From Bacteroidota bacterium (GTDB lineage Bacteria; Bacteroidota; Bacteroidia; Chitinophagales; Saprospiraceae), in the NCBI GenBank assembly GCA_016124585.1, contig WGNL01000006.1, positions 124,001 through 188,000 of the forward strand: a stretch of DNA of 64,000 bases, given 5' to 3'. This document shows positions 1-64,000 of this stretch, in pieces. A program made the position numbers and the translations under genes. Each line of letters starts with the position of its first letter. The stretch's first letter is position 1. The notes below the pieces were generated by a model. The model did no database searches and was not told the DNA's origin. It was given only the letters and a program-made list of their open reading frames with translations.

Positions 1-2736
1 TTTCGATAGCTCCTCGGCCAATTTCACCCGTTGTGCCTCTCCGCCGCTGAGGGTGGTGGCCTGCTGGCCGAGTGTGATGTAGCCGAGGCCCACGTCGTTC
101 AGGGTCTTCAGCTTACGGTGGATTTTCGGGACAGGCTCGAAGAACGCCGTCGCCTCCTCCACCGTCATTTCCAGCACGTCGTTGATGCTTTTTCCTTTGT
201 ACAAAACCTCCAGCGTCTCCCGGTTGTAGCGGCGACCCAGACAGGTCTCGCACTCCACGTACACATCCGGCAGGAAGTTCATCTCAATGACCCGCTGGCC
301 ACTGCCCTGACAGGTCTCGCACCTGCCACCCTTCACGTTGAAGCTGAACCGCCCAGCCTTGTAGCCCCTGATTTTTGCCTCCGGCAAACCCGTGAAAAGG
401 TTCCTGATTTCGGTGAAAAGGTTGGTGTAGGTTGCAGGGTTCGAGCGGGGCGTGCGGCCAATCGGTGACTGGTCAATCTCGATAACCTTGTCCAAATGCT
501 CCAACCCCTTCACCTCTTTGTACGGCAGCGGTTTTTGCAGGCTTTTGTAAAAATGCTGCCGTAAAATCGGGTACAGCGTCTCGTTGATGAGCGAGGATTT
601 TCCGCTGCCGCTCACGCCTGTTACGCAAGTAAAAGTGCCAAGCGGAATGCGCAGGTTCACGTCCCGCAGGTTGTGGCCGGAGGCGTTTTTCAGTTCGAGG
701 AAATGGCCGTTGCCCTTGCGGCGCTTCTTCGGCACTTCGATTTGGCGCTTGCCATTCAGGTAGTCCGCCGTCAAGGTGCTGACGCCTTGGAAACTAGCCG
801 GAATGCCCTCCCCCACAAGTTCACCGCCGTGCTTGCCAGCGCCGGGGCCAAGGTCGATGAGGTAGTCGGCGGCGAGCATGATGTCCTTGTCGTGCTCGAC
901 CACCAGCACCGTGTTGCCGATGTCGGTGAGTTCCCGCAGGGCCTCGATGAGGCGCTGGTTGTCCCGCTGGTGCAGGCCGATGCTCGGCTCATCGAGGATA
1001 TAGGTGATGCCCGTGAGTTGCGACCCGATTTGGGTAGCGAGCCTAATCCGCTGGCTCTCTCCGCCACTGAGGGTGCGGGCCGTGCGGTTGAGTGAGAGGT
1101 AGTCCAGCCCGACGTGCAGGAGGAAGCCGAGTCGTAGGCGGATTTCTTTCAGAACATCTTTGCCAATCGTTAACTGCCTCTCCGTCAGTTTGTTATCCAG
1201 TTCATTCATCCAATCGGCGAGGGCCTGGATGTCCATGTCGGCCAGTTCGGCGATGTTGCGCTCCGCAATCTTGAAGTGCAGGCTCTCGACCTTGAGGCGC
1301 TGTCCGTTGCAGGTCGGGCAAGTGTCCACGGTCATGAACTCCTCCGCCCACTGCCTGATTTTCTCGCTCGATGTGTCCTCGTACCAGCGCTTGAGTTGTT
1401 TCACCAAACCCTCCTGCGCCAGCCCGAACACCCACTCATTGTCACTGCTGATGGACGGCAGTTTGATGGGGTCACCTCCTCCGTGGAGGATGACTTCGAG
1501 GGCTTCCTTCGGAATTTTCTCGACGGGTGTATCAAACGTGAATTTGTATTTCTTCGCAATCTCTTTGAGCTGCTTGAAGGTGTAATTGTCCCGCACCTCG
1601 CCGAAGGGCACGATGCCCTCCTCGTTGATGCTCTTCGAATCGTCGGGGATGACCTTCGCCATGTCCACCGTATTGATTTGGCCGAGACCGTTGCAGGTGG
1701 GGCAGGCCCCGTAGGGCGAGTTGAAGGAGAAGGAATTCGGTGATGGCTCTTCGTAGCTGAGGCCGTGTTCTGCGTCCATTAAATGCTTCGAGAAAACGGT
1801 TAGAGAGGGATGAGGGATGAGGGATGAGGGATGATCGGCTCCTGCGCCCTTCATCCCTAATCCCTCATCCTTCATTCCTGATTTCATCCCTGATGCCTCA
1901 TCCCTCATCCCTAAAACCATGATGAGCCCGTTCCCCATCTTCAGCGCCGTTTGCATGGAGCCAGAAATGCGCTCCCGACGCTCATTGGCCACACTGAGTT
2001 TATCCACCACGAGTTCAATGTCGTGGACTTTGTAGCGATCCACTTGCATTTCGGGGGTGATGTCAAGCACCTCGCCGTCCACCCGCATCTTGGTGTAGCC
2101 CTGCTTGCGCATCTGGTCGAACAGTTCCCGGTAGTGGCCCTTGCGGCCCCGCACGAGGGGGGCGAGCAGCATTACCTTTTTGCCGTCGAACTGCTCCATG
2201 ATTTCGTCCAGCATCTGCTCCTCGGTGTAGCGCACCATTTTTTTGCCGGAAATATGCGAGTAGGCTTCGCCAATGCGGGCGTAGAGCAGGCGCATGAAGT
2301 CGTACACCTCAGTGATGGTGCCGACGGTGGAGCGGGGGTTCCTGCCCGTTGTTTTTTGTTCGATGGAAATGACGGGGCTGAGGCCCGTTATCTGCTCCAC
2401 ATCTGGGCGCTCCATCTCGCCGAGGAACTGGCGGGCGTAGGCGTTGAAGGTCTCCATGTAGCGGCGCTGCCCCTCGGCGTAAATAGTGTCGAAGGCCAGC
2501 GACGACTTGCCACTGCCGCTGATGCCCGTGATGACCACCATCTTATTGCGAGGGATGCGCAGGGAAATGTCCTTGAGGTTGTGCTCTCGTGCACCGACTA
2601 TCTCGATGACCTCATCGTCAAGGATTGCGGTCCCCTCCGGGGATGACAAAGGATTGCGGATTGGGGATTGGGGACTGCCGTTGGTTGACTGTGGACTGTT
2701 TACCCCCGTGGGGCCAACTTTAGATTTCTTTGCCAT
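1..2736 (-). CDS. uvrA: Excinuclease ABC subunit A (partial, C-terminus beyond left edge)
   Basis: DNA-damage recognition ATPase of nucleotide excision repair, partner of UvrB. The frame is open for 912 codons from ATG at 2734-2736 to the left edge. It shows a first Walker A (GISGSGKSS, about residue 72), first signature LSGGESQR (about 558), CPTCNG zinc-finger pieces, second Walker [10 protein letters not shown] (about 709) and second signature LSGGEAQR (about 899). Roughly the last hundred residues should lie outside. Two stretches are foreign to the family: an N-terminal extension (about residues 11-35) and an internal insertion (about 275-310). Both are encoded by tandem heptamer repeats and stay in frame. 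No frameshift or stop is seen. Confidence 0.97.
1807..1911. repeat. Opposed heptamer arrays inside uvrA
   Basis: Four perfect GGGATGA units (1807-1834), a 15-base spacer, then at least eight TCATCCC-type units (1851-1911) in the opposite orientation, so the two halves can pair. The 105 bases are a multiple of three and are read through as part of UvrA, adding about 35 residues between the conserved [10 protein letters not shown] and [11 protein letters not shown] segments. Confidence 0.9.
2651..2704. repeat. Tandem heptamer array in the uvrA N-terminal coding region
   Basis: Four units of GGATTGG type (2651-2678) followed by three of GTTGACT type (2684-2704). They encode the Ser/Pro/Asn-rich leader that precedes the conserved start of UvrA. 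If an internal start were used this would be 5' untranslated DNA, but no ATG in frame follows before the Walker A region. Confidence 0.8.
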
Positions 2737-3033
2737 TTAAGAAGACTGGATTTGCCGTGAATTTGAGACTAACAGTTATCCGGCATGTATGTTCGGGTGG
2801 ACGAGTTGCGAAGGTAGGTGATTCGGGGAACATGAGCCAGTAAAACCATTGGAAGAGCTTATGGTTTAGTAAATATCTCTGTTCACTATGGTTAACTTGA
2901 CATTAAACATTCGTAGAAAAAGTGCCAGAGACTAAAATTTATCACCTGCAAATACGATACTTGCCTTGTGTTTTTCGTCTTAAGCACTGAACTGCCGTTT
3001 ATGCGGTCTTTTATTAATTCTAAAAAAAATATC
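2737..3033. other. Divergent intergenic region uvrA / DUF937 gene
   Basis: About 300 bases between two divergent starts. On the minus strand TACCTTCG (2809-2816) is one base from the phylum's -7 consensus and could serve uvrA. I see no convincing -33 element, no RNA gene and no repeat here. Confidence 0.4.
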
Positions 3034-3663
3034 ATGGGGAACTTATTTGATTTATTGCAAGGTCACATGGACGAGAACGTTGTCGATCACCTCAGTAACC
3101 AAATTGGCGGCGCTGATCGTGCGCAGACTGCCACAGCTGCGCAAAGTATCGTATCTACGTTGCTTGCTGGCCTGGCTAAAAACGCCTCTACACCTGAAGG
3201 TGCTGCAAGTCTCAACAATGCACTTGAGCGTGACCATGATGGCAGCCTACTTGACAACCTAATGGGGATGTTGGGCGGCGGCGGACAAGCTGCTCCTGAG
3301 CAGTCTCGTGCGCTTAACGGCGCTGGCATCATCAACCATATACTCGGGCCAAGCCAAAGCGGTGCCATTGACATGATTAGCAAGATGAGTGGCCTTGACA
3401 GCAATAAAACTGGCAACCTGATGACGACACTTGCACCAATGGTCATGAGTTTGCTCGGCCAACAGAAAAAACAACAAGGCCTTGATGTGTCGGGTCTCGC
3501 TGGGCTGCTTTCCAACAGTGTTGGCCAACAGCGTCAAGCTGGAAACCCGCTCATGGACATGGCTACTCGCTTCCTCGACAAGGACGGTGACGGCTCCATG
3601 ATGGACGACGTGGCTGGTATGGTGGGCAAGGGCTTACTTAGCAAGCTTTTCGGAGGCAGGTAA
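3034..3663 (+). CDS. DUF937 family protein
   Basis: Protein of 209 residues of unknown function. The start at 3034 (MGNLFDLLQGHMDENV) is preferred over an in-frame start 66 bases upstream because the family begins with this amphipathic helix. It is rich in Gly, Gln, Met and Ala, with a repetitive helical pattern and a Gly-rich loop near residue 90 (MLGGGGQAA). A DKDGDGSMMDD stretch near residue 190 looks like an EF-hand-type calcium loop and is commonly seen at the C-terminus of this family. No signal peptide. It stands alone, followed by a strong terminator. Confidence 0.8.
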   Translation: MGNLFDLLQGHMDENVVDHLSNQIGGADRAQTATAAQSIVSTLLAGLAKNASTPEGAASLNNALERDHDGSLLDNLMGMLGGGGQAAPEQSRALNGAGIINHILGPSQSGAIDMISKMSGLDSNKTGNLMTTLAPMVMSLLGQQKKQQGLDVSGLAGLLSNSVGQQRQAGNPLMDMATRFLDKDGDGSMMDDVAGMVGKGLLSKLFGGR

Positions 3664-3717
3664 TTTGCAAATTAAGAATCTTTATCAAGCAAGTTCTTAA
3701 TTCTGAAAATACAACTT

Positions 3718-3746
3718 GGGCGTGGCTTTGGTCACGCCCTTTTTTA
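3718..3746 (+). terminator. Intrinsic terminator after the DUF937 gene
   Basis: Stem GGGCGTG / CACGCCC with an 8-base loop, followed by a run of seven T. Confidence 0.85.
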
Positions 3747-3805
3747 TGAAAAACCAAGGTGAAATTTTGTTCTCCCACAATATTTATCAAGTTACCTAGT
3801 ACTGC

Positions 3806-4717
3806 ATGAACCCTTTCCTTGAGATTTCTCCTTCGGTAAAAGCCGCATTGTCCAACGGCCAGCCAGTTGTGGCACTTGAGAGCACCATCATTTCCCACGG
3901 AATGCCCTACCCTCAAAACTTAGAAACAGCACTTCAGGTGGAACAAGCTGTGCGAGAAAATGGGGCAGTGCCTGCTACTATCGCTATCATCGGAGGAAAA
4001 CTGAAAGCAGGACTGGCGGAGGCTGAAATTGAGTTTTTGGGGAAAACAGGGCTTGCAGTCACCAAGGCAAGCCGCCGTGACATTCCTTTTTTATTAAACA
4101 ATGGAAAACCGGGCGCAACAACTGTGGCGGCCACCATGATCATTGCCGAAATGACTGGTATTCGCATCTTCGCAACGGGTGGTATCGGCGGCGTGCACCG
4201 GGGTGCTTCCGAAACAATGGACATCTCCGCCGACTTGCAAGAGTTGGCTCGAACGAGTGTCGCCGTTGTTTGTGCTGGCGCAAAATCCATCCTCGACATC
4301 GGCCTGACCTTGGAATATCTCGAAACTCATGGTGTACCCGTCATCGGCTACCAGACCAACGATTTCCCTGCTTTTTACACAAGAAAAAGTGGATATGCCG
4401 TAGATTATTGCCTCAATTCACCGTCAGAAATTGCCAAGGTATTGAATGCCAAATGGTTGGCCGGGTTGAAAGGTGGTGCCCTTATCGCTAATCCAATCCC
4501 TGAAGTACACGAACCAGAAGTCGTTTCAGTTCAGGCTGCTACCGAAGTGGCAATTGCTGAGGCAGGCCGTATGGGCATTCGAGGCAACGAAATTACGCCT
4601 TACTTATTGGGTAAAATTAAAGAGTTGACGGGTGGGGAGAGCCTCCGGGCGAATATCGAACTCGTGCTGAACAACGCTCGACTGGCGGCGAGACTGGCAG
4701 TGGAGATGGCGAAATAG
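3806..4717 (+). CDS. psuG: Pseudouridine-5'-phosphate glycosidase
   Basis: Reversibly cleaves pseudouridine 5'-phosphate to uracil and ribose 5-phosphate in the cytoplasm. The 303 residues match the usual family length. The start shows the family's ALESTIISHGMPYPQNLE segment, then IGGKLKAGL, which holds the catalytic lysine (about residue 70). The Gly/Ala-rich TTVAATM and FATGGIGGVHRGA segments bind the ribose-phosphate. No pseudouridine kinase (psuK) lies next to it, so the pathway partner must be elsewhere. It converges on the MoxR gene and shares the long hairpin at 4729-4784 with it. Confidence 0.95.
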   Translation: MNPFLEISPSVKAALSNGQPVVALESTIISHGMPYPQNLETALQVEQAVRENGAVPATIAIIGGKLKAGLAEAEIEFLGKTGLAVTKASRRDIPFLLNNGKPGATTVAATMIIAEMTGIRIFATGGIGGVHRGASETMDISADLQELARTSVAVVCAGAKSILDIGLTLEYLETHGVPVIGYQTNDFPAFYTRKSGYAVDYCLNSPSEIAKVLNAKWLAGLKGGALIANPIPEVHEPEVVSVQAATEVAIAEAGRMGIRGNEITPYLLGKIKELTGGESLRANIELVLNNARLAARLAVEMAK

Positions 4718-4728
4718 TAATGTGCCTT

Positions 4729-4784
4729 CTGAAAAATAGAACGGGCCGACTAGCTTTTGCCAATCGGCCCGTTCTATTTTTCAG
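4729..4784. terminator. Bidirectional terminator between psuG and the MoxR gene
   Basis: Perfect 21-bp arms, with A-rich and T-rich outer ends and a 14-base loop. The position between two convergent stop codons and the A/T flanks on both sides fit termination of both transcripts. An open frame running through it (4720-5181, plus) is an artefact of the MoxR antisense. Confidence 0.9.
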
Positions 4785-4821
4785 TCGGAAACTGCTACTA
4801 ATAACACCTTGGAGGAGTCCG

Positions 4822-5793
4822 TTAGAACAAGCTTTGGATGATAGCCTCTTCAGTAATGCCTTCTGCTTCCGCCTTATAATTCCGCACGATACGGTGGCGA
4901 AGTACATAGTTGGCGATAGCCCGCACATCTTCAATGTCAGGGGAATATTTTCCACTAACGGCGGCATGACATTTTGCACCAAGTACCAAATATTGCGAAG
5001 CACGTGGACCAGCCCCCCAAGAAATATAGTCGTTAACTTTTTGCGTTGCACGCTCCGTGCCAGGGCGGGTCTTTGTGGCAAGGCTAACGGCATATTCCAA
5101 GACATTGTCAGAAACCGGAATTTTGCGCACAAGTTGCTGAAAAGCAAGAATTTGTGTGTCGTTCAAAATGTGTTTCAGTGATGCTTTTTCAGCGCCAGTC
5201 GTGTTTTTTACCACGCTTATTTCTTCTTGGTAAGAAGGGTAATCCAATGGAATATTGAACATGAAACGGTCGAGCTGTGCCTCCGGCAATGGGTAGGTGC
5301 CTTCTTGTTCGATGGGGTTTTGCGTAGCAAGCACGAAAAAAGGAGCAGGCAGCACATGGCGCTCGCCAGCCACCGTTACCGAGCGCTCCTGCATGGCCTC
5401 CAGTAGGGCGGCTTGAGTCTTGGGCGGTGTCCGGTTAATCTCATCAGCCAAGACGATATTGGAGAAAAGCGGGCCTTTATTGAATTTGAAGTGGCGGTCG
5501 TCGCCAAGTATTTCCGAGCCAGTGATATCTGAAGGCATGAGGTCGGGGGTGAACTGGATACGCTTGAAGCCGAGGTCCAGCACTTCAGCGATGGTGCTCA
5601 CGAGTAGCGTTTTTGCAAGCCCCGGCACACCTACCAGTAGGCTGTGGCCATTGGAAAACAGGGAAATTATAACTGATTTTACGACATCGTCTTGACCGAC
5701 AATGACCTTCCCAATTTCTTTTTTGAGTTCTTTGTACGATTGTGCCAAAGCATCAACCGCTTCGACATCGGACTTGTAGGCAGTTTGAGACAT
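4822..5793 (-). CDS. MoxR-family AAA+ ATPase
   Basis: Cytoplasmic AAA+ chaperone-type ATPase of 323 residues. MoxR proteins usually help mature or activate metal-dependent or von Willebrand A (VWA) domain partner complexes. Walker A is GVPGLAKT (residues 55-62) and Walker B is VLADEIN (114-120). Sensor 1 is in the LATQNPIEQEG segment, which is typical of the MoxR clade. The usual neighbours (DUF58, VWA and BatA/BatB genes) are absent, so this copy is detached from a Bat operon. cysS is the next gene upstream on the same strand, about 110 bases away. Confidence 0.93.
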   Translation of the reverse strand: MSQTAYKSDVEAVDALAQSYKELKKEIGKVIVGQDDVVKSVIISLFSNGHSLLVGVPGLAKTLLVSTIAEVLDLGFKRIQFTPDLMPSDITGSEILGDDRHFKFNKGPLFSNIVLADEINRTPPKTQAALLEAMQERSVTVAGERHVLPAPFFVLATQNPIEQEGTYPLPEAQLDRFMFNIPLDYPSYQEEISVVKNTTGAEKASLKHILNDTQILAFQQLVRKIPVSDNVLEYAVSLATKTRPGTERATQKVNDYISWGAGPRASQYLVLGAKCHAAVSGKYSPDIEDVRAIANYVLRHRIVRNYKAEAEGITEEAIIQSLF

Positions 5794-5906
5794 AATTTTT
5801 ACGTGATATTTTTAGGTTGGAAACAGTCGAATAATTGCTCCGAACATATTAACAATCTGCTAAAAACGGTGTTGACTAAGTAATTGTTGCGAGAACATCA
5901 ATGACC

Positions 5907-7409
5907 TCAACCTTTCGACCAGGTTGCGCCTTCCTTTCCATCCTTCACTACAATGTCAAGCTCCTTGAGTACATCCCGGATTTTATCAGAAGTGCCCCAG
6001 TCTTTGTTGGTTCTAGCTTGTTGGCGCATGTCGAGGATGAGCTGCATGAGGCCGTCCACCACACCATCGCCAGAGGAATCAAAACTTTCTTCCTGCAATC
6101 CTAAAATGCTGAAGATGAAGTCGTTGAATGTTTTTTTCAGGCGTTCTAAGGTTTCTGAGGTGAGGTCGCTGAAAGACAATTGGCCACCTTTCAAGCTATT
6201 GATTTTGGTCACCAATTCAAACAAACTGGCCAGTGCTTTCGGTGTATTGAAGTCGTCGTTCATATCCGCAAAAGCTTGGTCAATGGCAGCGTTGATTTCT
6301 TTGTCCAATGTGCCAGCAGTGCCGCCACCGGGGTGCGACATTGATTGTAGCGCTTTTTGGCCTTCCATCAATCGGCGGTAACCTTTTTCACCAGCTTGGA
6401 GTGCCTCGTCAGTGAGGTCAAGGGTGCTACTGTAATGTGATTGCAACATGAAGAACCTCACCACCATTGGAGAGTATGCCTTGGTAAGGTGTGGGCTTTG
6501 ACCCGTGAAAAGCTCCCCTGGCATGATGGAATTGCCATCACTCTTGGACATTTTTTTGCCGTTGAGCAGCAGCATATTAGTATGCAGCCAATAGTTGCAC
6601 GGGGCATGACCGCAGGCTCCGTAGTTCTGGGCGATTTCGTTTTCGTGGTGTGGGAACTTAAGGTCGTTGCCGCCACCGTGGATGTCAAATTTTTCTCCCA
6701 GATATTTGGTACTCATCACCGAGCACTCCAAGTGCCAACCGGGGAACCCCACCGACCAGGGCGATTTCCAACGCATAAGGTGTTCGGGAGCGGCCTTTAT
6801 CCAAATGGCAAAGTCGGAGGGGTGGCGTTTTTCGTCCTGATTTTTCAAATTGTCACGACTTTCTGCCATCAAGTCCTCGATTTTCCGACCGGAAAGTTTA
6901 CCATACACTCCGTGTTTTTCAGCAAATTTCAAGGTGTCAAAATAGACAGAACCATTCGCTTCATAAGCCAAGCCATTGTCAATGATATCCTGAACCATTT
7001 CGATCTGCTCCACGATATGCCCAGTGGCACGTGGTTCGATCTGCGGCGGCAGTACATTGAAGATTTTCATCATGTCATGAAACCCATTCATGTAGTGCTG
7101 CACTATCTGCATTGGTTCGAGCTGCTCGATACGGGCTTTTTTGGAGATTTTGTCCTCCGCATCTGTATCAGCATCACCTTCGAGATGGCCTACGTCGGTG
7201 ATGTTGCGCACATAGCGCACCTTGTAACCGAGGTATTGCAAATAGCGAAATAGCACGTCGAAACTGACGAAGGTACGGCAGTTGCCTAGGTGAACATCAC
7301 TGTAAACGGTAGGACCGCACACGTACATGCCGATTTGACCTTCATTGATAGGCTTGAAAACCTCTTTTTTGCCAGTATAGCTGTTAAAAACCTGTAATTC
7401 GTTTTTCAT
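5907..7409 (-). CDS. cysS: Cysteinyl-tRNA synthetase
   Basis: Class I aminoacyl-tRNA synthetase that charges tRNA-Cys. It has 500 residues, within the family range. Zinc ligands are C31, C229, H254 and E258. The HIGH-type motif is HLGN (40-43) and the KMSKS loop is GKKMSKS (284-290). The C-terminal helical DALR-like region ends at a Lys/Trp-rich tail (ATWSKG). Start at 7409: a TACCTTTG box lies only seven bases upstream, so the mRNA would have a very short leader or none. Confidence 0.98.
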
Positions 7410-7416
7410 AAGGGCG

Positions 7417-7424
7417 CAAAGGTA
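7417..7424 (-). promoter_or_regulatory. -7 box of cysS
   Basis: Minus-strand TACCTTTG matches the Bacteroidota -7 consensus TAnnTTTG and ends seven bases before the cysS ATG. No clear TTTG is seen at -33. Confidence 0.6.
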
Positions 7425-7576
7425 GGGATTGATTGCCGGAGGTACGTATCCCTCCGATTTGTGATTGATTTTTTTTTGAAATTGTAGGAGCAGAATGTTT
7501 TAACGGTGGAGATTGGTGACAGATTCCATTTTCGGCGATTATTTGTCAGGTAATCAAATCGGGGTCATACTCCAGA

Positions 7577-8332
7577 TTAAAAATTACAGGAGTGCCAGTT
7601 TTTTTTCAGCCACTTTTCTTTCTCCTTGTAGTCGGGCATTGCGTCGGCAACGTGTTTCCAGAAGCGGGGAGAGTGGTTCATTTCCAGCAGGTGTGCCAGC
7701 TCGTGTATGATGACATAATCCACCACATCGTCCGGTGCAAAGAGCAGGCAGGTGCTGAGGTTGATATTGCCAAGATTGGAGCAGCTTCCCCAGTTGGAGG
7801 TGTTATATTTGAGCGAGACGTTTTTTATTTCTTTTCTAAAATAAAGGTGGTTCAATTCCATGACCCTACGCTCGATTTGGGGCAGGTAGTCCTGAGCTAC
7901 TGTTCGGCTCAAGAGTTGGCGGATGGCTTTTGTTCGGTTGGTTTCGGAGTCCAGTTTAGTTAGTTTGAGGTGTATGTTTTTGCTTCGCAAACGGGCTGAA
8001 TGGTTTTTGTTGTCCGTCCATTCAATATGGATAAAAAAGGTGCGGTTGCCCACTTGCAAGATGTCGCCATCTTGGTAGGTTTTGCCGAGGGCGTGGCCTT
8101 CATCTGGCCCTTTTTCGACGATGGTTTTGGCAACCCATGCTTTAAACCGCTCCAATTCCCTTTGCCTATCGGATGTCAAAAGAAAATCTGGCAACCTGCA
8201 AATAGCTCCTGCCTTGCCTAAAGAGAAACGCACTCCCCTTCGCCGTTCAGTGTAAATTTTGGCAAGTATGCGCCGTTCGCCTACCTGCACGAAGGTCTGT
8301 TCTGGCTTGGTTTGCTTTTTTTTGAAAAACAT
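7577..8332 (-). CDS. YgjP-type zinc metallopeptidase (DUF45)
   Basis: Putative cytoplasmic zinc peptidase of 251 residues. The motif is HELAHLLEMNHSPRFW near residue 210 (HExxH plus a downstream His), with the typical WGSCSNLGNINLS segment before it. The family often sits beside restriction or repair genes, but the substrate is not known. The start at 8332 (MFFKKKQTKPEQ) is chosen over an ATG 33 bases upstream, whose extra residues (YLHLLFYQ) are unlike the family. It lies downstream of rpmH, separated from it by a GC-rich hairpin. Confidence 0.88.
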   Translation of the reverse strand: MFFKKKQTKPEQTFVQVGERRILAKIYTERRRGVRFSLGKAGAICRLPDFLLTSDRQRELERFKAWVAKTIVEKGPDEGHALGKTYQDGDILQVGNRTFFIHIEWTDNKNHSARLRSKNIHLKLTKLDSETNRTKAIRQLLSRTVAQDYLPQIERRVMELNHLYFRKEIKNVSLKYNTSNWGSCSNLGNINLSTCLLFAPDDVVDYVIIHELAHLLEMNHSPRFWKHVADAMPDYKEKEKWLKKNWHSCNF

Positions 8333-8431
8333 CTGGTAGAATAAGAGGTGCAAGTAAAAATGCAAGGTGAAAAATCCCGTGCAGGTCTGCGGTCCTGTTT
8401 TTGCTTTTACTTGTCAATTGGCCAAAATGGC

Positions 8432-8465
8432 AAAGCCCGGAGCGAAATTAACCACTCCGGGCTTT
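8432..8465 (-). terminator. Terminator downstream of rpmH
   Basis: Perfect 11-bp stem AAAGCCCGGAG / CTCCGGGCTTT with a 12-base loop, lying 30 bases after the rpmH stop on the minus strand. Confidence 0.75.
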
Positions 8466-8494
8466 ACGCCGGATATATTGTAGCAATTGCTTGC

Positions 8495-8650
8495 TTATTT
8501 TACATGCTTCTCATCGGAAACTGTCAGCTTCCAGCGGCCTTGCGCACGGCGGCGTGCCAAAACCCTGCGACCATTTTTTGTGCTCATGCGCTCACGGAAA
8601 CCGTGCTTGTTGGTTCTTTTTCTTCTCGAAGGTTGGAAAGTCCTTTTCAT
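8495..8650 (-). CDS. rpmH: 50S ribosomal protein bL34
   Basis: Small basic ribosomal protein of 51 residues, too short for routine ORF lists. It begins [20 protein letters not shown] and contains the hallmark [19 protein letters not shown]. The ATG is at 8648-8650 and the TAA at 8495-8497. It has its own promoter (TACCTTTG at 8701-8708, minus) and terminator. rnpA, its usual downstream partner in many bacteria, is not here. It diverges from rplY, so two ribosomal protein genes share one intergenic region. Confidence 0.97.
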
Positions 8651-8700
8651 TGTATCGTCAATTTACTAGTTCTAAATTAATCCTTTTTCAAAACGGAGGG

Positions 8701-8708
8701 CAAAGGTA
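8701..8708 (-). promoter_or_regulatory. -7 box of rpmH
   Basis: Minus-strand TACCTTTG. A TTGG about 21 bases upstream (complement of 8729-8732) is a plausible -33 element. The leader to the rpmH ATG is about 45 bases. Confidence 0.65.
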
Positions 8709-8817
8709 GTTTTTTTTATCTTAAACTTCCAAGCATTTTTGAGATAAGATTTTGCTAGCAAATGAGAAATGATGGTTTCTTTTGAGAAAAAATGAAAAAA
8801 ATGCGGAGTTAAAAGCA

Positions 8818-8846
8818 TTGTGTTTTTTAAAAAAAGTCTATCTTTG
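8818..8846 (+). promoter_or_regulatory. Promoter of rplY
   Basis: TTG at 8818-8820 and TATCTTTG at 8839-8846, with 18 bases between them, agrees well with the Bacteroidota -33/-7 pattern. It lies about 110 bases before the rplY ATG. The long leader contains a ten-codon reading frame (8875-8907) and a small palindrome (8898-8911). Confidence 0.75.
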
Positions 8847-8957
8847 CCCGCCTTTTGAGAAATTAACTTTCAAAATGAGCAAAAAACCTTGTAGTCGTGC
8901 CCTCTAGGGCAAATATCTTCAAGGGTATTTTAAGAACAACGATTCAACAAGAATAAC

Positions 8958-9587
8958 ATGGTATCGGTAAATATCGAAGGAACACTCCGCAGCGGCACGG
9001 GAACATCTTCAGCAAAGGCTGCAAGGGATGCAGGTACAATTCCATGCGTGCTTTACGGAAGTGGTGAAAATGTACATTTCACGGTCACACCTGATTCTGT
9101 CAGGGATATCGTTTACACTGGCGAGTTCAAGCTTGCTAATGTAACCGTAGGAGGAAAGGACTACAGGTGCATTCTCAAGGACATTCAGTTCCACCCGGTA
9201 ACGGATACAGTTACTCATATTGACTTCCTCCACTTGGTAGACGGCAATACTATAAAGGTAAATGTTCCTATTCGCTTTGAAGGTACTGCACCAGGTGTGC
9301 GTTCTGGTGGCAAGTTCATCCAGAAACTTCGTTCAGTAAAAATCAAAACGAAGCCGGAAGCCATGGTGGACGAAATGAAAGTGGATATCTCCAAGTTGAA
9401 GCTTGGTCAGTCGCTTCGGGTTCGTGACATTCAAACCAAGGAAGGTGTGGAAATCATCAATGCCCAAGCGCTTCCAATTGCTACCATTGCAGTTCCAAGA
9501 GGCCTGAAAGGTGGTGGTGGCGGAGCCGCTGATGAGGAAGAGGCTGCACCAGCAGCGGAGGCTGGAGAAGTGGCAGCTGCAGAATAA
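8958..9587 (+). CDS. rplY: 50S ribosomal protein bL25 (CTC/TL5 type)
   Basis: Binds 5S rRNA in the large subunit. The 209 residues are the long CTC form: an N-terminal L25 domain (about 1-95, with IPCVLYGSGENVHFTV) and a C-terminal TL5 beta domain (about 100-185). It ends in an Ala/Glu-rich acidic tail after a Gly run (KGGGGGAADEEE). In many Bacteroidota rplY sits beside prs and pth. Neither is here, and a nitrilase gene follows after a terminator. Confidence 0.95.
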   Translation: MVSVNIEGTLRSGTGTSSAKAARDAGTIPCVLYGSGENVHFTVTPDSVRDIVYTGEFKLANVTVGGKDYRCILKDIQFHPVTDTVTHIDFLHLVDGNTIKVNVPIRFEGTAPGVRSGGKFIQKLRSVKIKTKPEAMVDEMKVDISKLKLGQSLRVRDIQTKEGVEIINAQALPIATIAVPRGLKGGGGGAADEEEAAPAAEAGEVAAAE

Positions 9588-9627
9588 TAATTCTGCTCCC
9601 TAGCGTTTCAATATTCAATATAAGCTT

Positions 9628-9669
9628 CGAGGCATAAAGGTTTAACATCTTTATGCCTCGTTTCATTTT
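9628..9669 (+). terminator. Terminator after rplY
   Basis: Perfect 12-bp stem CGAGGCATAAAG / CTTTATGCCTCG, 9-base loop, then TTTCATTTT. Confidence 0.85.
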
Positions 9670-9686
9670 ACCAAATATTTGTCATC

Positions 9687-10469
9687 ATGGCTAATTTTCT
9701 CCGCATCACCACTGCGCAATCATCACTTTTCTGGGAGGATATTCAAGCGAATTTGACAATGTTTTCCAAAAAGCTTGTCGGATTGGCGGGGATGACAGAT
9801 TTGATTGTCTTGCCTGAAATGTTCACAACGGGATTCAGCATGGATGCACCTCGGTTGGCGGAGCCGATGGATGGCCCTACCATGCAGTGGCTGGCAGAAC
9901 AAGCCAATCAAACTGGGGCGGTAGTTACCGGGAGTTTTATAGCTAAAGAGGATGCGAGCTATTTTAATAGGCTTGTCTGGATGCGGCCGGATGGCAGTTT
10001 TGACCATTACGATAAGCGCCACCTGTTTAGCCCAGCTGCCGAGCATGAAATATATTCTGCTGGCCGAAAAAAGTTAGTAACGGAGTGGCTTGGATGGAAA
10101 ATCTGTCCCTTAATTTGCTACGACCTTCGCTTTCCAGTTTGGAGCCGAAACGTAGAGGGTTTTGACCTGCTGGTGTTTATGGCGAACTGGCCTGAGCGTA
10201 GGAGACATCATTGGAAAAGCCTATTGATGGCAAGGGCTATTGAAAATCAATGTTTTGTTATTGGTGTAAACCGTTGTGGAACGGACGGAATGGGGTTCAG
10301 TTATTCAGGAGATACATCTGTTATTGATTTCGGAGGAAAAATTTTACATGAAACTTCGGATGTAGAAGATATTTTCACCATATCACTTTCTCAGGAAATG
10401 TTGTTGGAATACAGGAAAAGCCTACAATTCCTCGCTGACAAAGACGAATTTGAAATTTTTGTTCGTTAA
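9687..10469 (+). CDS. Carbon-nitrogen hydrolase, omega-amidase type (YafV/NIT2-like)
   Basis: Nitrilase-superfamily amidase of 260 residues. The catalytic triad is visible as E44 (VLPEMFTTGF), K110 (YDKRHLF) and C144 (LICYDLRFP). The DLRFP after the cysteine, and the short length, match the YafV/NIT2 branch, which deamidates alpha-ketoglutaramate and alpha-ketosuccinamate. Substrate assignment is by family only. Cytoplasmic, no signal peptide. It begins 18 bases after the rplY terminator and has no obvious own -7 box in that gap. Confidence 0.9.
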   Translation: MANFLRITTAQSSLFWEDIQANLTMFSKKLVGLAGMTDLIVLPEMFTTGFSMDAPRLAEPMDGPTMQWLAEQANQTGAVVTGSFIAKEDASYFNRLVWMRPDGSFDHYDKRHLFSPAAEHEIYSAGRKKLVTEWLGWKICPLICYDLRFPVWSRNVEGFDLLVFMANWPERRRHHWKSLLMARAIENQCFVIGVNRCGTDGMGFSYSGDTSVIDFGGKILHETSDVEDIFTISLSQEMLLEYRKSLQFLADKDEFEIFVR

Positions 10470-10687
10470 GTGCTGGAAAATAATTTTGAATTTAGCATCT
10501 TTGCCCGCCACCGAAAAAATGGTGATGAACAAATTGCAGCGTAAGAACATTAAGGCGCTAAAAAAAACTCCTTTTTATCCCATTTTTGAACACTCCTATG
10601 TAAGCGCACGCTGATGATTATTGACCCTTTTTAAAGCAAGATTCTTTAACATAGTGGTTTTTCAAGCCAATTAAAAAACAGCAACGT

Positions 10688-11224
10688 ATGAACGTTAAAA
10701 GGCTGGTAAGAGGAGTGTCTGCTTTGGTAGCACTCTTGGGTCTCACTTCGTGTAGTTTATTTTCTCAAACTGCCGAGGTTTCAAATCCGATAGCAGAGGC
10801 CAAGACGAAGAAAGTTGAGAAGGAAATTTTGTTTCGTAATGATATTGTAGAAGAAGCAGAACAATATTTGGGGACACATTATCGCTCAGCAGGCAAGTCG
10901 CCTGGTGGGTTTGATTGCTCTGGCTTTGTCCACTATATTATGAAAGAGCATGATATTGACATGAACAGTTCGGCTGCGACCCAAGAAAAACAAGGTGAAC
11001 GCATTTCGAAAAAGGAAGCAAAACCTGGAGACTTGGTATTTTTTAGACGCAGCCCAGGGGGGCGAGTCTTCCATGTGGCAATGGTTTACGAAAATGACAA
11101 AAGTGGTATGACCCTTATTCACAGCACCTCCGGTAGGGGTGTCGTTATGGAGAAATTAGAAACTTCGGAATACTGGCGGTCAAAAATAATGACCTTCAGA
11201 AATGTGGTAGGAAGCAAAAAATAA
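10688..11224 (+). CDS. NlpC/P60 lipoprotein, cell-wall endopeptidase
   Basis: Predicted outer-membrane lipoprotein of 178 residues that cleaves peptidoglycan stem peptides. It has a signal peptide with lipobox LTSC (C22). The catalytic triad of the NlpC/P60 fold is C77 (GGFDCSGFV), H129 (RVFHVAMVY) and H145 (LIHSTSGRGV). The length fits single-domain enzymes of the Spr type. It is monocistronic: a 217-base leader precedes it and a terminator follows. CATCTTTGCCC near 10496-10506 is close to a -7 box. Confidence 0.92.
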   Translation: MNVKRLVRGVSALVALLGLTSCSLFSQTAEVSNPIAEAKTKKVEKEILFRNDIVEEAEQYLGTHYRSAGKSPGGFDCSGFVHYIMKEHDIDMNSSAATQEKQGERISKKEAKPGDLVFFRRSPGGRVFHVAMVYENDKSGMTLIHSTSGRGVVMEKLETSEYWRSKIMTFRNVVGSKK

Positions 11225-11249
11225 GAAACCTAAACTTTTATAGGTTTTG

Positions 11250-11289
11250 AACGAAAAAGCCTCGGCAAGCATGCTGAGGCTTTTTCGTT
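11250..11289 (+). terminator. Terminator after the NlpC/P60 gene
   Basis: Long stem ACGAAAAAGCCTCGGC / GCTGAGGCTTTTTCGT with one mismatch and a 6-base loop, flanked by A and T runs. Confidence 0.85.
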
Positions 11290-11371
11290 TTGGAGGACAT
11301 AGCTAAGAATTTCGCCGATTACGGATCCAGAAGCTGAAGCGCAGGGGTATTGAGGAAATGGTGAAAAATGA

Positions 11372-11923
11372 CTACCTAAACTTCACAGCAGTTGCTCGCC
11401 TGTCAAGTGCTTTGTTTCCTGGGTCATTGAAAAGAAAAAATACAAAAACGGTTCCTTGCCCCTCTTTGCACAAAGCCAACATTTTACATGCCGGTTTGTC
11501 AGAGAATGCTGGTTTCGGAGTGAAAAAATACGTCATGCCCCAATCGGCGTTGAAGTCTTGCAACAAGTTTTCAGGACTAGGCTCAATGGCCGAAATGATG
11601 GCGTCACCTGCATTTGTTGCCACAGTGGTCAACACACGGAAAGTGGCTACGTTCGGGACAGTAGTGTTGGAGGATGAGTCTGTCCAAGGCAGTACGTAGT
11701 AGCGGATTTCGAGGTTTTCCCGGTTGGAACTGATGGCATACTGGCAGTTCAGGTAATCGTTTTCGGTAGGCTCATAGCTGCGGTAGCCTGCGTCCAACGG
11801 CTCAAAGATTTCGAGACCTGCTTTTTCAAGGAGGTAACCGAAGGGAACGGGGAGCTCGTTTTTTTGTGCAAACAAAATTTGTGGCAGCAAGAAAAGCAAG
11901 GCATAGAAACAATTGGAACGCAT
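11372..11923 (-). CDS. Exported protein of unknown function
   Basis: 183 residues with a clear signal peptide (MRSNCFYALLFLLPQILFAQ, cut after the AQ). The mature part has aromatic-rich beta-like segments (LEIRYYVLPW) and a VFVFFLFN strand near the C-terminus. No domain is recognised. It is isolated, convergent with the NlpC gene and divergent from the endonuclease gene. It is possibly a small periplasmic or surface protein, but nothing in the neighbours points to a role. Confidence 0.7.
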   Translation of the reverse strand: MRSNCFYALLFLLPQILFAQKNELPVPFGYLLEKAGLEIFEPLDAGYRSYEPTENDYLNCQYAISSNRENLEIRYYVLPWTDSSSNTTVPNVATFRVLTTVATNAGDAIISAIEPSPENLLQDFNADWGMTYFFTPKPAFSDKPACKMLALCKEGQGTVFVFFLFNDPGNKALDRRATAVKFR

Positions 11924-12032
11924 AGAATTTGATTTCTTAAAGCTAATATAGAGCTTGTATAGCAGTGAAAGTTAAAGTTTCAATGTCCTGTCGTGCAACT
12001 GTATTTTTTAACTTACCCAAAAACCAATCCCC

Positions 12033-12040
12033 TAACTTTG
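12033..12040 (+). promoter_or_regulatory. -7 box of the endonuclease I gene
   Basis: TAACTTTG followed by CC, 18 bases before the ATG at 12059, matches TAnnTTTG. The -33 element is not clear. Confidence 0.6.
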
Positions 12041-12058
12041 CCTCAAAATCATCACCTA

Positions 12059-13153
12059 ATGAAGAAAACGGCGAGCATCGTAATACTTTGCTTTTTATTG
12101 AAAATTAGCGCTTTAGCGCAATATGAACCCGTGTTTCCCGGCTTGTCGGGTCAAGAGCTGCTAGACAACCTAGTGGCCACCTACAAGCCACCAGTGCTAC
12201 TTCCGCAGGCGCAAGCCCGTGACACACTTTTTGCTCGAATTTACAGCTACCACGATACACTTACCTGTGTTTATACGGGTTACAAGATTTACCTAGACCC
12301 TACGCAAGACCCTACTCAGGCTGCCTTTGCCTTGGGAATCAATACTGAGCATACCTTTCCTCAGAGCCTTGGTGCCATGAACCAAGCCGAAGGCGATATG
12401 CACCACCTCTACCCAACTCGTGAGGATGTGAATGCCGACCGTGGCAATTTACCCTTCGCTGAAATCCCTGACAACCAGACCGAAACTTGGTACTACAATG
12501 GATTGGAGTCATCTAATATCCCAACCTCGAATATTGACCTTTATAGTGAGCGGAAAGCTGGTTTTTTTGAACCAAGGGAAGACCACAAAGGGAATGTGGC
12601 AAGGGCCATGTTTTATTTTTATACGATGTACAAAGCGCAGGCTGATGCAGCGAATTCAAGCTTCTTCGAATCACAACGGCAAACCCTCTGCGCTTGGCAC
12701 CTGCTCGACCCCGTTGATGAACCAGAATGGAACCGAACTTGGCTGATTGCTCAGTACCAAAGTGGTAAACCCAACCCATTTGTACTGGACTGTACTTTGC
12801 CGGAGCGTTGCTACTGTGCCGAATTCAATACCAAATGCACCCCAGCCGCATTGGAGGAAGAGGCTGATAACCAGTTGTTTGCGTTGAAATCTATTTCGCC
12901 AAACCCATTTGACGAAACGACCGTCCTACACTTCGTGCTACAAGAGCCTGGTCGGGTGCGTTTGGAAGTTTTCGATGCCTTTGGCAACAAGCTGGATGAG
13001 GTGGAATTGGGTCATTTTGCCGCAGGGGAACAACAAGCTACTTGGACAAAAAAAGCAGATACCGCTAGCGGTATCTGCTTTTTTATGCTCTATTTTGAAA
13101 ACGGAAACCAGACAGGTGTAGCGGTAACAAAAGTCTTGATTCTGCCTCGGTAA
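12059..13153 (+). CDS. Secreted endonuclease I with T9SS sorting domain
   Basis: Secreted DNase/RNase of the EndoI/Bsn His-Me-finger family, 364 residues. The signal peptide ends at ISALAQ (about 21). Catalytic region: EHTFPQS (97-103), DMHHLYP (113-119) and NADRGNLPF (125-133). A C-terminal type A sorting domain (about 285-364) contains SPNPFDETTVL and ends in VTKVLILPR, which targets the protein to the type IX system. A start 66 bases upstream is in frame, but it would place the signal peptide internally. A perfect 36-bp palindrome with A/T ends sits inside the last 100 bases of the gene. Confidence 0.93.
   Translation: MKKTASIVILCFLLKISALAQYEPVFPGLSGQELLDNLVATYKPPVLLPQAQARDTLFARIYSYHDTLTCVYTGYKIYLDPTQDPTQAAFALGINTEHTFPQSLGAMNQAEGDMHHLYPTREDVNADRGNLPFAEIPDNQTETWYYNGLESSNIPTSNIDLYSERKAGFFEPREDHKGNVARAMFYFYTMYKAQADAANSSFFESQRQTLCAWHLLDPVDEPEWNRTWLIAQYQSGKPNPFVLDCTLPERCYCAEFNTKCTPAALEEEADNQLFALKSISPNPFDETTVLHFVLQEPGRVRLEVFDAFGNKLDEVELGHFAAGEQQATWTKKADTASGICFFMLYFENGNQTGVAVTKVLILPR
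13049..13084. repeat. Perfect 36-bp palindrome inside the endonuclease gene
   Basis: Each half is GCAGATACCGCT-like with an A run on the left and a T run on the right, so the RNA would look like an intrinsic terminator. It lies in coding sequence, 70 bases before the stop codon and about 75 bases before the convergent stop of the next gene. Confidence 0.85.
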
Positions 13154-13156
13154 TTT

Positions 13157-14197
13157 TTATTTCAACTCAAAATCATCCGACCCGGCAAAGAAGCCTTTGT
13201 TGTAGATTTCCACTTTGTATTTGCCGCTCTGGAAGGAGGAGTTTGGCTTCCAAACGAAGCAAAGTTGAGTTTCGTCATTGGCGTACTCGTACTCCTGGAC
13301 TTGAGTGAAACGGACTTCTTCGCCATTTTTATCCACAGTGGTTCCGCTTCCAAGGTCGTCAATAGCCAAGGTTTCGCCCTTTGGGTTGATGACACGGATG
13401 TAGAACTTTTCGTTGCCGGGCTGCACTACATCATTGGCAATGGTCGTAAAGCAGATTTTAAGTTGATCTACCCGTTTAGCCGATTCTTTCTCAGAGGTTT
13501 TACCACTTTTGCGCACCTTCATGCCCGTCACTTTGATGTCTTTGACCTTGATGACCGAGCCAGCTGTCACAGACTTTGTCAGTTCTTCTTTTTCGCTAAC
13601 TAATTGAGCCTTGGCAGTACTAAGTGTCTCATTTTCAGCTACTTTGCTCTGCAATGTGTAACTCAGGCTGTCTTTGTCGGCCCTAAGTTGTTGGTTGTCC
13701 TGTGTAAGCTGCTCCTGCTCCGCCCTGAGCTGCTCCACTTGCGCAATGTATTCGGCAACCTTAGATTTCAAGCCTGCGATTTCTCTGCGGGCGGCATCCA
13801 ATTTTTTCTTGTCACGCAGCAGCACATCGATTTGGTCTTTTTGTGCCACCAATTCAGCTTTTTGCTGGTCGATTAAGGCGTTGATTTGATCATTGTCGCC
13901 TTTGAGGGCGTCCAGTTCCGAAATGGCTTGGTTGTACTGGCCTTCCAATTCCGCCTTAAGTTTTTCTGATTCTTCCAGTTCTGCTACTTTTTGCTCTAAA
14001 AGCCTAGTCGTGCTCATGCTTTCGTAGGTGAGCCAAGCAGCTACCCCAAGTAGTAGTAAGCCAGCTACGATGACGATAGGCATCCATGGCGTTGAGCTTT
14101 TTTTGGCAACAGGCGGCTGTGAAACTGGTGGCGTCGGAGGATTCACTGGAGTTTGGCCTTGCTGGCCAGGTTGATTTGAAGGATTCACTGGTACCAT
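13157..14197 (-). CDS. Single-pass membrane coiled-coil protein (paralogue of 58497-59483)
   Basis: 346 residues of unknown function. Order: a Pro/Gln/Asn-rich N-terminus (1-36), one membrane helix (about 39-57, PIVIVAGLLLLGVAAWL), a long coiled coil (about 63-205), and a C-terminal beta domain (about 215-346). The beta domain contains LKICFTTIANDV, YIRVINPKGETLAIDD and QLCFVWKP. The start at 14197 (MVPVNPSNQP) is preferred over an ATG 96 bases upstream, whose product would be unlike its paralogue. The paralogue at 58497 shares topology and motifs. The C-terminal domain probably faces the periplasm and could be a ligand- or partner-binding module. Confidence 0.8.
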   Translation of the reverse strand: MVPVNPSNQPGQQGQTPVNPPTPPVSQPPVAKKSSTPWMPIVIVAGLLLLGVAAWLTYESMSTTRLLEQKVAELEESEKLKAELEGQYNQAISELDALKGDNDQINALIDQQKAELVAQKDQIDVLLRDKKKLDAARREIAGLKSKVAEYIAQVEQLRAEQEQLTQDNQQLRADKDSLSYTLQSKVAENETLSTAKAQLVSEKEELTKSVTAGSVIKVKDIKVTGMKVRKSGKTSEKESAKRVDQLKICFTTIANDVVQPGNEKFYIRVINPKGETLAIDDLGSGTTVDKNGEEVRFTQVQEYEYANDETQLCFVWKPNSSFQSGKYKVEIYNKGFFAGSDDFELK

Positions 14198-14520
14198 TTT
14201 TATTTGTTTTTTGTTTGTTCCAAAATCGTTTTTGAGTAGAAACCATCTAAATGATTTCGAGATGATAAGGTGTTTGTAGAAAAAAATGTTCATATCTCTC
14301 CTTTTGAAAGGGTGCCTTGACGGTTGTGAGATATCTTGTTTTAGGTTTTAAATGTTTGATTATCAATGTTTTGTTAAAATAATTTTCCAATTGAGTTAAA
14401 ATATATTTTATGCAAAAACCACTATTTGATACCTACCAATACCAACACTTTTAGCCCCAAACTTTCCTTACCTTTGCCCACCCAAAAGCTGGATTTTAAT
14501 AGAAATCAAAAGACGACACC
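14198..14520. other. Divergent AT-rich intergenic region
   Basis: 323 bases between the coiled-coil gene and the TPR gene. TACCTTTG at 14469-14476 (plus) followed by CCC is a good -7 box for the gene at 14521. Nothing else is recognised. Confidence 0.5.
14469..14476 (+). promoter_or_regulatory. -7 box of the 14521 gene
   Basis: TACCTTTG, matching the phylum consensus, 44 bases before the ATG. Confidence 0.6.
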
Positions 14521-15141
14521 ATGTTTACGATTCATCCATATCTCAAGTTTGCACTTATTGCCGTGTTTACGATAGGGGGCATCATCATGATGGCCACACT
14601 TCCATGGGGCTACGGCTTACCCATCCTAATTATAGGCCTGATTTTGCTCGCATCATACATCTTATTGGGCACTATTCAGCACACAGCGAAGGTCATGCAG
14701 GCAGACCAAAATTATCTGGAAGCAGATAAATGGCTCAACCTGACCCTCAAACCAGAATGGCTTTACGTAACGAACCGGGCCTATTTTTATATGATGAAAG
14801 GCACAATTGCTCAAGGACTCGGCCGCACAGACGAGGCTGAAACTTGGCTGACAAAAGCACAAACTGTCAACCTGCCAACCGACAACGAGAAAGCTGCCGT
14901 TCAACTACAGCTCGCTGGCATCGCAATCCAGCGCAAAAAGCTGAATATGGCCAAAAATTATATGCGGAACATCAAGGAACTGAACGTTACCGAGCCGATG
15001 CTGAAGGATCAGATTAAGCAGTTTGACAAAGCCATGTCACAACAGGGGCAAATGAAGATGGCACAGCAAAGCGGCATGGTTCAAAAAGGGGGAGTTCCTT
15101 TGAACCCTCGTTCCAAGCGCCGCCGACCTACAGGGCGTTGA
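14521..15141 (+). CDS. Two-helix membrane protein with TPR-like domain
   Basis: 206 residues. Two membrane helices (about 8-25 and 31-50) are followed by a cytoplasmic helical repeat region (about 60-160). GLGRTDEAETWLTKAQ and MAKNYMRNIKELN in it have the spacing of tetratricopeptide repeats. The C-terminus is basic (SKRRRPTGR) and Met/Gln-rich. Function unknown; TPR domains usually carry protein-protein contacts. Single gene with its own promoter. Confidence 0.75.
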   Translation: MFTIHPYLKFALIAVFTIGGIIMMATLPWGYGLPILIIGLILLASYILLGTIQHTAKVMQADQNYLEADKWLNLTLKPEWLYVTNRAYFYMMKGTIAQGLGRTDEAETWLTKAQTVNLPTDNEKAAVQLQLAGIAIQRKKLNMAKNYMRNIKELNVTEPMLKDQIKQFDKAMSQQGQMKMAQQSGMVQKGGVPLNPRSKRRRPTGR

Positions 15142-15335
15142 CAAGATCGGCAGTTGTAGGACTTGTTTTTTTTTGGATTGTAAGCATTATTTCCTCTATA
15201 TCTTAAGGTGTTGCTATCTAGGCAATTTACGATGCTGTTTTAAAACTATCATGCACTTTGGTCATGATTCAAAGCTCAGTTATTTCATTGTAGTTAGGGA
15301 GAGGCGAGGCTGGAGCTAAAGAAAATAAAACTTGT

Positions 15336-17123
15336 TTACGGCTTTTTCATTGCATCGTACACCACTTGCTGTACCCGAGGTCTGATGTTCAATCCAGAAA
15401 TGCCGTTGTGCGAACGGTCGGGGTAAACTCGGTTGCTTAAAAAAATCACTAGCAAATTATATTTAGGGTCGGCCCAAAAAAAGGTGCCCGTAAAACCCGA
15501 ATGCCCAAAACTCTCCGGGCTGGCTGATTCCGCCACATAGCTTTTCACGGGGTCGAATTCAATCAACGGCTTGTCAAAACCGAGCCCCCGTCGGTTGCCT
15601 TCTTGGCAATATTGACAGCGGGTAAACTCTCGTACCGCTATTTCGCTGATGAAACGCTCTCCGCCGTATTCGCCGCCATTCAGGTAGAGTTGCACCAATT
15701 TCGCCAAATCGCCTGCCGTGCCAAACAACCCTGCATGACCAGAGACGCCGCCAAGCATTGCCGCCGTCTCGTCGTGTACCGTGCCTTGGATTTGTTGCCT
15801 TCGGAAAAAAGTGTCACGCTCCGTCGGTTCAATTCGCTCTTTGGGAAAATTGCGCAGCGGGTTGTAGGTGAGGGTGAAAGCACCAAGCGGGCGGTAAAAG
15901 GTCTGCTTTAAATAAGCCTCCAGCGGCTCGCCCGTCAGCCGCTCCACTACCTTCGGATAGAGAATGAACGAAAGGTCGGAATAGACATAGCCGGGCTTTT
16001 CGTTCAGCGGTAGGTCACGTATTCCCTTGTAAATCTTCTTTTTATATTTTTTGAACAAAAACAAACTGTCGGTGATGTGAATGGGGTATCGCCTAGAATA
16101 GTGGTCACGAAAGCTGCGCCGTTTCCAACTTCCATCTTCATTTTTCGCTTGGCTCCAAAAGACGATGCCTGGTTTCAGCCGCCCATTGTGGGCTAGGAAC
16201 TGGCGATAGGTAACATCGGCTTTATCCGAGTTTTTGAAAAACGGCAGGTACTTTTTCAGTGGAGCATCCAAGTCAAACTTTCCCTCGCCGTAGAGCTTCA
16301 TTAACGCTGGCAAGGTGCTGGTTACTTTCGTTACTGAGGCGAAATCGTAGAGGTCGTCGGGACTTACTGGTTGAAGGCTGTCGTAGGTCTGGAAGCCGTA
16401 GGTTTCGTGGAAAACAACCATGCCGTCCTTTGCCACCAGCACCTGCGCACCGGGGAAAGCCTGTGCTTGGATGCCCTCCTCCACGATGGTTCGGATGCTA
16501 TCGACCATAAGCTGCCCATCGAGGCCAACCAAAGTGGGCGGGGCGAAGCCAAGGCGGGTTTTCTTCGTTGACATTTGGCCGTCAATTGCGCAGCCACCAA
16601 AAATAGCTTGTGCGGCGAGGGATTGGTGAAGGCTGTCGCTGCTGGGCGAGAACAAAATGGCGTCGGCTCTCTCAAAAAGGGAGGAGTTTTGAACACGTTT
16701 GGGATTTCCGAAGACGACAAGCACGAATTTGCCTCTTTTAGCTACAAAGTTTACAAACCCCAAAAGGTATTTTTCTCTCATTTCGGTAAGGCTATCAGGA
16801 TTTATGGCTTCAACAACCACGTTTTCCCCAGCGACTATTTTTCCAGAAAAATTATCAGGTTGATACTTGTAAAGCGTTTGTTTAAACACATTAGGAAAGC
16901 CTATGCCAATAGATCTGTAGGTGTTTATATGGTTGTTCAAATCTTTCAATGGCAACAAATCCCCTTCATTGCGCAACAAAACGATGGACTTTCGGGCAGC
17001 CTCCCACGCCTCGGCTTCGCCATTTTGCGTAGAAAAAACCCGTTGGTCGGACGCTGGTTGGCTGGCAAGTCTGTCCATTGCGCAGCAAAAAATCAAAAAG
17101 CAAAGGAGGTATGGTCGATTCAT
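15336..17123 (-). CDS. Serine beta-lactamase-like hydrolase fused to a GH3 C-terminal domain
   Basis: 595 residues with a signal peptide (about 1-21). Residues 36-185 look like the C-terminal domain of GH3 glycosidases: AARKSIVLLRNEGDLLPL, then ADAILF and AAQAIFGG. From about 195 there is a class C beta-lactamase/DD-peptidase domain with S263-x-x-K266 (FASVTKVT), YSD near 375 and HSG near 555. Bacteroidota commonly have about 1000-residue proteins with a full GH3 (NagZ-like) plus this hydrolase. Here the catalytic GH3 barrel is missing and the signal peptide joins the GH3-C domain directly. The protein is probably periplasmic and acts on cell-wall peptides. Confidence 0.85.
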   Translation of the reverse strand: MNRPYLLCFLIFCCAMDRLASQPASDQRVFSTQNGEAEAWEAARKSIVLLRNEGDLLPLKDLNNHINTYRSIGIGFPNVFKQTLYKYQPDNFSGKIVAGENVVVEAINPDSLTEMREKYLLGFVNFVAKRGKFVLVVFGNPKRVQNSSLFERADAILFSPSSDSLHQSLAAQAIFGGCAIDGQMSTKKTRLGFAPPTLVGLDGQLMVDSIRTIVEEGIQAQAFPGAQVLVAKDGMVVFHETYGFQTYDSLQPVSPDDLYDFASVTKVTSTLPALMKLYGEGKFDLDAPLKKYLPFFKNSDKADVTYRQFLAHNGRLKPGIVFWSQAKNEDGSWKRRSFRDHYSRRYPIHITDSLFLFKKYKKKIYKGIRDLPLNEKPGYVYSDLSFILYPKVVERLTGEPLEAYLKQTFYRPLGAFTLTYNPLRNFPKERIEPTERDTFFRRQQIQGTVHDETAAMLGGVSGHAGLFGTAGDLAKLVQLYLNGGEYGGERFISEIAVREFTRCQYCQEGNRRGLGFDKPLIEFDPVKSYVAESASPESFGHSGFTGTFFWADPKYNLLVIFLSNRVYPDRSHNGISGLNIRPRVQQVVYDAMKKP

Positions 17124-17252
17124 CGTTACAAAAGTCCTAATTTTGGCAGCGGCTACCAACTTTTGAATGCAGTGGTGCGTCTTAATGCTGGTTTAGCTTC
17201 CATGACCAATGGCAACTGACGAATGACCCCACGAACCAGAACCTTGAAAATT

Positions 17253-17909
17253 ATGAAAATCAAAATCTTCGGCCTGTTTTTCCTGAGCCTCCTTTTTTGT
17301 GGGACACTTGCTGCACAGCGGGTGGTGCAGGATTCCAACCTTGTCCAGTTTTCGGGAATGGTGCTCGATGGTACCACTTCGGAGCTAATCCCCGTACCAT
17401 ACACGAACATCGCTGTGAAGGACAAATCACGGGGCACTTACACCGATTTCAACGGCTTTTTTAGTATTGTGGTGGAAAAAGGCGACGTGATTGAATTTAC
17501 GGCGGTGGGCTACAAATCCGTGGAGTTCAAGATTCCTGACAACCTCACCGACAGCCGCTATTCGTTGGTACAACTCATGTCGCAGGACTTGGTGAACCTG
17601 CCGGAAACCGTGGTGTTCCCGTGGCCGAGCAAGGAGCATTTCAAACTGGAATTCCTCGCCATGGACGTGACCTCCGAAATGGAGGAACGGGCGCTGAAAA
17701 ACGTGGCCAACGATGCCTTGGAAAAAATGCGCTACACCGTGCCGAGTGTCGGTGCCGAGCACGCCAATTACTACCTCCGCCAGCAGGCCCGCAGCTACTA
17801 TTACATCGGCCAGCAACCCCCGATGAATATCTACAACCCGATTGCCTGGAAGCAGTTCTTCGATGCTTGGAAGAACGGGGATTTTAAGAAGAAAAAGGAG
17901 AAGCAGTAG
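17253..17909 (+). CDS. Exported carboxypeptidase-regulatory-like (CarboxypepD_reg) protein
   Basis: 218 residues. Signal peptide MKIKIFGLFFLSLLFCGTLA, cut near AAQ. Residues 30-115 form a beta-sandwich like the plug-side domain of TonB-dependent receptors: FSGMVLDGTTSELIPVPYTN, then GTYTDFNGFFSI and VIEFTAVGYKS. The C-terminal half is helical with a Tyr-rich ARSYYYIGQQPP segment and a basic tail (KKKKEKQ). It is not a receptor, because no barrel follows. The start at 17253 is chosen because an upstream ATG adds ten residues before the signal peptide. Confidence 0.82.
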   Translation: MKIKIFGLFFLSLLFCGTLAAQRVVQDSNLVQFSGMVLDGTTSELIPVPYTNIAVKDKSRGTYTDFNGFFSIVVEKGDVIEFTAVGYKSVEFKIPDNLTDSRYSLVQLMSQDLVNLPETVVFPWPSKEHFKLEFLAMDVTSEMEERALKNVANDALEKMRYTVPSVGAEHANYYLRQQARSYYYIGQQPPMNIYNPIAWKQFFDAWKNGDFKKKKEKQ

Positions 17910-17930
17910 GGGGTAAAATTAGTAGATGAA

Positions 17931-17968
17931 AATGGAGAATCGGATGCTAACCGGTTCTCCATTTTTTG
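17931..17968. terminator. Terminator shared by convergent genes
   Basis: Stem AATGGAGAAtCGG / CCGGTTCTCCATT (12 of 13 paired) followed by a T run on the plus strand. It lies between the convergent stops at 17909 and 17971. Confidence 0.75.
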
Positions 17969-17970
17969 TT

Positions 17971-19365
17971 TTAAGGTATTTTAAACAGCCCTTTCTCCTT
18001 CACCAAGTTTGCCACTTTGTCCGGCACGAATGCTTCCCAGCCTTCCTTCCCGCTGCGAATATCCGCCAATACATCACTGGCGAAAATATTCATCACGCCC
18101 CGGTTGAATTCTTCGATGTCCATGATGAGTCGGTGGTCCAGCAAGTGGCGGTAAAGATACTTGGCCCCGTCGGGGATGGGCAGGTTTTCGGCGGTCATCA
18201 GGGTCACGTTGTCGGCCAGTACGGAAGGGTAAGCATAGAGCCGCACCCCTTTTGCGAAGACCTCGCCGAAGGCGGCGAGCAGGCTGCCTTCGGCGTTTTG
18301 GCGGTATTTTTCTGAAAGGAACTCGCTGAGGCGGTGCGCCCGCAGTACGAGCCCAAGGTGCGATACTTTGTAGTCGGAGAAGTAGGAAATGAGCTGCTGG
18401 TACTCCTCGCAACTGGAGATGATGACCGTTTGGCCGAGGGCACAGAGCAGCTCGGTACGGTCGAGGAAGTCACGTTCGTCGAGCGGCCCGTTTTCGGTCA
18501 GGTTGCCGAGCGTGATTTCAGTGAGGGTAAACGATTTTTCCTGCTCCACTTCCGGCTCGTTTAGGAACTGTTCGAAGCCTTTTTCAATCATGTCCTCCTC
18601 CAGCAGCGTGAGCGGTCGGAAACTGGCCCTCACCACCAGCACATGTTTTTTGTACAAAAATTCCGAAGGGTGCACGTTCCGCTTGTCCGGCCCGAACATG
18701 GCCACCTCGCTCATGCGGTGCTTGATAAGCCAGAGGCTGAGCAGGCGGTTGTCGAGGCTGGCGAAATCGGGGCCGTTGAGCCGCACCATGTCAATATTGA
18801 CCCGACGGTGTAGGCCGTCCATGAGCGAGATGAGCAGGTTTTCAGGGTCGCTTGCGTAGCGGAAACAGGCATAGACCATGTTCACACCGAGCTTGCCAAC
18901 GGCCTGCTGCTGGAGTTGGGTGTCGTTGTCCAGCAGCTTGATGTGCAGCACAAGGTCGTTGGGTTCGCTGGTCGGCGTGCTTTGGAAGCGGATGCCGAGC
19001 CAGCCGTCGCCCTTGATGGTGCGTTGGTAGTTCATCGTGGCCACTGTATCGGCAAAGACGAAGAAATTGGTCTGCGGCCGCACGTTGCGCAAGCGCCCCT
19101 CAATCAGTTCCCACTCGTGTTCCAGCATTTTATAGAGACGGCTTTCGCAAACATAGCGCCCGTGCAACTCTGGGCCGTAGATTTCATCTGAAACGACTTT
19201 GTCGTAGGCGCTCATCGTCTTGGCGATAGTGCCGGAGGAGGCACCGACTTTGAAGAAGTTCCGGGCGACTTCCTGCCCCGCGCCAATCTCGGCGAGCGTG
19301 CCGTAGATGCTGTCGTCGAGGTTTATTTCGAGGGCTTTTTGTTCGGTTTCGAGTGCTTGGCGCAT
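17971..19365 (-). CDS. Conserved Bacteroidota protein of unknown function, 464 residues
   Basis: Cytoplasmic protein beginning MRQALETEQKALEINLDD, with the conserved YGTLAEIGAGQEVARNFF near residue 20. Relatives appear in databases under doubtful automatic names (TonB receptor, nicotinate-nucleotide adenylyltransferase). I see no nucleotide-binding motif or membrane helix to justify either. The start at 19365 is used because the 40 residues encoded upstream look random. It is the last gene before a shared terminator, and the antiporter gene lies upstream on the same strand. The role is unknown. Confidence 0.8.
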   Translation of the reverse strand: MRQALETEQKALEINLDDSIYGTLAEIGAGQEVARNFFKVGASSGTIAKTMSAYDKVVSDEIYGPELHGRYVCESRLYKMLEHEWELIEGRLRNVRPQTNFFVFADTVATMNYQRTIKGDGWLGIRFQSTPTSEPNDLVLHIKLLDNDTQLQQQAVGKLGVNMVYACFRYASDPENLLISLMDGLHRRVNIDMVRLNGPDFASLDNRLLSLWLIKHRMSEVAMFGPDKRNVHPSEFLYKKHVLVVRASFRPLTLLEEDMIEKGFEQFLNEPEVEQEKSFTLTEITLGNLTENGPLDERDFLDRTELLCALGQTVIISSCEEYQQLISYFSDYKVSHLGLVLRAHRLSEFLSEKYRQNAEGSLLAAFGEVFAKGVRLYAYPSVLADNVTLMTAENLPIPDGAKYLYRHLLDHRLIMDIEEFNRGVMNIFASDVLADIRSGKEGWEAFVPDKVANLVKEKGLFKIP

Positions 19366-19492
19366 TTTATAGATGGCAGTTAGACAGTTGGCGGTCGGCA
19401 GTCGGTGCCGTGGGCAACTGTGGTTGAAAAGTAAGGGCGAAACTAATGGTTTTGTAAAAATTACGCCTACTGGCTTGGCTTCCAAACTTGGA

Positions 19493-20584
19493 TTATGTCC
19501 GCTTTCCCCGCTTCTTTTGCCGAAGTTCTTTCACCATCATAAAGGCCAGGGTGAGCAGCGAAAGTGGCACCACGAACCAGATTACCGCTTCCCCAAAAAC
19601 ATCCATTGCCCCATTTTTTGTGGTTTTCAGGATTAGGAAAATTGTATAAGCTGTGTAGTAAACCAAAAAGACGAAGCCTTTCCAGCGGTCGAGGCGGAGG
19701 CCATTGAAGAAAAATGGCAGACAGGCCGCTGCCACTGCGGTCATGACGGGTATGTCGAAATAGATTGCTTCAGTGTTGACGGGTACGCCACCGGGTGCGA
19801 CGATTGCCGTCAGGCCGAGAATGAAAACAATATTGAAAATATTGCTGCCCACGGCATTGCCCACTGCGATGTCCTCCTCCTTCCGGATACTGGCGATGAT
19901 GGAGGTAGCCAATTCAGGTAGCGAGGTGCCAATGGCGATGATGGTCAACCCGATTATCAATTTGCTGACGCCGTAGGCTTCCGCAATGCTCACGGCGCTG
20001 TCCACCAAAAAGTTTGAACCCAGCAGCAGCAATGCCAAGCCAGCTACTACGAGCAATGGTTGCAGCCAAATTCTGCCTTTTTTGGGCTTGTTTTCCTCGC
20101 CGTATTCTTCTTGATAATCCTTTATAACCCGCTTGTTTTTTTCTTTTTTGCTCAAACGGATGAGAAAAACTAGGTAAGCAATCCCAATGGCCACAAGTAT
20201 GGCACCCTCCCACCACTGGACCGTTCCATCGGAAGCAAAAAGCAGCATGAGCAAGCTGGCACCAATCATGATGGGCACATCGAGGCGGACGAGCTGCTGA
20301 TGGACGACCAGTGGCAAAAACAACGACGATAGGCCCAAAATGAGGAGGATGTTCAGGATGTTGCTGCCCACCACATTGCCGATGGCAAGGTCGGCATTGC
20401 CCGATAGGGCGCTGCTGATGCTCACCGCCAGCTCCGGCGCACTGGTGCCGAACGAGACCACCGTGAGGCCGATAACGAGCGGAGAAATGCCGATGGCTGC
20501 AGCAATTTTTGAAGCACCCCTGACCAGCGCTTCGGCCCCAGCAACAAGCAGGATAAGGCCAACTATGAGTTTTAGTACAACCAT
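19493..20584 (-). CDS. Calcium/sodium antiporter of the CaCA family (YrbG type)
   Basis: Inner-membrane cation exchanger of 363 residues with about ten membrane helices. The two inverted alpha-repeats are clear: GTSAPELAVSISSAL and VVGSNILNILLILG in the first half, GTSLPELATSIIASI and AVGSNIFNIVFILG in the second. The central loop is cytoplasmic and Lys/Glu-rich (KKEKNKRVIKDYQEEYGEE). It ends in a basic tail (RQKKRGKRT). The length equals the family norm. Ion specificity is inferred from the family. Confidence 0.93.
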   Translation of the reverse strand: MVVLKLIVGLILLVAGAEALVRGASKIAAAIGISPLVIGLTVVSFGTSAPELAVSISSALSGNADLAIGNVVGSNILNILLILGLSSLFLPLVVHQQLVRLDVPIMIGASLLMLLFASDGTVQWWEGAILVAIGIAYLVFLIRLSKKEKNKRVIKDYQEEYGEENKPKKGRIWLQPLLVVAGLALLLLGSNFLVDSAVSIAEAYGVSKLIIGLTIIAIGTSLPELATSIIASIRKEEDIAVGNAVGSNIFNIVFILGLTAIVAPGGVPVNTEAIYFDIPVMTAVAAACLPFFFNGLRLDRWKGFVFLVYYTAYTIFLILKTTKNGAMDVFGEAVIWFVVPLSLLTLAFMMVKELRQKKRGKRT

Positions 20585-20705
20585 AAAATTGGTTTGTTTT
20601 CGGAGCGCAAAGAAACTGTATTCTTCGCAAACCCAATGTTGACAGGCAGCTTAGTTAGGGCTTTGGGCAAAATCTAATCGAAACCTAATCTGGCATACAG
20701 GCGGG

Positions 20706-22523
20706 TCAAAATACGCTCACATATCCAAAATGCACTTTCGGGTTGCGAAAATCCAACGGCTCACCGGACAGCCTGCCGACTGCCAAGCTGATGCCGAACA
20801 CTCCGGCCGTTGTCTCGAACGTCAAGCCACTACCAAAGCCAAGGGGGCGGTCATACTCAGTTTTTAAGCCAATGCGGCGGTCTTCCAAGTAGGCATAGTC
20901 ACCAAAAGCGTAGAAATAGGAATTTCTGCCCACCAGCAGGCGGTATTCCAGGGTGAAAACACTGTACAGTGTTGCAAAAATGCTCTCTTCGTCAAACCCC
21001 CTCAGCAATTTGTTGCCACCGATGCGGAACTGCTCGTTTTGGTAAATTTTTTCTTGCGAAAAAATAGCGCCACTCCGGGCTGCCAGCTTTACGGTACTCC
21101 GTTGCATGACGGGGAAGTAGCGCTCCAATCTCCCATCCAGCGTGAAGCGGAACGCCCGACCCGGCAGCGTGTCATAAAAACTTTCCGACACTTGCAAAAT
21201 CGCTTGGTTCCTTTCGATTTTTCGAACACCGGCACTTCCTTTTGCTACAGCTACCCACCCCCGGCGAGGGTTGAAGCGGTAGTCGAGAGCCTGCCAATTT
21301 GCTTCCAGGCCAAACGCCCGATTCCGCACATCTAGCTGGCTGGGGAAACGGCCTTGCCGGATGGCCACCGTATCTACCGTGAGTAGGTTGGAGGCGGTGG
21401 TATTCCAAAATGCTTTGAGGTAGTTGCCGCCCTGAAACAAGTACTGTACCCCGAATTCGCCAATGACATCTGTGTAGGTGCTGTCCCGGCGGTACTGGTT
21501 GAACTTGAGGTCTACACCAAACGGCAGTTGCAGGATGTAAGGGTAGGTGAAAGCCACCTCCAGCCGCTGGGTCTGGGGGCGCAACCGCTCGAACGAAGTG
21601 TAGATACGCTCACCCAGTCCAAACTGGTTCTGAAACTCAGCATTGAATGTACCGGTAATCAATACTTTTTGGTCGGGGCTGCCATTGTTTGGCAATACAC
21701 CAAGCAGGAAGTCGAAACGGCTCGCCTTCTTTTTTTCGAGGAAAAGTTTCAGATTGGCAGTACCTTCCCGAAAGGTGACAAGAGCATTTTTTTTCTCTTG
21801 CAAGAATGGCAGTTCTTGTACCCGCTGGCGGATTTTCAGCACCCGTTGGCGGCTGTAAGGCTCTCCCGCCTTGATGCCAAGGTATTGTCGGAGGTAGTTT
21901 TTGGAGATCTTGGCGTCACCTTCCACCGTTAGGCTGTCGAAAAGGACGAGGGGGCCTTTGTGTAGAAAAAGTTTAGCGGTGATTGGTGATTGATGGCTGC
22001 TGATTGGTGATTCGTTGAATTCAAGGCTGTCTAAGTAAACTTTAGCAAAAGGGAAGCCGTTGTTTTCCGCCTGCTGAAGTATTCGCTCCTGCGTTTTTTG
22101 GAGGTCGGTGAAATTGAGCGGCTTTTTCCTATACAATTTTGGTCGAAAACCGCTTCTGTCTAGGAAATCGGAAGGTATGTTACCGTTGGAAATATTGGCC
22201 CACTCGTAGGCGGGGCCAAGGTGTAGCCAAGCGGTCAGGGTACTGTCCTGTAAGTCTGTGCTGTCAATGGAGGCTTCGAGATAAGCTAGAGCTTGGAGTT
22301 GGTTGGTGATATTTCTTAATTCATTGAAAACCAAGCTACTATCTACAAAACGATTTTCGTGCTTCAGGTTTTTTTGGAGAAAAGCGCTGTCAACGTCTAG
22401 GGGAATGAGGTGGAGATGGATGGATGTTTGGGCGCTCGTTTTTCCAAAAAACAGGAAAGCTGGCAGCGTGAACGCCATCATTTTCAAGAGGTTTTGCTTC
22501 GCAATTTTCTTAGAAAAACGCAT
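20706..22523 (-). CDS. BamA/TamA-like outer-membrane protein
   Basis: Omp85-superfamily protein of 605 residues. It has a signal peptide (about 1-31, ending KTSAQ), POTRA-like segments (about 60-110 and 185-255, with LTVEGDAKISKNYLRQYL), and a C-terminal beta-barrel (about 270-605) ending in FGYVSVF. The barrel contains the conserved GGNKLLRGFDEESIFA and FGSGLTFET. It is likely to act in insertion or translocation of outer-membrane proteins. It is shorter than BamA. Residues about 171-181 (SPISSHQSPIT) come from a five-unit heptamer repeat inserted in frame before a POTRA domain. Confidence 0.88.
   Translation of the reverse strand: MRFSKKIAKQNLLKMMAFTLPAFLFFGKTSAQTSIHLHLIPLDVDSAFLQKNLKHENRFVDSSLVFNELRNITNQLQALAYLEASIDSTDLQDSTLTAWLHLGPAYEWANISNGNIPSDFLDRSGFRPKLYRKKPLNFTDLQKTQERILQQAENNGFPFAKVYLDSLEFNESPISSHQSPITAKLFLHKGPLVLFDSLTVEGDAKISKNYLRQYLGIKAGEPYSRQRVLKIRQRVQELPFLQEKKNALVTFREGTANLKLFLEKKKASRFDFLLGVLPNNGSPDQKVLITGTFNAEFQNQFGLGERIYTSFERLRPQTQRLEVAFTYPYILQLPFGVDLKFNQYRRDSTYTDVIGEFGVQYLFQGGNYLKAFWNTTASNLLTVDTVAIRQGRFPSQLDVRNRAFGLEANWQALDYRFNPRRGWVAVAKGSAGVRKIERNQAILQVSESFYDTLPGRAFRFTLDGRLERYFPVMQRSTVKLAARSGAIFSQEKIYQNEQFRIGGNKLLRGFDEESIFATLYSVFTLEYRLLVGRNSYFYAFGDYAYLEDRRIGLKTEYDRPLGFGSGLTFETTAGVFGISLAVGRLSGEPLDFRNPKVHFGYVSVF
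21978..22012. repeat. Five heptamers inside the BamA-like gene
   Basis: Units GGTGATT (three copies), GATGGCT and GCTGATT form an uninterrupted 35-base tandem, read in frame by the minus-strand gene. Confidence 0.85.
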
Positions 22524-22557
22524 GAAAGGCTAAACGCAGAAATTTGGTTTTGGGTAT

Positions 22558-22584
22558 GTAACACGGACTTGCAATCCGTGTTAC
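22558..22584. repeat. Palindrome supplying the lipA stop codon
   Basis: Perfect 10-bp arms GTAACACGGA / TCCGTGTTAC with a 7-base loop. The TAA stop of lipA (22581-22583) lies inside the right arm. Palindromes of this general text are common as dispersed repeats in Bacteroidota; that is a recollection, not a search result. Confidence 0.75.
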
Positions 22585-23453
22585 AGATGCCGCTCCGCAT
22601 GGTAGCTTGATCGTACCAGTGGCCCGCTTTCCACGAAGGCGAATCCTCGTTTCATGCCTTCCTCCTTGTACTCCGCAAACTGGTCAGGATGCACGAAACT
22701 TGCCACTTCGAGGTGCATTTTTGTAGGTTGCAAATACTGCCCGATGGTGAGCACATCGCAACTGTGTTCCCGAAGGTCGTCCATGATTTGCAGCATTTCT
22801 TCTCGGGTCTCGCCGAGGCCAACCATTACGCCGGACTTAGTGCGCTTGCCATATTCTTTGGTACGCTTGATTTGCTCCAAGCTGCGGGCGTACTTGGCTT
22901 GCGGACGTACTTTGCGGTATAGCCGTTCCACTGTTTCCATGTTGTGGCTAACCACTTCTTGTCCGCCCTCAATCATTCGCTCTAAGGCTGGCCAATTTGC
23001 TTTGGTATCAGGAATCAGCGTTTCGATGGTAGTAGTTGGCGACATTTCTTTAACCATTCGTACAGTCTGGTACCAGATTTCGGCGCCACGGTCAGCGAGT
23101 TCGTCCCGGTTCACAGAGGTGATAACGGCATGTTTTACCTGCATTAAAAAAATAGCTTCAGCTACCCGGCGAGGCTCGTCTGCATCGTACTCAGGTGGGC
23201 GTCCGGTTTTCACAGCGCAAAAGGAGCAGGAGCGGGTGCAGGTATTGCCCAAAATCATGAAGGTAGCCGTGCCCTCGCCCCAGCACTCGCCCATGTTAGG
23301 ACAGTTGCCGCTTTGGCAGATGGTGTGTAGGCCATAGGTGTCTACGAGACTGCGGACATGCTTATATTTTTCACCGATAGGAAGCTTGACCCGTAGCCAG
23401 TCTGGCTTGCGGCGGCGGGGTTCGGCAGTTTCAGCGATAGGTAGCTCGATCAT
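22581..23453 (-). CDS. lipA: Lipoyl synthase
   Basis: Radical SAM enzyme that inserts two sulfurs into octanoyl groups on lipoyl domains. 290 residues. The auxiliary cluster cysteines are C46, C51 and C57 ([13 protein letters not shown]), and the radical SAM cluster is C72, C76 and C79 ([10 protein letters not shown]). The conserved RSSYHAE near the C-terminus carries the Ser that binds the auxiliary cluster. The start at 23453 ([12 protein letters not shown]) is chosen over one 66 bases upstream in repeat-like DNA. lipB is not adjacent. The stop codon is part of a palindrome. Confidence 0.97.
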
Positions 23454-23524
23454 TGTGATTGATAAATTGTGGTGGGTGATTGTTAGTGAAGCGTCCAAAT
23501 CACGAGTCACCGATATCAATCACC
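23454..23524. repeat. Degenerate heptamer-like repeat upstream of lipA
   Basis: GGTGATTG (23475-23482) and CAATCACC (23517-23524) form an inverted pair, with further imperfect seven-base periodicity between 23454 and 23488. It fills the gap between lipA and the next gene and touches that gene's stop codon at 23520. Confidence 0.5.
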
Positions 23525-24308
23525 ATCTTTTTCCGAACTGCAAATTTAGGAAAAGGTTGAGGAAGAGGAGGTTGTTTTCCACATTAGGTTGCTCTACCAT
23601 GATGGGAACCTTACGGGAAAAGACATCGACCATTACGCCTCCTTCAAAAGATTTAAGGTATTCGTCGAACGCACCCCAGTCGAAATGAACGGCAAAACGT
23701 GCATGTGCCCCAGGTATGAATGATGCGTGGCCAAAGCCTTTAGTCCAGGCGGAAGCACCGTGTATTTTGGTGATATCAAGGAAGCGGGAAGCACTTTCTT
23801 CTGTGTAGCGGGCGGAATAGGAAAGATTGCCATCGCCGGCTTGGAGTTCAAGATAGTAAGGTTTGAGTATGCCAAGTGTTGCACCACCCTCATAGCTGAT
23901 GCCAACTGCCACGCCCTTGTGCTTAGCTTTTTCAGAAAAATAACGCTTAGCGCCGAGGCCAGCACGCAACACGAATAAGTTGTTTTGTTTGCCGTATTTG
24001 AATGCTTTTGAAACCCTTCCATTGAGCGAACTTGGTGCGTCCCAACTTTGCCTAAATTCTTTGGCGTGCTTTAATTCCCCTAATTCAAATTGCCAGTATT
24101 TGGTGCGGTAGTAAGTCTGCAAGGTGCCGAAGTTGGCACCAAATGAATAGCCGTGCGTATGTAGGCGGAAGTTCATTGCAAACTCCCGGTTATAAATTAT
24201 CCCCTTGGACGGGTCGTCAAGTTGCTTGGGCTGGATGGTCTCTTGCGCAGTTGCAATGAATGCATAAAATGAAATCAGCAGTAGCAGAAAGTATTTCTCT
24301 TTTCTCAT
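23520..24308 (-). CDS. Exported, probable outer-membrane beta-barrel protein
   Basis: 262 residues with signal peptide MRKEKYFLLLLISFYAFIAT, cut after AQ. The mature chain alternates aromatic and polar residues (YSFGANFGTLQTYYRTKYWQ, FLNLFLNLQFGKRW) and ends in an aromatic residue, as barrel proteins do. No named domain is recognised. It lies upstream of lipA on the same strand, separated by a repeat. Function unknown. Confidence 0.75.
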   Translation of the reverse strand: MRKEKYFLLLLISFYAFIATAQETIQPKQLDDPSKGIIYNREFAMNFRLHTHGYSFGANFGTLQTYYRTKYWQFELGELKHAKEFRQSWDAPSSLNGRVSKAFKYGKQNNLFVLRAGLGAKRYFSEKAKHKGVAVGISYEGGATLGILKPYYLELQAGDGNLSYSARYTEESASRFLDITKIHGASAWTKGFGHASFIPGAHARFAVHFDWGAFDEYLKSFEGGVMVDVFSRKVPIMVEQPNVENNLLFLNLFLNLQFGKRW

Positions 24309-24497
24309 GGCAGACTGTATTCTGTTGTAATGGGAGGCAATTTTTGATCGCCTAAAAATAAGGGTATTTGAGGAGAGAAACGAGTGCCAAAATGCTTTTG
24401 TTTAAAATCTTTTTTCGGTTTGGTGTCAAAAAACGTTCTTAAAACGGGCTTTTTCACTTTTTATGGTGTTCGTTTACAAGGGTTTGTTGAGTAGGCT

Positions 24498-24505
24498 TAC
24501 CTTTG
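24498..24505 (+). promoter_or_regulatory. -7 box of the DUF4834/pseudouridine synthase operon
   Basis: TACCTTTG, 17 bases before the ATG at 24523. TTTA at 24472-24475 is a weak -33 candidate. Confidence 0.55.
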
Positions 24506-24522
24506 TAAAAAATCAGTTTGCT

Positions 24523-24714
24523 ATGATTAAATTACTTTTCTGGGGATTCATAGGATATGTTGTGTATCGTTTTTTTCAAATGAAGGAAATGGTGAAAGAG
24601 AGTCGTCTTCGCCAGTACTATGAAGAAAAGCTACGGCAGCAAAAATTTGAAAATAACGCTACATCGAAAACTAAATCTGGCGACGAATTCATTGATTATG
24701 AAGAAATTAAGTAA
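24523..24714 (+). CDS. DUF4834-type small membrane protein
   Basis: 63 residues: one N-terminal membrane helix (IKLLFWGFIGYVVYRFF), then a charged helix, and an acidic C-terminus (GDEFIDYEEIK) as in the DUF4834 family. The start at 24523 rather than 24463 keeps the helix at the N-terminus and follows a -7 box. The gene overlaps the next start by 17 bases, which implies translational coupling. Confidence 0.8.
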   Translation: MIKLLFWGFIGYVVYRFFQMKEMVKESRLRQYYEEKLRQQKFENNATSKTKSGDEFIDYEEIK

Positions 24715-25453
24715 GGAAAAACTTTCGGAAAACCAAGCTCAATCTCAGCCCGAAGCTGTTGAAAACCATGCTTCCATCGGAGACTGGGTAATCCTAAAAA
24801 ACAACCAGTTCATTGCCTTCAACAAGCCGCCAGGAATTCCCGTGCAAGCGGACAAAACAGGCGATAAATCGCTGTTACAACTGGCAGAAATATATACCAA
24901 GTCGAAGCTGTACCTCGTGCACCGCCTCGACCGGCCCGCTACGGGAATCGTTGTTTTTGCGAAGACAAAAACAATGGTTAGTTCGCTGGGCGACCAATTC
25001 AAGGAACGTTCCGTACGCAAAACCTATCTCGCCGTCGTTAAGGACCTACCGAAGGAAACAGCAGGTACGCTCCGCCATTTTTTGCAAAAAAACGAAAAAG
25101 CAAACCGCACTGCAGTTTCGGACGACAGTGAAGCTGGCGACCTTTCTGAAATGAGTTACAAAGTGATTGGCAGCAGTGATAACTACCACCTGCTGGAAGT
25201 GCAACTCCACACCGGGCGTCATCACCAAATTCGGGCACAGTTGGCCGCCATTGGCAGCCCCATCAAAGGCGACGTAAAATACGGTGCCCGCCGTGGCAAC
25301 CGTGACCGCTCCATCCACCTTCACGCTTGGAAACTGGGGTTTGAACATCCGGTTTTAGGGGAAGGGGTGGAACTGACGGCCGCCTTACCCGATGACCCAG
25401 TTTGGAATGCTTTTGAATCAGCTGGTTATTTGCAATCGGTTGAAAATCAATAA
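24698..25453 (+). CDS. RluA-family RNA pseudouridine synthase
   Basis: Isomerises uridine to pseudouridine in RNA. 251 residues. The catalytic Asp is in LVHRLDRPATGIVVFAKT (about residue 75), and GRHHQIRAQLA is the conserved substrate-binding segment. There is no S4 domain, as in RluC/D-less short forms such as TruC or YqcB, so the target (rRNA or tRNA) is not clear. The start at 24698 (MKKLSKEK) overlaps the preceding gene. It forms an operon with DUF4834 and the gene at 25463. Confidence 0.92.
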   Translation: MKKLSKEKLSENQAQSQPEAVENHASIGDWVILKNNQFIAFNKPPGIPVQADKTGDKSLLQLAEIYTKSKLYLVHRLDRPATGIVVFAKTKTMVSSLGDQFKERSVRKTYLAVVKDLPKETAGTLRHFLQKNEKANRTAVSDDSEAGDLSEMSYKVIGSSDNYHLLEVQLHTGRHHQIRAQLAAIGSPIKGDVKYGARRGNRDRSIHLHAWKLGFEHPVLGEGVELTAALPDDPVWNAFESAGYLQSVENQ

Positions 25454-25462
25454 ATTGAGAAA

Positions 25463-26128
25463 ATGAAAGCTGTGAAAATTCAAGCCTTACTGCTGTATCT
25501 GATGGTATTTTTTACGGCAGCAACTGCCCAGGAACAAGTGGCAGGGATTCCGACTCCTTTATCGGCTTATGAGGCAATCCAAACATTGAAAAACGGAACG
25601 CTTGTTATTCGCTTAGCTACGAACGTACGGAGGATAGAAGCTTTGGAAAAAATGGTGGCCACTACTTCCAAGGAGAAAGATCGGCAGCGTTTTGAGAATA
25701 TGCTTCAGAAAACCAAGCAGGAAACCGAAGATAAAAATCGCTGGTTGATGGCTGCTTTTCAAGCGAATTATACTTTTTCGAAACTGCTTTTTATGCCAGA
25801 CACTGCGTCCACTCTGTTGAAAACGGGTACAAGAAAAGGCATCTTTTACGGCTCCGACCTAAAAATTGAACCTTCATTATCATTGGATGGAGATTTTCTT
25901 GTTGCTTACAATGGGCCGAGTGCTTCAAGAGATAACAGTGCTAACGAAGGTATTAATGTACTTGACGGCAACTTACAACTTTTACAGTCGCCGTTCCCAT
26001 ATTTCGTTGGACGCACTTCCGTACGGCGCATGTTTGAAGAAACATTCAACAAGACTACGGAACTTGACCATTACAATACATTAGTTAAGAAGTTTCAGCA
26101 GCGATTGGAAGAGTTTGGAGGACAGTAG
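25463..26128 (+). CDS. Exported protein of unknown function
   Basis: 221 residues, nine bases after the pseudouridine synthase gene and probably co-transcribed. The signal peptide ends near FFTAATAQEQ. It has a Lys/Glu-rich helix (about 55-95), then a beta-rich half with GIFYGSDLKIEPSL and a C-terminal helical region. No family recognised. Its neighbours give no clue beyond co-expression with an RNA-modifying enzyme. Confidence 0.72.
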   Translation: MKAVKIQALLLYLMVFFTAATAQEQVAGIPTPLSAYEAIQTLKNGTLVIRLATNVRRIEALEKMVATTSKEKDRQRFENMLQKTKQETEDKNRWLMAAFQANYTFSKLLFMPDTASTLLKTGTRKGIFYGSDLKIEPSLSLDGDFLVAYNGPSASRDNSANEGINVLDGNLQLLQSPFPYFVGRTSVRRMFEETFNKTTELDHYNTLVKKFQQRLEEFGGQ

Positions 26129-26138
26129 TTTTATGACT

Positions 26139-26528
26139 TCAATTATTTTCTTCTTCTTTCAATATCGGCTTCACAGGTACCGAATCAGTCGGTGGTTTAT
26201 AATCTGGCCGAGTGGGCCTACCAGGTAGAATTGAAAAAATTGAAGTGTCCCGGTTTTGTTTTGCGTTCTCAATGACGATGGAATCAGTAAGCGCTGTGGC
26301 TTTATCCTCAATATCATTTCGGCATTTTTTCTCCATATCTGATTTCCAACGGTCAAGGCGTTCAGTGAGTCGCTCTTGCATGACTTCTTCTTTCGTTTTG
26401 GCAGGTTTTTTCTGGCAGCCCAATAATGGTAGTATATAAATTGAGAGGCAAAAAATGACTGAAAGTAGGCGTAAAGCCCTCACATCAGCAGTTCGCATTT
26501 CCCCTCTTTTATTATTTAATATTTTCAT
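26139..26528 (-). CDS. Small putative lipoprotein
   Basis: 129 residues. A long N-terminal region leads to a hydrophobic stretch and lipobox LLGC (C38). After it there is a charged helix (KTKEEVMQERLTERLDRWKS) and a Pro-rich tail. A second ATG at 26498 gives a more usual signal length. Eight bases separate it from the lipoprotein gene upstream, with which it shares charged helical character. Function unknown. Confidence 0.65.
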   Translation of the reverse strand: MKILNNKRGEMRTADVRALRLLSVIFCLSIYILPLLGCQKKPAKTKEEVMQERLTERLDRWKSDMEKKCRNDIEDKATALTDSIVIENAKQNRDTSIFSILPGRPTRPDYKPPTDSVPVKPILKEEENN

Positions 26529-26535
26529 GTCAAAA

Positions 26536-26814
26536 TCATTGAGCGGTTTCTTGACGTAGCCGTTCGAGTGCTTTTCGAATTTCTTCGGTCCGCACTTTTA
26601 GCATGGAGTCCGTTTTGAACTGAACGGCACTGTCGAAACGGGCTGAACAAAGGCTATCAAAAATAGGTTTGAGCGAGTCCACCTGGTGGCGGTAGAGACT
26701 ATCAACTAGCTCCCGATCCTTGTAAGCTAGCGTGGGCGGCGGCGGCTCTGTACAGGCAGCTATCAATGCTAGCGACACTGTTAACAAGCACAGCCGTTTT
26801 ACTGGTATTTTCAT
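26536..26814 (-). CDS. Small putative lipoprotein
   Basis: 92 residues. Signal peptide MKIPVKRLCLLTVSLALIAA with the lipid-attachment Cys at C21, then TEPPPPT and a helical body (YRHQVDSLKPIFDSLCSARF). It is the first gene of a two-lipoprotein operon with 26139-26528. Helical lipoproteins of this size often anchor to or space the cell wall, but nothing specific can be claimed. Confidence 0.7.
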   Translation of the reverse strand: MKIPVKRLCLLTVSLALIAACTEPPPPTLAYKDRELVDSLYRHQVDSLKPIFDSLCSARFDSAVQFKTDSMLKVRTEEIRKALERLRQETAQ

Positions 26815-27029
26815 AAAAAACTGTTGTGAAAAATTGAGGCAAAACTAAAGGATTTGAAATATCCAAATGCTCCAAAATCACAGGCATCCATGCAAACTTC
26901 CTAAGAAGTAGAGTGTAAATTTTAAGATTTTCTTAGCATCCGTCAAGTCGGGTGAACCCAACGGTAAATCGTTATCAACCGTCTTTCCCATCGAATCAAA
27001 AAAATTAAACAATCTATCACTTGACTTTT

Positions 27030-27968
27030 ATGCAACGAACAGTTTTTTCATCCATCATAGTTTTCCTTTTTGGTTGGACCGGCACCGCGCTCGCTCAAAA
27101 TATGCCCTTCCCCGAAAGCAGTGCAATTTGGAAAGAGCAAGAAATCACCATCGCCGGTCCAATTTTTTCCCACAATGCCATCTGCGGAGATACCCTTCTG
27201 AATGGCACGCATTATTCCCAAGTGCTTGGTTTACAGGTAGATAACGACCAAAACATTACAGGTTCGTATTTTAAGGGAGGTCTTCGAGTCAGTGGCGATG
27301 AGGTTTTTTTTCGGGCCTATAGTGGGCAGGAAGTTTTACTTTATGACTTCAACTTGGAGGCTAACGATGTTATCAATGTAGCAGAAGTTTTTCTTGGAAA
27401 CACGGTCAGCCGAACAGTGGACAGCGTGAAAACGGAGATGCTGGCGGACAAGATGCGCAAGGTTATTTACTTCAAACCAAGCGATTCGAATGCCCCAGTG
27501 GAGTTCTGGGTGGAGGGGATTGGCAGCAGTTTTGGTCTGCTTGACAGGGGCTTCGAACCAGGACCTGATCATGGTTCAACCTTGCTTTGCTTTCAACATT
27601 CCGAAACTTACCTTAACCTAACGCTTATCGAATGTTTTCTACCAGAATTGCCCGAAGCCTGTGGCGTTGTCAACGCTGCGAAGGAAGAGCAAGTGGCTAA
27701 GAAACCCCTTCAACTCAGCGCACAACCCAATCCCGCTGGGCCAACAACATTGCGGTTTGTCACCAACCAACAAAAATTACCTGAAGCGTGTAGCTTGAAA
27801 ATATATGCTGCGAACGGTAAACTACTGAAAACCATTGCTGCCGCCCAGCCCGAAATGGAATTACCTGCTGGGCTGAACTTGACCCCCGGTTTTTACATTG
27901 CCACGTTGGAATCGGTAAAAACTGAGCGGGTGCTAGCGCACTGCTCGTTCGTGATGGGGCAGCCGTAA
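27030..27968 (+). CDS. Secreted protein with T9SS type A sorting domain
   Basis: 312 residues. Signal peptide MQRTVFSSIIVFLFGWTGTA, cut near ALAQ. A beta-rich body of about 200 residues of unknown type contains HNAICGDTLLNGTHYSQVLG and GIGSSFGLLDRGF. The C-terminal 75 residues are a sorting domain (LSAQPNPAGPTTLRF, LKIYAANGKLLKTI, GFYIATLE). The body resembles uncharacterised T9SS cargo that reports loss of a ground state of five or six strands, but no enzyme motif is visible. A terminator follows. Confidence 0.82.
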   Translation: MQRTVFSSIIVFLFGWTGTALAQNMPFPESSAIWKEQEITIAGPIFSHNAICGDTLLNGTHYSQVLGLQVDNDQNITGSYFKGGLRVSGDEVFFRAYSGQEVLLYDFNLEANDVINVAEVFLGNTVSRTVDSVKTEMLADKMRKVIYFKPSDSNAPVEFWVEGIGSSFGLLDRGFEPGPDHGSTLLCFQHSETYLNLTLIECFLPELPEACGVVNAAKEEQVAKKPLQLSAQPNPAGPTTLRFVTNQQKLPEACSLKIYAANGKLLKTIAAAQPEMELPAGLNLTPGFYIATLESVKTERVLAHCSFVMGQP

Positions 27969-27989
27969 GTCCATTTACTGATAATGAGA

Positions 27990-28020
27990 ATGCCCGTTGG
28001 TGTCGCCAGCGGGCATTCTT
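27990..28020 (+). terminator. Terminator after the T9SS cargo gene
   Basis: Stem GAATGCCCG / CGGGCATTC extended by inner TGG/CCA, followed by TTCGTTT. Confidence 0.7.
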
Positions 28021-28070
28021 CGTTTACACTGAAAATGGATTTTGAGTAAAACACCTTATTTTTCAATCAC

Positions 28071-28102
28071 TTTGGCAATTCAAGCAAAAGTTTTTACTTT
28101 TG
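28071..28102 (+). promoter_or_regulatory. Promoter of the rimP-nusA-infB operon
   Basis: TTTG at 28071-28074 and TACTTTTG at 28095-28102 with a 20-base spacer, a close match to the Bacteroidota -33/-7 pattern. The start of transcription would fall near 28108, giving a leader of about 50 bases that is mostly the hairpin at 28127-28148. Confidence 0.75.
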
Positions 28103-28126
28103 CCCCGCTTGACGAAACCAACTGAC

Positions 28127-28156
28127 AGAGGGAACAAAAGTTCCCTCTTTTACTTT
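28127..28156 (+). promoter_or_regulatory. Terminator-like hairpin in the rimP leader
   Basis: Perfect 9-bp stem AGAGGGAAC / GTTCCCTCT with an AAAA loop, followed by TTTACTTT and then directly by the rimP ATG at 28157. It could act as an attenuator or occlude initiation. Confidence 0.65.
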
Positions 28157-28648
28157 ATGGCAGCAGACGCATTTTTTATTGAGGAAAAACTCCACGAACT
28201 GCTGAATGCGAAGTTTGCGGAGGAAGGCTTTCAGGATTGTTTTCTAGTTGATTTTCACCTGAGCGCAACCAACAAGCTGGAGGTCTTCGTGGATGCGGAT
28301 AGTGGCCTTACATTGGAAAAGTGCCAGAAAATCAGCCGCCATTTAGAACATAGCTTTGACGAGGCAGGATGGCTTGGCGAAAGTTATACCTTAGAAGTAT
28401 CTTCGCCAGGGCTTGGCAACCCATTAAAACTGCAGCGCCAATACGTCAAAAACATTGGCCGAAAAGTAGAGGTGACGCTCAAAGAAGGCACCGTGAAAAC
28501 TGGCCCACTAATCGCCGCTGGCGAAACCAGCTGCACTATCCAAGAAACGGTGGTGGTGCTGGAGGGTAAAAAGAAAAAGAAAATGGAGGTTCAAACAGAG
28601 CTTCCTTACGAAGGGATAAAACGAACAATGATTGTGATTAGCTTTTAA
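28157..28648 (+). CDS. rimP: Ribosome maturation factor RimP
   Basis: Assists 30S subunit maturation. 163 residues. The N-terminal domain contains LEVFVDADSGLTLEKCQKIS and the adjoining SPGLGNPLKLQRQYVKNIGR, the best conserved stretch of the family. A C-terminal Sm-like barrel includes a Lys-rich loop (LEGKKKKKMEVQ). The start at 28157 (MAADAFFIEEKL) is preferred over 28100, because the upstream frame reads through the leader hairpin. First gene of the rimP-nusA-infB operon. Confidence 0.93.
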   Translation: MAADAFFIEEKLHELLNAKFAEEGFQDCFLVDFHLSATNKLEVFVDADSGLTLEKCQKISRHLEHSFDEAGWLGESYTLEVSSPGLGNPLKLQRQYVKNIGRKVEVTLKEGTVKTGPLIAAGETSCTIQETVVVLEGKKKKKMEVQTELPYEGIKRTMIVISF

Positions 28649-28654
28649 AAAATC

Positions 28655-28728
28655 CAATGGTCAATGGGCAATTGGTGAACTGTGAACAACGCATTTTACC
28701 ATTCTTCATTCTCCATTTATCATTCATC
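28655..28728. repeat. Opposed heptamer arrays between rimP and nusA
   Basis: CAATGGT-type units (28655-28689) are followed by four ATTCATC-type units (28701-28728). The second set is roughly the reverse complement of the text ATGGTGAAT used elsewhere. They fill the whole 88-base gap. Confidence 0.75.
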
Positions 28729-28736
28729 AGAACAGG

Positions 28737-29975
28737 ATGATAAACTTAGTAGATACCTTTTCCGATTTCAAATCCAGTAAAAACATTGACCGCCCTACGA
28801 TGGTGCGGGTGCTGGAAGATGTGTTCCGCACATTGATTAAGAAAAAATTTGGTTCCGACGACAACTTCAACGTCATCGTGAACGCTCAACAGGGTGACCT
28901 TGAACTTTGGCGGGTTCGCCAAATCGTGCCAGATGGTGAGGTGACTGACGACCGTAGCCAAGTTTCCATCTCAGAAGCCGTGTCAATTGACGACAGCTAT
29001 GAGATTGGCGAGGAATGTTACGAACAGCTTTTCCTTGAAGACTTTGGCCGTCGTTCCATCCAAGCTGCCCGTCAAACTCTCATCTCCAGAATCATGGAGC
29101 TAGAGAAAGACGATGTTTACCGCAAGTACGTAGAGCGGGTGGGCGAGATGATAGTGGGTGAGGTGAGCCAAATCATCAAAAAAGAGTTCCTTATCATTGA
29201 CGATGCGACTGGTCATGAATTGCTGCTGCCAAAACCAGAGACCATCAAAGGCGATTATTTCCGCAAGGGCGACATGGTGCGTTGTATCATCAAGCGAGTG
29301 GAAATGAAAAACAATACCCCAGTGGTGATTGTTAGCCGCACGGACAATGCTTTCTTGGAGAAACTGCTTGAGCAGGAAGTGCCTGAAATCGAGGATGGCA
29401 TCATAGCGGTTAAGCGAATCGTACGCCTACCGGGCGAACGGGCCAAAGTAGCTGTTGAATCCTATGATGATAGGGTGGACCCTGTTGGAGCTTGTGTAGG
29501 GATGAAGGGTTCTCGTATACATGGTATTGTGCGGGAGCTTCGCAACGAAAATATTGACATCATCAATTTCACTAACAACGAAAGCTTATTTATCCAGCGT
29601 TCGTTGACGCCGGCCAAGGTAACCAGCATTGAATTGGATTCTGAGCAAAAACGAGCAAGTGTTTACTTAGACCCCGATCAAGTTTCGTTGGCCATCGGTA
29701 AAGGTGGCACAAATATTAAGCTTGCGAGCAAGCTGACTGGTTTTGAAATTGATGTTTATCGCAACACAGACGGTCAAGAAATTGACGATGTTGACCTTGA
29801 TGAATTCAGGGACGAAATTGAGCCTTGGATTATTGATGAACTCAAACGTATTGGCTGCGATACCGCCCGCAGCGTATTGGAATTGAGCAGAGACGAGCTG
29901 GTAAGGCGCACGGAACTCGAAGAGGAAACTGTCGATGAAGTGCTTGGAATCCTTGCCGCCGAATTCGATGAATAG
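28737..29975 (+). CDS. nusA: Transcription termination/antitermination factor NusA
   Basis: Binds RNA polymerase and nascent RNA. 412 residues, the usual Bacteroidota length. An N-terminal polymerase-binding domain (about 1-130), an S1 domain (about 135-200), then two KH domains (about 230-345) with GACVGMKGSRIHGIVREL and AIGKGGTNIKLASKLTG. It ends in a helix-hairpin-helix-like segment and acidic tail (EVLGILAAEFDE). Second gene of the operon. Confidence 0.97.
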   Translation: MINLVDTFSDFKSSKNIDRPTMVRVLEDVFRTLIKKKFGSDDNFNVIVNAQQGDLELWRVRQIVPDGEVTDDRSQVSISEAVSIDDSYEIGEECYEQLFLEDFGRRSIQAARQTLISRIMELEKDDVYRKYVERVGEMIVGEVSQIIKKEFLIIDDATGHELLLPKPETIKGDYFRKGDMVRCIIKRVEMKNNTPVVIVSRTDNAFLEKLLEQEVPEIEDGIIAVKRIVRLPGERAKVAVESYDDRVDPVGACVGMKGSRIHGIVRELRNENIDIINFTNNESLFIQRSLTPAKVTSIELDSEQKRASVYLDPDQVSLAIGKGGTNIKLASKLTGFEIDVYRNTDGQEIDDVDLDEFRDEIEPWIIDELKRIGCDTARSVLELSRDELVRRTELEEETVDEVLGILAAEFDE

Positions 29976-29990
29976 TCTGGAATGACCAGG

Positions 29991-30062
29991 ATGATGAATG
30001 ATGAGTGATGAGGAAACTCCCCTTGTCCTTCAATTTTATCTCCTCGTCATTCATCATTTATT
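29991..30062. repeat. Opposed heptamer arrays between nusA and infB
   Basis: ATGATGA, ATGATGA and GTGATGA (29991-30011), then CCTCGTC, ATTCATC and ATTTATT (30042-30062) in the opposite sense. The two sets can pair and end ten bases before the infB ATG. Confidence 0.7.
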
Positions 30063-30072
30063 TTTTTTCTGA

Positions 30073-32931
30073 ATGGATAAACGCTTAGTAAAAGTAGCGC
30101 AAGAATTAAACGTTGGTACAGCAACTATTGTAGAGTTTCTGGGCACCAAAGGTTTTCAAATTGAAAACAAGCCTACCTCCAAAGTCACGGAGGAGATGGA
30201 ATCGCTATTGCTTAAAGAGTACCAAAAGGATATGGCAGAGAAAGAGAAAGCCGATGCCATGACAATTGGTGTGCGACCTGCCTTGGTTAAAAAAGAACCA
30301 TTGCCGCCACTTGTAAAGCGTGCTGAACCCGCGCCTGCCCCACCGCCTCCCCCTCCAATAAAAAAAGAGGAACTGCTGCAAAAAACAGCTCCAACCCCTG
30401 TTGCCCCGCCACCTCCCCCACCTGTAGTTGAGGAAGAGGTAAAAGAAGTAGTGGAAGAGGTTGCAAGACCTCAAATTGGTGGACTTGTGATCAAGGGCAA
30501 AATCGACTTGGACAAAAAAGGTATGCCTGTTCGGCCCAAAAAAGAGGCTGAAAAACCTAAAAAAGAAGCAGTTGAGCCAGAGGCAGAAAAAGAAGAAAAG
30601 CCAGCTGCTGTAGAAGACGTTTCTGAGAAGCCAAGCGAACCTGCTGCAGCACCATCCAAGCCTGTTCCACCAGTTGTAGAGGAAGCAGGAGGCGAAGATG
30701 AAGAAGATGAACTTGTTCGGATGAATACCCCTGAGCTTAGGGGTCTGAAGATTCTGGGCAAAATTGAAATAGCGAAGAAAAAGGAACCAGCTCCAAAACC
30801 TGTCAAGAAAAAAGGGCCTTCCGAGCGTGGTGAAAGGCCGGACTCCAATCGTCCTAAACCAGTAGCTTCTTCCGATACATCCGATGATAGTGCTCGGCGC
30901 AAGCGCAAGCGCAAAAAAGTGGTGCCACAAGCAGCACAACCTGGTGCCTCCGGCCAACAGGCTCAGCAAGGTTCCGGAGATAGACGTCGTAGGGGCGAAC
31001 CTGCCCGTGAGGTTTCTGGAAAAGAAGCCGAAGAACAAATCCGTAAAACAATGGCCTCCCTCTCCGGGGCAGGCAAGAAGAAGCGCCAAAAAATGCGCCG
31101 GGAAACACGGGAACGTGTTCGTGAGCGCCAGGAGCTTCGTGAAATGGAAGGCCAATCCGACAAGCTGGAGGTAACGGAATTCGTGACCGTTCAGGAGTTG
31201 GCCAATATGATGGATGTATCGGCCACTGAGGTCATCACGACCTGTATGAGCCTAGGCGTATTCGTTTCTATCAACCAACGCCTCGACGCAGAATTGATAG
31301 AGCTCGTGGCCAGCGAATTTGGACACGAAGTCCAGTTCATCAGCGTTGAAGATCAGACTGATTTTGAAGAAGAAGAAGAAGATGCACCAGAGGATTTAAA
31401 ACCTCGTGCGCCAATCGTAACGGTGATGGGCCACGTTGACCACGGTAAGACTTCCTTACTTGATTACATTCGGAATGCAAAAGTGGTATCTGGTGAGGCT
31501 GGTGGTATTACTCAGCACATTGGTGCTTACGAAGTAGATGTTAACGACCGCTCCATCACCTTCTTAGATACACCTGGTCACGAGGCATTTACGGCCATGC
31601 GGGCAAGGGGTACCAAGATAACTGACATTGCTATCATCGTAATTGCTGCCGATGACAACATCATGCCGCAAACCCGAGAGGCAATAAGCCACGCACAGGC
31701 TGCCAATGTTACCATGATTTTTGCCATCAATAAAATTGACAAGGAAGGTGCAGACCCAGGCAGAATCAAGCAGGAACTAGCATCTATGAATCTGCTTGTT
31801 GAAGAGTGGGGCGGTAACTATCAGTCTAAAGACATATCCGCAAAAACGGGAGAAGGCGTTGATGAGTTGCTCGAAAAAGTCGTGCTGGCTGCTGACCTAG
31901 CCGAACTGAAAGCGAATCCCGATCGCAACGCCATCGGTACAGTTGTCGAGGCTTCTCTTGACAAAGGCAAGGGCTACGTTGCCAAAATGTTGGTACAGAA
32001 TGGTACACTTAGAATTGGCGATGCAATGGTGGCCGGAGAATATGCTGGTAAGGTAAAAGCCATGTTCAATGAGCGTGGCCAAAGGATCAAAGAAGCTGGG
32101 CCATCTGCTCCAGTATTGGTGTTGGGTCTCAGTGGCGCACCTACCGCAGGCGAGCGTTTCAAGATAATGGACGACGAGTCGGAATCCCGCCAGCTCGCTT
32201 CCAAGCGTGCCCAAATTAACAGAGAGCAGGCCACCCGTGCAACTAAACGTATCAGCCTTGATGAAATCGGACGCCGTTTGGCACTGGGCACCTTCAAGGA
32301 ACTTAACCTCATCGTCAAAGGTGACGTGGACGGTTCTGTGGAGGCACTTGCAGATTCTCTCCTCAAGCTGTCGCTGGAAACGGTCAATGTAAATGTTATC
32401 CATAAGGCCGTAGGCCAGATAGTAGAGTCCGATGTATTGCTCGCCTCTGCTTCCGATGCCATCATCATCGGCTTCCAAGTGCGTCCATCGGTGGCCGCCC
32501 GTAAACTAGCCGAACGAGAAGGTGTCGAGATCAAAATGTACTCCATCATTTACGAAGCCATCGAAGAGATCAAGCTGGCCATTGAGGGTCTGCTCGAACC
32601 TACGAAGGAAGAGAAGATTGTGGCCAACGTAGAGATTCGGGAGGTTTACAAGATCAGCAAAGTTGGCACCGTTGCAGGTTGCTACGTGCTGGATGGCAAG
32701 CTTACCCGAAACACCCACGTACGATTGGTACGGGATGGTATCGTCATTTATCCAACGAAAGAAGGCGCCAATGGCCGCCTAGGCTCGCTCAAGCGGGTGA
32801 AGGACGATGTGAAAGAAGTCAAGTCCGGCATGGAATGTGGCTTGACCATAGACAACTACAATGACCTTCACGTTGGTGACATCGTTGAAGGCTATGAAAT
32901 CACAGAAGTGAAGCAGAAATACGGTGCCTGA
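30073..32931 (+). CDS. infB: Translation initiation factor IF-2
   Basis: GTPase that places initiator tRNA on the ribosome. 952 residues. An IF2-N helical domain (about 1-55) is followed by a long, low-complexity Pro/Lys/Glu linker (about 60-340), which is typical of the phylum. The G domain (about 450-620) shows G1 [11 protein letters not shown]3 DTPGHEAF, G4 NKID and G5 SAKTGEGV. The beta-barrel and C-terminal domains end in [13 protein letters not shown]. The TGA stop is the first three bases of a perfect 28-bp palindrome. Confidence 0.98.
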
Positions 32932-32956
32932 TTGGTTGGCCTAGGCCAACCAATCA
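32929..32956. terminator. Perfect 28-bp palindrome at the infB stop codon
   Basis: Each half is TGATTGGTTGGCCT; the stop codon is the outermost triplet. It could fold as a hairpin that ends the operon, but no T run follows directly, so termination is uncertain. Confidence 0.6.
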
Positions 32957-33006
32957 GCTTGCCGGGCTGTTTTAATGCTGTAGTTTTGAATTTCTAAAAT
33001 ACAGCC

Positions 33007-33213
33007 ATGCAAATCCTTCAAGTCCTCCTCCCTATATTCGCCCTCGTCGGCATTACTTTTTTGCTAATGAACGTGGGTTATATCTTCAAAAAGCGGGAGT
33101 TCAGAGGCTCTTGCGCTTCCAACAACCCGATGTTGGCCGATAAATTTGGCAGTTGTTCCGTTTGTGGCAAAACCGCAGATGAGGCCTGCAAGATGCCTGA
33201 GGTGAAGGGCTAA
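33007..33213 (+). CDS. Small Cys-rich single-helix membrane protein, NqrM-like
   Basis: 68 residues. One N-terminal membrane helix (LLPIFALVGITFLLMNVGYIF), then FKKREFRGSC and a C-terminal CSVCGKTADEAC. The plan (helix, a GSC after a basic patch, then CxxC and a last Cys) is that of NqrM, which delivers iron to the Na+-translocating NADH:quinone oxidoreductase. The spacing and the EVKG end differ, so the match is tentative. It lies 75 bases after infB and could be read through from it. Confidence 0.6.
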   Translation: MQILQVLLPIFALVGITFLLMNVGYIFKKREFRGSCASNNPMLADKFGSCSVCGKTADEACKMPEVKG

Positions 33214-33270
33214 TCCTTTTTCCAAATCAAATTATTCTTTTTTGATTTTTTTGCTAACGCTTACCATGAC

Positions 33271-34533
33271 TCAGATGGGTAGTTCAATGGTAAACTTTGC
33301 CCCCGCACCTAGCTCACTTTCCACTGTTACTTTTCCACCGTGTGCTTTCGCAATTTGCATCACGTAACTCAGTCCTAGCCCAAACCCTTTTACTTGCGAA
33401 TTGCTGTTGGGTATTCTGAAAAATTTATCAAAAATCTGTTGCTGGAAAGTGGCATCAATTCCTTGCCCCTTGTCGCTAACGGAAATCAGCATTCGCTTAC
33501 CGATGTTGATAGTTGAAATTTCAATTTCTGGTTTATTGAAGCTGTACTTCAGGCTGTTGTCCAAAAGGTTTTGCAGTGCATTTTTTAGCTGCTCAACATC
33601 TACGGATGCGGTATCGGGTACTGCTTGCAGTTGCAGGCTGAGCTTGCCATTTTTACTTGCCAATTCCCCCTCAAATGCCGTTGCCACAGACCGGATCAGT
33701 TCGTGAATACTCGTTGAGGTTTTCTGCAATTGGTATCGGGGGCTTTCCAAGCTAGCCAATTCAAGTACTTTTTCCACATGTGTTTTTATCTTAGAATTCT
33801 CATTTTCAATGAATTGTAGGAAATTCTGAACCTGCTTTGTATCGTTTTTTGCAAGGCTTTCTTTGGCCATTTTCGAAGAAAGTGAAATAGAGAAGGCTGG
33901 AGTTTTCAGCTCATGCGTGAGGTTGTTGATGAAGTCATTTTTGATGGCGTTGAGCTGCCGTTCTTTTTTCAGAATATTGAGCAATAACAAAAAACAAGAA
34001 AGAATGGCGAGTAGGCAAAGCCCAGACGGAACAACCAACCCACGCAACTCTCCAAACAAGTAACCAAAAAGATTGGGGACATCAAAATGCAGCAAAGGCT
34101 CAAAATGGCAACTTGCAATGACATTGCTACCCAAAGGCACTTGGTAGCGTCCAAAACTGAACTTATCGGGTTGGTAGGCTCGGTCGGCCAGCAGCACTTG
34201 GCCATTGTAAACGGGGCTGATAGCGAAAGCAAAGCTTGCCGTGATATTTTTTCGTCGCAACTCCCGCTTCAGTAAAGCATCCAATGAATCGGAAATTGGG
34301 TGAACGATGGAGGTATCATTCATGGATTGCCCAATTTTTAACCGTTCAATCAACGCATCGGCTCTAGTGCCGGGCAAGTTAAGTGAATCGGCCACTGCCT
34401 GTAAAGCGGCTTCGGCCCGCTGGTCAAAGCGCTGTTTTTCGAGCCTAACCCCTGCCAATAACAGCCGGAACTGCACAAAGGTGAGCACCGAAAGCGAAAT
34501 GAACAAAATACCAGCTAGGATGTGTCGTGACAT
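33271..34533 (-). CDS. Membrane sensor histidine kinase
   Basis: 420 residues. Two membrane helices (about 4-24 and 175-195) flank a periplasmic sensor of about 145 residues. Then comes HisKA with the phospho-accepting His in NNLTHELKTPAFSISL, followed by HATPase with N box LQNLLDNSLKYS, G1 VSDKGQGI and G2 GFGLGLSYV. No response regulator gene is near, so it is an orphan. The start at 34533 (MSRHILAGIL) places the first helix at the N-terminus; an ATG 75 bases upstream is possible. Confidence 0.9.
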   Translation of the reverse strand: MSRHILAGILFISLSVLTFVQFRLLLAGVRLEKQRFDQRAEAALQAVADSLNLPGTRADALIERLKIGQSMNDTSIVHPISDSLDALLKRELRRKNITASFAFAISPVYNGQVLLADRAYQPDKFSFGRYQVPLGSNVIASCHFEPLLHFDVPNLFGYLFGELRGLVVPSGLCLLAILSCFLLLLNILKKERQLNAIKNDFINNLTHELKTPAFSISLSSKMAKESLAKNDTKQVQNFLQFIENENSKIKTHVEKVLELASLESPRYQLQKTSTSIHELIRSVATAFEGELASKNGKLSLQLQAVPDTASVDVEQLKNALQNLLDNSLKYSFNKPEIEISTINIGKRMLISVSDKGQGIDATFQQQIFDKFFRIPNSNSQVKGFGLGLSYVMQIAKAHGGKVTVESELGAGAKFTIELPI

Positions 34534-34616
34534 GGCAGAGAATTGGACTGTCTTCAGGGCAAGGCCAGCTTTTTTATCCCAACGATTTTTCGCTAGCCGT
34601 TTTACCAAAAATTAAC

Positions 34617-35072
34617 TCATACAGGCAATTGTTTATCAAAACAAATACTATTGTCCACACCAGCGTATTGTCCAAAATTGGGGATAACCCGATACCCGCT
34701 TTTCAAATACAAAGCAATGGCTTCCGGTTGTTTCTTGCCCGTTTCCAACACGCAATGGACATATCCTACCTCCTTTGCCCACTGCTCCAATTCATGCAAA
34801 ATTTGCGAAGCAAACCCACGCCCCCTTAATTCTGGTAGCATGTACATGCGCTTTATCTCTACGGATTTTTCGTCAAAAGGCTTGAAAGCACCGCAGCCGA
34901 CGGGACGTTCATTTTCATACAAAACCACAACGTGACGAATACTGTCAACCTTATTGAACTGGGCATAAAATGCGTGTTCATCTCCATCACGTTTTGCTAA
35001 ATCAGCATCAAGCAGCTGAACGAGGAAGATGAAATCCGGGTTGGCTGAGTCGGTGCGGTTAAAATGCAGCAT
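34617..35072 (-). CDS. GNAT family N-acetyltransferase
   Basis: 151 residues of the GNAT fold. CoA-binding motif A is YMLPELRGRGFASQILHELE, and motif B follows in HCVLETGKKQPEAIALYLKSGY. Substrate unknown. The start at 35072 (MLHFNRTDSANP) follows the DUF1304 gene by eight bases. It is the last gene of a three-gene operon with the FMN reductase and DUF1304 genes. Confidence 0.88.
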   Translation of the reverse strand: MLHFNRTDSANPDFIFLVQLLDADLAKRDGDEHAFYAQFNKVDSIRHVVVLYENERPVGCGAFKPFDEKSVEIKRMYMLPELRGRGFASQILHELEQWAKEVGYVHCVLETGKKQPEAIALYLKSGYRVIPNFGQYAGVDNSICFDKQLPV

Positions 35073-35080
35073 ATTGAGAA

Positions 35081-35449
35081 TCAATGAATTAGAAGTATGG
35101 CGATTAGTGCAATAATGGCGGGTACGGCCTGTACGTAAAATATCTTTCGGCTGGCGGTGAGCGCTCCAAACACACCTGCCACTATAACACATCCCAAGAA
35201 AAATTGGGCGACGTTTTTCGCCCAAAAGCTATCTCCGATGAGCAACGACCAGACTAGGCCAGCGGCTAGAAAACCGTTGTAAAGCCCTTGATTGGCGGCC
35301 AAGGTTTTGGTGGGTTTGAACAGTTCGGCCTTCAGCGCGCCCTTAAAGACTTGCTTGCCCTTGGTTTCCCAGGCAAACATTTCCAACCACAAAATATACA
35401 TGTGCTCAATGGCAACAACCGAGACGAGGATTTTGGCAAGTAGGTGCAT
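35081..35449 (-). CDS. DUF1304 family membrane protein
   Basis: 122 residues, four membrane helices. It begins MHLLAKILVSVVAIEHMYIL and contains the family's EMFAWETKGKQVF and NQGLYNGFLAAGL. Function unknown. Middle gene of a tight operon (18 bases after the FMN reductase gene, eight before the GNAT gene). Confidence 0.9.
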   Translation of the reverse strand: MHLLAKILVSVVAIEHMYILWLEMFAWETKGKQVFKGALKAELFKPTKTLAANQGLYNGFLAAGLVWSLLIGDSFWAKNVAQFFLGCVIVAGVFGALTASRKIFYVQAVPAIIALIAILLIH

Positions 35450-35467
35450 AAGTTTTGATTTAGTTTT

Positions 35468-36016
35468 TCATGAATCGCTTTTGATTAATTTATCAAATGC
35501 TGCTGCAAAATGGCGAAGATTCTCCAATGTTTCCGCATGTTTCAGGTTGCCGTCCGCATCAAATTTCCCTTTTATACTACTTATCAGAAGCTGGGTGTCG
35601 TCATTGAAGCTGGCCTGAATGGTTTTCATCACCAATTTAAGTTCTTCGTGCCCCATTTTACCACTTGCCGAAGCCGTAATCAACCCCACTGGTTTATCGG
35701 AAAAAACCACCGTCGAGACCGTCCATTCCAGTGCATTTTTTAAACTGCCGGGCAGACTGAACACGTATTCGGGGGTGCAAATCAAAACCCCTGCTGCTGC
35801 TTCAATTTGCGCCCTGAAGGCTTCCACGGGAGCTGGTGCTGCATCCGTCAAGTCAGGCCTGAAATGTGGCAAGGTGTCAATGCCATCGAAAAACTGAAAC
35901 TCGTAAGCCGCAGACATCAAATCTGCAATTATTTGCAGAAGTCGCTGGTTGGAGGAGCCAGGGCGGGTACTGCCCGAAATGGCGAGTATATTCTTTTTTT
36001 CTGGCATTGATGTCAT
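35468..36016 (-). CDS. NADPH-dependent FMN reductase family protein
   Basis: Flavodoxin-fold oxidoreductase of about 182 residues. The FMN phosphate loop is ISGSTRPGSSNQRLL near the N-terminus, and CTPEYVFSLPGSLKNALEW is the typical substrate-side stretch (about 75-95). Such enzymes reduce quinones, azo dyes or chromate; the substrate here is unknown. Starts at 36016 or 36007 are equally good. It heads the operon with DUF1304 and GNAT and diverges from the DHFR-like gene. Confidence 0.9.
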   Translation of the reverse strand: MTSMPEKKNILAISGSTRPGSSNQRLLQIIADLMSAAYEFQFFDGIDTLPHFRPDLTDAAPAPVEAFRAQIEAAAGVLICTPEYVFSLPGSLKNALEWTVSTVVFSDKPVGLITASASGKMGHEELKLVMKTIQASFNDDTQLLISSIKGKFDADGNLKHAETLENLRHFAAAFDKLIKSDS

Positions 36017-36139
36017 TCGGGTTTGATTAAAATTAAAATTGGAAGATGACAAATGTCGCCGAAATTCCAAGATTTTGGCAGAGACGTGCTCGACTATTTC
36101 CTTTGGTTTTTTATTTCAAAAAAAATTTCGAAAAATGCT

Positions 36140-36170
36140 TGCGTAACCGTTCGGTTTCGTTTTACATTTG
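36140..36170 (+). promoter_or_regulatory. Promoter of the DHFR-like/ArsR/SRPBCC genes
   Basis: TTG at 36140-36142 and TACATTTG at 36163-36170 with a 20-base spacer, 40 bases before the ATG at 36211. Confidence 0.65.
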
Positions 36171-36185
36171 CGAAACCAAATGGTT
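36145..36185. promoter_or_regulatory. Twin 12-bp operator-like palindromes
   Basis: AACCGTTCGGTT (36145-36156) and AACCAAATGGTT (36174-36185) each have perfect 5-bp arms. They sit on either side of the -7 box, centres 29 bases apart. The longer stretches 36143-36159 and 36171-36187 are also inverted copies of each other (14 of 17). The AACC...GGTT form is typical of TetR-type operators. The nearest DNA-binding gene is the ArsR protein downstream. Confidence 0.65.
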
Positions 36186-36210
36186 ACATAAATTTTCAAA
36201 TCAATTTATC

Positions 36211-36780
36211 ATGAAAAAAATAGTCTGGTTCATGCACGTTTCACTAGATGGATTCGTCGGCGGCCCCAATGGTGAAATGGATTGGATAAAACTTTCCCCT
36301 GAAATGTTCGACTACGCTGGCGACCGCACCGCCAATGCCGACGTGGCGCTCTACGGCAGAATCACCTGGGAAATGATGGAAGCCTACTGGCCCACCGCTG
36401 CCGATAAGCCGAAGCCTTCCAAACATGACATCGAGCATTCCACTTGGTACAATCAGGTGCAAAAAGTCGTGCTTTCCCGCAGCAAACAAAGCGGCAGCCA
36501 GCCGCTCACCACCTTCATCGGAGAAAATATTGCGGAGCAAATCAAGCAATTGAAACAAGGTGACGGCAAGGACATTGTCATTTTCGGTAGCCCGTCAGCG
36601 GGACACTTACTCTTGCAGAACGGACTGGTGGATGACCTCTGGTTGTTCGTCAATCCGGTTCTCATCGGCAAAGGCATCCCCATGTTCCCTGAATTATCTG
36701 AGCGGGCAAAATTGAAATTGGTGGAGTGCACGAAGTTCGAGAATGAGGTGGTTTGCCTGCATTATGAATGTACCGGATGA
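36211..36780 (+). CDS. Dihydrofolate-reductase-like protein (RibD C-terminal family)
   Basis: 189 residues. It begins MKKIVWFMHVSLDGFVGGPN, as the YwjB/YyaP group does. GRITWEMMEAYWP, IVIFGSPSAGHLLLQNGLVD and VNPVLIGKGIPMF are the conserved NADPH- and substrate-site segments of the RibD C-terminal fold. A reductase is likely; the substrate is unknown. The start at 36211 follows the promoter; the upstream frame is not coding. First of a run of co-directed genes with ArsR and SRPBCC proteins. Confidence 0.9.
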   Translation: MKKIVWFMHVSLDGFVGGPNGEMDWIKLSPEMFDYAGDRTANADVALYGRITWEMMEAYWPTAADKPKPSKHDIEHSTWYNQVQKVVLSRSKQSGSQPLTTFIGENIAEQIKQLKQGDGKDIVIFGSPSAGHLLLQNGLVDDLWLFVNPVLIGKGIPMFPELSERAKLKLVECTKFENEVVCLHYECTG

Positions 36781-36819
36781 TGCAATTTCAAAGTTTATTA
36801 TTTCCCAATTTCAGTAGAA

Positions 36820-37149
36820 ATGAGAAGAGACGTTTTTCAAGCCATTGCCGACCCCACCCGCCGGGAAATCATCAGTTTGCTGGCGCAAAACCCGCAGAAC
36901 ATCAACACCATCGCCGACCGCTTCCCGACGAGCCGAGTGGCCATTTCCAAGCACCTAAAAATCCTGATGGAATGTGGCCTCGTGGTCGTGGAGCAACAAG
37001 GGCGGGAACGCATTTGCGAAGCACAACCCGAAAAACTGCGGGAAGTCGCCGACTGGGTGGAACAGTACCGCCAGTTCTGGAACGAGAAGCTGGATTCGCT
37101 AGAGCGCTACTTGGCGAACATTCAAAAAAAGGATGTTGACAAAGGGTAA
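36820..37149 (+). CDS. ArsR-type winged-helix repressor
   Basis: 109 residues. It begins MRRDVFQAIADPTRREIISL, and the recognition region is TSRVAISKHLKILMECGLV, typical of the ArsR branch paired with AHSA1/SRPBCC genes. It lacks the metal-binding CxC of arsenic sensors, so the inducer is probably organic or unknown. It lies 40 bases after the DHFR-like gene and 41 bases before an SRPBCC gene, which is the classic arrangement. Confidence 0.93.
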   Translation: MRRDVFQAIADPTRREIISLLAQNPQNINTIADRFPTSRVAISKHLKILMECGLVVVEQQGRERICEAQPEKLREVADWVEQYRQFWNEKLDSLERYLANIQKKDVDKG

Positions 37150-37190
37150 TTTTCACCAGTTTCCAAATTCAACTAATTCAACCAATTTAT

Positions 37191-38030
37191 ATGGATAAAT
37201 CACCCGACTCGAATGGTCGCACTCTCGAAATCACCCGCCTTCTCGACGCTCCCCGTGACCTCGTTTGGGAAGTTTGGACGAACCCCGAACACATCAAAAA
37301 CTGGTGGGGGCCCGAGGGTTTTACCAATACGATTGATAAAATGGAGGTGCGGCCTGGAGGTGTTTGGGAATTTACGATGCACGGGCCGGATGGCACGGAT
37401 TACCGCAACGTGCACGTGTACGTAGAACTGGTGAAGCCGGAGCGCATCGTGCTGAACCACGTGACCGGGCCGAAGTTCACCATGACGGCGACCTTCACAG
37501 AGGAAGGCAACAAAACCCGGATTCACTTGCATAGCTTATTCGAGAGCGATGAACAATTGGCGCACGTCATTCAAGTATTCAAGGCGGACGTGGGCATGAA
37601 GCAGAATGTGGACAGGTTAGAGGCGTACCTCGCTGGACAATCCGAAGTCCGAAGTCTGAAATCCGAAATCATTGAACCTCGATACGTGCTGGCGGTGCAA
37701 AATCTGGCTGTCTCAGTGACACATTACCAAGAAAAACTGGGCTTCACGACCGATTGGGCCTACGATGGCTGGCATCAATTGCGCCGGGGAAAATTCGTCG
37801 TCATGCTCGGTGAATGCACTGACGACCGCTCGGCTTTTGAGACCCGCAACCATTCCTACTTCGCCTACGTGCAGGTGGAAGGTGTGGACGATTTGTACCA
37901 CGAACTCGTTGGGCGGGGTGCTGAAATCCACTACCCACTGGGCAGCAAACCTTGGGGGATGAGGGAATTTGGCGTCATCACTGTGGATGGCCACCGCATC
38001 ATGTTTGGGCAAGAATTACCAAAGGATTGA
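37191..38030 (+). CDS. SRPBCC (AHSA1) domain fused to a glyoxalase/bleomycin-resistance domain
   Basis: 279 residues. The first domain (about 1-145) is an AHSA1-type SRPBCC fold (ITRLLDAPRDLVWEVWT, NWWGPEGF). The second (about 160-279) is a VOC fold (VLAVQNLAVSVTHYQEKLGF, VQVEGVDDLYHELVGRGAEI, FGVITVDGHRIMFGQ). The linker SEVRSLKSEI is encoded by four tandem TCCGAAG-type heptamers. The stop codon falls inside the palindrome at 38024-38108. The fusion may bind or modify a small ligand; the substrate is unknown. Confidence 0.9.
   Translation: MDKSPDSNGRTLEITRLLDAPRDLVWEVWTNPEHIKNWWGPEGFTNTIDKMEVRPGGVWEFTMHGPDGTDYRNVHVYVELVKPERIVLNHVTGPKFTMTATFTEEGNKTRIHLHSLFESDEQLAHVIQVFKADVGMKQNVDRLEAYLAGQSEVRSLKSEIIEPRYVLAVQNLAVSVTHYQEKLGFTTDWAYDGWHQLRRGKFVVMLGECTDDRSAFETRNHSYFAYVQVEGVDDLYHELVGRGAEIHYPLGSKPWGMREFGVITVDGHRIMFGQELPKD
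37641..37668. repeat. Four heptamers forming the linker of a fused gene
   Basis: Units TCCGAAG, TCCGAAG, TCTGAAA and TCCGAAA in tandem, in frame, exactly at the junction of the SRPBCC and glyoxalase domains. Confidence 0.85.
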
Positions 38031-38108
38031 AAAGCCTGAGGAACTAAGGATTTTTAAGCCGAATGCTCAGTAGTTCAGGCTTAAAAATCCCTTCGGGCTT
38101 TTCAATCC
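38024..38108. repeat. Long palindromic repeat, copy 1
   Basis: Outer arms GGATTGAAAAGCC / GGCTTTTCAATCC and inner arms GGATTTTTAAGCC / GGCTTAAAAATCC. The TGA stop of the SRPBCC-glyoxalase gene (38028-38030) lies in the left arm. Related copies are at 46988-47068 and 50979-51062. Confidence 0.88.
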
Positions 38109-38127
38109 AAATTTCAAATAATTTATC

Positions 38128-39057
38128 ATGCAAAACTCATCCCCGCTCGTCCTTGAGCGCAGCTACGATGCTACCCCAGCGGAAGTCTGGGCAGCACTGA
38201 CCGACCCAGCGCAAATGAAGCTTTGGTACCTCAGTATCCCTGATTTTAAGGCAGAGGTGGGCCATCAATTCCAATTTGAAGGTGGGCCGCCAGATAAAAC
38301 CTACCTGCACTTATGCACAGTCAAGGAAGTGGTGGCGAACCAAGTCATTGCCTACACGTGGCGCTTCAATGGCTACCCGGGCGACTCGCTGGTGCGCTTC
38401 GAAATTTTGCCAGACGGCAACAAAACCAAAGTGCGACTCACGCACAGCGGCATCGAAAGCTTTATGTCTGAGGAAACGCCAGACTTCGATGTGAAGAATT
38501 TCGAGATGGGCTGGAATCATATCCTAAACTCCAATTTGGCGGATTTTCTGGCTGCCAAGTTTGGCCTCACGATCACCCGCACCCTTGATGCACCCCGTGA
38601 CCTTGTCTTCAAAGTGTGGACGCAGCCGGAGCACCTTGTCAATTGGTGGGGCCCAGCAGGAATGGGCCTGCGGGTGGTGAGCTATGACTTGAAGCCCGGC
38701 GGCATTTTCCACTACGCCATGGTGGCGCAAGATGGTGTGGAGGTGTTTGGCCGGATGGCCTACCGCCAAATTAACCCGCCAGACCGCATCGTTTGGATAA
38801 ACTCCTTTGCCGATGCCGAGGGCAATGTGATAAATCCGCCCTTTTTCCCGAACAACGAATTCCCGCTGGAAATCCTAAACGTGCTGCGGCTGGAGGAGGA
38901 AGACGGGAAGACGCTGCTGACCCTCAGCGGTGGCCCCATCAATGCTACTGCCGAGCAGGAGGCGTTCTACATGGGCATGATTCCGAACATGGAGCAGGGC
39001 TTTGGCGGCACGTTCAACCAGTTGGTGGCGTATTTAGAAAAAGTGAAAAATCAATAA
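38128..39057 (+). CDS. Tandem SRPBCC (AHSA1) protein
   Basis: 309 residues made of two AHSA1-type domains. Domain 1 (about 1-140) has LERSYDATPAEVWAALTDPA; domain 2 (about 145-309) has ITRTLDAPRDLVFKVWTQPE and NWWGPAGM. Domain 2 resembles the SRPBCC half of the preceding fusion more than domain 1 does, which suggests duplication within the cluster. It probably binds a hydrophobic small molecule or acts as a chaperone-like factor. It begins 20 bases after the palindrome. Confidence 0.9.
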   Translation: MQNSSPLVLERSYDATPAEVWAALTDPAQMKLWYLSIPDFKAEVGHQFQFEGGPPDKTYLHLCTVKEVVANQVIAYTWRFNGYPGDSLVRFEILPDGNKTKVRLTHSGIESFMSEETPDFDVKNFEMGWNHILNSNLADFLAAKFGLTITRTLDAPRDLVFKVWTQPEHLVNWWGPAGMGLRVVSYDLKPGGIFHYAMVAQDGVEVFGRMAYRQINPPDRIVWINSFADAEGNVINPPFFPNNEFPLEILNVLRLEEEDGKTLLTLSGGPINATAEQEAFYMGMIPNMEQGFGGTFNQLVAYLEKVKNQ

Positions 39058-39062
39058 AACAG

Positions 39063-39096
39063 AAAATCGGGGAGGTTCGAAGCCTTCCCGATTTTT
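39063..39096 (+). terminator. Terminator after the tandem SRPBCC gene
   Basis: Stem AATCGGGgAGG / CCTtCCCGATT followed by TTTG; A and T runs flank the stem. Confidence 0.7.
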
Positions 39097-39133
39097 GATT
39101 TTCGCCTACCTTTCCCCCATAAAATCACCTCGC

Positions 39134-39436
39134 ATGTTGTACCTCACCCAACTTATTTACATCAAGGAAGGACAGGAATCCATCTTCGACGAATTCGAGG
39201 CCGTCGCCATTCCGCTGATTGCCAAATACCGGGGTTCGATGCTGTTCCGACTGCGTCCGGATGCCAAGGGTTTTATCTCCAATGAAATCGAAAAGCCATA
39301 CGAAATCCATTTTGTCAGCTTTCCCAAAGCGGCGGATTTCCAAGCGTTCATGGCTGACGAGGAGCGCAAGCAATTCCTCCATCTAAAGGAAGCAGCCATC
39401 CGGTCGAGTTTTTTGGTGAAGGGGGAGAAATTGTAG
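39134..39436 (+). CDS. DUF1330-like small protein
   Basis: 100 residues with a ferredoxin-like alpha/beta barrel pattern (LTQLIYIKEGQESIFDEFEA, FVSFPKAADFQAFMADEERK) as in DUF1330/NIPSNAP-type proteins. Start at 39134. Function unknown; dimeric barrels of this type include monooxygenases and binding proteins. Separated from the SRPBCC gene by a terminator. Confidence 0.75.
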   Translation: MLYLTQLIYIKEGQESIFDEFEAVAIPLIAKYRGSMLFRLRPDAKGFISNEIEKPYEIHFVSFPKAADFQAFMADEERKQFLHLKEAAIRSSFLVKGEKL

Positions 39437-39495
39437 CCTTTGGCAGCAACCAGTTCGAGGCGCTTCCCGACTTATTGTTTGACAATCAACATTTT

Positions 39496-39930
39496 ATGAA
39501 CGAAATTATTCGCTTCGCAAAAACACCCGAAGATATTCAGCTTTGCTGCCCAGTCATCATCGAACTGCGACCACACCTTGCCAAAGTGGATTTGGTGGCG
39601 ATGGTGATGGAGATGTTTTCCGAAGGTTTTCAGCTCATTTTCATCGAAGCGGAAGACGGCACAGCGGCGGCGATTTGTGGATACCGTTACCTGCAAAACC
39701 TGTTCACGGGCAAGCATATTTACGTTGATGACCTCGGCATGCTACCTACCCACCGGGGCAAGGGCTATGGCGGTGCTTTGCTTGATTTTGTTTTCGAAGC
39801 GGCAAAATCACAGGGTCTTAAAACGGTCACTTTAGACTCTGGGCACCAGCGTTTTGCAGCACATCGGCTCTACCTGAACAAAGGCTTTCAGATTGAGGCA
39901 CATCATTTTGGTAAGAAGTTGGATTCCTAA
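39496..39930 (+). CDS. GNAT family N-acetyltransferase
   Basis: 144 residues. CoA site: DDLGMLPTHRGKGYGGALLD. Motif B: VTLDSGHQRFAAHRLYLNKGF. This arrangement is typical of small GNATs that act on free amino compounds. The ATG at 39496 is preferred over one 21 bases upstream. It stands 60 bases after the DUF1330-like gene and converges on a lipoprotein gene. Confidence 0.9.
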   Translation: MNEIIRFAKTPEDIQLCCPVIIELRPHLAKVDLVAMVMEMFSEGFQLIFIEAEDGTAAAICGYRYLQNLFTGKHIYVDDLGMLPTHRGKGYGGALLDFVFEAAKSQGLKTVTLDSGHQRFAAHRLYLNKGFQIEAHHFGKKLDS

Positions 39931-39956
39931 GTTGAGCGGACCTTACACCCACAGGC

Positions 39957-40490
39957 TTATGGTTGCACTGTCGAAAAGAGTTCATCCAAATAATACTCCC
40001 TGGTCGTCGCATTGTAATTATCCAAACAACCCTCAATCCCGCTGCGCATGATACTTTTGCAGGTATTATTTTGAAAAGCTGTTTCCAAATGCCCCCTGCC
40101 TAGGATGCAATGGCCAAGTTCATGGAATACCACCATTTCCTTGTAATAGACGGAGTTTGTACTGTTCCAAAAACCCTTATCAATGATGATGTCATGGCCC
40201 GCATGACCACCATAAGTGCAGGAGCCTGCTACGTTTTCCTCAGTGATTTCAGCGATTTTGGCAGTGAGGTCGGTACTGTTCAGGTTGATGGTGATACTCC
40301 TGTTGGCGGCTTCCACTTCAAAGTTTTGGAGGTAAGTCCAGAGCGCCTTGTCGGCCTTCGGAAATGATTTTGTGGCAGTCGTAGTGGTAGCATCTACTGT
40401 CTCCACTAAGTTGTCGTCTTTCTGGCAGGAGGTACCAAAGAGGAAAATGACTGTAAATATTGCTATGGGCAAAACGATTGACTTTTTCAT
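39957..40490 (-). CDS. Putative zinc metalloprotease lipoprotein
   Basis: 177 residues. Signal peptide with lipobox GTSC (C22). Acidic/Thr-rich spacer, then a helix, then FHELGHCILGRGH (about 121-133). HExxH is followed by a third His one residue later than in canonical metzincins. CKSIMRSG (about 144-151) could be the Met-turn. It is likely a surface-attached peptidase; the substrate is unknown. No other protease domain is present, so it is a compact enzyme. Confidence 0.82.
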   Translation of the reverse strand: MKKSIVLPIAIFTVIFLFGTSCQKDDNLVETVDATTTTATKSFPKADKALWTYLQNFEVEAANRSITINLNSTDLTAKIAEITEENVAGSCTYGGHAGHDIIIDKGFWNSTNSVYYKEMVVFHELGHCILGRGHLETAFQNNTCKSIMRSGIEGCLDNYNATTREYYLDELFSTVQP

Positions 40491-40653
40491 AAGTGAAGCA
40501 GTTGGAAATTAGGTAATGAATGTTGAAAAAGTGTAGAATAGCCTATAGTCAACCGTTTGTGAGGCATAATAACTGAAAGAGGCTACGGAATGTTGTGTAA
40601 GCCCGGTTTAGCCGAAAATTATTACACGTGTTTTTTTGGAAAAATATCCCCAA

Positions 40654-41100
40654 TTATATATCCAACAGCCGCCGATGGTAGTTGACCTGCCCCAAGTGAT
40701 AATCCAGGTGTACAGCCAAATGCACCAAAAACTGGCCAGCTGTAGTCGGCACTTGAAAAACTGGCGTCGTGAATTCTGCATTCATTTCGTCATCGGTCAT
40801 GTTTTCTATTACTGTTTCCACCATTTGAATAGTATCTTCAATGCCCTTGATCAGCTCGGTTCGGGGAATATTTTTCGAAGAAAATTCCAAATCCCGCTGT
40901 CGCACATAACCGGTATGTCCCATTTGTGCGCCGATAAAATGGTTAATATTGCCAACCAAGTGCAAGCATAGGTTTCCTGCTGAATTGGTGATGTTTTTAT
41001 CCACTCGCCAAATCACATCTTCGTTTTGGTAGGCGGCAATTTCAGTTTTTAGTTTGGCGAGGTCACGCTTGAATAGTCGTATTAAAATGTCTTTTAGCAT
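40654..41100 (-). CDS. DinB-superfamily protein (DUF1572-like)
   Basis: 148 residues in a four-helix bundle. Candidate metal ligands are His in LCLHLVGNINHF and HLAVHLDYHLGQVNYHRR. DinB-like proteins are often thiol-dependent transferases or nucleases of unknown substrate. Isolated gene with AT-rich flanks on both sides. Confidence 0.85.
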   Translation of the reverse strand: MLKDILIRLFKRDLAKLKTEIAAYQNEDVIWRVDKNITNSAGNLCLHLVGNINHFIGAQMGHTGYVRQRDLEFSSKNIPRTELIKGIEDTIQMVETVIENMTDDEMNAEFTTPVFQVPTTAGQFLVHLAVHLDYHLGQVNYHRRLLDI

Positions 41101-41313
41101 CGTTTTTTAGATTTATGAGTTAGGCAAAAATAATACTATTGGAAGAGTTTATTTCGATCAGTTTTGAAAAATAAAGTAGTCCGGTTTTCTTAGGATGCCA
41201 ACATGTTTTAAATTAAAAATTGAATGCTAAAAGATAATTGCCATGTATGATTATGCCTTTTAGAATAAACTGAAAAACAACTTGATATAGAATTAATTCT
41301 TTTTGAGATTTAT

Positions 41314-41802
41314 TCAGAATATGAACCAATAAACTGTTGCCAAAGTAATCGAAATTGTCACAAAGATGGCGACTCGCACATAATTCCATTTTTTCCAATT
41401 TGCAGTTCTAATGGCTAAATTCCCAAGCTCAGAATTTTCATCAATTCCCTGAAATTCAATAATATTTTTTGCAAAATAAACTATCGTCCATATCCGTACA
41501 GAAAAGTGGAGAATGAATAATGAAACCAACCAGTTTCTGAGTGTTGGGATATGCCATGCGAAAACAATAGAGGTGATAAATATGATTTCATGAATACTAT
41601 GGAAAGCTGTCCAGAAAGACTTTAAACTCGTACCATTTTTATCCGTTAAATAATGAAAATTATATGGCGGATTGACTGTCCATTTTGGCACAAAAACCAA
41701 AGTCTCAAATATTTGTGCGCCGTTCATTAAAAAATAAATTAGGCAATTTAGCAACAACCAAAATTCAGCCCTCGTCATATATTCCTGCGATAAATTTTCC
41801 AT
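41314..41802 (-). CDS. Four-helix membrane protein of unknown function
   Basis: 162 residues with four hydrophobic helices (about 13-38, 72-88, 92-110 and 140-160) and a Trp/Tyr-rich loop (VFVPKWTVNPPYNFHYLTD). The plan is reminiscent of small anthrone-oxygenase-like or DUF1772-type proteins, but I cannot assign it. The coding sequence is visibly more AT-rich than its neighbours. It starts four bases after the MarR stop, so the two form an operon and MarR may control it. Confidence 0.72.
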   Translation of the reverse strand: MENLSQEYMTRAEFWLLLNCLIYFLMNGAQIFETLVFVPKWTVNPPYNFHYLTDKNGTSLKSFWTAFHSIHEIIFITSIVFAWHIPTLRNWLVSLFILHFSVRIWTIVYFAKNIIEFQGIDENSELGNLAIRTANWKKWNYVRVAIFVTISITLATVYWFIF

Positions 41803-41806
41803 CGTT

Positions 41807-42268
41807 TTATTGCTTGTTGAATTGGTTTATGGTTTCGTTCATTATCTGCGTTGCATCATTAAAATAGCGTTCTATCACCTGTAATTCCTCCACTGAAAAA
41901 GTCTGCAACAATGCCGTCGTTTTTCGGTGCAAGTCAGCAAAAAGTGGCGTCAGCAATTCCGTTGTTGCTGCCAGGTTGGGTGCGACGAGGATTTTGCGAC
42001 GATCGGTTTTATCGAATTTTCGATTGACCAATCCTTTTGCCTCCAGTCGGTCAATCATGCCGGTGACAGCGCCCGTCGTCAGGTTGGTAATTTGTGCGAT
42101 TTCTCCTGCTGTCCATTCTTCTTTTTGAAGAATCAGACCCAAATATTTGTGATCAGTTCCGGTCAGCCCTGCCTTTCGGGCGATGGCCTCATGCATGAGG
42201 ATGGAGGTGTCGGAATAGGTGCGACTGGCCTTGCGGAGCTTTTCTAAAACGTCTTTTTTTGAACTCAT
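41807..42268 (-). CDS. MarR-family transcriptional regulator
   Basis: 153 residues of the winged-helix MarR fold. The recognition region is EIAQITNLTTGAVTGMIDRL, and the wing is NRKFDKTDRRKILV. A 45-bp inverted repeat containing the gene's own -7 box precedes the ATG, which indicates autorepression. Its only co-transcribed target is the membrane protein downstream; the divergent DUF1905 gene starts 113 bases away and may also respond. Confidence 0.93.
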   Translation of the reverse strand: MSSKKDVLEKLRKASRTYSDTSILMHEAIARKAGLTGTDHKYLGLILQKEEWTAGEIAQITNLTTGAVTGMIDRLEAKGLVNRKFDKTDRRKILVAPNLAATTELLTPLFADLHRKTTALLQTFSVEELQVIERYFNDATQIMNETINQFNKQ

Positions 42269-42270
42269 GT

Positions 42271-42315
42271 CTCAGTAAATAATTATCTTAGTTGCAAAGA
42301 TAATTATTTACTGAG
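42271..42315. promoter_or_regulatory. MarR operator overlapping its promoter
   Basis: Perfect 19-bp arms (42271-42289 and 42297-42315, beginning CTCAGTAAATAATTATCTT) separated by 7 bases. The minus-strand -7 box TATCTTTG occupies 42295-42302, inside the repeat, and the MarR ATG is two bases beyond it. Confidence 0.85.
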
Positions 42316-42380
42316 ATTTTCCCATTTGCTCGCATATTTCCACAAAATTTTAATTTGCAAGCTAAATTAGAGGAACCATC

Positions 42381-42860
42381 ATGGCCATTTTTCGAGCTGA
42401 AATTGAAATCATTGGTATCAACCCTTATGTACTCCTGCCAGCGGAAATACTTCAGGCGTTATTGGAAAAGGCTGGAAAACACAAAGGGAAAATCCCCATC
42501 AAAGGGCAGGTGAATGGCTTGCCTTATCAGCAAACGCTTGTTAAATACGCAGGTGAATGGCGGCTTTACATCAATATGGCTATGCTAAAAGATTCGCCCC
42601 GCAGGATTGGGGAAGAAATTGAAATCAGCATCGAATATGACACCAGCGACCGATCCATCCCGATGCACCCTGCATTGCAAGCAGCCTTAGAAGGTGATGT
42701 TGCCGCTTTAGAGAAATTCGAAAGTTTGTCGCCGTCTCGTCGAGTGGAAATCATCAGGTACATCAGTCGCCTTAAAACGGAGGAAAGTGTGGAGCGGAAC
42801 GTGGCGAGGGCTATTAGGTTCTTGAAAGGGGAAGGGCGTTTCGTGGGGAGGGATATTTAA
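42381..42860 (+). CDS. DUF1905/YdeI-OmdA family protein
   Basis: 159 residues. The N-terminal DUF1905 beta-barrel (about 1-95) has KIPIKGQVNGLPYQQTLVK and LYINMAML. The C-terminal bacteriocin-protection, YdeI/OmdA-like helical part has SPSRRVEIIRYISRLKTEES. Function unknown; family members are linked to stress resistance. The TAA stop is the start of a heptamer array (42859). Confidence 0.88.
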   Translation: MAIFRAEIEIIGINPYVLLPAEILQALLEKAGKHKGKIPIKGQVNGLPYQQTLVKYAGEWRLYINMAMLKDSPRRIGEEIEISIEYDTSDRSIPMHPALQAALEGDVAALEKFESLSPSRRVEIIRYISRLKTEESVERNVARAIRFLKGEGRFVGRDI

Positions 42861-42923
42861 TGGTAAATGATTAATGGTGAATTATAAATAGCCGCTCGCA
42901 TTAACCATTCATCATTTACCATT
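42859..42923. repeat. Opposed heptamer arrays downstream of the DUF1905 gene
   Basis: AATGGTA, AATGATT and AATGGTG (42859-42879), then ATTAACC, ATTCATC and ATTTACC (42900-42920). The two sets are complementary, with about 20 bases between. The array begins in the stop codon of one gene and ends six bases before the convergent stop at 42929. Confidence 0.85.
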
Positions 42924-42928
42924 GTAAA

Positions 42929-43813
42929 TCATGCTATTTTCACCGAAGTCATGGTCAACGACCCGCCAACAGCTTTGTCGTTGAAGAAGCTGATTTCGTC
43001 CTTTTCATCTTTCAAAGCCAAGGAGTAAAGTAGGGGCAAATAATGTTCTGGCGTTGGGATGGAAAGCTGGAACGGACGGCCCTCTGCCGAGTAGTTTATA
43101 AGGCGCTGGTGGTCGCCGTCGGCAATAAATTGTTTAAACTTCGTATTGGCTTCAATGGCCCAATCATAGCCGTAGTTATCAGTATTTAGCTTGCTCCAAG
43201 CCACCATGCCGAGGTTGTGTACCATGTTGCCACTGCCTACGATGAGCACGCCTTTTTTGCGAAGCGCCGCAATTTCCTTTGCCAATTCGTAATGCTGCTG
43301 CGGCGTGCGGCGCACATCGAGGCTGAGTTGGATGATGGGCACGTCAGCGTTGGGGTACATATGCTTGGCCACTGACCAAGCGCCGTGGTCGAGGCCCCAT
43401 TTCTGGTCGAGTCCAACTTGCGTGGATTTGATAAGTTCTTTGGTTTCGGTTGCTAATTCAGGGCTGCCTGGCGCTGGGTACTGCACATCGAACAACGCCT
43501 GCGGAAAGCCGCCGAAATCGTGGATGGTCTGTGGCTTGTCCATGGCCGTCACCCATGTGCCATTCGTTTCCCAATGTGCTGACACACAAAGAATTGCGTT
43601 GGGTTTTGGTATTTCCTTGCCCACTTGACGGAAGCCCTGCACGAACTCGTTTTCCTCAATGGCATTCATCGGACTGCCATGCCCGAGGAAGAGAACGGGC
43701 ATTTTATCTGTATTGGAAAAGCCGCTCGTAGCGCTGTCCAAGCAGCTGAGTTTCATTGCCGATGTGGCGATTGGAATCGTTGCCATGAGTTTGAGGAATT
43801 GATTACGGTTCAT
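42929..43813 (-). CDS. Extradiol ring-cleavage dioxygenase, YgiD/4,5-DOPA type, exported
   Basis: 294 residues. The core matches YgiD (4,5-DOPA extradiol dioxygenase): LFLGHGSPMNAIE, AHWET, GLDHGAWSV and GSGNMVHNLG, with His residues for the metal. Unlike cytoplasmic YgiD it has an N-terminal extension MNRNQFLKLMATIPIATSAM, a signal-like sequence with two-residue similarity to Tat-type leaders. A periplasmic location or lipid attachment at the later Cys is therefore possible. Start at 43813. Its aromatic substrate is unknown. Confidence 0.9.
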   Translation of the reverse strand: MNRNQFLKLMATIPIATSAMKLSCLDSATSGFSNTDKMPVLFLGHGSPMNAIEENEFVQGFRQVGKEIPKPNAILCVSAHWETNGTWVTAMDKPQTIHDFGGFPQALFDVQYPAPGSPELATETKELIKSTQVGLDQKWGLDHGAWSVAKHMYPNADVPIIQLSLDVRRTPQQHYELAKEIAALRKKGVLIVGSGNMVHNLGMVAWSKLNTDNYGYDWAIEANTKFKQFIADGDHQRLINYSAEGRPFQLSIPTPEHYLPLLYSLALKDEKDEISFFNDKAVGGSLTMTSVKIA

Positions 43814-43826
43814 GATAAAGAGGATT

Positions 43827-43917
43827 TTTAACACGAAGGCACAGAGGCATTGAGAAACACAGAGCGGTTATTGAAATTTCTCTGTGTAGCTTCGTGGCTC
43901 TGCATCTCCGTGTTAAA
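43827..43917. repeat. Long imperfect palindrome between the YgiD and YceI genes
   Basis: About 38-base arms: TTTAACACGAAGGCACAGAG... (43827-43864) pairs with ...CTCTGCATCTCCGTGTTAAA (43880-43917). The text is of the widespread 'CTCTGTG..CTCCGTG' intergenic repeat type. Confidence 0.85.
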
Positions 43918-43927
43918 TCAAAGGCTT

Positions 43928-44509
43928 TTACTTCGTCACCAAGTTCACCTGAAGGTCGAAGTCGTCGTAGATAGTCTTGTCGCCGAGGCCGTCGAAGAAG
44001 GAGCCAGAGCCGTACTTCACGTCGAACTCAGAGCGGTCAATTGTGATTTTGCCAGTAGCCGTTGGCTTGCCGTTGGTATTGGCCACATTTGCCAGAAACT
44101 TAACTTCTTTTGTAGTCTCTTTGATGGTCAAGTTACCGATGATTTTGTAGTTGCCCTTTGTGTCTTGTGGCAGCGCACGGGTGATGACAAACTTAGCTGT
44201 TGGGTGATTGGCAACGCCAAAAAAATCGTCAGATTTCAAGTGACCAATCAATTTACCAGCCATGTCGCCTTGAAGGTCAGTGCTAGTGATGCTGTTCATG
44301 TCGATGTCAAAAGAGCCGCCTTTAAGGATGCCGTCCTGCATTTGTAGGGAACCGCTCTTAATTTTTACGTTGCCGGTGTGCTCGCCAGTTACTTTGTAAC
44401 CTTTCCACACGATGTTGCTGGCATTGGTATCCACACTATGGTCAGTGATGGCTGTCGTGAAAGCGAAGGTGGCAATTGCCATGATTGAAAGAAAAAAGAA
44501 ATTTTTCAT
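43928..44509 (-). CDS. Exported YceI-family lipid-binding protein
   Basis: 193 residues. Signal peptide MKNFFFLSIMAIATFAFTTA, then a lipocalin-like YceI barrel: TDLQGDMAGKLIGHLKSDDF, ANHPTAKFVITRA and NLTIKETTKEVKF. YceI proteins bind isoprenoid-type lipids in the periplasm. Start at 44509. It follows a second YceI gene on the same strand, from which it is separated by a palindromic repeat. The two may be specialised copies, one exported and one not. Confidence 0.92.
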   Translation of the reverse strand: MKNFFFLSIMAIATFAFTTAITDHSVDTNASNIVWKGYKVTGEHTGNVKIKSGSLQMQDGILKGGSFDIDMNSITSTDLQGDMAGKLIGHLKSDDFFGVANHPTAKFVITRALPQDTKGNYKIIGNLTIKETTKEVKFLANVANTNGKPTATGKITIDRSEFDVKYGSGSFFDGLGDKTIYDDFDLQVNLVTK

Positions 44510-44547
44510 GTTTAAATTAAAATGGTGAATTATTAAAATTGTCATTG

Positions 44548-44630
44548 GTCATTTGCTTTGCGTCATTAATCATGTTATGAATGACCTAATGACTATTGAC
44601 AGCGAAGCGAAATGACGCAAAGCAGATGAC
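44548..44630. repeat. Palindromic repeat between the two YceI genes
   Basis: 20-base arms 44548-44567 and 44611-44630 (GTCATTTGCTTTGCGTCATT and its complement with one mismatch). Degenerate heptamers (ATTGGTC, ATTAATC) fill part of the space. The right arm ends on the last base of the stop codon of the upstream gene. Confidence 0.8.
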
Positions 44631-45166
44631 TAGTTTTGCTTTATAAACTGCACCTCACATTCGATATGCACCTCGTCGCTCACGAGCACACCGCCTGTTT
44701 CGAGCGCAGCGTTCCAAATGAGGCCATAGTCCTTTCGGTTGACGACACCCGTGATAGAAAAGCCCGCTTTTTCATTGCCCCAAGGGTCTTTGCCAATACC
44801 GCCAAACTCGACGCTGAGCGATACTTCCCTTGTCACACCTCGGATAGTCAGGTTGCCGGCAAGCCGGTAATTTTCAGGGTCGAAACGGCAGCAAGAGCCG
44901 CCCACGAAAGCGATGGTTGGGTGGTTTTCGACATCAAAAAAATCGGCGCTGCGCAAATGGGCGTCCCGGTCTGCTTGGTTGGTGGTGACGCTGGCGGCGT
45001 CAATTTTTACCTCAACTTCCGCCTTCCGGAAATCCTCCCCATCGGAGAGCACAGTGGCTTCAACTCCTTTGAAACTGCCCTTTACCTTGGCAATCATCAT
45101 GTGGCGGACGGTAAAATTGATTTCGCTATGTGCCGGGTCTAAAACCCATTTTGTCGTATTGGCCAT
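44630..45166 (-). CDS. YceI-family protein (no signal peptide)
   Basis: 178 residues. It begins MANTTKWVLDPAHSEINFTV, the usual start of the YceI barrel without a leader. It contains HLRSADFFDVENHPTIAF, NLTIRGVTREVSLSVEFGG and KDYGLIWNAALETGGVLVSD. It therefore probably acts in the cytoplasm. Length and motifs are complete. Its start lies about 190 bases from the Crp/Fnr gene upstream on the same strand. Confidence 0.92.
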   Translation of the reverse strand: MANTTKWVLDPAHSEINFTVRHMMIAKVKGSFKGVEATVLSDGEDFRKAEVEVKIDAASVTTNQADRDAHLRSADFFDVENHPTIAFVGGSCCRFDPENYRLAGNLTIRGVTREVSLSVEFGGIGKDPWGNEKAGFSITGVVNRKDYGLIWNAALETGGVLVSDEVHIECEVQFIKQN

Positions 45167-45320
45167 GGCCTATTTTGATTTTGCTGGCGCAAAGATGGGG
45201 GCACAACGAGGAGAGCACCATTCACATAGGTTAACTTCGTTCAGGATTGATTTCTTGGAATAATTTGGAAAACAAACTGGCCTTATAAAACCATGGTTTA
45301 ATGAAAAGCAATCTTACTCA

Positions 45321-45355
45321 ATTCACCATTCATCATTTATCATTCACCATTAATC
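45321..45355. repeat. Five heptamers abutting the Crp/Fnr stop codon
   Basis: ATTCACC, ATTCATC, ATTTATC, ATTCACC and ATTAATC in uninterrupted tandem. The next base begins the stop codon of the minus-strand Crp/Fnr gene. Confidence 0.85.
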
Positions 45356-45934
45356 TCAGCGGCGCTCAGCCATCTGTTTTCTGATGCGGCTGAGCGATTG
45401 TGGTTTCACACCGAGGTAAGAAGCAATGAGGAATTGCGGTACCCGCAACACGATGTCTGGATTCTTATCCACCAACTCCAAATAACGGGACTCCGTGTCG
45501 GCGCTGTAGCTGCGGGCGATGCGATACTGGGCGGCGGCGTAAGCGTTTTGAGCAAGGATGCGGAAGAAGCGCTCGATCTTGTGAAGCCTGTCGCAGGCTT
45601 CGGCGATGGCCGATTTTTCGAAGACAATCAACTCGCAAGGCTCCAAAGTTTCAATGGTAAAAAGGGCGGGCTGGTCCATGTGGAAGCTGTACATATCCGA
45701 AATCCAGTGCCCCTCGAAGGCCAACTGCACCACGTGGGCATTGCCCACATCATCGGTGAGGAAGGAGTGGAGCGCCCCTTTTTGCACAAAATAAAGCTTG
45801 CTGCAACGGTCGCCAGCATGGATGAGCACTTCTTTGGGTGCCACCGATTTGTTGCGCAGCAACGATGAAAAATAGTCAAACTCCTCATCGGTGAGCGCTT
45901 TTCCAATCTTCGATTCAATATGCTGGCGAATCAT
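45356..45934 (-). CDS. Crp/Fnr-family regulator A
   Basis: 192 residues. A cyclic-nucleotide-binding-like beta-roll (about 15-115, with LIHAGDRCSKLYFVQKGALH) and a C-terminal helix-turn-helix (FLIASYLGVKPQSLSRIRKQ). The HTH lacks the RE pair that reads TGTGA in E. coli CRP. The sensor pocket lacks an obvious cAMP site. The frame continues upstream only through a TTG codon, so the ATG at 45934 is used. Confidence 0.88.
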   Translation of the reverse strand: MIRQHIESKIGKALTDEEFDYFSSLLRNKSVAPKEVLIHAGDRCSKLYFVQKGALHSFLTDDVGNAHVVQLAFEGHWISDMYSFHMDQPALFTIETLEPCELIVFEKSAIAEACDRLHKIERFFRILAQNAYAAAQYRIARSYSADTESRYLELVDKNPDIVLRVPQFLIASYLGVKPQSLSRIRKQMAERR

Positions 45935-46090
45935 ACGGTTCTTGATTTTCGGCAAAGAGACAAGTTTTTGGGTGAAAATGTTTAGCTATAAAATCGTTCT
46001 GACCGAAAAACACAACTTTTCACCATTTCCGAAAGTTTCCTTTGCTTCGGAGGGCGCAATTTTGCCTTTGAAAAGCAAATCACCCGGCTA

Positions 46091-46978
46091 ATGATTAGAA
46101 TCGTACCACAGCAATTTTACGAAAACCCCGACATCAAAAAAATCTTCGTGGATGGCCTCTCTTGCGTCATTCACAAGCGGCTGGACGAGCCGACTTATGG
46201 CAAGGAGGGCTTCGTTTCCACGCATGTCATAACGTATGTTCGTCAGGGTGTGCTGCGGGTCGAAAATGACGAGGGTTTGCACGTGGAAGTGACACCGGGT
46301 AAAATGGTTTTCATGCCCAAGGGCCTATACACCATTTCCGACATCATGCCCAAGGGCGGGCACTTCGATGCCATGATGTTTTTCATCGAGCCGGAGGTCA
46401 TCCAGCAGTTTTTGGAGTCGCTGAACTATACTTGCAGCAAGGAAAAAAGCATCTCGAATATCCTCATCGAAGGCAATGAGCAGACCCGCTTTTTTGCGGA
46501 TTCGCTGCTGCAACTCTACACCGACATTGAGCGCCCGAACCGCCAACTGACCAAAATGAAATTGTTCGAACTACTGCACCTTATCCACCATTCTTATGAG
46601 GATAAAAACTGCTTCGCAATGGCGCTTTCGACATTAAATAATAAGGAGAAAAAGAGCCTACGGGAGTTCATGCAGGCCAATTTCCACAAGTCGCTGAGTA
46701 TTGAGGACTATGCTTATTTGACGGGGCGCAGCATCTCCACTTTTACCCGTGATTTTAAGTCAAAATTCGACGGAGTCGCCCCTAAACAATGGCTCATCGA
46801 GCAGCGCTTGGAGAAGGCTCGACAACTCCTAGTCAAGAACCATATTAACAGTATTACCGACGTGGCCTGGGAATCGGGCTACGAGAACATACCACATTTT
46901 ATCAAGGAATTTCACAAGCGCTACGGCATCACGCCTAAGCAGTTTTTGATTGAAAACAGGCAGGGAGCGTTTGTGTAG
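46091..46978 (+). CDS. AraC-family regulator A
   Basis: 295 residues. An N-terminal cupin-like sensor (about 1-165, with FVSTHVITYVRQGVLRVEND) and a C-terminal double HTH (about 190-290). Helices: SIEDYAYLTGRSISTFTRDF and SITDVAWESGYENIPHFIKE, ending FHKRYGITPKQFL. It is followed by a palindromic repeat and then an SDR gene in the same direction, so the SDR is the likely target. Confidence 0.92.
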   Translation: MIRIVPQQFYENPDIKKIFVDGLSCVIHKRLDEPTYGKEGFVSTHVITYVRQGVLRVENDEGLHVEVTPGKMVFMPKGLYTISDIMPKGGHFDAMMFFIEPEVIQQFLESLNYTCSKEKSISNILIEGNEQTRFFADSLLQLYTDIERPNRQLTKMKLFELLHLIHHSYEDKNCFAMALSTLNNKEKKSLREFMQANFHKSLSIEDYAYLTGRSISTFTRDFKSKFDGVAPKQWLIEQRLEKARQLLVKNHINSITDVAWESGYENIPHFIKEFHKRYGITPKQFLIENRQGAFV

Positions 46979-46987
46979 CGTAGCGAA

Positions 46988-47068
46988 GGATTGGAAAGCC
47001 CGATAGGGATTTCTAAGCCTGAATTGCAATAAAACCGGGCTTAGAAATCCCTGTGGGCTTTCCAATCC
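46988..47068. repeat. Long palindromic repeat, copy 2
   Basis: Outer arms GGATTGGAAAGCC / GGCTTTCCAATCC and inner GGGATTTCTAAGCC / GGGCTTAGAAATCCC, nearly perfect over 81 bases. It lies between the AraC stop (46978) and the SDR start (47089). Confidence 0.9.
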
Positions 47069-47088
47069 CTAAACATCAACAAAAAATT

Positions 47089-47844
47089 ATGACCAAAATC
47101 GCAATCATCACCGGCGGCAGCCGGGGCCTCGGAAAAGACATGGCACTTGCCGTTGCTCGCAAAGGCCTGGATGTCATCATCACCTACAACACACAACCCG
47201 AAGCAGCAAATGAAGTCGTCGCTGAAATCGAATCGCTCGGCCAAAAAGCGGCAGCACTTCCCATCAACCTGTTGAAAATCAGCGGGATAGATGCATTCGT
47301 AGCTGCGCTCTCAGAAACTTTGGCTTCCAAATATGAGGGCCGCAAACCCGATTACCTCGTGAACAACGCAGGCATGGGCGGCAACATCTTCATGTCCACG
47401 GCCACGGAAGAGCAGTTCGATGAGTTCCTCAACGTACACTTCAAGGGCGTCTATTTCCTCACACAAAAACTGTTGCCCCTGATGAACGATGGTGGCGGTA
47501 TTATCAACATCTCGACGGGAACGACCCGTTTCGTGAACCCCGGTTACTCGCTGTATGCCAGCATGAAAGGTGCCATTGAAGTGCTGACCCGCTACATCGC
47601 CAAGGAGTACGGTATCCGTGGCATCCGTGCCAATGTGGTAGCACCCGGCCCCATCGAAACGGACTTCAACAACGCCGCTATCCGCAGCAATCCAGCCTTG
47701 AAAGAGCGCCTCGCAAGTTTAACTCCACTTGGTCGGGTCGGCAACGCCGATGATGTGGGCGGCGTGGTAGCTTTCCTTTGCACCGATGACGCCAAGTGGG
47801 TAAACGGGCAGCGGATTGAGGTGTCTGGTGGGATAAATATTTAA
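47089..47844 (+). CDS. Short-chain dehydrogenase/reductase 1
   Basis: 251 residues of the classical SDR fold. The cofactor loop is TGGSRGLG, with N/T residues after strand 2 that favour NADP(H). VNNAGMGG, then the catalytic Ser in INISTGT and YASMK with the catalytic Tyr and Lys. C-terminal AKWVNGQRIEVSGGINI is standard. The substrate is unknown. Start at 47089; a further 12 codons upstream would read through the palindrome. Confidence 0.92.
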   Translation: MTKIAIITGGSRGLGKDMALAVARKGLDVIITYNTQPEAANEVVAEIESLGQKAAALPINLLKISGIDAFVAALSETLASKYEGRKPDYLVNNAGMGGNIFMSTATEEQFDEFLNVHFKGVYFLTQKLLPLMNDGGGIINISTGTTRFVNPGYSLYASMKGAIEVLTRYIAKEYGIRGIRANVVAPGPIETDFNNAAIRSNPALKERLASLTPLGRVGNADDVGGVVAFLCTDDAKWVNGQRIEVSGGINI

Positions 47845-47963
47845 CCAAGATTTACTTGCTGACCGAAAAACAATACTTCCGGTTTTAATCGAAAATTCCG
47901 GTTTTTCAATGCCCGCATCTTTGTCCCATCATTGATTTTCTAACCAAAAAAAGGATTTTCATC

Positions 47964-48716
47964 ATGGGTAAATTAACGGGTAAGACCGCCCTCATCACGG
48001 GCGGCAACAGCGGTATTGGCTTTGCTACCGCAAAACTGTTTTTGAAAGAAGGTGCAAAGGTCATCATTACGGGTCGCAATCAGCAGGCAGTTGATGAGGC
48101 AGTGAAAAACCTCGGGGCAGGTGCACATGGTCTCATATCGGATGCAGGAAACATGGCGCAGGTGAACGAGCTTCCGCAAAAACTGGCAACCATCGCCCCG
48201 AAGTTGGATGTACTTTTCGTAAATGCAGGCGTGGGCCTTTTCGCTCCGTTCGAGCAGACGACCGAGGAGGTCTTCGACTCCAACCTCGACATCAATTTCA
48301 AGGGCGCATTTTTTACTGTGCAAAAACTGCTGCCACTGCTGACCGACGGTGCTTCGGTCATCCTGAACACTACGATTTTGGTACACAGCGGTATGGCAAC
48401 GGCCAGTGCCTACTCGGCTTCAAAAGGGGCGTTGCTCTCGCTCGGTAAGACGCTGGCAATTGAACTGGCTGACCGCCGCATTCGAGTAAACTGCATCGCA
48501 CCGGGGCCAATCGCCACGCCGATTTACGCTAAAATGGGCATGCCGGAGGAGGTCTTGAACGAATTCGCCGCAGGCGTACAGGCAAAGGTGCCGCTCAAGG
48601 AATTTGGGCAGCCGGAGCACATCGCCAACACGGCGCTGTTCCTCGCTTCCGATGACAGCGCCTACGTCACCGGGGCCGAAATTTCGGTGGACGGTGGCAA
48701 GAGCATGGCGTTTTAA
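47964..48716 (+). CDS. Short-chain dehydrogenase/reductase 2
   Basis: 250 residues. TGGNSGIGFATAK cofactor loop, FVNAGVGLF, catalytic Ser near VILNTTILVHSG, and YSASKGALLSLGKTLAIE. GRNQQAVDE after the second strand suggests NADP(H). The GCATCTTTG 44 bases upstream resembles a -7 box, so it may be transcribed apart from SDR 1. Substrate unknown. A terminator follows. Confidence 0.92.
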   Translation: MGKLTGKTALITGGNSGIGFATAKLFLKEGAKVIITGRNQQAVDEAVKNLGAGAHGLISDAGNMAQVNELPQKLATIAPKLDVLFVNAGVGLFAPFEQTTEEVFDSNLDINFKGAFFTVQKLLPLLTDGASVILNTTILVHSGMATASAYSASKGALLSLGKTLAIELADRRIRVNCIAPGPIATPIYAKMGMPEEVLNEFAAGVQAKVPLKEFGQPEHIANTALFLASDDSAYVTGAEISVDGGKSMAF

Positions 48717-48738
48717 TTGCTTGATTGTATGAAAATGG

Positions 48739-48774
48739 AAACCGCAGGCGGCCTTAGTCACCTGCGGTTTTTTT
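48739..48774 (+). terminator. Terminator after SDR 2
   Basis: Stem AAACCGCAGG / CCTGCGGTTT with a 12-base loop and a continued T run. Confidence 0.88.
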
Positions 48775-48798
48775 AAATAATTTGAAGGTGTAAAAACC

Positions 48799-49788
48799 TC
48801 ATTTTATTTTCACCTTTCCCACTCCCTCCTTTGTCAGCACCACTGGTTTTATAATCCCTTTTTCATCGAAATACATCCGCTCGATGCAGGTTTGGCGGGA
48901 GTTTCCGTCGGTTTCTGAGAGCGGGCGGCGATGGTAGAAAATATACCATTCATCCGTGCCGGGGAGTTGGATGACGGAGTGATGGCCAGCACCGTTGGCG
49001 ATATGGGCGTCCTGTTGCAGGATTTTTCCGACCCGCTGAAAGGGGCCGAAGGGCGAGTCGGACACGGCGTAGGCCACACTGTAATCGGGGCCGGTCCACC
49101 CGCCTTCCGACCACATGAAATAGTATTTGCCGTTGCGGATGAACATGAACGAGCCTTCCACATAGCCTTCCGGCGTTATTTCCTTGAAAACAGTGCCATC
49201 GGGAAAGGGTGTGAATCCCGTGAAGTCCGGTTTCAGTTTCGCAATATTGCAATGCCGCCAGCCGCCGTAGATGAGGTAGTGCTGTCCGTCCTTGTCCTTG
49301 AAAACAAACTGGTCAATGGGTTGAGCGCCATTGTGAAATTTGTCCACCAACGGATGACCGAGGTAGTCACGATAAGGGCCACCGGGGTTGTCTGCCACGG
49401 CCACACCGATACCGCCATATTCCGAGTCGCTCTGGATGTCATTTGCCCCGAAGAAAAAATAGTATTTGCCGTCCTTTTCCATGCAGGAAGGTGCCCACAT
49501 CGCCCGCTTTGCCCATTTTACCGCCGCTGAGTCGAGGATATGCGAGTGCTTCGTCCAGTTGACCAAATCGGTGGAAGAGAATGCATCGAAATAGACCTGT
49601 TTGTCGTACTTGTCGCTGTAGGTAGGGAACACCCAAACCGTTTTTTCGAAAATACGTGCCTCCGGGTCGGCGTACCAGCCGGGGAAAATGGGGTTGCCAG
49701 AGGTGGTTTTTTGCATGGATTTTTTAGAACTGGCGCAACTAAGGCAGACGAGACAGGCAAGGACGGCAGCGAGATACTTGGGCATCAT
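48799..49788 (-). CDS. Glycoside hydrolase family 43-type lipoprotein
   Basis: 329-residue lipoprotein (MMPKYLAAVLACLVCLSC, lipobox CLSC). The five-blade beta-propeller of GH43 is suggested by NPIFPGWYADPEARIF (catalytic base Asp), then MWAPSCMEKDGKYYFFFGAN and YVEGSFMFIRNGKYYFMWSE, which carries the acid Glu. It acts on arabinose- or xylose-containing glycans by family. The start at 49788 is used; upstream frame residues before the signal are not plausible. It converges on SDR 2. Confidence 0.9.
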   Translation of the reverse strand: MMPKYLAAVLACLVCLSCASSKKSMQKTTSGNPIFPGWYADPEARIFEKTVWVFPTYSDKYDKQVYFDAFSSTDLVNWTKHSHILDSAAVKWAKRAMWAPSCMEKDGKYYFFFGANDIQSDSEYGGIGVAVADNPGGPYRDYLGHPLVDKFHNGAQPIDQFVFKDKDGQHYLIYGGWRHCNIAKLKPDFTGFTPFPDGTVFKEITPEGYVEGSFMFIRNGKYYFMWSEGGWTGPDYSVAYAVSDSPFGPFQRVGKILQQDAHIANGAGHHSVIQLPGTDEWYIFYHRRPLSETDGNSRQTCIERMYFDEKGIIKPVVLTKEGVGKVKIK

Positions 49789-49837
49789 GATTTTGTTTTG
49801 GGCGAAGGTATTCATAGGTTTTTTCACCCAAAGAAAA

Positions 49838-49866
49838 AATGCAGGTAATTTCTGGTTACCTGCATT
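49838..49866 (-). terminator. Terminator after the gene at 49891
   Basis: Stem AATGCAGGTAA / TTACCTGCATT, 7-base loop. On the minus strand it is followed by a T run, so it ends the transcript of the small membrane protein. Confidence 0.8.
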
Positions 49867-49890
49867 ACCCAAAATATCATCGGCTTTTTG

Positions 49891-50244
49891 TCACGCTACA
49901 TGCCCCGCTTCCTTGCGTTTCAACCATTTGCACAGTAAACCAATCACCAATCCCATCGCGATGCTGGCCACCACCAACGGCACGAAATGCTCCGGCTTGC
50001 CCTGCATCACCGACTCAGCAATGTACCAAGGCGAAGTCAAAAAGACGGTAAAAAGGATGGAACCCAATATCTGCGGAAGCCGCAAATCCACGAGGTAATT
50101 GGCCACGCCACAAGTGAACCAATAAAGCGAAACCTGTAGTAACAGCCAACCACTGGCCGTTGGCTCAAAGCTGTAAACAAGGAGGAATTCGAGGATGGCC
50201 GGGACGATGCCGACCAATGCTGCATAACTTAATTTTTTGCTCAT
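49891..50244 (-). CDS. Small four-helix membrane protein
   Basis: 117 residues with four predicted membrane helices (about 8-24, 32-52, 57-76 and 86-105) and a basic C-terminus (CKWLKRKEAGHVA). No family recognised. It lies 68 bases downstream of Crp/Fnr B, with TGTGACAA half-site text in between, so it is a likely member of that regulator's unit. Confidence 0.72.
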   Translation of the reverse strand: MSKKLSYAALVGIVPAILEFLLVYSFEPTASGWLLLQVSLYWFTCGVANYLVDLRLPQILGSILFTVFLTSPWYIAESVMQGKPEHFVPLVVASIAMGLVIGLLCKWLKRKEAGHVA

Positions 50245-50312
50245 TTTCGGTTGTTTTTAAAATGTTTTTCAGGTTTGACAACCGAAAAGGAGGATGTGAC
50301 AACAGGGAGAAA

Positions 50313-50957
50313 TTATTTTTTCAAAACTACCACGCCCCTGCCGAGCGACACCCGGCCATCCCGTTCCCATTGCTTCAAGGTGCGGCTTACCACCTCCCTC
50401 GCTGTGCCGATTTCGATGGCCAGTTCCTGGTGCGTAACGGCGATTTGGCCTTGCTGGTCACGCGGGCGTTTGTCCAGTGCATCGGCCAGTTTTTCCTCTA
50501 CGGGGCGAAAGACTACGTTGTCGATGATGCTAAAAAACTCAGCAAAACGGCTGTTGAACAACTGCGCCAGAAAGTTCCGAAAGCTGCGGTAGCGATGGTT
50601 CCAGTCCCGGATTTGTTGGTCGGTGAGCGAGACGAACACCGTGCGTTCCTCGCAAATGGCCTTGAGCGAATTGACGTTGCCAAAATTATTGCTCAGGCTC
50701 GCAGTGACCGTGAGGAAACAACTCTCGCCGGGTCGGATATGGTACATCAACAGCTCCCGTCCCCGCTCGTCCACCCGTGTGACCCGAATGCAGCCGGAAA
50801 TGACCAGCGGCGTGTAGCGCACTTGGCTCTGCGCCTCCTGCCTTAGCTGGGTGCCACCGGGCAAATCCATGACCGGACACTTGGCCAGTTCCTCCAGCAA
50901 GGGTGCTTCAAAATGCTGGCGGAAATGTTGTGAAACGAGGTTTGTAGTTTGTTCCAT
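50313..50957 (-). CDS. Crp/Fnr-family regulator B
   Basis: 214 residues. Sensor roll (about 20-125, CIRVTRVDERGRELLMYHIR) and a complete HTH (THQELAIEIGTAREVVSRTL). The RE..SR of the recognition helix resembles that of E. coli CRP, which reads TGTGA, and perfect TGTGAC palindromes lie nearby at 51850-51864 and 53587-53601. The sensor contains PGESCFLTV, typical of a Cys-containing Bacteroidota subgroup. Target genes probably include the small membrane protein downstream. Confidence 0.93.
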   Translation of the reverse strand: MEQTTNLVSQHFRQHFEAPLLEELAKCPVMDLPGGTQLRQEAQSQVRYTPLVISGCIRVTRVDERGRELLMYHIRPGESCFLTVTASLSNNFGNVNSLKAICEERTVFVSLTDQQIRDWNHRYRSFRNFLAQLFNSRFAEFFSIIDNVVFRPVEEKLADALDKRPRDQQGQIAVTHQELAIEIGTAREVVSRTLKQWERDGRVSLGRGVVVLKK

Positions 50958-50978
50958 TTTGCAAAATTAGACACTTAA

Positions 50979-51062
50979 GGATTGAAAAGCCCGAAGGGAT
51001 TTTTAAGCCTAATTGACCTGAATTTCCCTTACGGCTTTCCAATCTCTTCGAGCTTAGAAATC
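50979..51062. repeat. Long palindromic repeat, copy 3 (rearranged)
   Basis: Left arm GGATTGAAAAGCCCGAAGGG and its counterpart ending GGCTTTCCAATC at 51044 are conserved. The inner arm GAGCTTAGAAATCC (51050-51063) now lies outside the outer arm, so the element looks internally rearranged. It fills the gap up to the stop of the YCII gene. Confidence 0.75.
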
Positions 51063-51066
51063 CTCG

Positions 51067-51762
51067 TCAAAGCTGTTGCACCGCCACTGCCCAAGGGCGA
51101 ATGGTCGCTTTGAAAAGTCCGGATTTGATGCCGGGGTCGTTGTTGACGAAGGTTTGCGCAGCCGTTTTATCGGTGGCGAGGATGATGTACAGCCCACGGT
51201 CCACGTTCAGGAATGGCCCACCTCGCAGCACGGTTTTCCCTTGAAATTGCTGGGAAATATAGGCCAAATGGTCGGTCAAGTCCTGTTCCCACAGTCGTTT
51301 TCCTTTTTTCCATTTGCTGCCCGGCTCGTAGTTCAGCACGAAATATTGGCGATTGCCGACCTCCACGCTATCGAGCACCTGTTCAAGCTGGATGGAAATC
51401 GGTTCTTTCTCCACTACTTTCAGGATGCCTTGTTGGATGCCGGGGTCGTCCGCACTGATGTTGTCAATTTCGGTGGCGGTAGTGACTTTTTGTAGGTAAA
51501 AACCCTTGTCTTCCTCCACCAAAAAACCCGCTGCCTTCAAAGTTCCTTGGCCAAACAGCCCGATTTGGTAGTTGAAATGGTCGCCGATGGGCTGTTCGTT
51601 GATGTGTTTTCCAGTTACCCAGTTTGCGCCAGCGCCCAGAGTCACGAGGTAATGCGTCACCGCTGGCGGCGTGACGGGTGCGGCATCGTCCGATTTTTTG
51701 CAGTTGGTCATGGAGGCAAACGCAAGCCAAGCCCCAGCGAGGAGCAATAAGAATTTGTTCAT
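51067..51762 (-). CDS. Tandem YCII-domain lipoprotein
   Basis: 231 residues. Signal peptide with Cys at MTNC (C20-22 region), then a linker (DDAAPVTPPA) and two YCII-type ferredoxin-like domains (about 36-125 and 132-231). Each contains the pattern LVTLGAGANW / VLNYEPGSKW and a DPGIQQGIL / DPGIKSGLF motif near its end. YCII proteins are small enzymes or binding proteins in catabolic pathways. An exported tandem form is unusual. A TGTGACnnnGTCACA site lies 88 bases upstream. Confidence 0.85.
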   Translation of the reverse strand: MNKFLLLLAGAWLAFASMTNCKKSDDAAPVTPPAVTHYLVTLGAGANWVTGKHINEQPIGDHFNYQIGLFGQGTLKAAGFLVEEDKGFYLQKVTTATEIDNISADDPGIQQGILKVVEKEPISIQLEQVLDSVEVGNRQYFVLNYEPGSKWKKGKRLWEQDLTDHLAYISQQFQGKTVLRGGPFLNVDRGLYIILATDKTAAQTFVNNDPGIKSGLFKATIRPWAVAVQQL

Positions 51763-51849
51763 TGAAGAAATTTTGATGTTTAAAAAAATGGAGGAATGCG
51801 CATTGCCTCTTTGTCGGTGCAAAAATCAGGTGGGGCAAGGGGCGGGGTT

Positions 51850-51864
51850 TGTGACTTAGTCACA
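51850..51864. promoter_or_regulatory. Crp/Fnr-type palindrome 1
   Basis: TGTGACTTAGTCACA, perfect 6-bp arms with a 3-base centre. It lies between the divergent YCII (minus) and SnoaL-like (plus) genes. Confidence 0.65.
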
Positions 51865-51979
51865 GAAGGGATTTTTTTTTTCTTGAAAATCCTTTAAAAA
51901 ATACCGCCCATCGAGGTGGAGATTTAAAAACTATCGCTCCAAACAAGGCGTTACTTAGCCTTGTTTTCACCAAATCCAA

Positions 51980-52534
51980 ATGATAGCCATGATTCGCCAA
52001 CTTCCTTTCGCAGCCATTGCAGTTGCCATTTTCGCCATTCTCCTGACCGCCTGCCATTCCCCAAAATCCAACGATATTTCATCCAATTCAAATCAATCAA
52101 CGATGGACAGCACCGCAGCAAAAATTGGGCACAACAAGCAACTCGTTCGCCTCTGGCTGGAAGAGGGCTGGAACAAAAACCGCAACGAGGAAGTAGTGGC
52201 GCAGGTTTTTTCCAAGGACTGGGTTACGACAAGTGCCGCCTTGGAAAATCAACCCACTGGGACGGAAGGCGCCATGTATTGGGTGCATGAATTCCGCAAG
52301 GTCTTCGGTGATGTGCATTTCACTATTACCCACCTTGTTGCTGATGAAAACTACGTGACGGCCCGCTTCGAAGCGACAGGTAAAAACATCGGTACTTTCC
52401 TCGGCATTCCGCCGACCAACAAGCAATTTAAGTACAGTGGCATGGTCATTCACCAAGTGACGAATGGCCTGATTTCGAAGACTTGGACGGAATTTGACCT
52501 TTTTGGATTGAAAGCACAATTGGAGGCGAAGTGA
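51980..52534 (+). CDS. SnoaL-like (ester-cyclase-type) lipoprotein
   Basis: 184 residues. Signal peptide with lipobox LTAC (C25). The mature part is an NTF2/SnoaL fold with LVRLWLEEGWNKNRNEEVV, EGAMYWVHEFRKVFGDVHFT and GKNIGTFLGIPPTNKQFKYSG, the usual landmarks of the polyketide-cyclase/ester-cyclase group. Function unknown. An ATG at 51989 is an alternative start. It diverges from the YCII gene around a Crp/Fnr-type site. Confidence 0.88.
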   Translation: MIAMIRQLPFAAIAVAIFAILLTACHSPKSNDISSNSNQSTMDSTAAKIGHNKQLVRLWLEEGWNKNRNEEVVAQVFSKDWVTTSAALENQPTGTEGAMYWVHEFRKVFGDVHFTITHLVADENYVTARFEATGKNIGTFLGIPPTNKQFKYSGMVIHQVTNGLISKTWTEFDLFGLKAQLEAK

Positions 52535-52572
52535 GCGTTTTGACTCACATTTAGAAACCCAGAAAATTGTAA

Positions 52573-52689
52573 AGCAGTTTGGCAAAAGCTAAATCGGCAA
52601 TTCCAGCATTTGTGGAAAAGGGCGAGTTGGTACAGGATACGTCGTATGCTTATTTCAATCGTCAATATGATTTGTCGATTAGAATTTAA
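52573..52689 (+). pseudogene. Possible 3' remnant of a gene
   Basis: An open stretch with no ATG reads AKAKSAIPAFVEKGELVQ then DTSYAYFNRQYDLSIRI and a stop. It has the composition of real protein but no start and no family I recognise. It lies directly after the SnoaL-like gene in AT-rich DNA. It could be the tail of a deleted gene or chance. Confidence 0.3.
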
Positions 52690-52780
52690 TACGAGTTAAT
52701 GGCCCTATAAGATAAGGTGGTGCATGCATTCAAGGCCAATGCTTTACTGCTTCATATCAATCTTATATTTCGTTGAATTT

Positions 52781-53452
52781 TTAAGATTTAAATGCACTTC
52801 CAAAGAAATTAAAGAATTTGTCAAACTCATCGTTATAATTTGGACATTTTGAATTTTGTACGGTGGGGTCAGTGATTAATTTGTCTGCATAATTTCTAAT
52901 ATCTTTTAGTTCATTCCATTTTTCGTCATCTCTAATTCTATCAAAATTTAATAAAACAGTAAAGAAAGAAGCAAATGCGCATTCTACCATTTGAACTTCA
53001 TCCATTCCATTTTTTTGGCTAATTAAATTAAGCTCATATTCAATATCCTTAAGAAGAGAAAAAATCTTGTCTATTGAACTATCCATTAGGGCTTTGTCTT
53101 TGGTGGTATATACCATTCTCATTGTGTCCAGTAAATCTCCACATGATAAAATCAATGACCTATGCTTTGCTCTTTCGAATGCATTTTCAGGTAAAAAACT
53201 GGGCGAAATTGTCTCATCAAAATAGGCATTAATGGGCAGGGAACGAAGTAAAACGCTGGAGTCTTCCATTTTCAAAATAGGCGTATTTCCTTTTGGTGAC
53301 AGTTCGAACAACCATTTCGGAAAATCATAGACAGGAACATAAGTTACTTTAAAATCCATATCTTTTTTAAGCCCTTTTCTTTCCAGAAGAATGACGCTGC
53401 GATGTAGAAATGGACACAGATGATGTGAGATTAATTCGAAATTAGTTTGCAT
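52781..53452 (-). CDS. Glutathione S-transferase-like protein
   Basis: 223 residues. The thioredoxin-like N-terminal domain has the CPFLHR active-site motif (C13), as in omega-class/SspA-like GSTs. SPKGNTPILKMEDSSVLL carries the cis-Pro glutathione-binding turn. The C-terminal domain is helical (about 90-220). Coding sequence is much more AT-rich than the neighbours, suggesting transfer. A TGTGACnnnGTCACA site lies 135 bases upstream. Confidence 0.85.
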   Translation of the reverse strand: MQTNFELISHHLCPFLHRSVILLERKGLKKDMDFKVTYVPVYDFPKWLFELSPKGNTPILKMEDSSVLLRSLPINAYFDETISPSFLPENAFERAKHRSLILSCGDLLDTMRMVYTTKDKALMDSSIDKIFSLLKDIEYELNLISQKNGMDEVQMVECAFASFFTVLLNFDRIRDDEKWNELKDIRNYADKLITDPTVQNSKCPNYNDEFDKFFNFFGSAFKS

Positions 53453-53586
53453 CTTAAATTTATTTTAAAGCTGAATAATGAGGCCCTATATCGATTATCT
53501 AAAATGATTAAATCTTCGATAAAGAGGCCATATTCATTGTTTATGTTATAATGATGCAAAATTGAGTAGCCCAAAAAATAGAGGTA

Positions 53587-53601
53587 TGTGACAAAGTCAC
53601 A
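53587..53601. promoter_or_regulatory. Crp/Fnr-type palindrome 2
   Basis: TGTGACAAAGTCACA, perfect 6-bp arms with a 3-base centre, upstream of the GST-like gene (minus). Confidence 0.65.
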
Positions 53602-53708
53602 CAGGTGAAAATTTTTTATTAATACGCTCAGTGTCAGCTTTGATTTAGCCAAATTGCCAACATTCCCCCATAAAATATTAGTAATTCAAGGATGCTGGAA
53701 GGAGATTT

Positions 53709-54575
53709 TCAAATCCTAAACAACCGCCGCACCTCGTCATTATTCAGCACAGCTTCTACCACTTGTGCCGCTCCCGGTTGTTCCCGATAGGGGTGCGACT
53801 CGAAAACTTCCCCCGCAATCTTGTCAATCAGGTCAAAGCTCTCCTCACATTCATCTTCCACCGCTTCCCGTATGCGACGGGTATAATGAGCATTGAACAG
53901 TAAGTTTTCCGGGTCAACGTAACCCGCTTCCATGAAGGCACGGGTCTTTTTCGGGCAACGGCAAGGGGCGGCGGGATTGACCAGCCCGCATTTTTTGAGC
54001 ATCCAGGAATGGAGGTCGGCACGTGCACGGGTGAGCCGTTGGCGGTAGTTGTCGGGGGAAATTTCCAGCACTTCCGCTGCCGTCCGATGGTTGATTTTGA
54101 AGACTTCGCCCAAAATATACGTGATGCGTTGCTCCCGGTCGAGGCACATCAGCATCCCAGCTGTGCAACTGATTTTCACTTCCTCAAAACTATCGCTCCA
54201 ATCAGCTTGCTCCTGTTCGCTGGGGTCGTGGTCGGGCATGTCGTCGAGCACCTGAAAATAGTCGGAGAAGGTGCCAAACAGCAATTCCATTGGGCGCTTT
54301 TTGGCATTCAAAAAGTGATTGACAGCGATGCGGTAAAGCCAAGTGCGGAACTCGCTCCGTCCTTCAAATTGCGCCAGTCGGGTGATGACTTTCACGAAAA
54401 CTTCCTGCGTCAGGTCGTCCGCATCGGCAGGATTGAAGGCCATTTTCCACGCCACATTGTGCACAAAACTGTAATGGCGCAAGGTCAGTTGCTGCAAGGC
54501 GTCACGCTCGCCGGAAAGGGCGAGCGTGACGAGTTCCATATCAGGAAGGTCGGTCAGGTTTGATTTTAATTTCAT
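53709..54575 (-). CDS. ECF-type RNA polymerase sigma factor with C-terminal extension
   Basis: 288 residues. Sigma region 2 (about 28-100, FNPADADDLTQEVFVKVITR and FRTWLYRIAVNHFLNAKKRP) and region 4 (about 145-190, with ISPDNYRQRLTRARADLHSW). A further 95 residues follow, opening with PCRCPKKTRAF and a helical tail, an extension that could bind metal through the CxC. The in-frame sequence upstream of 54575 belongs to the antisense of the SRPBCC gene and is not coding. It lies 17 bases after that gene, so both are co-transcribed. No anti-sigma factor is adjacent. Confidence 0.92.
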   Translation of the reverse strand: MKLKSNLTDLPDMELVTLALSGERDALQQLTLRHYSFVHNVAWKMAFNPADADDLTQEVFVKVITRLAQFEGRSEFRTWLYRIAVNHFLNAKKRPMELLFGTFSDYFQVLDDMPDHDPSEQEQADWSDSFEEVKISCTAGMLMCLDREQRITYILGEVFKINHRTAAEVLEISPDNYRQRLTRARADLHSWMLKKCGLVNPAAPCRCPKKTRAFMEAGYVDPENLLFNAHYTRRIREAVEDECEESFDLIDKIAGEVFESHPYREQPGAAQVVEAVLNNDEVRRLFRI

Positions 54576-54592
54576 CGAAATGTAGTTGCAAT

Positions 54593-55003
54593 TTACGCCA
54601 TCAATTTCTCCAAATTCAAAAGTTCCTGCGCCAACAGCCCTTTTTGCATTTCCAAAGTTCCCTCCAATTCCTCCAACGGCACTGGCGGCGCAAGTAGCAC
54701 AAAGGAATAGACGACGTGTCGTTCCGGCAAAGCGGTCAGGCGGGAATAGGCTTTTCCTATCGAACCGTCGGGCATGGTCATGTGCCAATCGATGGTGCCG
54801 GTGCTGGCATCGGCGAGGGTATTCAGGCCGATGGGCAGTTGTCCGTTGGGCGTGACGAGGACGGCACTGTGTTCGTCCGCCTCCGTGAAAGCCGCCGTCC
54901 ATTTCGGCAAATTCGATGGATTGGCCAGAAAATCGAAGGCTTTCTGAAAATTACAAGGCAATTCTACGGATTGCACGTCGAAGGTCTTGAATGATTTTTC
55001 CAT
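54593..55003 (-). CDS. SRPBCC family protein
   Basis: 136 residues of the START/Bet v1-like fold. VELPCNFQKAFDFLANPSNL and NLPKWTAAFTEADE begin the ligand-binding barrel, and the C-terminal helix ends LAQELLNLEKLMA. Seventeen bases precede the ECF sigma factor, suggesting one transcript. It might present a ligand that is sensed by that unit; this is inference from order only. Confidence 0.85.
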   Translation of the reverse strand: MEKSFKTFDVQSVELPCNFQKAFDFLANPSNLPKWTAAFTEADEHSAVLVTPNGQLPIGLNTLADASTGTIDWHMTMPDGSIGKAYSRLTALPERHVVYSFVLLAPPVPLEELEGTLEMQKGLLAQELLNLEKLMA

Positions 55004-55155
55004 TGTCAGTCAGTGTTTTAATTGTGAAAACCATTAGACAAGAGGAGGTGGGAAGCTGTGACAAAAGGCAGGAATTTTTAGTCAAATATTAGCATCAAGA
55101 AACTGTGGAAGTGCTTCAACTGTTAATGCTTCGGTTTTTAAAACGTCAAATTTTT

Positions 55156-55785
55156 ATGGAAAAAACTCAACCCTTCCCGCCCATCCTGCGCCACCTTTCC
55201 GAACCGGAGTTGCAAGCGTTGATACAGGAGCATGGCCAAGTTTTGGAAACGGAAAAAGGCGAAACCATCGTGCGGCAAGGGCAGTTTTTGAGTGCATTGC
55301 CCATTGTGTTGAGCGGTTCGGTCCGAGTATTCCAGCAACGGGGCGACCGGGAAATAATGCTCTACTACGTGATGCCGGGGCAGACCTGTATGATGTCGCT
55401 CACCGCTTGTTTTTTCAACAACGAAAGTGCCTCGCAGGCCGTGGCGATGGAGCCGACCCGCATTCTCATGCTGCCCGCCCGTTTCATTGCTGAGTGGCAG
55501 CGGCGCTTTGTTTCCTGGAACAATTTCATCATTGCCACTTTCCGCAAGCGTTACGATGAATTGCTGGACAATTTCGAAGCGGTAGCCTTTGAAACGGTGG
55601 AACAACGGGTGATGCACTACTTGAAACGGCGGCAATCCACCAATCAAAAACCCAAAATCGACCTCTCCCACCAAGCCCTCGCCAACGAACTCGGCACCAC
55701 GAGGGTCGTCATTTCCCGTATCCTCAAGCAATTTGAACAGGAGGGATTGTTGAGGATTTATCGGGGCGGGGTGGAGTTGCGTTAA
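55156..55785 (+). CDS. Crp/Fnr-family regulator C
   Basis: 209 residues. Beta-roll sensor (about 15-120, ETIVRQGQFLSALPIVLSGS and VMPGQTCMMSLTACFFNNE) and an HTH (SHQALANELGTTRVVISRIL). It is a relative of regulator B: both have PGxxC in the sensor and ISR/VSR in the recognition helix, but C lacks the Glu of RE. A TGTGACAAA half-site lies about 100 bases upstream (55056-55064). Start at 55156; an upstream ATG adds 17 residues. Confidence 0.92.
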   Translation: MEKTQPFPPILRHLSEPELQALIQEHGQVLETEKGETIVRQGQFLSALPIVLSGSVRVFQQRGDREIMLYYVMPGQTCMMSLTACFFNNESASQAVAMEPTRILMLPARFIAEWQRRFVSWNNFIIATFRKRYDELLDNFEAVAFETVEQRVMHYLKRRQSTNQKPKIDLSHQALANELGTTRVVISRILKQFEQEGLLRIYRGGVELR

Positions 55786-55873
55786 AAATTTCTTCCCGTG
55801 TATCTTTTGATACCGTCACCCGCCGCACAGTCCGGGCAGTTTTGTGCCATTGTTTCATCAAAAACTAAAAACA

Positions 55874-56371
55874 ATGAGTGTAAAAAACTTCCTTCCGGAA
55901 CTCGACCACGAACAAATCTCGGCCCGCAAACTCCTTGAAAGGGTGCCCGCCGACCAACTCAATTGGCAACCACACCCAAAGGCACTCACGTTGGGGCAAC
56001 TGGCCTTACACGTCGCTACCATCCCGGGTCGCATCGCCCGCTTTGCCGATGATGGCGAGACGGCGGCCAGCATCCTCGTCGGCCATCCGCAGCCAACGAG
56101 CAAGGACGAAATTTTGGCTGGTTTCGAGAAAAGCCCCGCCGATGCCAAATCGGTGCTCGAAGCCGCCGACGGCAACTGGGAAAGCCAAAACTGGTCGCTG
56201 ACTCACGAAGGCGCTACTTTAATGACGATTCCACGGCCGCTGTTCCTGCGCCTTTTTATGCTTAATCATTGGTTCCACCACCGGGGCGAGTTGACGACTT
56301 ACCTTCGGACTTTGGATGTGAAAATCCCGTCGGTGTACGGGCCAAGTGCGGATGAAAATCCGTTCGGGTAG
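55874..56371 (+). CDS. DinB-family protein
   Basis: 165 residues, four-helix bundle. Metal-ligand candidates are His in LGQLALHVATIPGR and NHWFHHRGELTTYLR. LNWQPHPKALTLG is the usual opening turn. DinB-like proteins are thought to be thiol transferases; the substrate is unknown. It follows Crp/Fnr C by 88 bases in the same direction, so it is a plausible target. Confidence 0.92.
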   Translation: MSVKNFLPELDHEQISARKLLERVPADQLNWQPHPKALTLGQLALHVATIPGRIARFADDGETAASILVGHPQPTSKDEILAGFEKSPADAKSVLEAADGNWESQNWSLTHEGATLMTIPRPLFLRLFMLNHWFHHRGELTTYLRTLDVKIPSVYGPSADENPFG

Positions 56372-56376
56372 AAAAA

Positions 56377-56409
56377 TAGGGGTACTATGGAAAACTTTCC
56401 CGTACCCCT
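56377..56409. terminator. Hairpin between convergent DinB and SRPBCC-like genes
   Basis: Arms TAGGGGTAC / GTACCCCTA with a 15-base loop. It lies 6 bases after one stop and 11 before the other. There is no strong T run. Confidence 0.5.
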
Positions 56410-56419
56410 ACTACTTGTT

Positions 56420-57013
56420 TTAAGCTTTTGCCATCGCCTTCACCTTCCTTGGATGCGGCTTGCCGTTTTCCACGTAGTATTTGAATTCCTCACCGATTTG
56501 CCCCGTCAGCTTCGTCATTTTGGAGCGCATCATGGGTTTCATCATGGTGCCCATCAATCCACCTATCTGCATTTCTGCAACCATGGTGAAGCGGGTTTGG
56601 TTGCTGTTAATGGGTGTCAATCGCCAATCATTGGTGGCGTATTTGACCATAGAAGGCATGCCTTCGGCGATTTGGTATTTGAGCATGTGGCTTTCGGGTG
56701 AAAACTCAAGCAACTGTTCTTTCATGCCACCGAGGCTGGTGGAACAACTACGCTCCGAGCAGCTCGCCCCGTTGAAACTACCACCCTTGCCTTCCGAGTG
56801 ACTGACGGCACTGACCCAGCGGTCAACATGGGCGAAATCAACGCCCATCACTTGCCAACATTTGTCAATGCTTGCGTTGACGACAAATTCTTTTTGAATA
56901 ATCATGGTTTTAACTTTTTTAGATGTGAAAGAAAAATGATGGACTGTTGGTTGTTTGAAGGCAAAAAGGGTTAGGCAGGTGGCGATTGCCACCAATAGTC
57001 TGATGCTTTTCAT
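56420..57013 (-). CDS. Exported SRPBCC/polyketide-cyclase-like protein
   Basis: 197 residues with signal peptide MKSIRLLVAIATCLTLFAFK. The SRPBCC fold follows: EFVVNASIDKCWQVMG, DFAHVDRWVSAVSHSEG, RFTMVAEMQIGG. A GASCSERSCS motif with two Cys is unusual. The C-terminus is basic (HPRKVKAMAKA). Periplasmic lipid or ligand binding is likely. AraC B lies upstream on the same strand and may control it. Confidence 0.85.
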   Translation of the reverse strand: MKSIRLLVAIATCLTLFAFKQPTVHHFSFTSKKVKTMIIQKEFVVNASIDKCWQVMGVDFAHVDRWVSAVSHSEGKGGSFNGASCSERSCSTSLGGMKEQLLEFSPESHMLKYQIAEGMPSMVKYATNDWRLTPINSNQTRFTMVAEMQIGGLMGTMMKPMMRSKMTKLTGQIGEEFKYYVENGKPHPRKVKAMAKA

Positions 57014-57077
57014 ATCGAACTTTTTTAGTGAAAAAATCTGCTGCAAAGTTGCAAGCAGTGTGGCAGGCAGGCTTTTT

Positions 57078-57932
57078 CTAATGGCTCAACGGGTTGGCGT
57101 TTTGGCTCAATTTGAACTCTGTTGGTGAAATGCCAAATTGCTTTTTGAAGACCTTGTTGAAATGCGTCACTGTGTCGAAACCACAGTCGTAGGCCACGTC
57201 TGAAATGCGGGCATCGGGCTGCTCAGAAAGTTGCCGGGAGGCTTTTTCAAGCTTGGCTTGCACCATGAATTGGGCGGGACTCTCCCCAAAAACCGTCGAG
57301 AAGCGACGCTTAAAAGTGGCGAGACTCATATTGCAGAGCAAGGCAAGTTCGGGCAGTGAGAGGTTGGCCGTGCTGTTGCGCAGCACCGTTTCACGAAAAT
57401 CGTATTCGTAGGGCTTGAACAGCGAGGCGATGAAGGCGTGGATGCTCGGCACTTGGTCGGTTTTTGCGAGCAAAAGCAGCAATTCCTTCAGTTTCAGCAA
57501 GGCCATTTCCTCGGAACAGGCCGTTGGATTGTCGAGCAGGAAGATAATGCTCTCCATGAAAATACGCAGCATTTCGTCCATCGGGAACGGCGTGGCGTCA
57601 TAGTCGGGTCTGAAATTGGTCAACGACAGCTCGCCCGGAAAGAACGGTTTCACGATGCTGGGGTGGAAATAAGCCGCCACTACTTCCAAGTCGCTATCGC
57701 TGCCCTTCGAGTGCTCTACAAAATAGTTGCCGCACTTGGCCAGCATGCCGTCGCCCTCCTCGAACATGATGACCTTGTCGGGCGTGCGCAGGTTGAAGCA
57801 GCCTTTTTTCAGGAACATAAAACAGGATTCGTCGGCGGAGAAATACTTCAGTTCCCGCTTGAAATCCTTGAAAATCGCCTTCGCAAAAACGATTTTGCCC
57901 TTGTATTGGATAGTTTTGAAATCGTTGACCAT
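57078..57932 (-). CDS. AraC-family regulator B
   Basis: 284 residues. The N-terminal sensor of about 170 residues has no clear cupin motif. C-terminal double HTH (about 185-280): SLPELALLCNMSLATFKRRF and RISDVAYDCGFDTVTHFNKV, ending FKKQFGISPTEF. The start at 57932 is an ATG; the frame continues upstream only via TTG. It reads towards the SRPBCC-like gene at 56420. Confidence 0.92.
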   Translation of the reverse strand: MVNDFKTIQYKGKIVFAKAIFKDFKRELKYFSADESCFMFLKKGCFNLRTPDKVIMFEEGDGMLAKCGNYFVEHSKGSDSDLEVVAAYFHPSIVKPFFPGELSLTNFRPDYDATPFPMDEMLRIFMESIIFLLDNPTACSEEMALLKLKELLLLLAKTDQVPSIHAFIASLFKPYEYDFRETVLRNSTANLSLPELALLCNMSLATFKRRFSTVFGESPAQFMVQAKLEKASRQLSEQPDARISDVAYDCGFDTVTHFNKVFKKQFGISPTEFKLSQNANPLSH

Positions 57933-58075
57933 GTGTGGCAAAGGTAGGTCGAAGCAGGGCAGGGGGCTTGTCTTTTTAGCTCAAAAATTGTGCAAATGGT
58001 TTGATTGAACAAGTCGTCGTTAAATGTTTGCGCCTTTAATTTGTGCTCCCTATTTTCGCACAAAACAACTACCCG

Positions 58076-58427
58076 ATGCTCAAGCCCCTCGCCTTCGTCC
58101 TTGTTTTTTGCTACGCAACGGCTGTCTTCAGTCAATATGTGCCCAACCTGCGTCGAGCTGATATTTCACAGCACTATTTTCAAAAGGAATCTAGATTACT
58201 GAGAAGTATTTTTTGGAAAAAGACTGACTGGTCTATTTTAGACATGGAATGGGAAATTGCTCGTAAAAATATTTTGTTGCATAATAATAACTTTTACCCT
58301 GTAGACAGAATTGGAGGCTCGCCTTATCTTTTTGCCAAGTTTTCTCAATTTATACAAAAAAAAATTTGGTAACCATGTCGAACATTTCAAAATATCAATA
58401 CCTTTCCTGTTTGAACTAAAAACTTAA
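58076..58427 (+). CDS. Small exported protein with a probable frameshift at a 9-A run
   Basis: Signal peptide MLKPLAFVLVFCYATAVFSQ, then a helical region (RRADISQHYFQKESRLLRSI). The uninterrupted frame stops at 58372 (98 residues), just after a run of nine A (58356-58364). If one A is removed, the frame continues FGNHVEHFKISIPFLFELKT to 58427, which looks like real protein. Either a sequencing or assembly error, a mutation, or slippage on the A run is possible. No family is recognised. Confidence 0.55.
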
Positions 58428-58496
58428 AGCCTATAGCGTAGTTCTGTTTACATATTTCAAAAAATCTTTTTAAGAACCACGTAAAAAAATTCAATC

Positions 58497-59483
58497 ATGA
58501 CAAGCAACAATCCTTCCTCACTCAATCAGGGCAAGCCCAATAACAATTTCATTGCCATTGCTGCAGTGATTGGTGTTCTGCTACTTGGCGTAATTGGCTT
58601 TCTGGCATACCAGAACATGCAGAAGAGCCGCCAATTGGAAACTACGATGACCGACCTTGATGAAACGACAAAGCTTAAGGCCGAACTGGAAACGCAGTAC
58701 AATCAAGCTTTGACCGACCTTGAATCGCAGAAGACGACTAACCAAGAATTGAACGCTGTGATAGATCAGCAAAAAGCCGAACTGGAACAGCAGAAAAGCA
58801 AGATTGATGGGTTGCTCAAAAACAAAGGCTCACTTGACAAAGCCCGTGTTGAAATCAACAACCTGAAATCACAGGTAAGCCAGTACCTTGCCCAAATTGA
58901 CAAGTTGAAATCAGAGAACGAGGCACTTGCGGGTGAGAATGCCACTTTGAGTTCAGAAAAGGAACAACTCAGCGCTGACCTTCAAAGCAAGGCAGCTGAA
59001 AACGAAGAACTAAGCAATACAAAAGCTACACTTGTTAGTGAAAAAGAAAAGCTTTCTGCCAAAGTGAATGTCGCTTCCGTCATCAAAATGAAGTCGGTAT
59101 CAGCTGTGGGACAAAAAGTAAAAGGCAGTGGCAAAGTGAAAGACGAAAACTCCGCTAAAAGTGTTGACCAAATCAAGGTTTGTTTCACCACTGTCGAAAA
59201 CGAGGTGACAAAGGCTGGAGCTGAAAAGTTCTACGTTCGCATCATCAATCCACTAGGCGAAACGTTAGCTATCGAGGATATGGGCTCTGGTATGATGACC
59301 AACAAAAAGACCGGTGAAGATGTCAGGTTCACGAAAATGGAAGAAATTGACTATGCCAACAACGAGGCGCAATCCTGTGTAGTTTGGGCACCAAACAATG
59401 CTTCCTTCGTGAAAGGCAATTACCAAATTGAGATTTATAACAAAGGATTTCTTTCAGGTTCAACTAAGTTGACTTTAAAATAA
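58497..59483 (+). CDS. Single-pass membrane coiled-coil protein (paralogue of 13157-14197)
   Basis: 328 residues: short polar N-terminus, one membrane helix (about 20-40, FIAIAAVIGVLLLGVIGFLA), a long Glu/Lys/Gln-rich coiled coil (about 45-185), and a C-terminal beta domain (about 195-328) with IKVCFTTVENEV, YVRIINPLGETLAIED and YQIEIYNKGFLSGS. It is about half identical to the protein at 13157-14197 over the C-terminal domain. Function unknown. A very long terminator follows. Confidence 0.85.
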   Translation: MTSNNPSSLNQGKPNNNFIAIAAVIGVLLLGVIGFLAYQNMQKSRQLETTMTDLDETTKLKAELETQYNQALTDLESQKTTNQELNAVIDQQKAELEQQKSKIDGLLKNKGSLDKARVEINNLKSQVSQYLAQIDKLKSENEALAGENATLSSEKEQLSADLQSKAAENEELSNTKATLVSEKEKLSAKVNVASVIKMKSVSAVGQKVKGSGKVKDENSAKSVDQIKVCFTTVENEVTKAGAEKFYVRIINPLGETLAIEDMGSGMMTNKKTGEDVRFTKMEEIDYANNEAQSCVVWAPNNASFVKGNYQIEIYNKGFLSGSTKLTLK

Positions 59484-59497
59484 TCCTTTCACACAAG

Positions 59498-59550
59498 CAT
59501 TGTCAAAAAAAAAAGGGCCGCCATTTTGGTGGCCCTTTTTTTTGACAATG
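59498..59550. terminator. Very long terminator after the coiled-coil gene
   Basis: Arms of about 24 bp: CATTGTC, an A run, GGGCC(G)CCA on the left and the complement on the right, with a TTT loop. Confidence 0.9.
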
Positions 59551-59760
59551 TATCCATCATCAAGTAATTAATTAGCTAAGAATAAACCGGGCTGAAAAAA
59601 GACAGCCTGATTTTAAAGCACTAACTCTTTCTTATTCAGCTTGTCGCTTTGACGGGTATTTGGCAATCTTATTGACGCACAAGGCATCTTTTTATTGATT
59701 TTTCCAGTAGTCATTTTAGCTTTGTTAAAATAGAAAAGCTGAATTTCCACCGACTGTAAA

Positions 59761-61209
59761 ATGTTCAACACAAAACTCGTCACTTTCCTTCGCAGTTTTT
59801 CCAGGTCCGATTTGGCGCAGTTCCGCAAGTACCTTGATTCGCCTTTTTTCAATGAAAAAGAAGAGCTTCTTAAGCTTTTTGATGTATTGGGGTCTGTGGA
59901 ATTGCTGAACGAGAAGACTGCAAAAGATTTCGAGAAAACAGCCCTTTGGGAGCGTCTTTTCCCTAATTTGCCCTACGATGATGTACGCTTCCGTCGTCTC
60001 TGCTCCGATTTGCTACGCCTAGCAATGGACTTCATGGCTTACAATCAATATACCTCCAGCCCAGCGACAGGGCAGGTGTTCCTGCTGCATGCATTGGCCG
60101 GCACCCACCTTGAGAAACACTTTGACGGGGTGCTGCGGCAGGCGGAACTTTTACAAGAAAAAGCAGGGTATCGGGATGCTGATTTTCATTACCTATCCTA
60201 CATGTTGCATCGGCGAAGGCACGAGCATTTGGAGCATGTCTCGCCAAGGAAGGCTGCATTTGACCCCATCGAAAAGGCCGACTACCACTTAGACTGTTAT
60301 TATTTCGCCAAAAAACTGGAGCATTACTGCGATGCCCTTGGATACAGCAATATTGTCTCCGAAACGGCAGAGGTTGCCTTGTTCCCCAATTTTTTAAAGT
60401 ACTTGGAAGATAGTCCTTATCTGGCTGAACCTGTAGTGAATGCTTGGTATCTCATTGCCCAGATGATGTTACACCCCGACGAAACACATTTTTTTCAAGC
60501 AATGAAAAACCTGCTTGAAAAGCAGGCCAGCAATTTTCAACCAAAAGAGTTACAGACCCTCTTCATCCACTCGATGAACTACTGCATTGATACTAAAATC
60601 AACCATGGCAGGGAGGATTACTTAGGAGAACTTTTTTCGCTCTACCGCATTGCTCTCGACCGGGAAATCATCTTCGACAATGGCGAACTGAACCCGCACC
60701 ACTACAAGAATATTATTACGATTTCGTTGCAAATTAAAGAACTGGCATGGGCGGAAAACTTCATTCGTGATTTTACAAGTCGTCTGCCTAAAAGCGATCA
60801 AGAAAATGCCCTGAACTTCAATCTTGCACATGTCTATTATTATCAAAAAAAATATGATCAGGTCATCGAATTACTTCAAGAGGTAGAATACCAAAATATC
60901 ACTTACTCCCTTGGTAGCCGAATGCTGCTCATGCGAACCTATTTTGAGCAACGGGAAGACCTAGCGCTACATTCTGTCCTTGATAGCTACAGCATCTTCA
61001 TTCGACGCAACCGCTTGATTTCCAAAGACACAAAGAATCAATACCTGAACATGCTTCGCTTCACTCGCAAGTTGTTTATGCTAGCACCTTTTGATAAAAA
61101 AGGGATAGAAAAGACCTTGGTTGAGATTGAAAACTGCAAGTCTTTAACCTCCAAAAAATGGCTACTGGAAAAAGCGGCGGAGTTGGTAGGAAAGTCGCCC
61201 AACAAATAA
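59761..61209 (+). CDS. Large helical protein of unknown function
   Basis: 482 residues, almost entirely helical, with repeats suggestive of TPR-like solenoids: FNLAHVYYYQKKYDQVIELL, then GSRMLLMRTYFEQREDLALH. The N-terminus (VTFLRSFSRSDLAQFRKYLD) is a conserved opening of a family seen mostly in Saprospiria-type genomes. No enzyme motif. Leader of 210 bases with no repeat. Possibly a scaffold; role unknown. Confidence 0.8.
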   Translation: MFNTKLVTFLRSFSRSDLAQFRKYLDSPFFNEKEELLKLFDVLGSVELLNEKTAKDFEKTALWERLFPNLPYDDVRFRRLCSDLLRLAMDFMAYNQYTSSPATGQVFLLHALAGTHLEKHFDGVLRQAELLQEKAGYRDADFHYLSYMLHRRRHEHLEHVSPRKAAFDPIEKADYHLDCYYFAKKLEHYCDALGYSNIVSETAEVALFPNFLKYLEDSPYLAEPVVNAWYLIAQMMLHPDETHFFQAMKNLLEKQASNFQPKELQTLFIHSMNYCIDTKINHGREDYLGELFSLYRIALDREIIFDNGELNPHHYKNIITISLQIKELAWAENFIRDFTSRLPKSDQENALNFNLAHVYYYQKKYDQVIELLQEVEYQNITYSLGSRMLLMRTYFEQREDLALHSVLDSYSIFIRRNRLISKDTKNQYLNMLRFTRKLFMLAPFDKKGIEKTLVEIENCKSLTSKKWLLEKAAELVGKSPNK

Positions 61210-61296
61210 TTTTTAATACCATGCCCATAAACAATAATAATTTTGCCGGGCTTGTTAAAGAGTTCGTCTGAACCGTTCACACCTTTTATTGAATTT

Positions 61297-63600
61297 ATGA
61301 AAAAAATGCACCCTAGTTTTCCACTGCTTGCTTTCTTGTTCTTGACAAAAATCTCTATTGGACAAACTGATATCTCTATTGGCCAATGGAAAGAACACTT
61401 ACCGTTTAGCAATGGGGTGTATGTTACCCAAAGCGATGACAAAATTTATTATGCGACCCGGTATGCGGTACTAGAAGTGGATAAGCAGGAACGCTCTGTG
61501 CGTCGCATGACCAAAGTGGAAGGTCTGAGTGACGTCGGGGTGAAACTCGTAAAATATAACCGGGGAAGTAAGATTTTAGTCATCGTTTACGACGATAGTA
61601 AGGTGGACCTTGTGAGCGAGTCAGGAATCCTGACGCTTCCATCTATCGGTGATGCTCCTTTCCTTGGTGGCAAAACGATTTTCGACATCTACATGGCAAA
61701 TGACTCTATTGCCTATTTCGCCGCCAACTACGGGATTACAACTCTCAATCTGAAACAGGGCCTATTTCCTAACACCATTAAGACCCCTGTGGAAGTGCGC
61801 TCCGTGCGGATTTTCGAAGATAAAATCTATGCCGCAACTGACGATGGACTTTACGTCGCCGACCCCAATGCTGGCTACAATATCAATGACTTTTCCAATT
61901 GGGAATGGCTAAATGGCACAAAGGGGCTTCCCCAAGTCTTCGAATCAGATGCCATGACCCTATTCAACGGCCAACTTTACCTTGATGTGAACGACAGCCT
62001 CTATAGTTTCAATGGCAGCGAGGCAGCGTATGTTTTTCATTTTGACACCCTTGATTTGACCTTCTTGACTTCCGAAGGAGAGCACTTGCTTGCAGGCTTT
62101 TTTTGTGGCCCAAGCTGTAAAGGGCAGGTTTTCTCTTTTGACCAAAACCTAACCTCCACGAATAAAGGCTCATCCTGCTTGATTTTTCCCAGATATGCCA
62201 TTGAAGATGAAAAAGGTACCCTTTGGTATGCTGACGATATACGTGATTTTTATGTGCAGGACAAAGACGCCGGTTGCACTTCTTTTAGCGTGAACAGCCC
62301 TTATTCTATCAATACCTACCAACTTGACGTGGCAAATGGAAAGGTCTGGGTAGCTGGTGGAGGTGTTGATTTGACGTTCAGCGCACTTGGTAGGACAGAA
62401 GGTTTTTATGGTTTTGTTGATGGAGAATGGACTGCATACAATCTTAGGGTCACGCCAGAGTTAGCTGGAATATCTGACTTCTTGGATATAAAAACTGACC
62501 CTGTCACGGGAAAAATTTATGCAGCTGCATTTTGGGATGCACTGGTCTGTTTGGATCTAGTTACAGGTGAGTTCAAAATTTTCAACGAAACCAACTCAAC
62601 GCTGCAAGGTGCCCAACTTGACGAATCGCGCACTCGCGTGACTGGACTTGCATTTGATGCTGAAAACAACCTATGGATGTGCAATCACAATGCTCCGAAG
62701 CCGCTTGCTGTCATGACCAACACTGGTGATTGGTACAGCTTTGAGCTTCCATGTTTGGTGGACGACCAGATACAGCGGGTGGTCATTGACGCTCTGGGTT
62801 ACAAATGGATGTTTTCTTCGGGCAACAGTACCGGCATTATTGTTTTTGACGAAGGTGAAGACCTCTCCAGTAGTGCCGATGACCGATGTGTAGTGCTAAA
62901 TGCTTCCAATTCCGTATTGCCTACCAATGAGGTTACTAGTATGGAGGTGGACAGGGATGGCAGTGTTTGGGTAGGCACAAAACTTGGTGCTGCGGTATTT
63001 CAGTGTGATCCATTTAGTGGCGAGTGCCCAGGTAGCAGGCCCTTCGTGACGGTGGACGGCTTCGGGGCCAACCTTCTTGAAGACATTGAGGTGCGAGCAA
63101 TTGCTGTGGACGGTGCTAACCGGAAATGGTTTGGCACAGGTGCTGGTGTTTTCGTCATGTCGCCAGAGGGTAACACACAAATCGCCCATTTTACCGCAGA
63201 AAATAGCCCACTTTTCGATGATGGCATCACGGATATTGACTTCAACGATGAGACAGGTGAGGTATACATTGGTACTTTGCGTGGCTTGATTTCTTATCGG
63301 GCCGAAGCGACTTCTGCGCCTAGCTACCATCCAGGTGCAGTAGTGTTCCCGAACCCTGTCCGAGAGAATTATTTTGGCCCAATTGCCATCAAAGGTCTGG
63401 CCGAGGATTCCACGGTAAAAATCACAGATGTGAGCGGGCAATTGGTTTATGAAACAGAAGCTCTGGGTGGGCAGGCCATTTGGGATGGCAACGATTACAA
63501 CGGTCGGCGGGCCAATACTGGTGTGTATCTTGTGTATGCCACCAACCGTAATTCTAACGACCCTCAGGTGGCGGTGGCGAAGATATTATTGATGAAATAA
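61297..63600 (+). CDS. porZ: PorZ-like type IX secretion system beta-propeller protein
   Basis: 767 residues. Signal peptide (about 1-25, ending SIGQ), then an opening typical of PorZ: IGQWKEHLPFSNGVYVTQSD, YYATRYAVLEVD, KVEGLSDVGVKLVKYN. Two propeller regions follow, with repeated DxxGxxWVGT/WFGT blades near 590-680. A C-terminal type A sorting domain (about 690-767, FPNPVRENYFGPIAIKGLAE to VAVAKILLMK) targets it to the system it serves. PorZ is an accessory of the T9SS attachment complex. The start at 61297 is preferred, because upstream residues lack a leader. Confidence 0.9.
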   Translation: MKKMHPSFPLLAFLFLTKISIGQTDISIGQWKEHLPFSNGVYVTQSDDKIYYATRYAVLEVDKQERSVRRMTKVEGLSDVGVKLVKYNRGSKILVIVYDDSKVDLVSESGILTLPSIGDAPFLGGKTIFDIYMANDSIAYFAANYGITTLNLKQGLFPNTIKTPVEVRSVRIFEDKIYAATDDGLYVADPNAGYNINDFSNWEWLNGTKGLPQVFESDAMTLFNGQLYLDVNDSLYSFNGSEAAYVFHFDTLDLTFLTSEGEHLLAGFFCGPSCKGQVFSFDQNLTSTNKGSSCLIFPRYAIEDEKGTLWYADDIRDFYVQDKDAGCTSFSVNSPYSINTYQLDVANGKVWVAGGGVDLTFSALGRTEGFYGFVDGEWTAYNLRVTPELAGISDFLDIKTDPVTGKIYAAAFWDALVCLDLVTGEFKIFNETNSTLQGAQLDESRTRVTGLAFDAENNLWMCNHNAPKPLAVMTNTGDWYSFELPCLVDDQIQRVVIDALGYKWMFSSGNSTGIIVFDEGEDLSSSADDRCVVLNASNSVLPTNEVTSMEVDRDGSVWVGTKLGAAVFQCDPFSGECPGSRPFVTVDGFGANLLEDIEVRAIAVDGANRKWFGTGAGVFVMSPEGNTQIAHFTAENSPLFDDGITDIDFNDETGEVYIGTLRGLISYRAEATSAPSYHPGAVVFPNPVRENYFGPIAIKGLAEDSTVKITDVSGQLVYETEALGGQAIWDGNDYNGRRANTGVYLVYATNRNSNDPQVAVAKILLMK

Positions 63601-63634
63601 AAGCTTGAAAAAGCCTGAATCAGTGGTGGCTTGA

Positions 63635-64000
63635 TTATTCCACTCCCATGTACTCCCAGCAAAAAGTAGCATATTTGGATAAGGCTGCATCCCCTGCTAC
63701 CATGGAAAAATAATCTCTCGCCTTTACTTTTTGACCTAAGTCAAAATGCCGTTTGCCGATGAACCAACAAGCAGCACTTTTTTTATAAAAATCTTCTGAC
63801 TTCATCAATTTTTCAAACAATGGGAGTGCCTCATCATAATGTTTGAGTTGATGCAGCGACCAAGCATGGTAAAAATTCACATTATCCCAGTCAGCAGTCT
63901 CTAGGTCTAAATTTGGTTGGCGTTCCAGCAGCTTGAATGCCTCATCGGCACGGGTGTAGCATTTGTTGAAGCAATAAGTTTCAGCGGCATTGAAATACGG
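63635..64000 (-). CDS. TPR-repeat protein (partial, N-terminus beyond right edge)
   Basis: The last 121 residues of a tetratricopeptide-repeat protein; the frame is open to the window edge. Repeats: AETYCFNKCYTRADEAFKLL, HAWSLHQLKHYDEALPLFEK, AACWFIGKRHFDLGQKVKAR. It ends CWEYMGVE. It converges on porZ. Confidence 0.85.
   Translation of the reverse strand, partial: PYFNAAETYCFNKCYTRADEAFKLLERQPNLDLETADWDNVNFYHAWSLHQLKHYDEALPLFEKLMKSEDFYKKSAACWFIGKRHFDLGQKVKARDYFSMVAGDAALSKYATFCWEYMGVE

Follow-up and report, generated by a model that had tools for sequence, protein, structure and literature searches.

Tandem heptamer and octamer arrays with polarised hairpin arms in a Saprospiraceae genome and its genus: possible scars of DNA synthesis

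Reports of tandem heptamer arrays in scattered bacteria go back decades. One example is the STRR sequences of filamentous cyanobacteria, reportedly described by Mazel in 1990. According to two later papers, such arrays were known from cyanobacteria, Xanthomonas, Beggiatoaceae and five Bacteroidetes (PMC4692102, PMC4679880). Namely, GGGGA(C/T)T repeats were found in Nostoc and GGGAATC repeats in Xanthomonas; two Xanthomonas had 70 and 75 convergent G-rich pairs, and few repeats were paired in Nostoc PCC 7120 (Rehm 2015, PMC4692102). The P6b stem of the Nostoc trnL intron also held degenerate heptads (PMC3488679). TAACTGA repeats were reported from Beggiatoaceae, cyanobacteria and five Bacteroidetes (MacGregor 2015, PMC4679880), so that heptamer arrays had already been reported in the phylum of the DNA studied here, for which the original prediction knew of no described mechanism. 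These later papers offered no settled origin or function for heptamer repeats.

The window analysed here was a 64-kb stretch of a 6.63-Mb Saprospiraceae genome (G000; other G numbers denote relatives from the same genus). Tandem repeats of period seven had been predicted at eight or more of its loci, eight of them listed. Tandem Repeats Finder recovered this period at seven of the eight and added a 2.1-copy heptad array at 9607-9621 that was absent from the predicted list; the eighth locus, 42859, was too degenerate for the program and was visible at lag 14 (42857-42889). Seven segments of the window had a lag-7 self-similarity score of at least 9, compared to a mean of 0.2 in 10 first-order Markov shuffles. 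At other lags the same window gave four segments (lag 6), two (lags 9 and 12) or none (lags 5, 8, 10 and 13), the lag-8 scan showing no period-8 segment above threshold.

The arrays were located both within genes and between them, as had been anticipated. The uvrA gene (1-2736, minus strand, extending beyond the left edge of the window) carried two heptad inserts. One was an in-frame hairpin with GAGGGAT x4.3 as its G-rich 5' arm (1805-1834, plus strand; Tandem Repeats Finder and lag 7) and an opposed array, TCATCCC on the plus strand, as its C-rich 3' arm (1851-1912, minus strand; Tandem Repeats Finder). The other, also in frame, was located near the UvrA N terminus (about 2651-2678, plus strand) and consisted of GGATTGC, two copies of GGATTGG and GGACTG; judged by eye, it was the only window array matching the GGGGA(T/C)T type. 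A single in-frame insert, GGTGATT x5 (21978-22012, plus strand; Tandem Repeats Finder), was present in an Omp85/POTRA gene (20706-22523, minus strand), and AATCCGA/AAGTCCG heptads formed the in-frame linker of an ORF with AHSA1 and glyoxalase domains (37639-37670, plus strand). The arrays showed a route to in-frame inserts in conserved proteins such as UvrA.

All the intergenic arrays were annotated on the plus strand. In the rimP-nusA gap, a degenerate G-rich 5' arm (28654-28687) was followed by a C-rich heptad 3' arm (28695-28729; 28700-28729 by Tandem Repeats Finder). The nusA-infB gap had ATGATGA heptads as its G-rich 5' arm (29991-30012; 29992-30012 by Tandem Repeats Finder, and also seen at lag 7) and a C-rich 3' arm at 30041-30061. 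Between two convergent genes, the degenerate G-rich 5' arm detected at lag 14 lay over a stop codon (42857-42889), and its C-rich partner was TTAACCATTCATCATTTACCATT (42901-42923). Finally, a single array of ATTCATC/ATTCACC followed the stop of a gene with a cNMP-binding domain (45321-45355; Tandem Repeats Finder).

The comparison with shuffled controls proposed in the original prediction was run on 630 kb of G000 and gave 39 segments scoring at least 10 at lag 7, against 1.6 in order-2 Markov shuffles. Since these shuffles kept Markov order and not codons, the other lags in the same DNA served as the control for coding effects: lags 5, 10, 11 and 13 gave 1, 2, 2 and 3 segments, lag 6 gave 9, lag 12 gave 12 and lag 8 gave 15. 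The genus sample comprised stretches totalling 1.907 Mb over 11 genomes (790 kb of the 6.63 Mb in the case of G000), positioned at contig sites known from previous searches rather than covering whole genomes. It contained 95 heptad and 75 octad arrays. The five larger genome samples peaked at lags 7 and 8, with 0-3 arrays at lags 5, 9, 10, 11 and 13; lag 15 also yielded 30 arrays in the genus sample. Thus, period-7 arrays were far above chance in the window, in the genome stretches and in the genus, and base composition or short-range order did not explain the heptad excess. The lag-8 excess outside the window represented a second class, nearly as common as heptads in the genus. Called coding sequence contained 47 of the 95 heptad arrays; coding and gap labels were approximate, since the gene calls followed a crude rule based on the longest ORF. 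A heptad scan of InfB linkers from 12 genomes gave a single short match of score 8 (G004) and nothing array-like. Across the phylum, YAATCAC x3 occurred in 17 of 395 Bacteroidota genomes and the permuted unit in 3 of 395; the built-in reversed control was invalid for this search, as AATCACT read backwards is one of its own rotations.

Opposed pairs able to fold, another part of the original prediction, were confirmed. Within the 630 kb, 16 of the 39 heptad arrays had an inverted partner no more than 150 nt away (both arms of one hairpin may count), and the controls gave 1 (reversed), 5 (complemented) and 1 (direct). In the genus sample, inverted partners were found for 34 of 95 heptad arrays (reversed 1, complemented 8, direct 8) and for 45 of 75 octad arrays (reversed 2, direct 10), and 61 heptad arrays had no partner by the score used. 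The arms were strongly polarised. The G-rich arm was the 5' one in heptad hairpins by 43:4 with 8 balanced, and in octad hairpins by 44:0 with 4 balanced, although these genus figures were not independent, since sister species contributed related hairpins and a single hairpin could be counted through each of its arms. The ratios were 18:1 (heptad) and 16:0 (octad) within G000 alone, and 11:0 and 9:0 inside called genes. Non-periodic hairpins leaned the same way (G-rich arm first in 103:42 overall, 23:9 inside genes and 19:4 for T-tailed hairpins in gaps), so the polarity may in part be a general feature of hairpins. Lone arrays in genes were C-rich in the sense strand in 30 of 34 cases with a skew (6 were balanced), and stop codons in the G-rich strand could be the reason.

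Our tentative reading, to which we gave slightly less than an even chance, was that the arrays may be scars of DNA synthesis, made by 3'-end slipping and folding, and not RNAs with a regulatory role. Where a fork stalls or a break occurs, the 3' end being extended would slip by 7 or 8 nt and produce a G-rich tandem array. This G-rich end would then fold back and copy the array, so that the resulting hairpin has its G-rich arm 5' and its C-rich arm 3'; alternatively, head-to-head joining of two G-rich ends could have the same outcome. The same slipping and fold-back copying would go on rewriting existing arrays, which would explain concerted unit change, complementary arms and the replacement of one family by another at the same site. 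Survivors would be expected where an insertion was tolerated, namely between genes or in frame in protein loops. From sequence comparison we infer that a 3' end grows, that it folds back or is joined to another end, that the step of 7-8 nt reflects the footprint of a polymerase, and which polymerase would be at work. The few paired repeats of Nostoc PCC 7120 (PMC4692102) argued against this reading, as did the lag-15 arrays, the similar lean of non-periodic hairpins, the further pair types at rpoB-rpoC that did not clearly exceed shuffles, and the hairpins kept at that site without heptads.

A simpler explanation would be ordinary local replication slippage with point mutation, where inverted pairs arose via occasional quasi-palindrome template switching and neither a special process nor a function was involved. 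The uvrA arrays differed in copy number between relatives and units changed in concert at rpoB-rpoC, where units of the 5' arm ended in A in 3 of 4 cases in G000 and in G in 4 of 4 in G001; both observations suited slippage, as did Mrazek's polymerase-footprint idea as reported in PMC4679880. On the other hand, unit sequences recurred at unrelated loci more than shuffled units did, an effect that was weaker without double counting. With one array per locus, G000 had 23 distinct units in 32 heptad loci against 30.8 in shuffles, and none of 500 shuffles was as low in G000 or in G006; in G007, with 8 heptad loci, recurrence did not stand out from shuffles in this way. Plain slippage does not predict such recurrence, which also counted against our own reading unless a preference for certain sequences or copying from one array to another is added to it. 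The strong polarity, the peaks at both 7 and 8, and arrays at a site where relatives showed no precursor (Omp85) also spoke against slippage alone, which we considered rather unlikely. BLAST between array regions gave 138 matches in G000, 46 of them running at least 15 nt past the scored array, and 228 matches in G006, 32 of them extending that far. In 23 regions read by eye (15 octad, 8 heptad), these extensions consisted of the opposite arm and degenerate array ends; the loops differed and no common loop was found among them, an observation that also bears on MITEs, which would have conserved termini and target duplications.

At orthologous sites the arrays often persisted (rpoB-rpoC, nusA-infB, uvrA and the Omp85 gene) while unit, copy number and arms turned over. 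Full orthologous conservation, which the original prediction had set against its own claim, was seen in part: much of the genus had arrays at several of the same sites, but these varied in sequence and copy number and often belonged to another family. The Omp85 insert loop had heptads of different units in 6 of 12 readable relatives and none in the other 6, and the 45321-45355 array was missing from the orthologous place in three sister genomes. A hairpin was present at rpoB-rpoC in all 13 readable genus genomes (z of -5.1 to -12.1 relative to mononucleotide shuffles), and in four of these genomes it had no heptads, which hinted at selection for a hairpin there. Outside the genus, 9 of 14 readable genomes had z above -2.5 and 5 had -3.3 to -5.0.

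A rival reading was that the hairpins might function as RNA, serving core operons (rpoB-rpoC and rimP-nusA-infB, for example) as attenuators, terminators or mRNA stabilisers, and might be built from heptads because heptads expand easily. The covariation of the rpoB-rpoC arms was consistent with this: both sides had changed in 7 of 27 pairs in 4 genomes (0 of 500 shuffles) and in 9 of 27 pairs in 6 genomes (1 of 500), further pair types not being clearly above shuffles (49 and 139 of 500). However, in 41 heptad hairpins from codirectional gaps the mismatches on the mRNA strand were 57 G.U and 64 A.C, and in octad hairpins 21 and 34. Neither class had an excess of G.U over A.C, unlike terminator-like hairpins: the ratio was 25:8 in T-tailed non-periodic hairpins (n=53) and 179:129 in other non-periodic ones (n=199). 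The contrast between heptad and all non-periodic hairpins was modest (Fisher 0.019), and a lower-threshold run gave 49:46 against 190:120. In codirectional gaps, a T run followed the stem in just 5 of 25 heptad hairpins and in 6 of 22 octad ones, which did not fit intrinsic terminators, and covarying arms without a G.U excess did not fit structured regulatory RNAs. Considering also the arrays in coding sequence and the partnerless ones, we found an RNA function unlikely as the general explanation, although the hairpins may have one at some sites, such as rpoB-rpoC, and the processed small-RNA hairpins of the original prediction seemed unsupported by the stems. The complementarity seems instead to have been made at the DNA level. 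Polarity, the period-8 twin class, unit recurrence and the lack of G.U bias favoured a process that acts on DNA in steps of 7-8 nt.

Several candidate enzymes were searched for in 14 genus genomes. Ku was found in none, reverse transcriptases in 7 and Y1 transposases in 12; no reverse-transcriptase family match was found in G000 (100% complete by the tool's figure), G008, G003, G005, G011, G012 and G020. None of the three was required by the array pattern. REP/BIME-like palindromes mobilised by a RAYT (Y1) transposase are likewise dispersed intergenic hairpins, and RAYT-like genes were present in G000 and its relatives. The RAYT-like gene examined in G000, however, was flanked by its own palindromes, which were different from and unrelated to the heptads; the flanks examined of a second, broken Y1 match of G000 had no heptads, and a heptad hairpin occurred in 2 of 8 regions around Y1/RAYT-like matches, numbers too small for a verdict. 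Since the heptad hairpins also had many families and, by eye, neither a conserved sequence nor a common loop, mobilisation by RAYT was highly improbable.

A telomere-like process, in which a templated enzyme added G-rich repeats to broken 3' ends that were then joined head to head, would match the recurrence of units. Head-to-head telomere fusions have the same polarity as these hairpins, with the G-rich arm first. Array-rich G000 nevertheless gave no reverse-transcriptase match, the genus lacked Ku in the genomes searched, and the many families would need many templates; we found this very unlikely. A broader proposal, which we regarded as quite doubtful, is that a bacterial telomere-like reaction would add recurring G-rich 7- or 8-nt repeats to broken or stalled 3' ends, which would then fold back or be joined head to head, and that genomes of several phyla are littered with the polarised hairpins so formed. 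STRR, GGGAATC and the present arrays would then be one phenomenon.

The arrays were also compared with known heptamer systems. The TAACTGA repeats were similar in forming heptamer arrays in Bacteroidetes, with 7-nt indels between strains and shorter, repeat-less gaps in relatives (PMC4679880). They involved one motif, mostly near start codons in the Beggiatoaceae genome and almost never inverted, whereas here there were many motifs, often paired or in frame; neither the window arrays nor the 22 commonest units listed included TAACTGA. The repeats of Rehm were heterogeneous heptamers too, mostly intergenic, with convergent G-rich pairs in Xanthomonas and lengths varying at shared genes (PMC4692102). 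The G-rich-first pairs of the GGGAATC type had a counterpart in the 43:4 heptad and 44:0 octad hairpins. In contrast, those repeats were described with one main family per species, a G-quadruplex focus and few pairs in Nostoc, while here there were many families, many units without GGG (most of the commonest lacked a run of three G or C) and period 8 as well.

The predicted likeness to STRR held for form, namely degenerate 7-nt tandem repeats, several families, mixed placement and pairing arrays. It did not extend to the cyanobacterial host and the consensus families of STRR, the host here being a member of Saprospiraceae, or to a strict period, since period seven was kept in the window but not in the genus sample (75 octad beside 95 heptad arrays). 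Like the present arrays, STRR and the Nostoc trnL P6b heptads (PMC3488679) were degenerate heptamers in tandem, with hairpins formed by paired heptads and with variation in copy number. The present arrays differed in belonging to another phylum and in having many families per genome, in-frame inserts and octads, and the measured polarity and mismatch type took the comparison further.

Seven of the eight loci predicted to carry tandem repeats of period seven (heptads) were called as such by Tandem Repeats Finder, and at the eighth (42859) the periodicity was visible as self-similarity at a distance (lag) of 14. At lag 7 the window, which spans G000:C10:124001-188000, held 7 segments (0.2 per shuffle), and 630 kb of its genome (G000; 6.63 Mb, 45 contigs) held 39 (1.6 in shuffles). 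Other lags in the 630 kb gave 1-3 (lags 5, 10, 11 and 13), 9 (lag 6), 12 (lag 12) and 15 (lag 8). The opposed pairs of the original prediction were borne out, with an inverted partner for 16 of the 39 lag-7 arrays (controls 1, 5 and 1), as was its mixed intergenic and in-frame placement among the eight loci. The two left-hand loci (1807 and 2651) were located within uvrA on the minus strand, according to UvrA domain matches, and were translated in frame; the 21978 array was in frame in an Omp85/POTRA gene, and the 37641 array formed the linker between the AHSA1 and glyoxalase domains of one ORF (37191-38030). Loci 28655 and 29991 were in the gaps among rimP, nusA and infB, 42859 overlapped a stop codon at a convergent gene pair, and 45321 followed a stop codon. 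The long AHSA1-glyoxalase form was also present in G011, a genome of the same genus (86% over 276 residues). The glyoxalase half alone matched well in G005, G006 and G007, where the upstream array was absent.

The nearest named relatives by InfB were mostly Saprospiraceae metagenome genomes, and within the genus we compared 13 genomes (G001-G012 and G020) with G000. The genus sample (1.907 Mb from 11 genomes) contained 95 heptad arrays: called coding sequence held 47 of them, intergenic DNA 40, and 8 were at edges; since coding sequence covered 89% of the sample, gaps were enriched. There was also a second class, of period 8 (octads). Its units included GAAGGATT and TTGTTGAA, and inverted pairs occurred in it as well. 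Lag 8 was in excess, with 16 arrays in G000 and 22 in G007 (versus 8 at lag 7 in the latter), and the 75 octad arrays of the genus were divided into 14 coding, 53 intergenic and 8 at edges. Lags 5, 9, 10, 11 and 13 gave 0-3 in the five larger genome samples, and the small G004 sample gave 6 at lag 10; the whole genus sample had 21 at lag 6, 13 at lag 9, 14 at lag 10, 14 at lag 12 and 30 at lag 15. Seven of these 30 period-15 arrays had an inverted partner. In G003, a 185-nt array (locus L124, 19158-19342) mixed AACTGAC and AACTGGC units, with one position variable.

Hairpins with periodic arms had the G-rich arm 5' and the C-rich arm 3'. G-rich-first outnumbered the reverse by 43 to 4 for genus heptads (8 balanced) and 44 to 0 for octads (4 balanced), and by 8:1 and 5:1 at named loci of the family and the phylum; non-periodic hairpins gave 103:42 (215 balanced), and T-tailed ones in intergenic gaps 19:4. 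By genome, heptad and octad ratios were 18:1 and 16:0 (G000), 6:0 and 4:0 (G001), 6:1 and 9:0 (G006), 5:1 and 12:0 (G007), 6:0 and 3:0 (G008), and 2:1 and 0:0 (the remaining genomes). Each of the window's four paired loci (the uvrA hairpin at 1805-1912, 28655, 29991 and 42859) kept the rule; within called genes it was kept at 11:0 by heptad and 9:0 by octad hairpins (non-periodic, 23:9). Because such a hairpin is identical on both strands, its polarity was not set by gene direction.

Several array sites were common to relatives with their content rewritten, and other sites were private. The rpoB-rpoC gap carried a hairpin in all 13 readable genus genomes (z -5.1 to -12.1; G005 had no match). 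Scored heptads were of the GTGATT type in G000, G001, G006, G008, G009, G010 and G011 and of a separate family, AATTGGG, in G012; G020 was of a degenerate GTGATT type by eye; in G002, G003, G004 and G007 the hairpin was present with heptads not scored. Its arms covaried in alignments of 4 and of 6 genomes, with G001 as the reference structure. Outside the genus, 17 rpoB-rpoC loci (among 30 loci from 37 matching genomes) included 14 readable ones, with z above -2.5 in 9 and -3.3 to -5.0 in 5. At nusA-infB, inspection by eye and folding placed heptad hairpins in G000, G001, G005, G007, G008 and G012 and weaker folds in G003 and G004, while G009 and G010 were judged by eye; alignment covariation was weak (3 of 24 pairs). 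Four loci of the bacterial family (L040, L046, L052 and L071) had other heptad families in this gap. G006 had palindromes of another kind there: successive long ones (L128, 4717-4987) where sister species had the heptad hairpin, the first 198 nt with a predicted -91 kcal/mol.

The Omp85 loop had an insert in G000, G001, G005, G006, G008, G011 and G012 and none in G002, G003, G004, G007, G009 and G010; in G020 it was interrupted by a contig end. Its units were AATCACC, GGCAGTT and AATCCGC, with AATCTGA in G006, G008 and G011 and GGCAGTT followed by AATCCGA in G012. In the uvrA loop, GAGGGAT hairpins of varying copy number occurred in G000, G005, G008 and G011; G001 (L200) and G006 (L198) carried another inverted insert, TGACCCCTGACCCCTAAAGGGG...CCCCTTTAGGGGTCAGGGG, and G002 and G010 had C-rich hairpins; G003, G004, G007, G009 and G012 had no hairpin, and G020 gave no match. 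A hairpin resembling the G001/G006 insert was seen at L301 4377-4491. The 45321 array was absent from G005, G006 and G007, and the G011 contig stopped at that place. Comparison of syntenic stretches also revealed a heptad hairpin in G001 (L122, 11793-11897) among ribosomal genes upstream of rpoB, where G000 had other sequence.

The same units recurred at separate loci. When arrays were grouped by rotation class and letters were shuffled within units as the control, 94 genus heptad arrays fell into 48 classes (expected 85, minimum 77 in 200 shuffles) and 75 octad arrays into 42 (expected 71), both hairpin arms as well as sister species being included in these counts. When each locus contributed a single array and genomes were taken singly, recurrence was smaller but still present: for heptads, 23 classes at 32 loci in G000 (expected 30.8) and 13 at 19 in G006 (18.6); for octads, 11 at 14 in G000 (13.9), 7 at 15 in G006 (14.5) and 13 at 17 in G007 (16.7), none of which was matched in 500 shuffles. 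The 8 heptad loci of G007 had 8 different units. The hairpin loops, judged by eye in 23 regions, were unrelated to each other.

If complementarity were selected in transcripts, single changes should leave more G.U than A.C mismatches on the sense strand. We counted these with a strand-symmetric stem finder, removing identical hairpins and retaining homologues from sister species. In codirectional gaps, heptad hairpins gave G.U 57 and A.C 64 (41 hairpins), T-tailed non-periodic hairpins 25 and 8 (53 hairpins; p 0.005) and the remaining non-periodic hairpins 179 and 129 (199 hairpins; p 0.005); the heptad ratio differed from that of the non-periodic gap hairpins taken together (Fisher 0.019). 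An initial count over less sequence yielded 49:46 versus 190:120, and pooled heptads and octads gave 78 and 96. In-gene counts were 9 and 12 for heptad (16 hairpins) and 103 and 104 for non-periodic hairpins (149). Since the sense strand of heptad hairpins had no G.U excess, we conclude from these mismatch patterns that arm complementarity was probably made or kept mainly at the DNA level.

The arm polarity suggests that the growing 3' end was G-rich. We infer that the inverted copy would be made while the strand growing 3'-ward was the G-rich one, either by fold-back or by joining two G-rich 3' ends. The 7-8 nt step is consistent with an idea attributed to Mrazek in PMC4679880, in which the step corresponds to the length of DNA gripped by a polymerase. 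Among candidate machinery, Ku matched in 0 of 14 genus genomes and the reverse-transcriptase family had no match in G000; Y1/RAYT-like genes did occur in the genus. One RAYT-like gene of G000 (L318, G000:C35:59968-62183) scored 62.4 bits with the REP-associated tyrosine transposase model, below the cut-off of 80, and had palindromes of type AACACGGACTGCCAGTCCGTG on either side (761-870 and 1501-1610); together they probably represent a REP/BIME system unrelated to the heptads. Of 8 regions around Y1/RAYT-like matches, 2 (L321 in G007 and L323 in G012) had a heptad hairpin no more than a few hundred bases from the match.

Within the open-access literature, most subscription journals being outside our scope, we found no report that heptamer arrays have period-8 companions, that arm polarity extends across families or that Saprospiraceae carry arrays of this kind. 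Heptamer arrays themselves have been described in cyanobacteria (PMC3488679), in Xanthomonas (PMC4692102) and in Beggiatoaceae and five Bacteroidetes (PMC4679880). For two Xanthomonas genomes, Rehm et al. (PMC4692102) gave 70 and 75 convergent G-rich heptamer pairs, which is the same polarity as in the Saprospiraceae hairpins. According to the same paper, few of the Nostoc repeats were paired.
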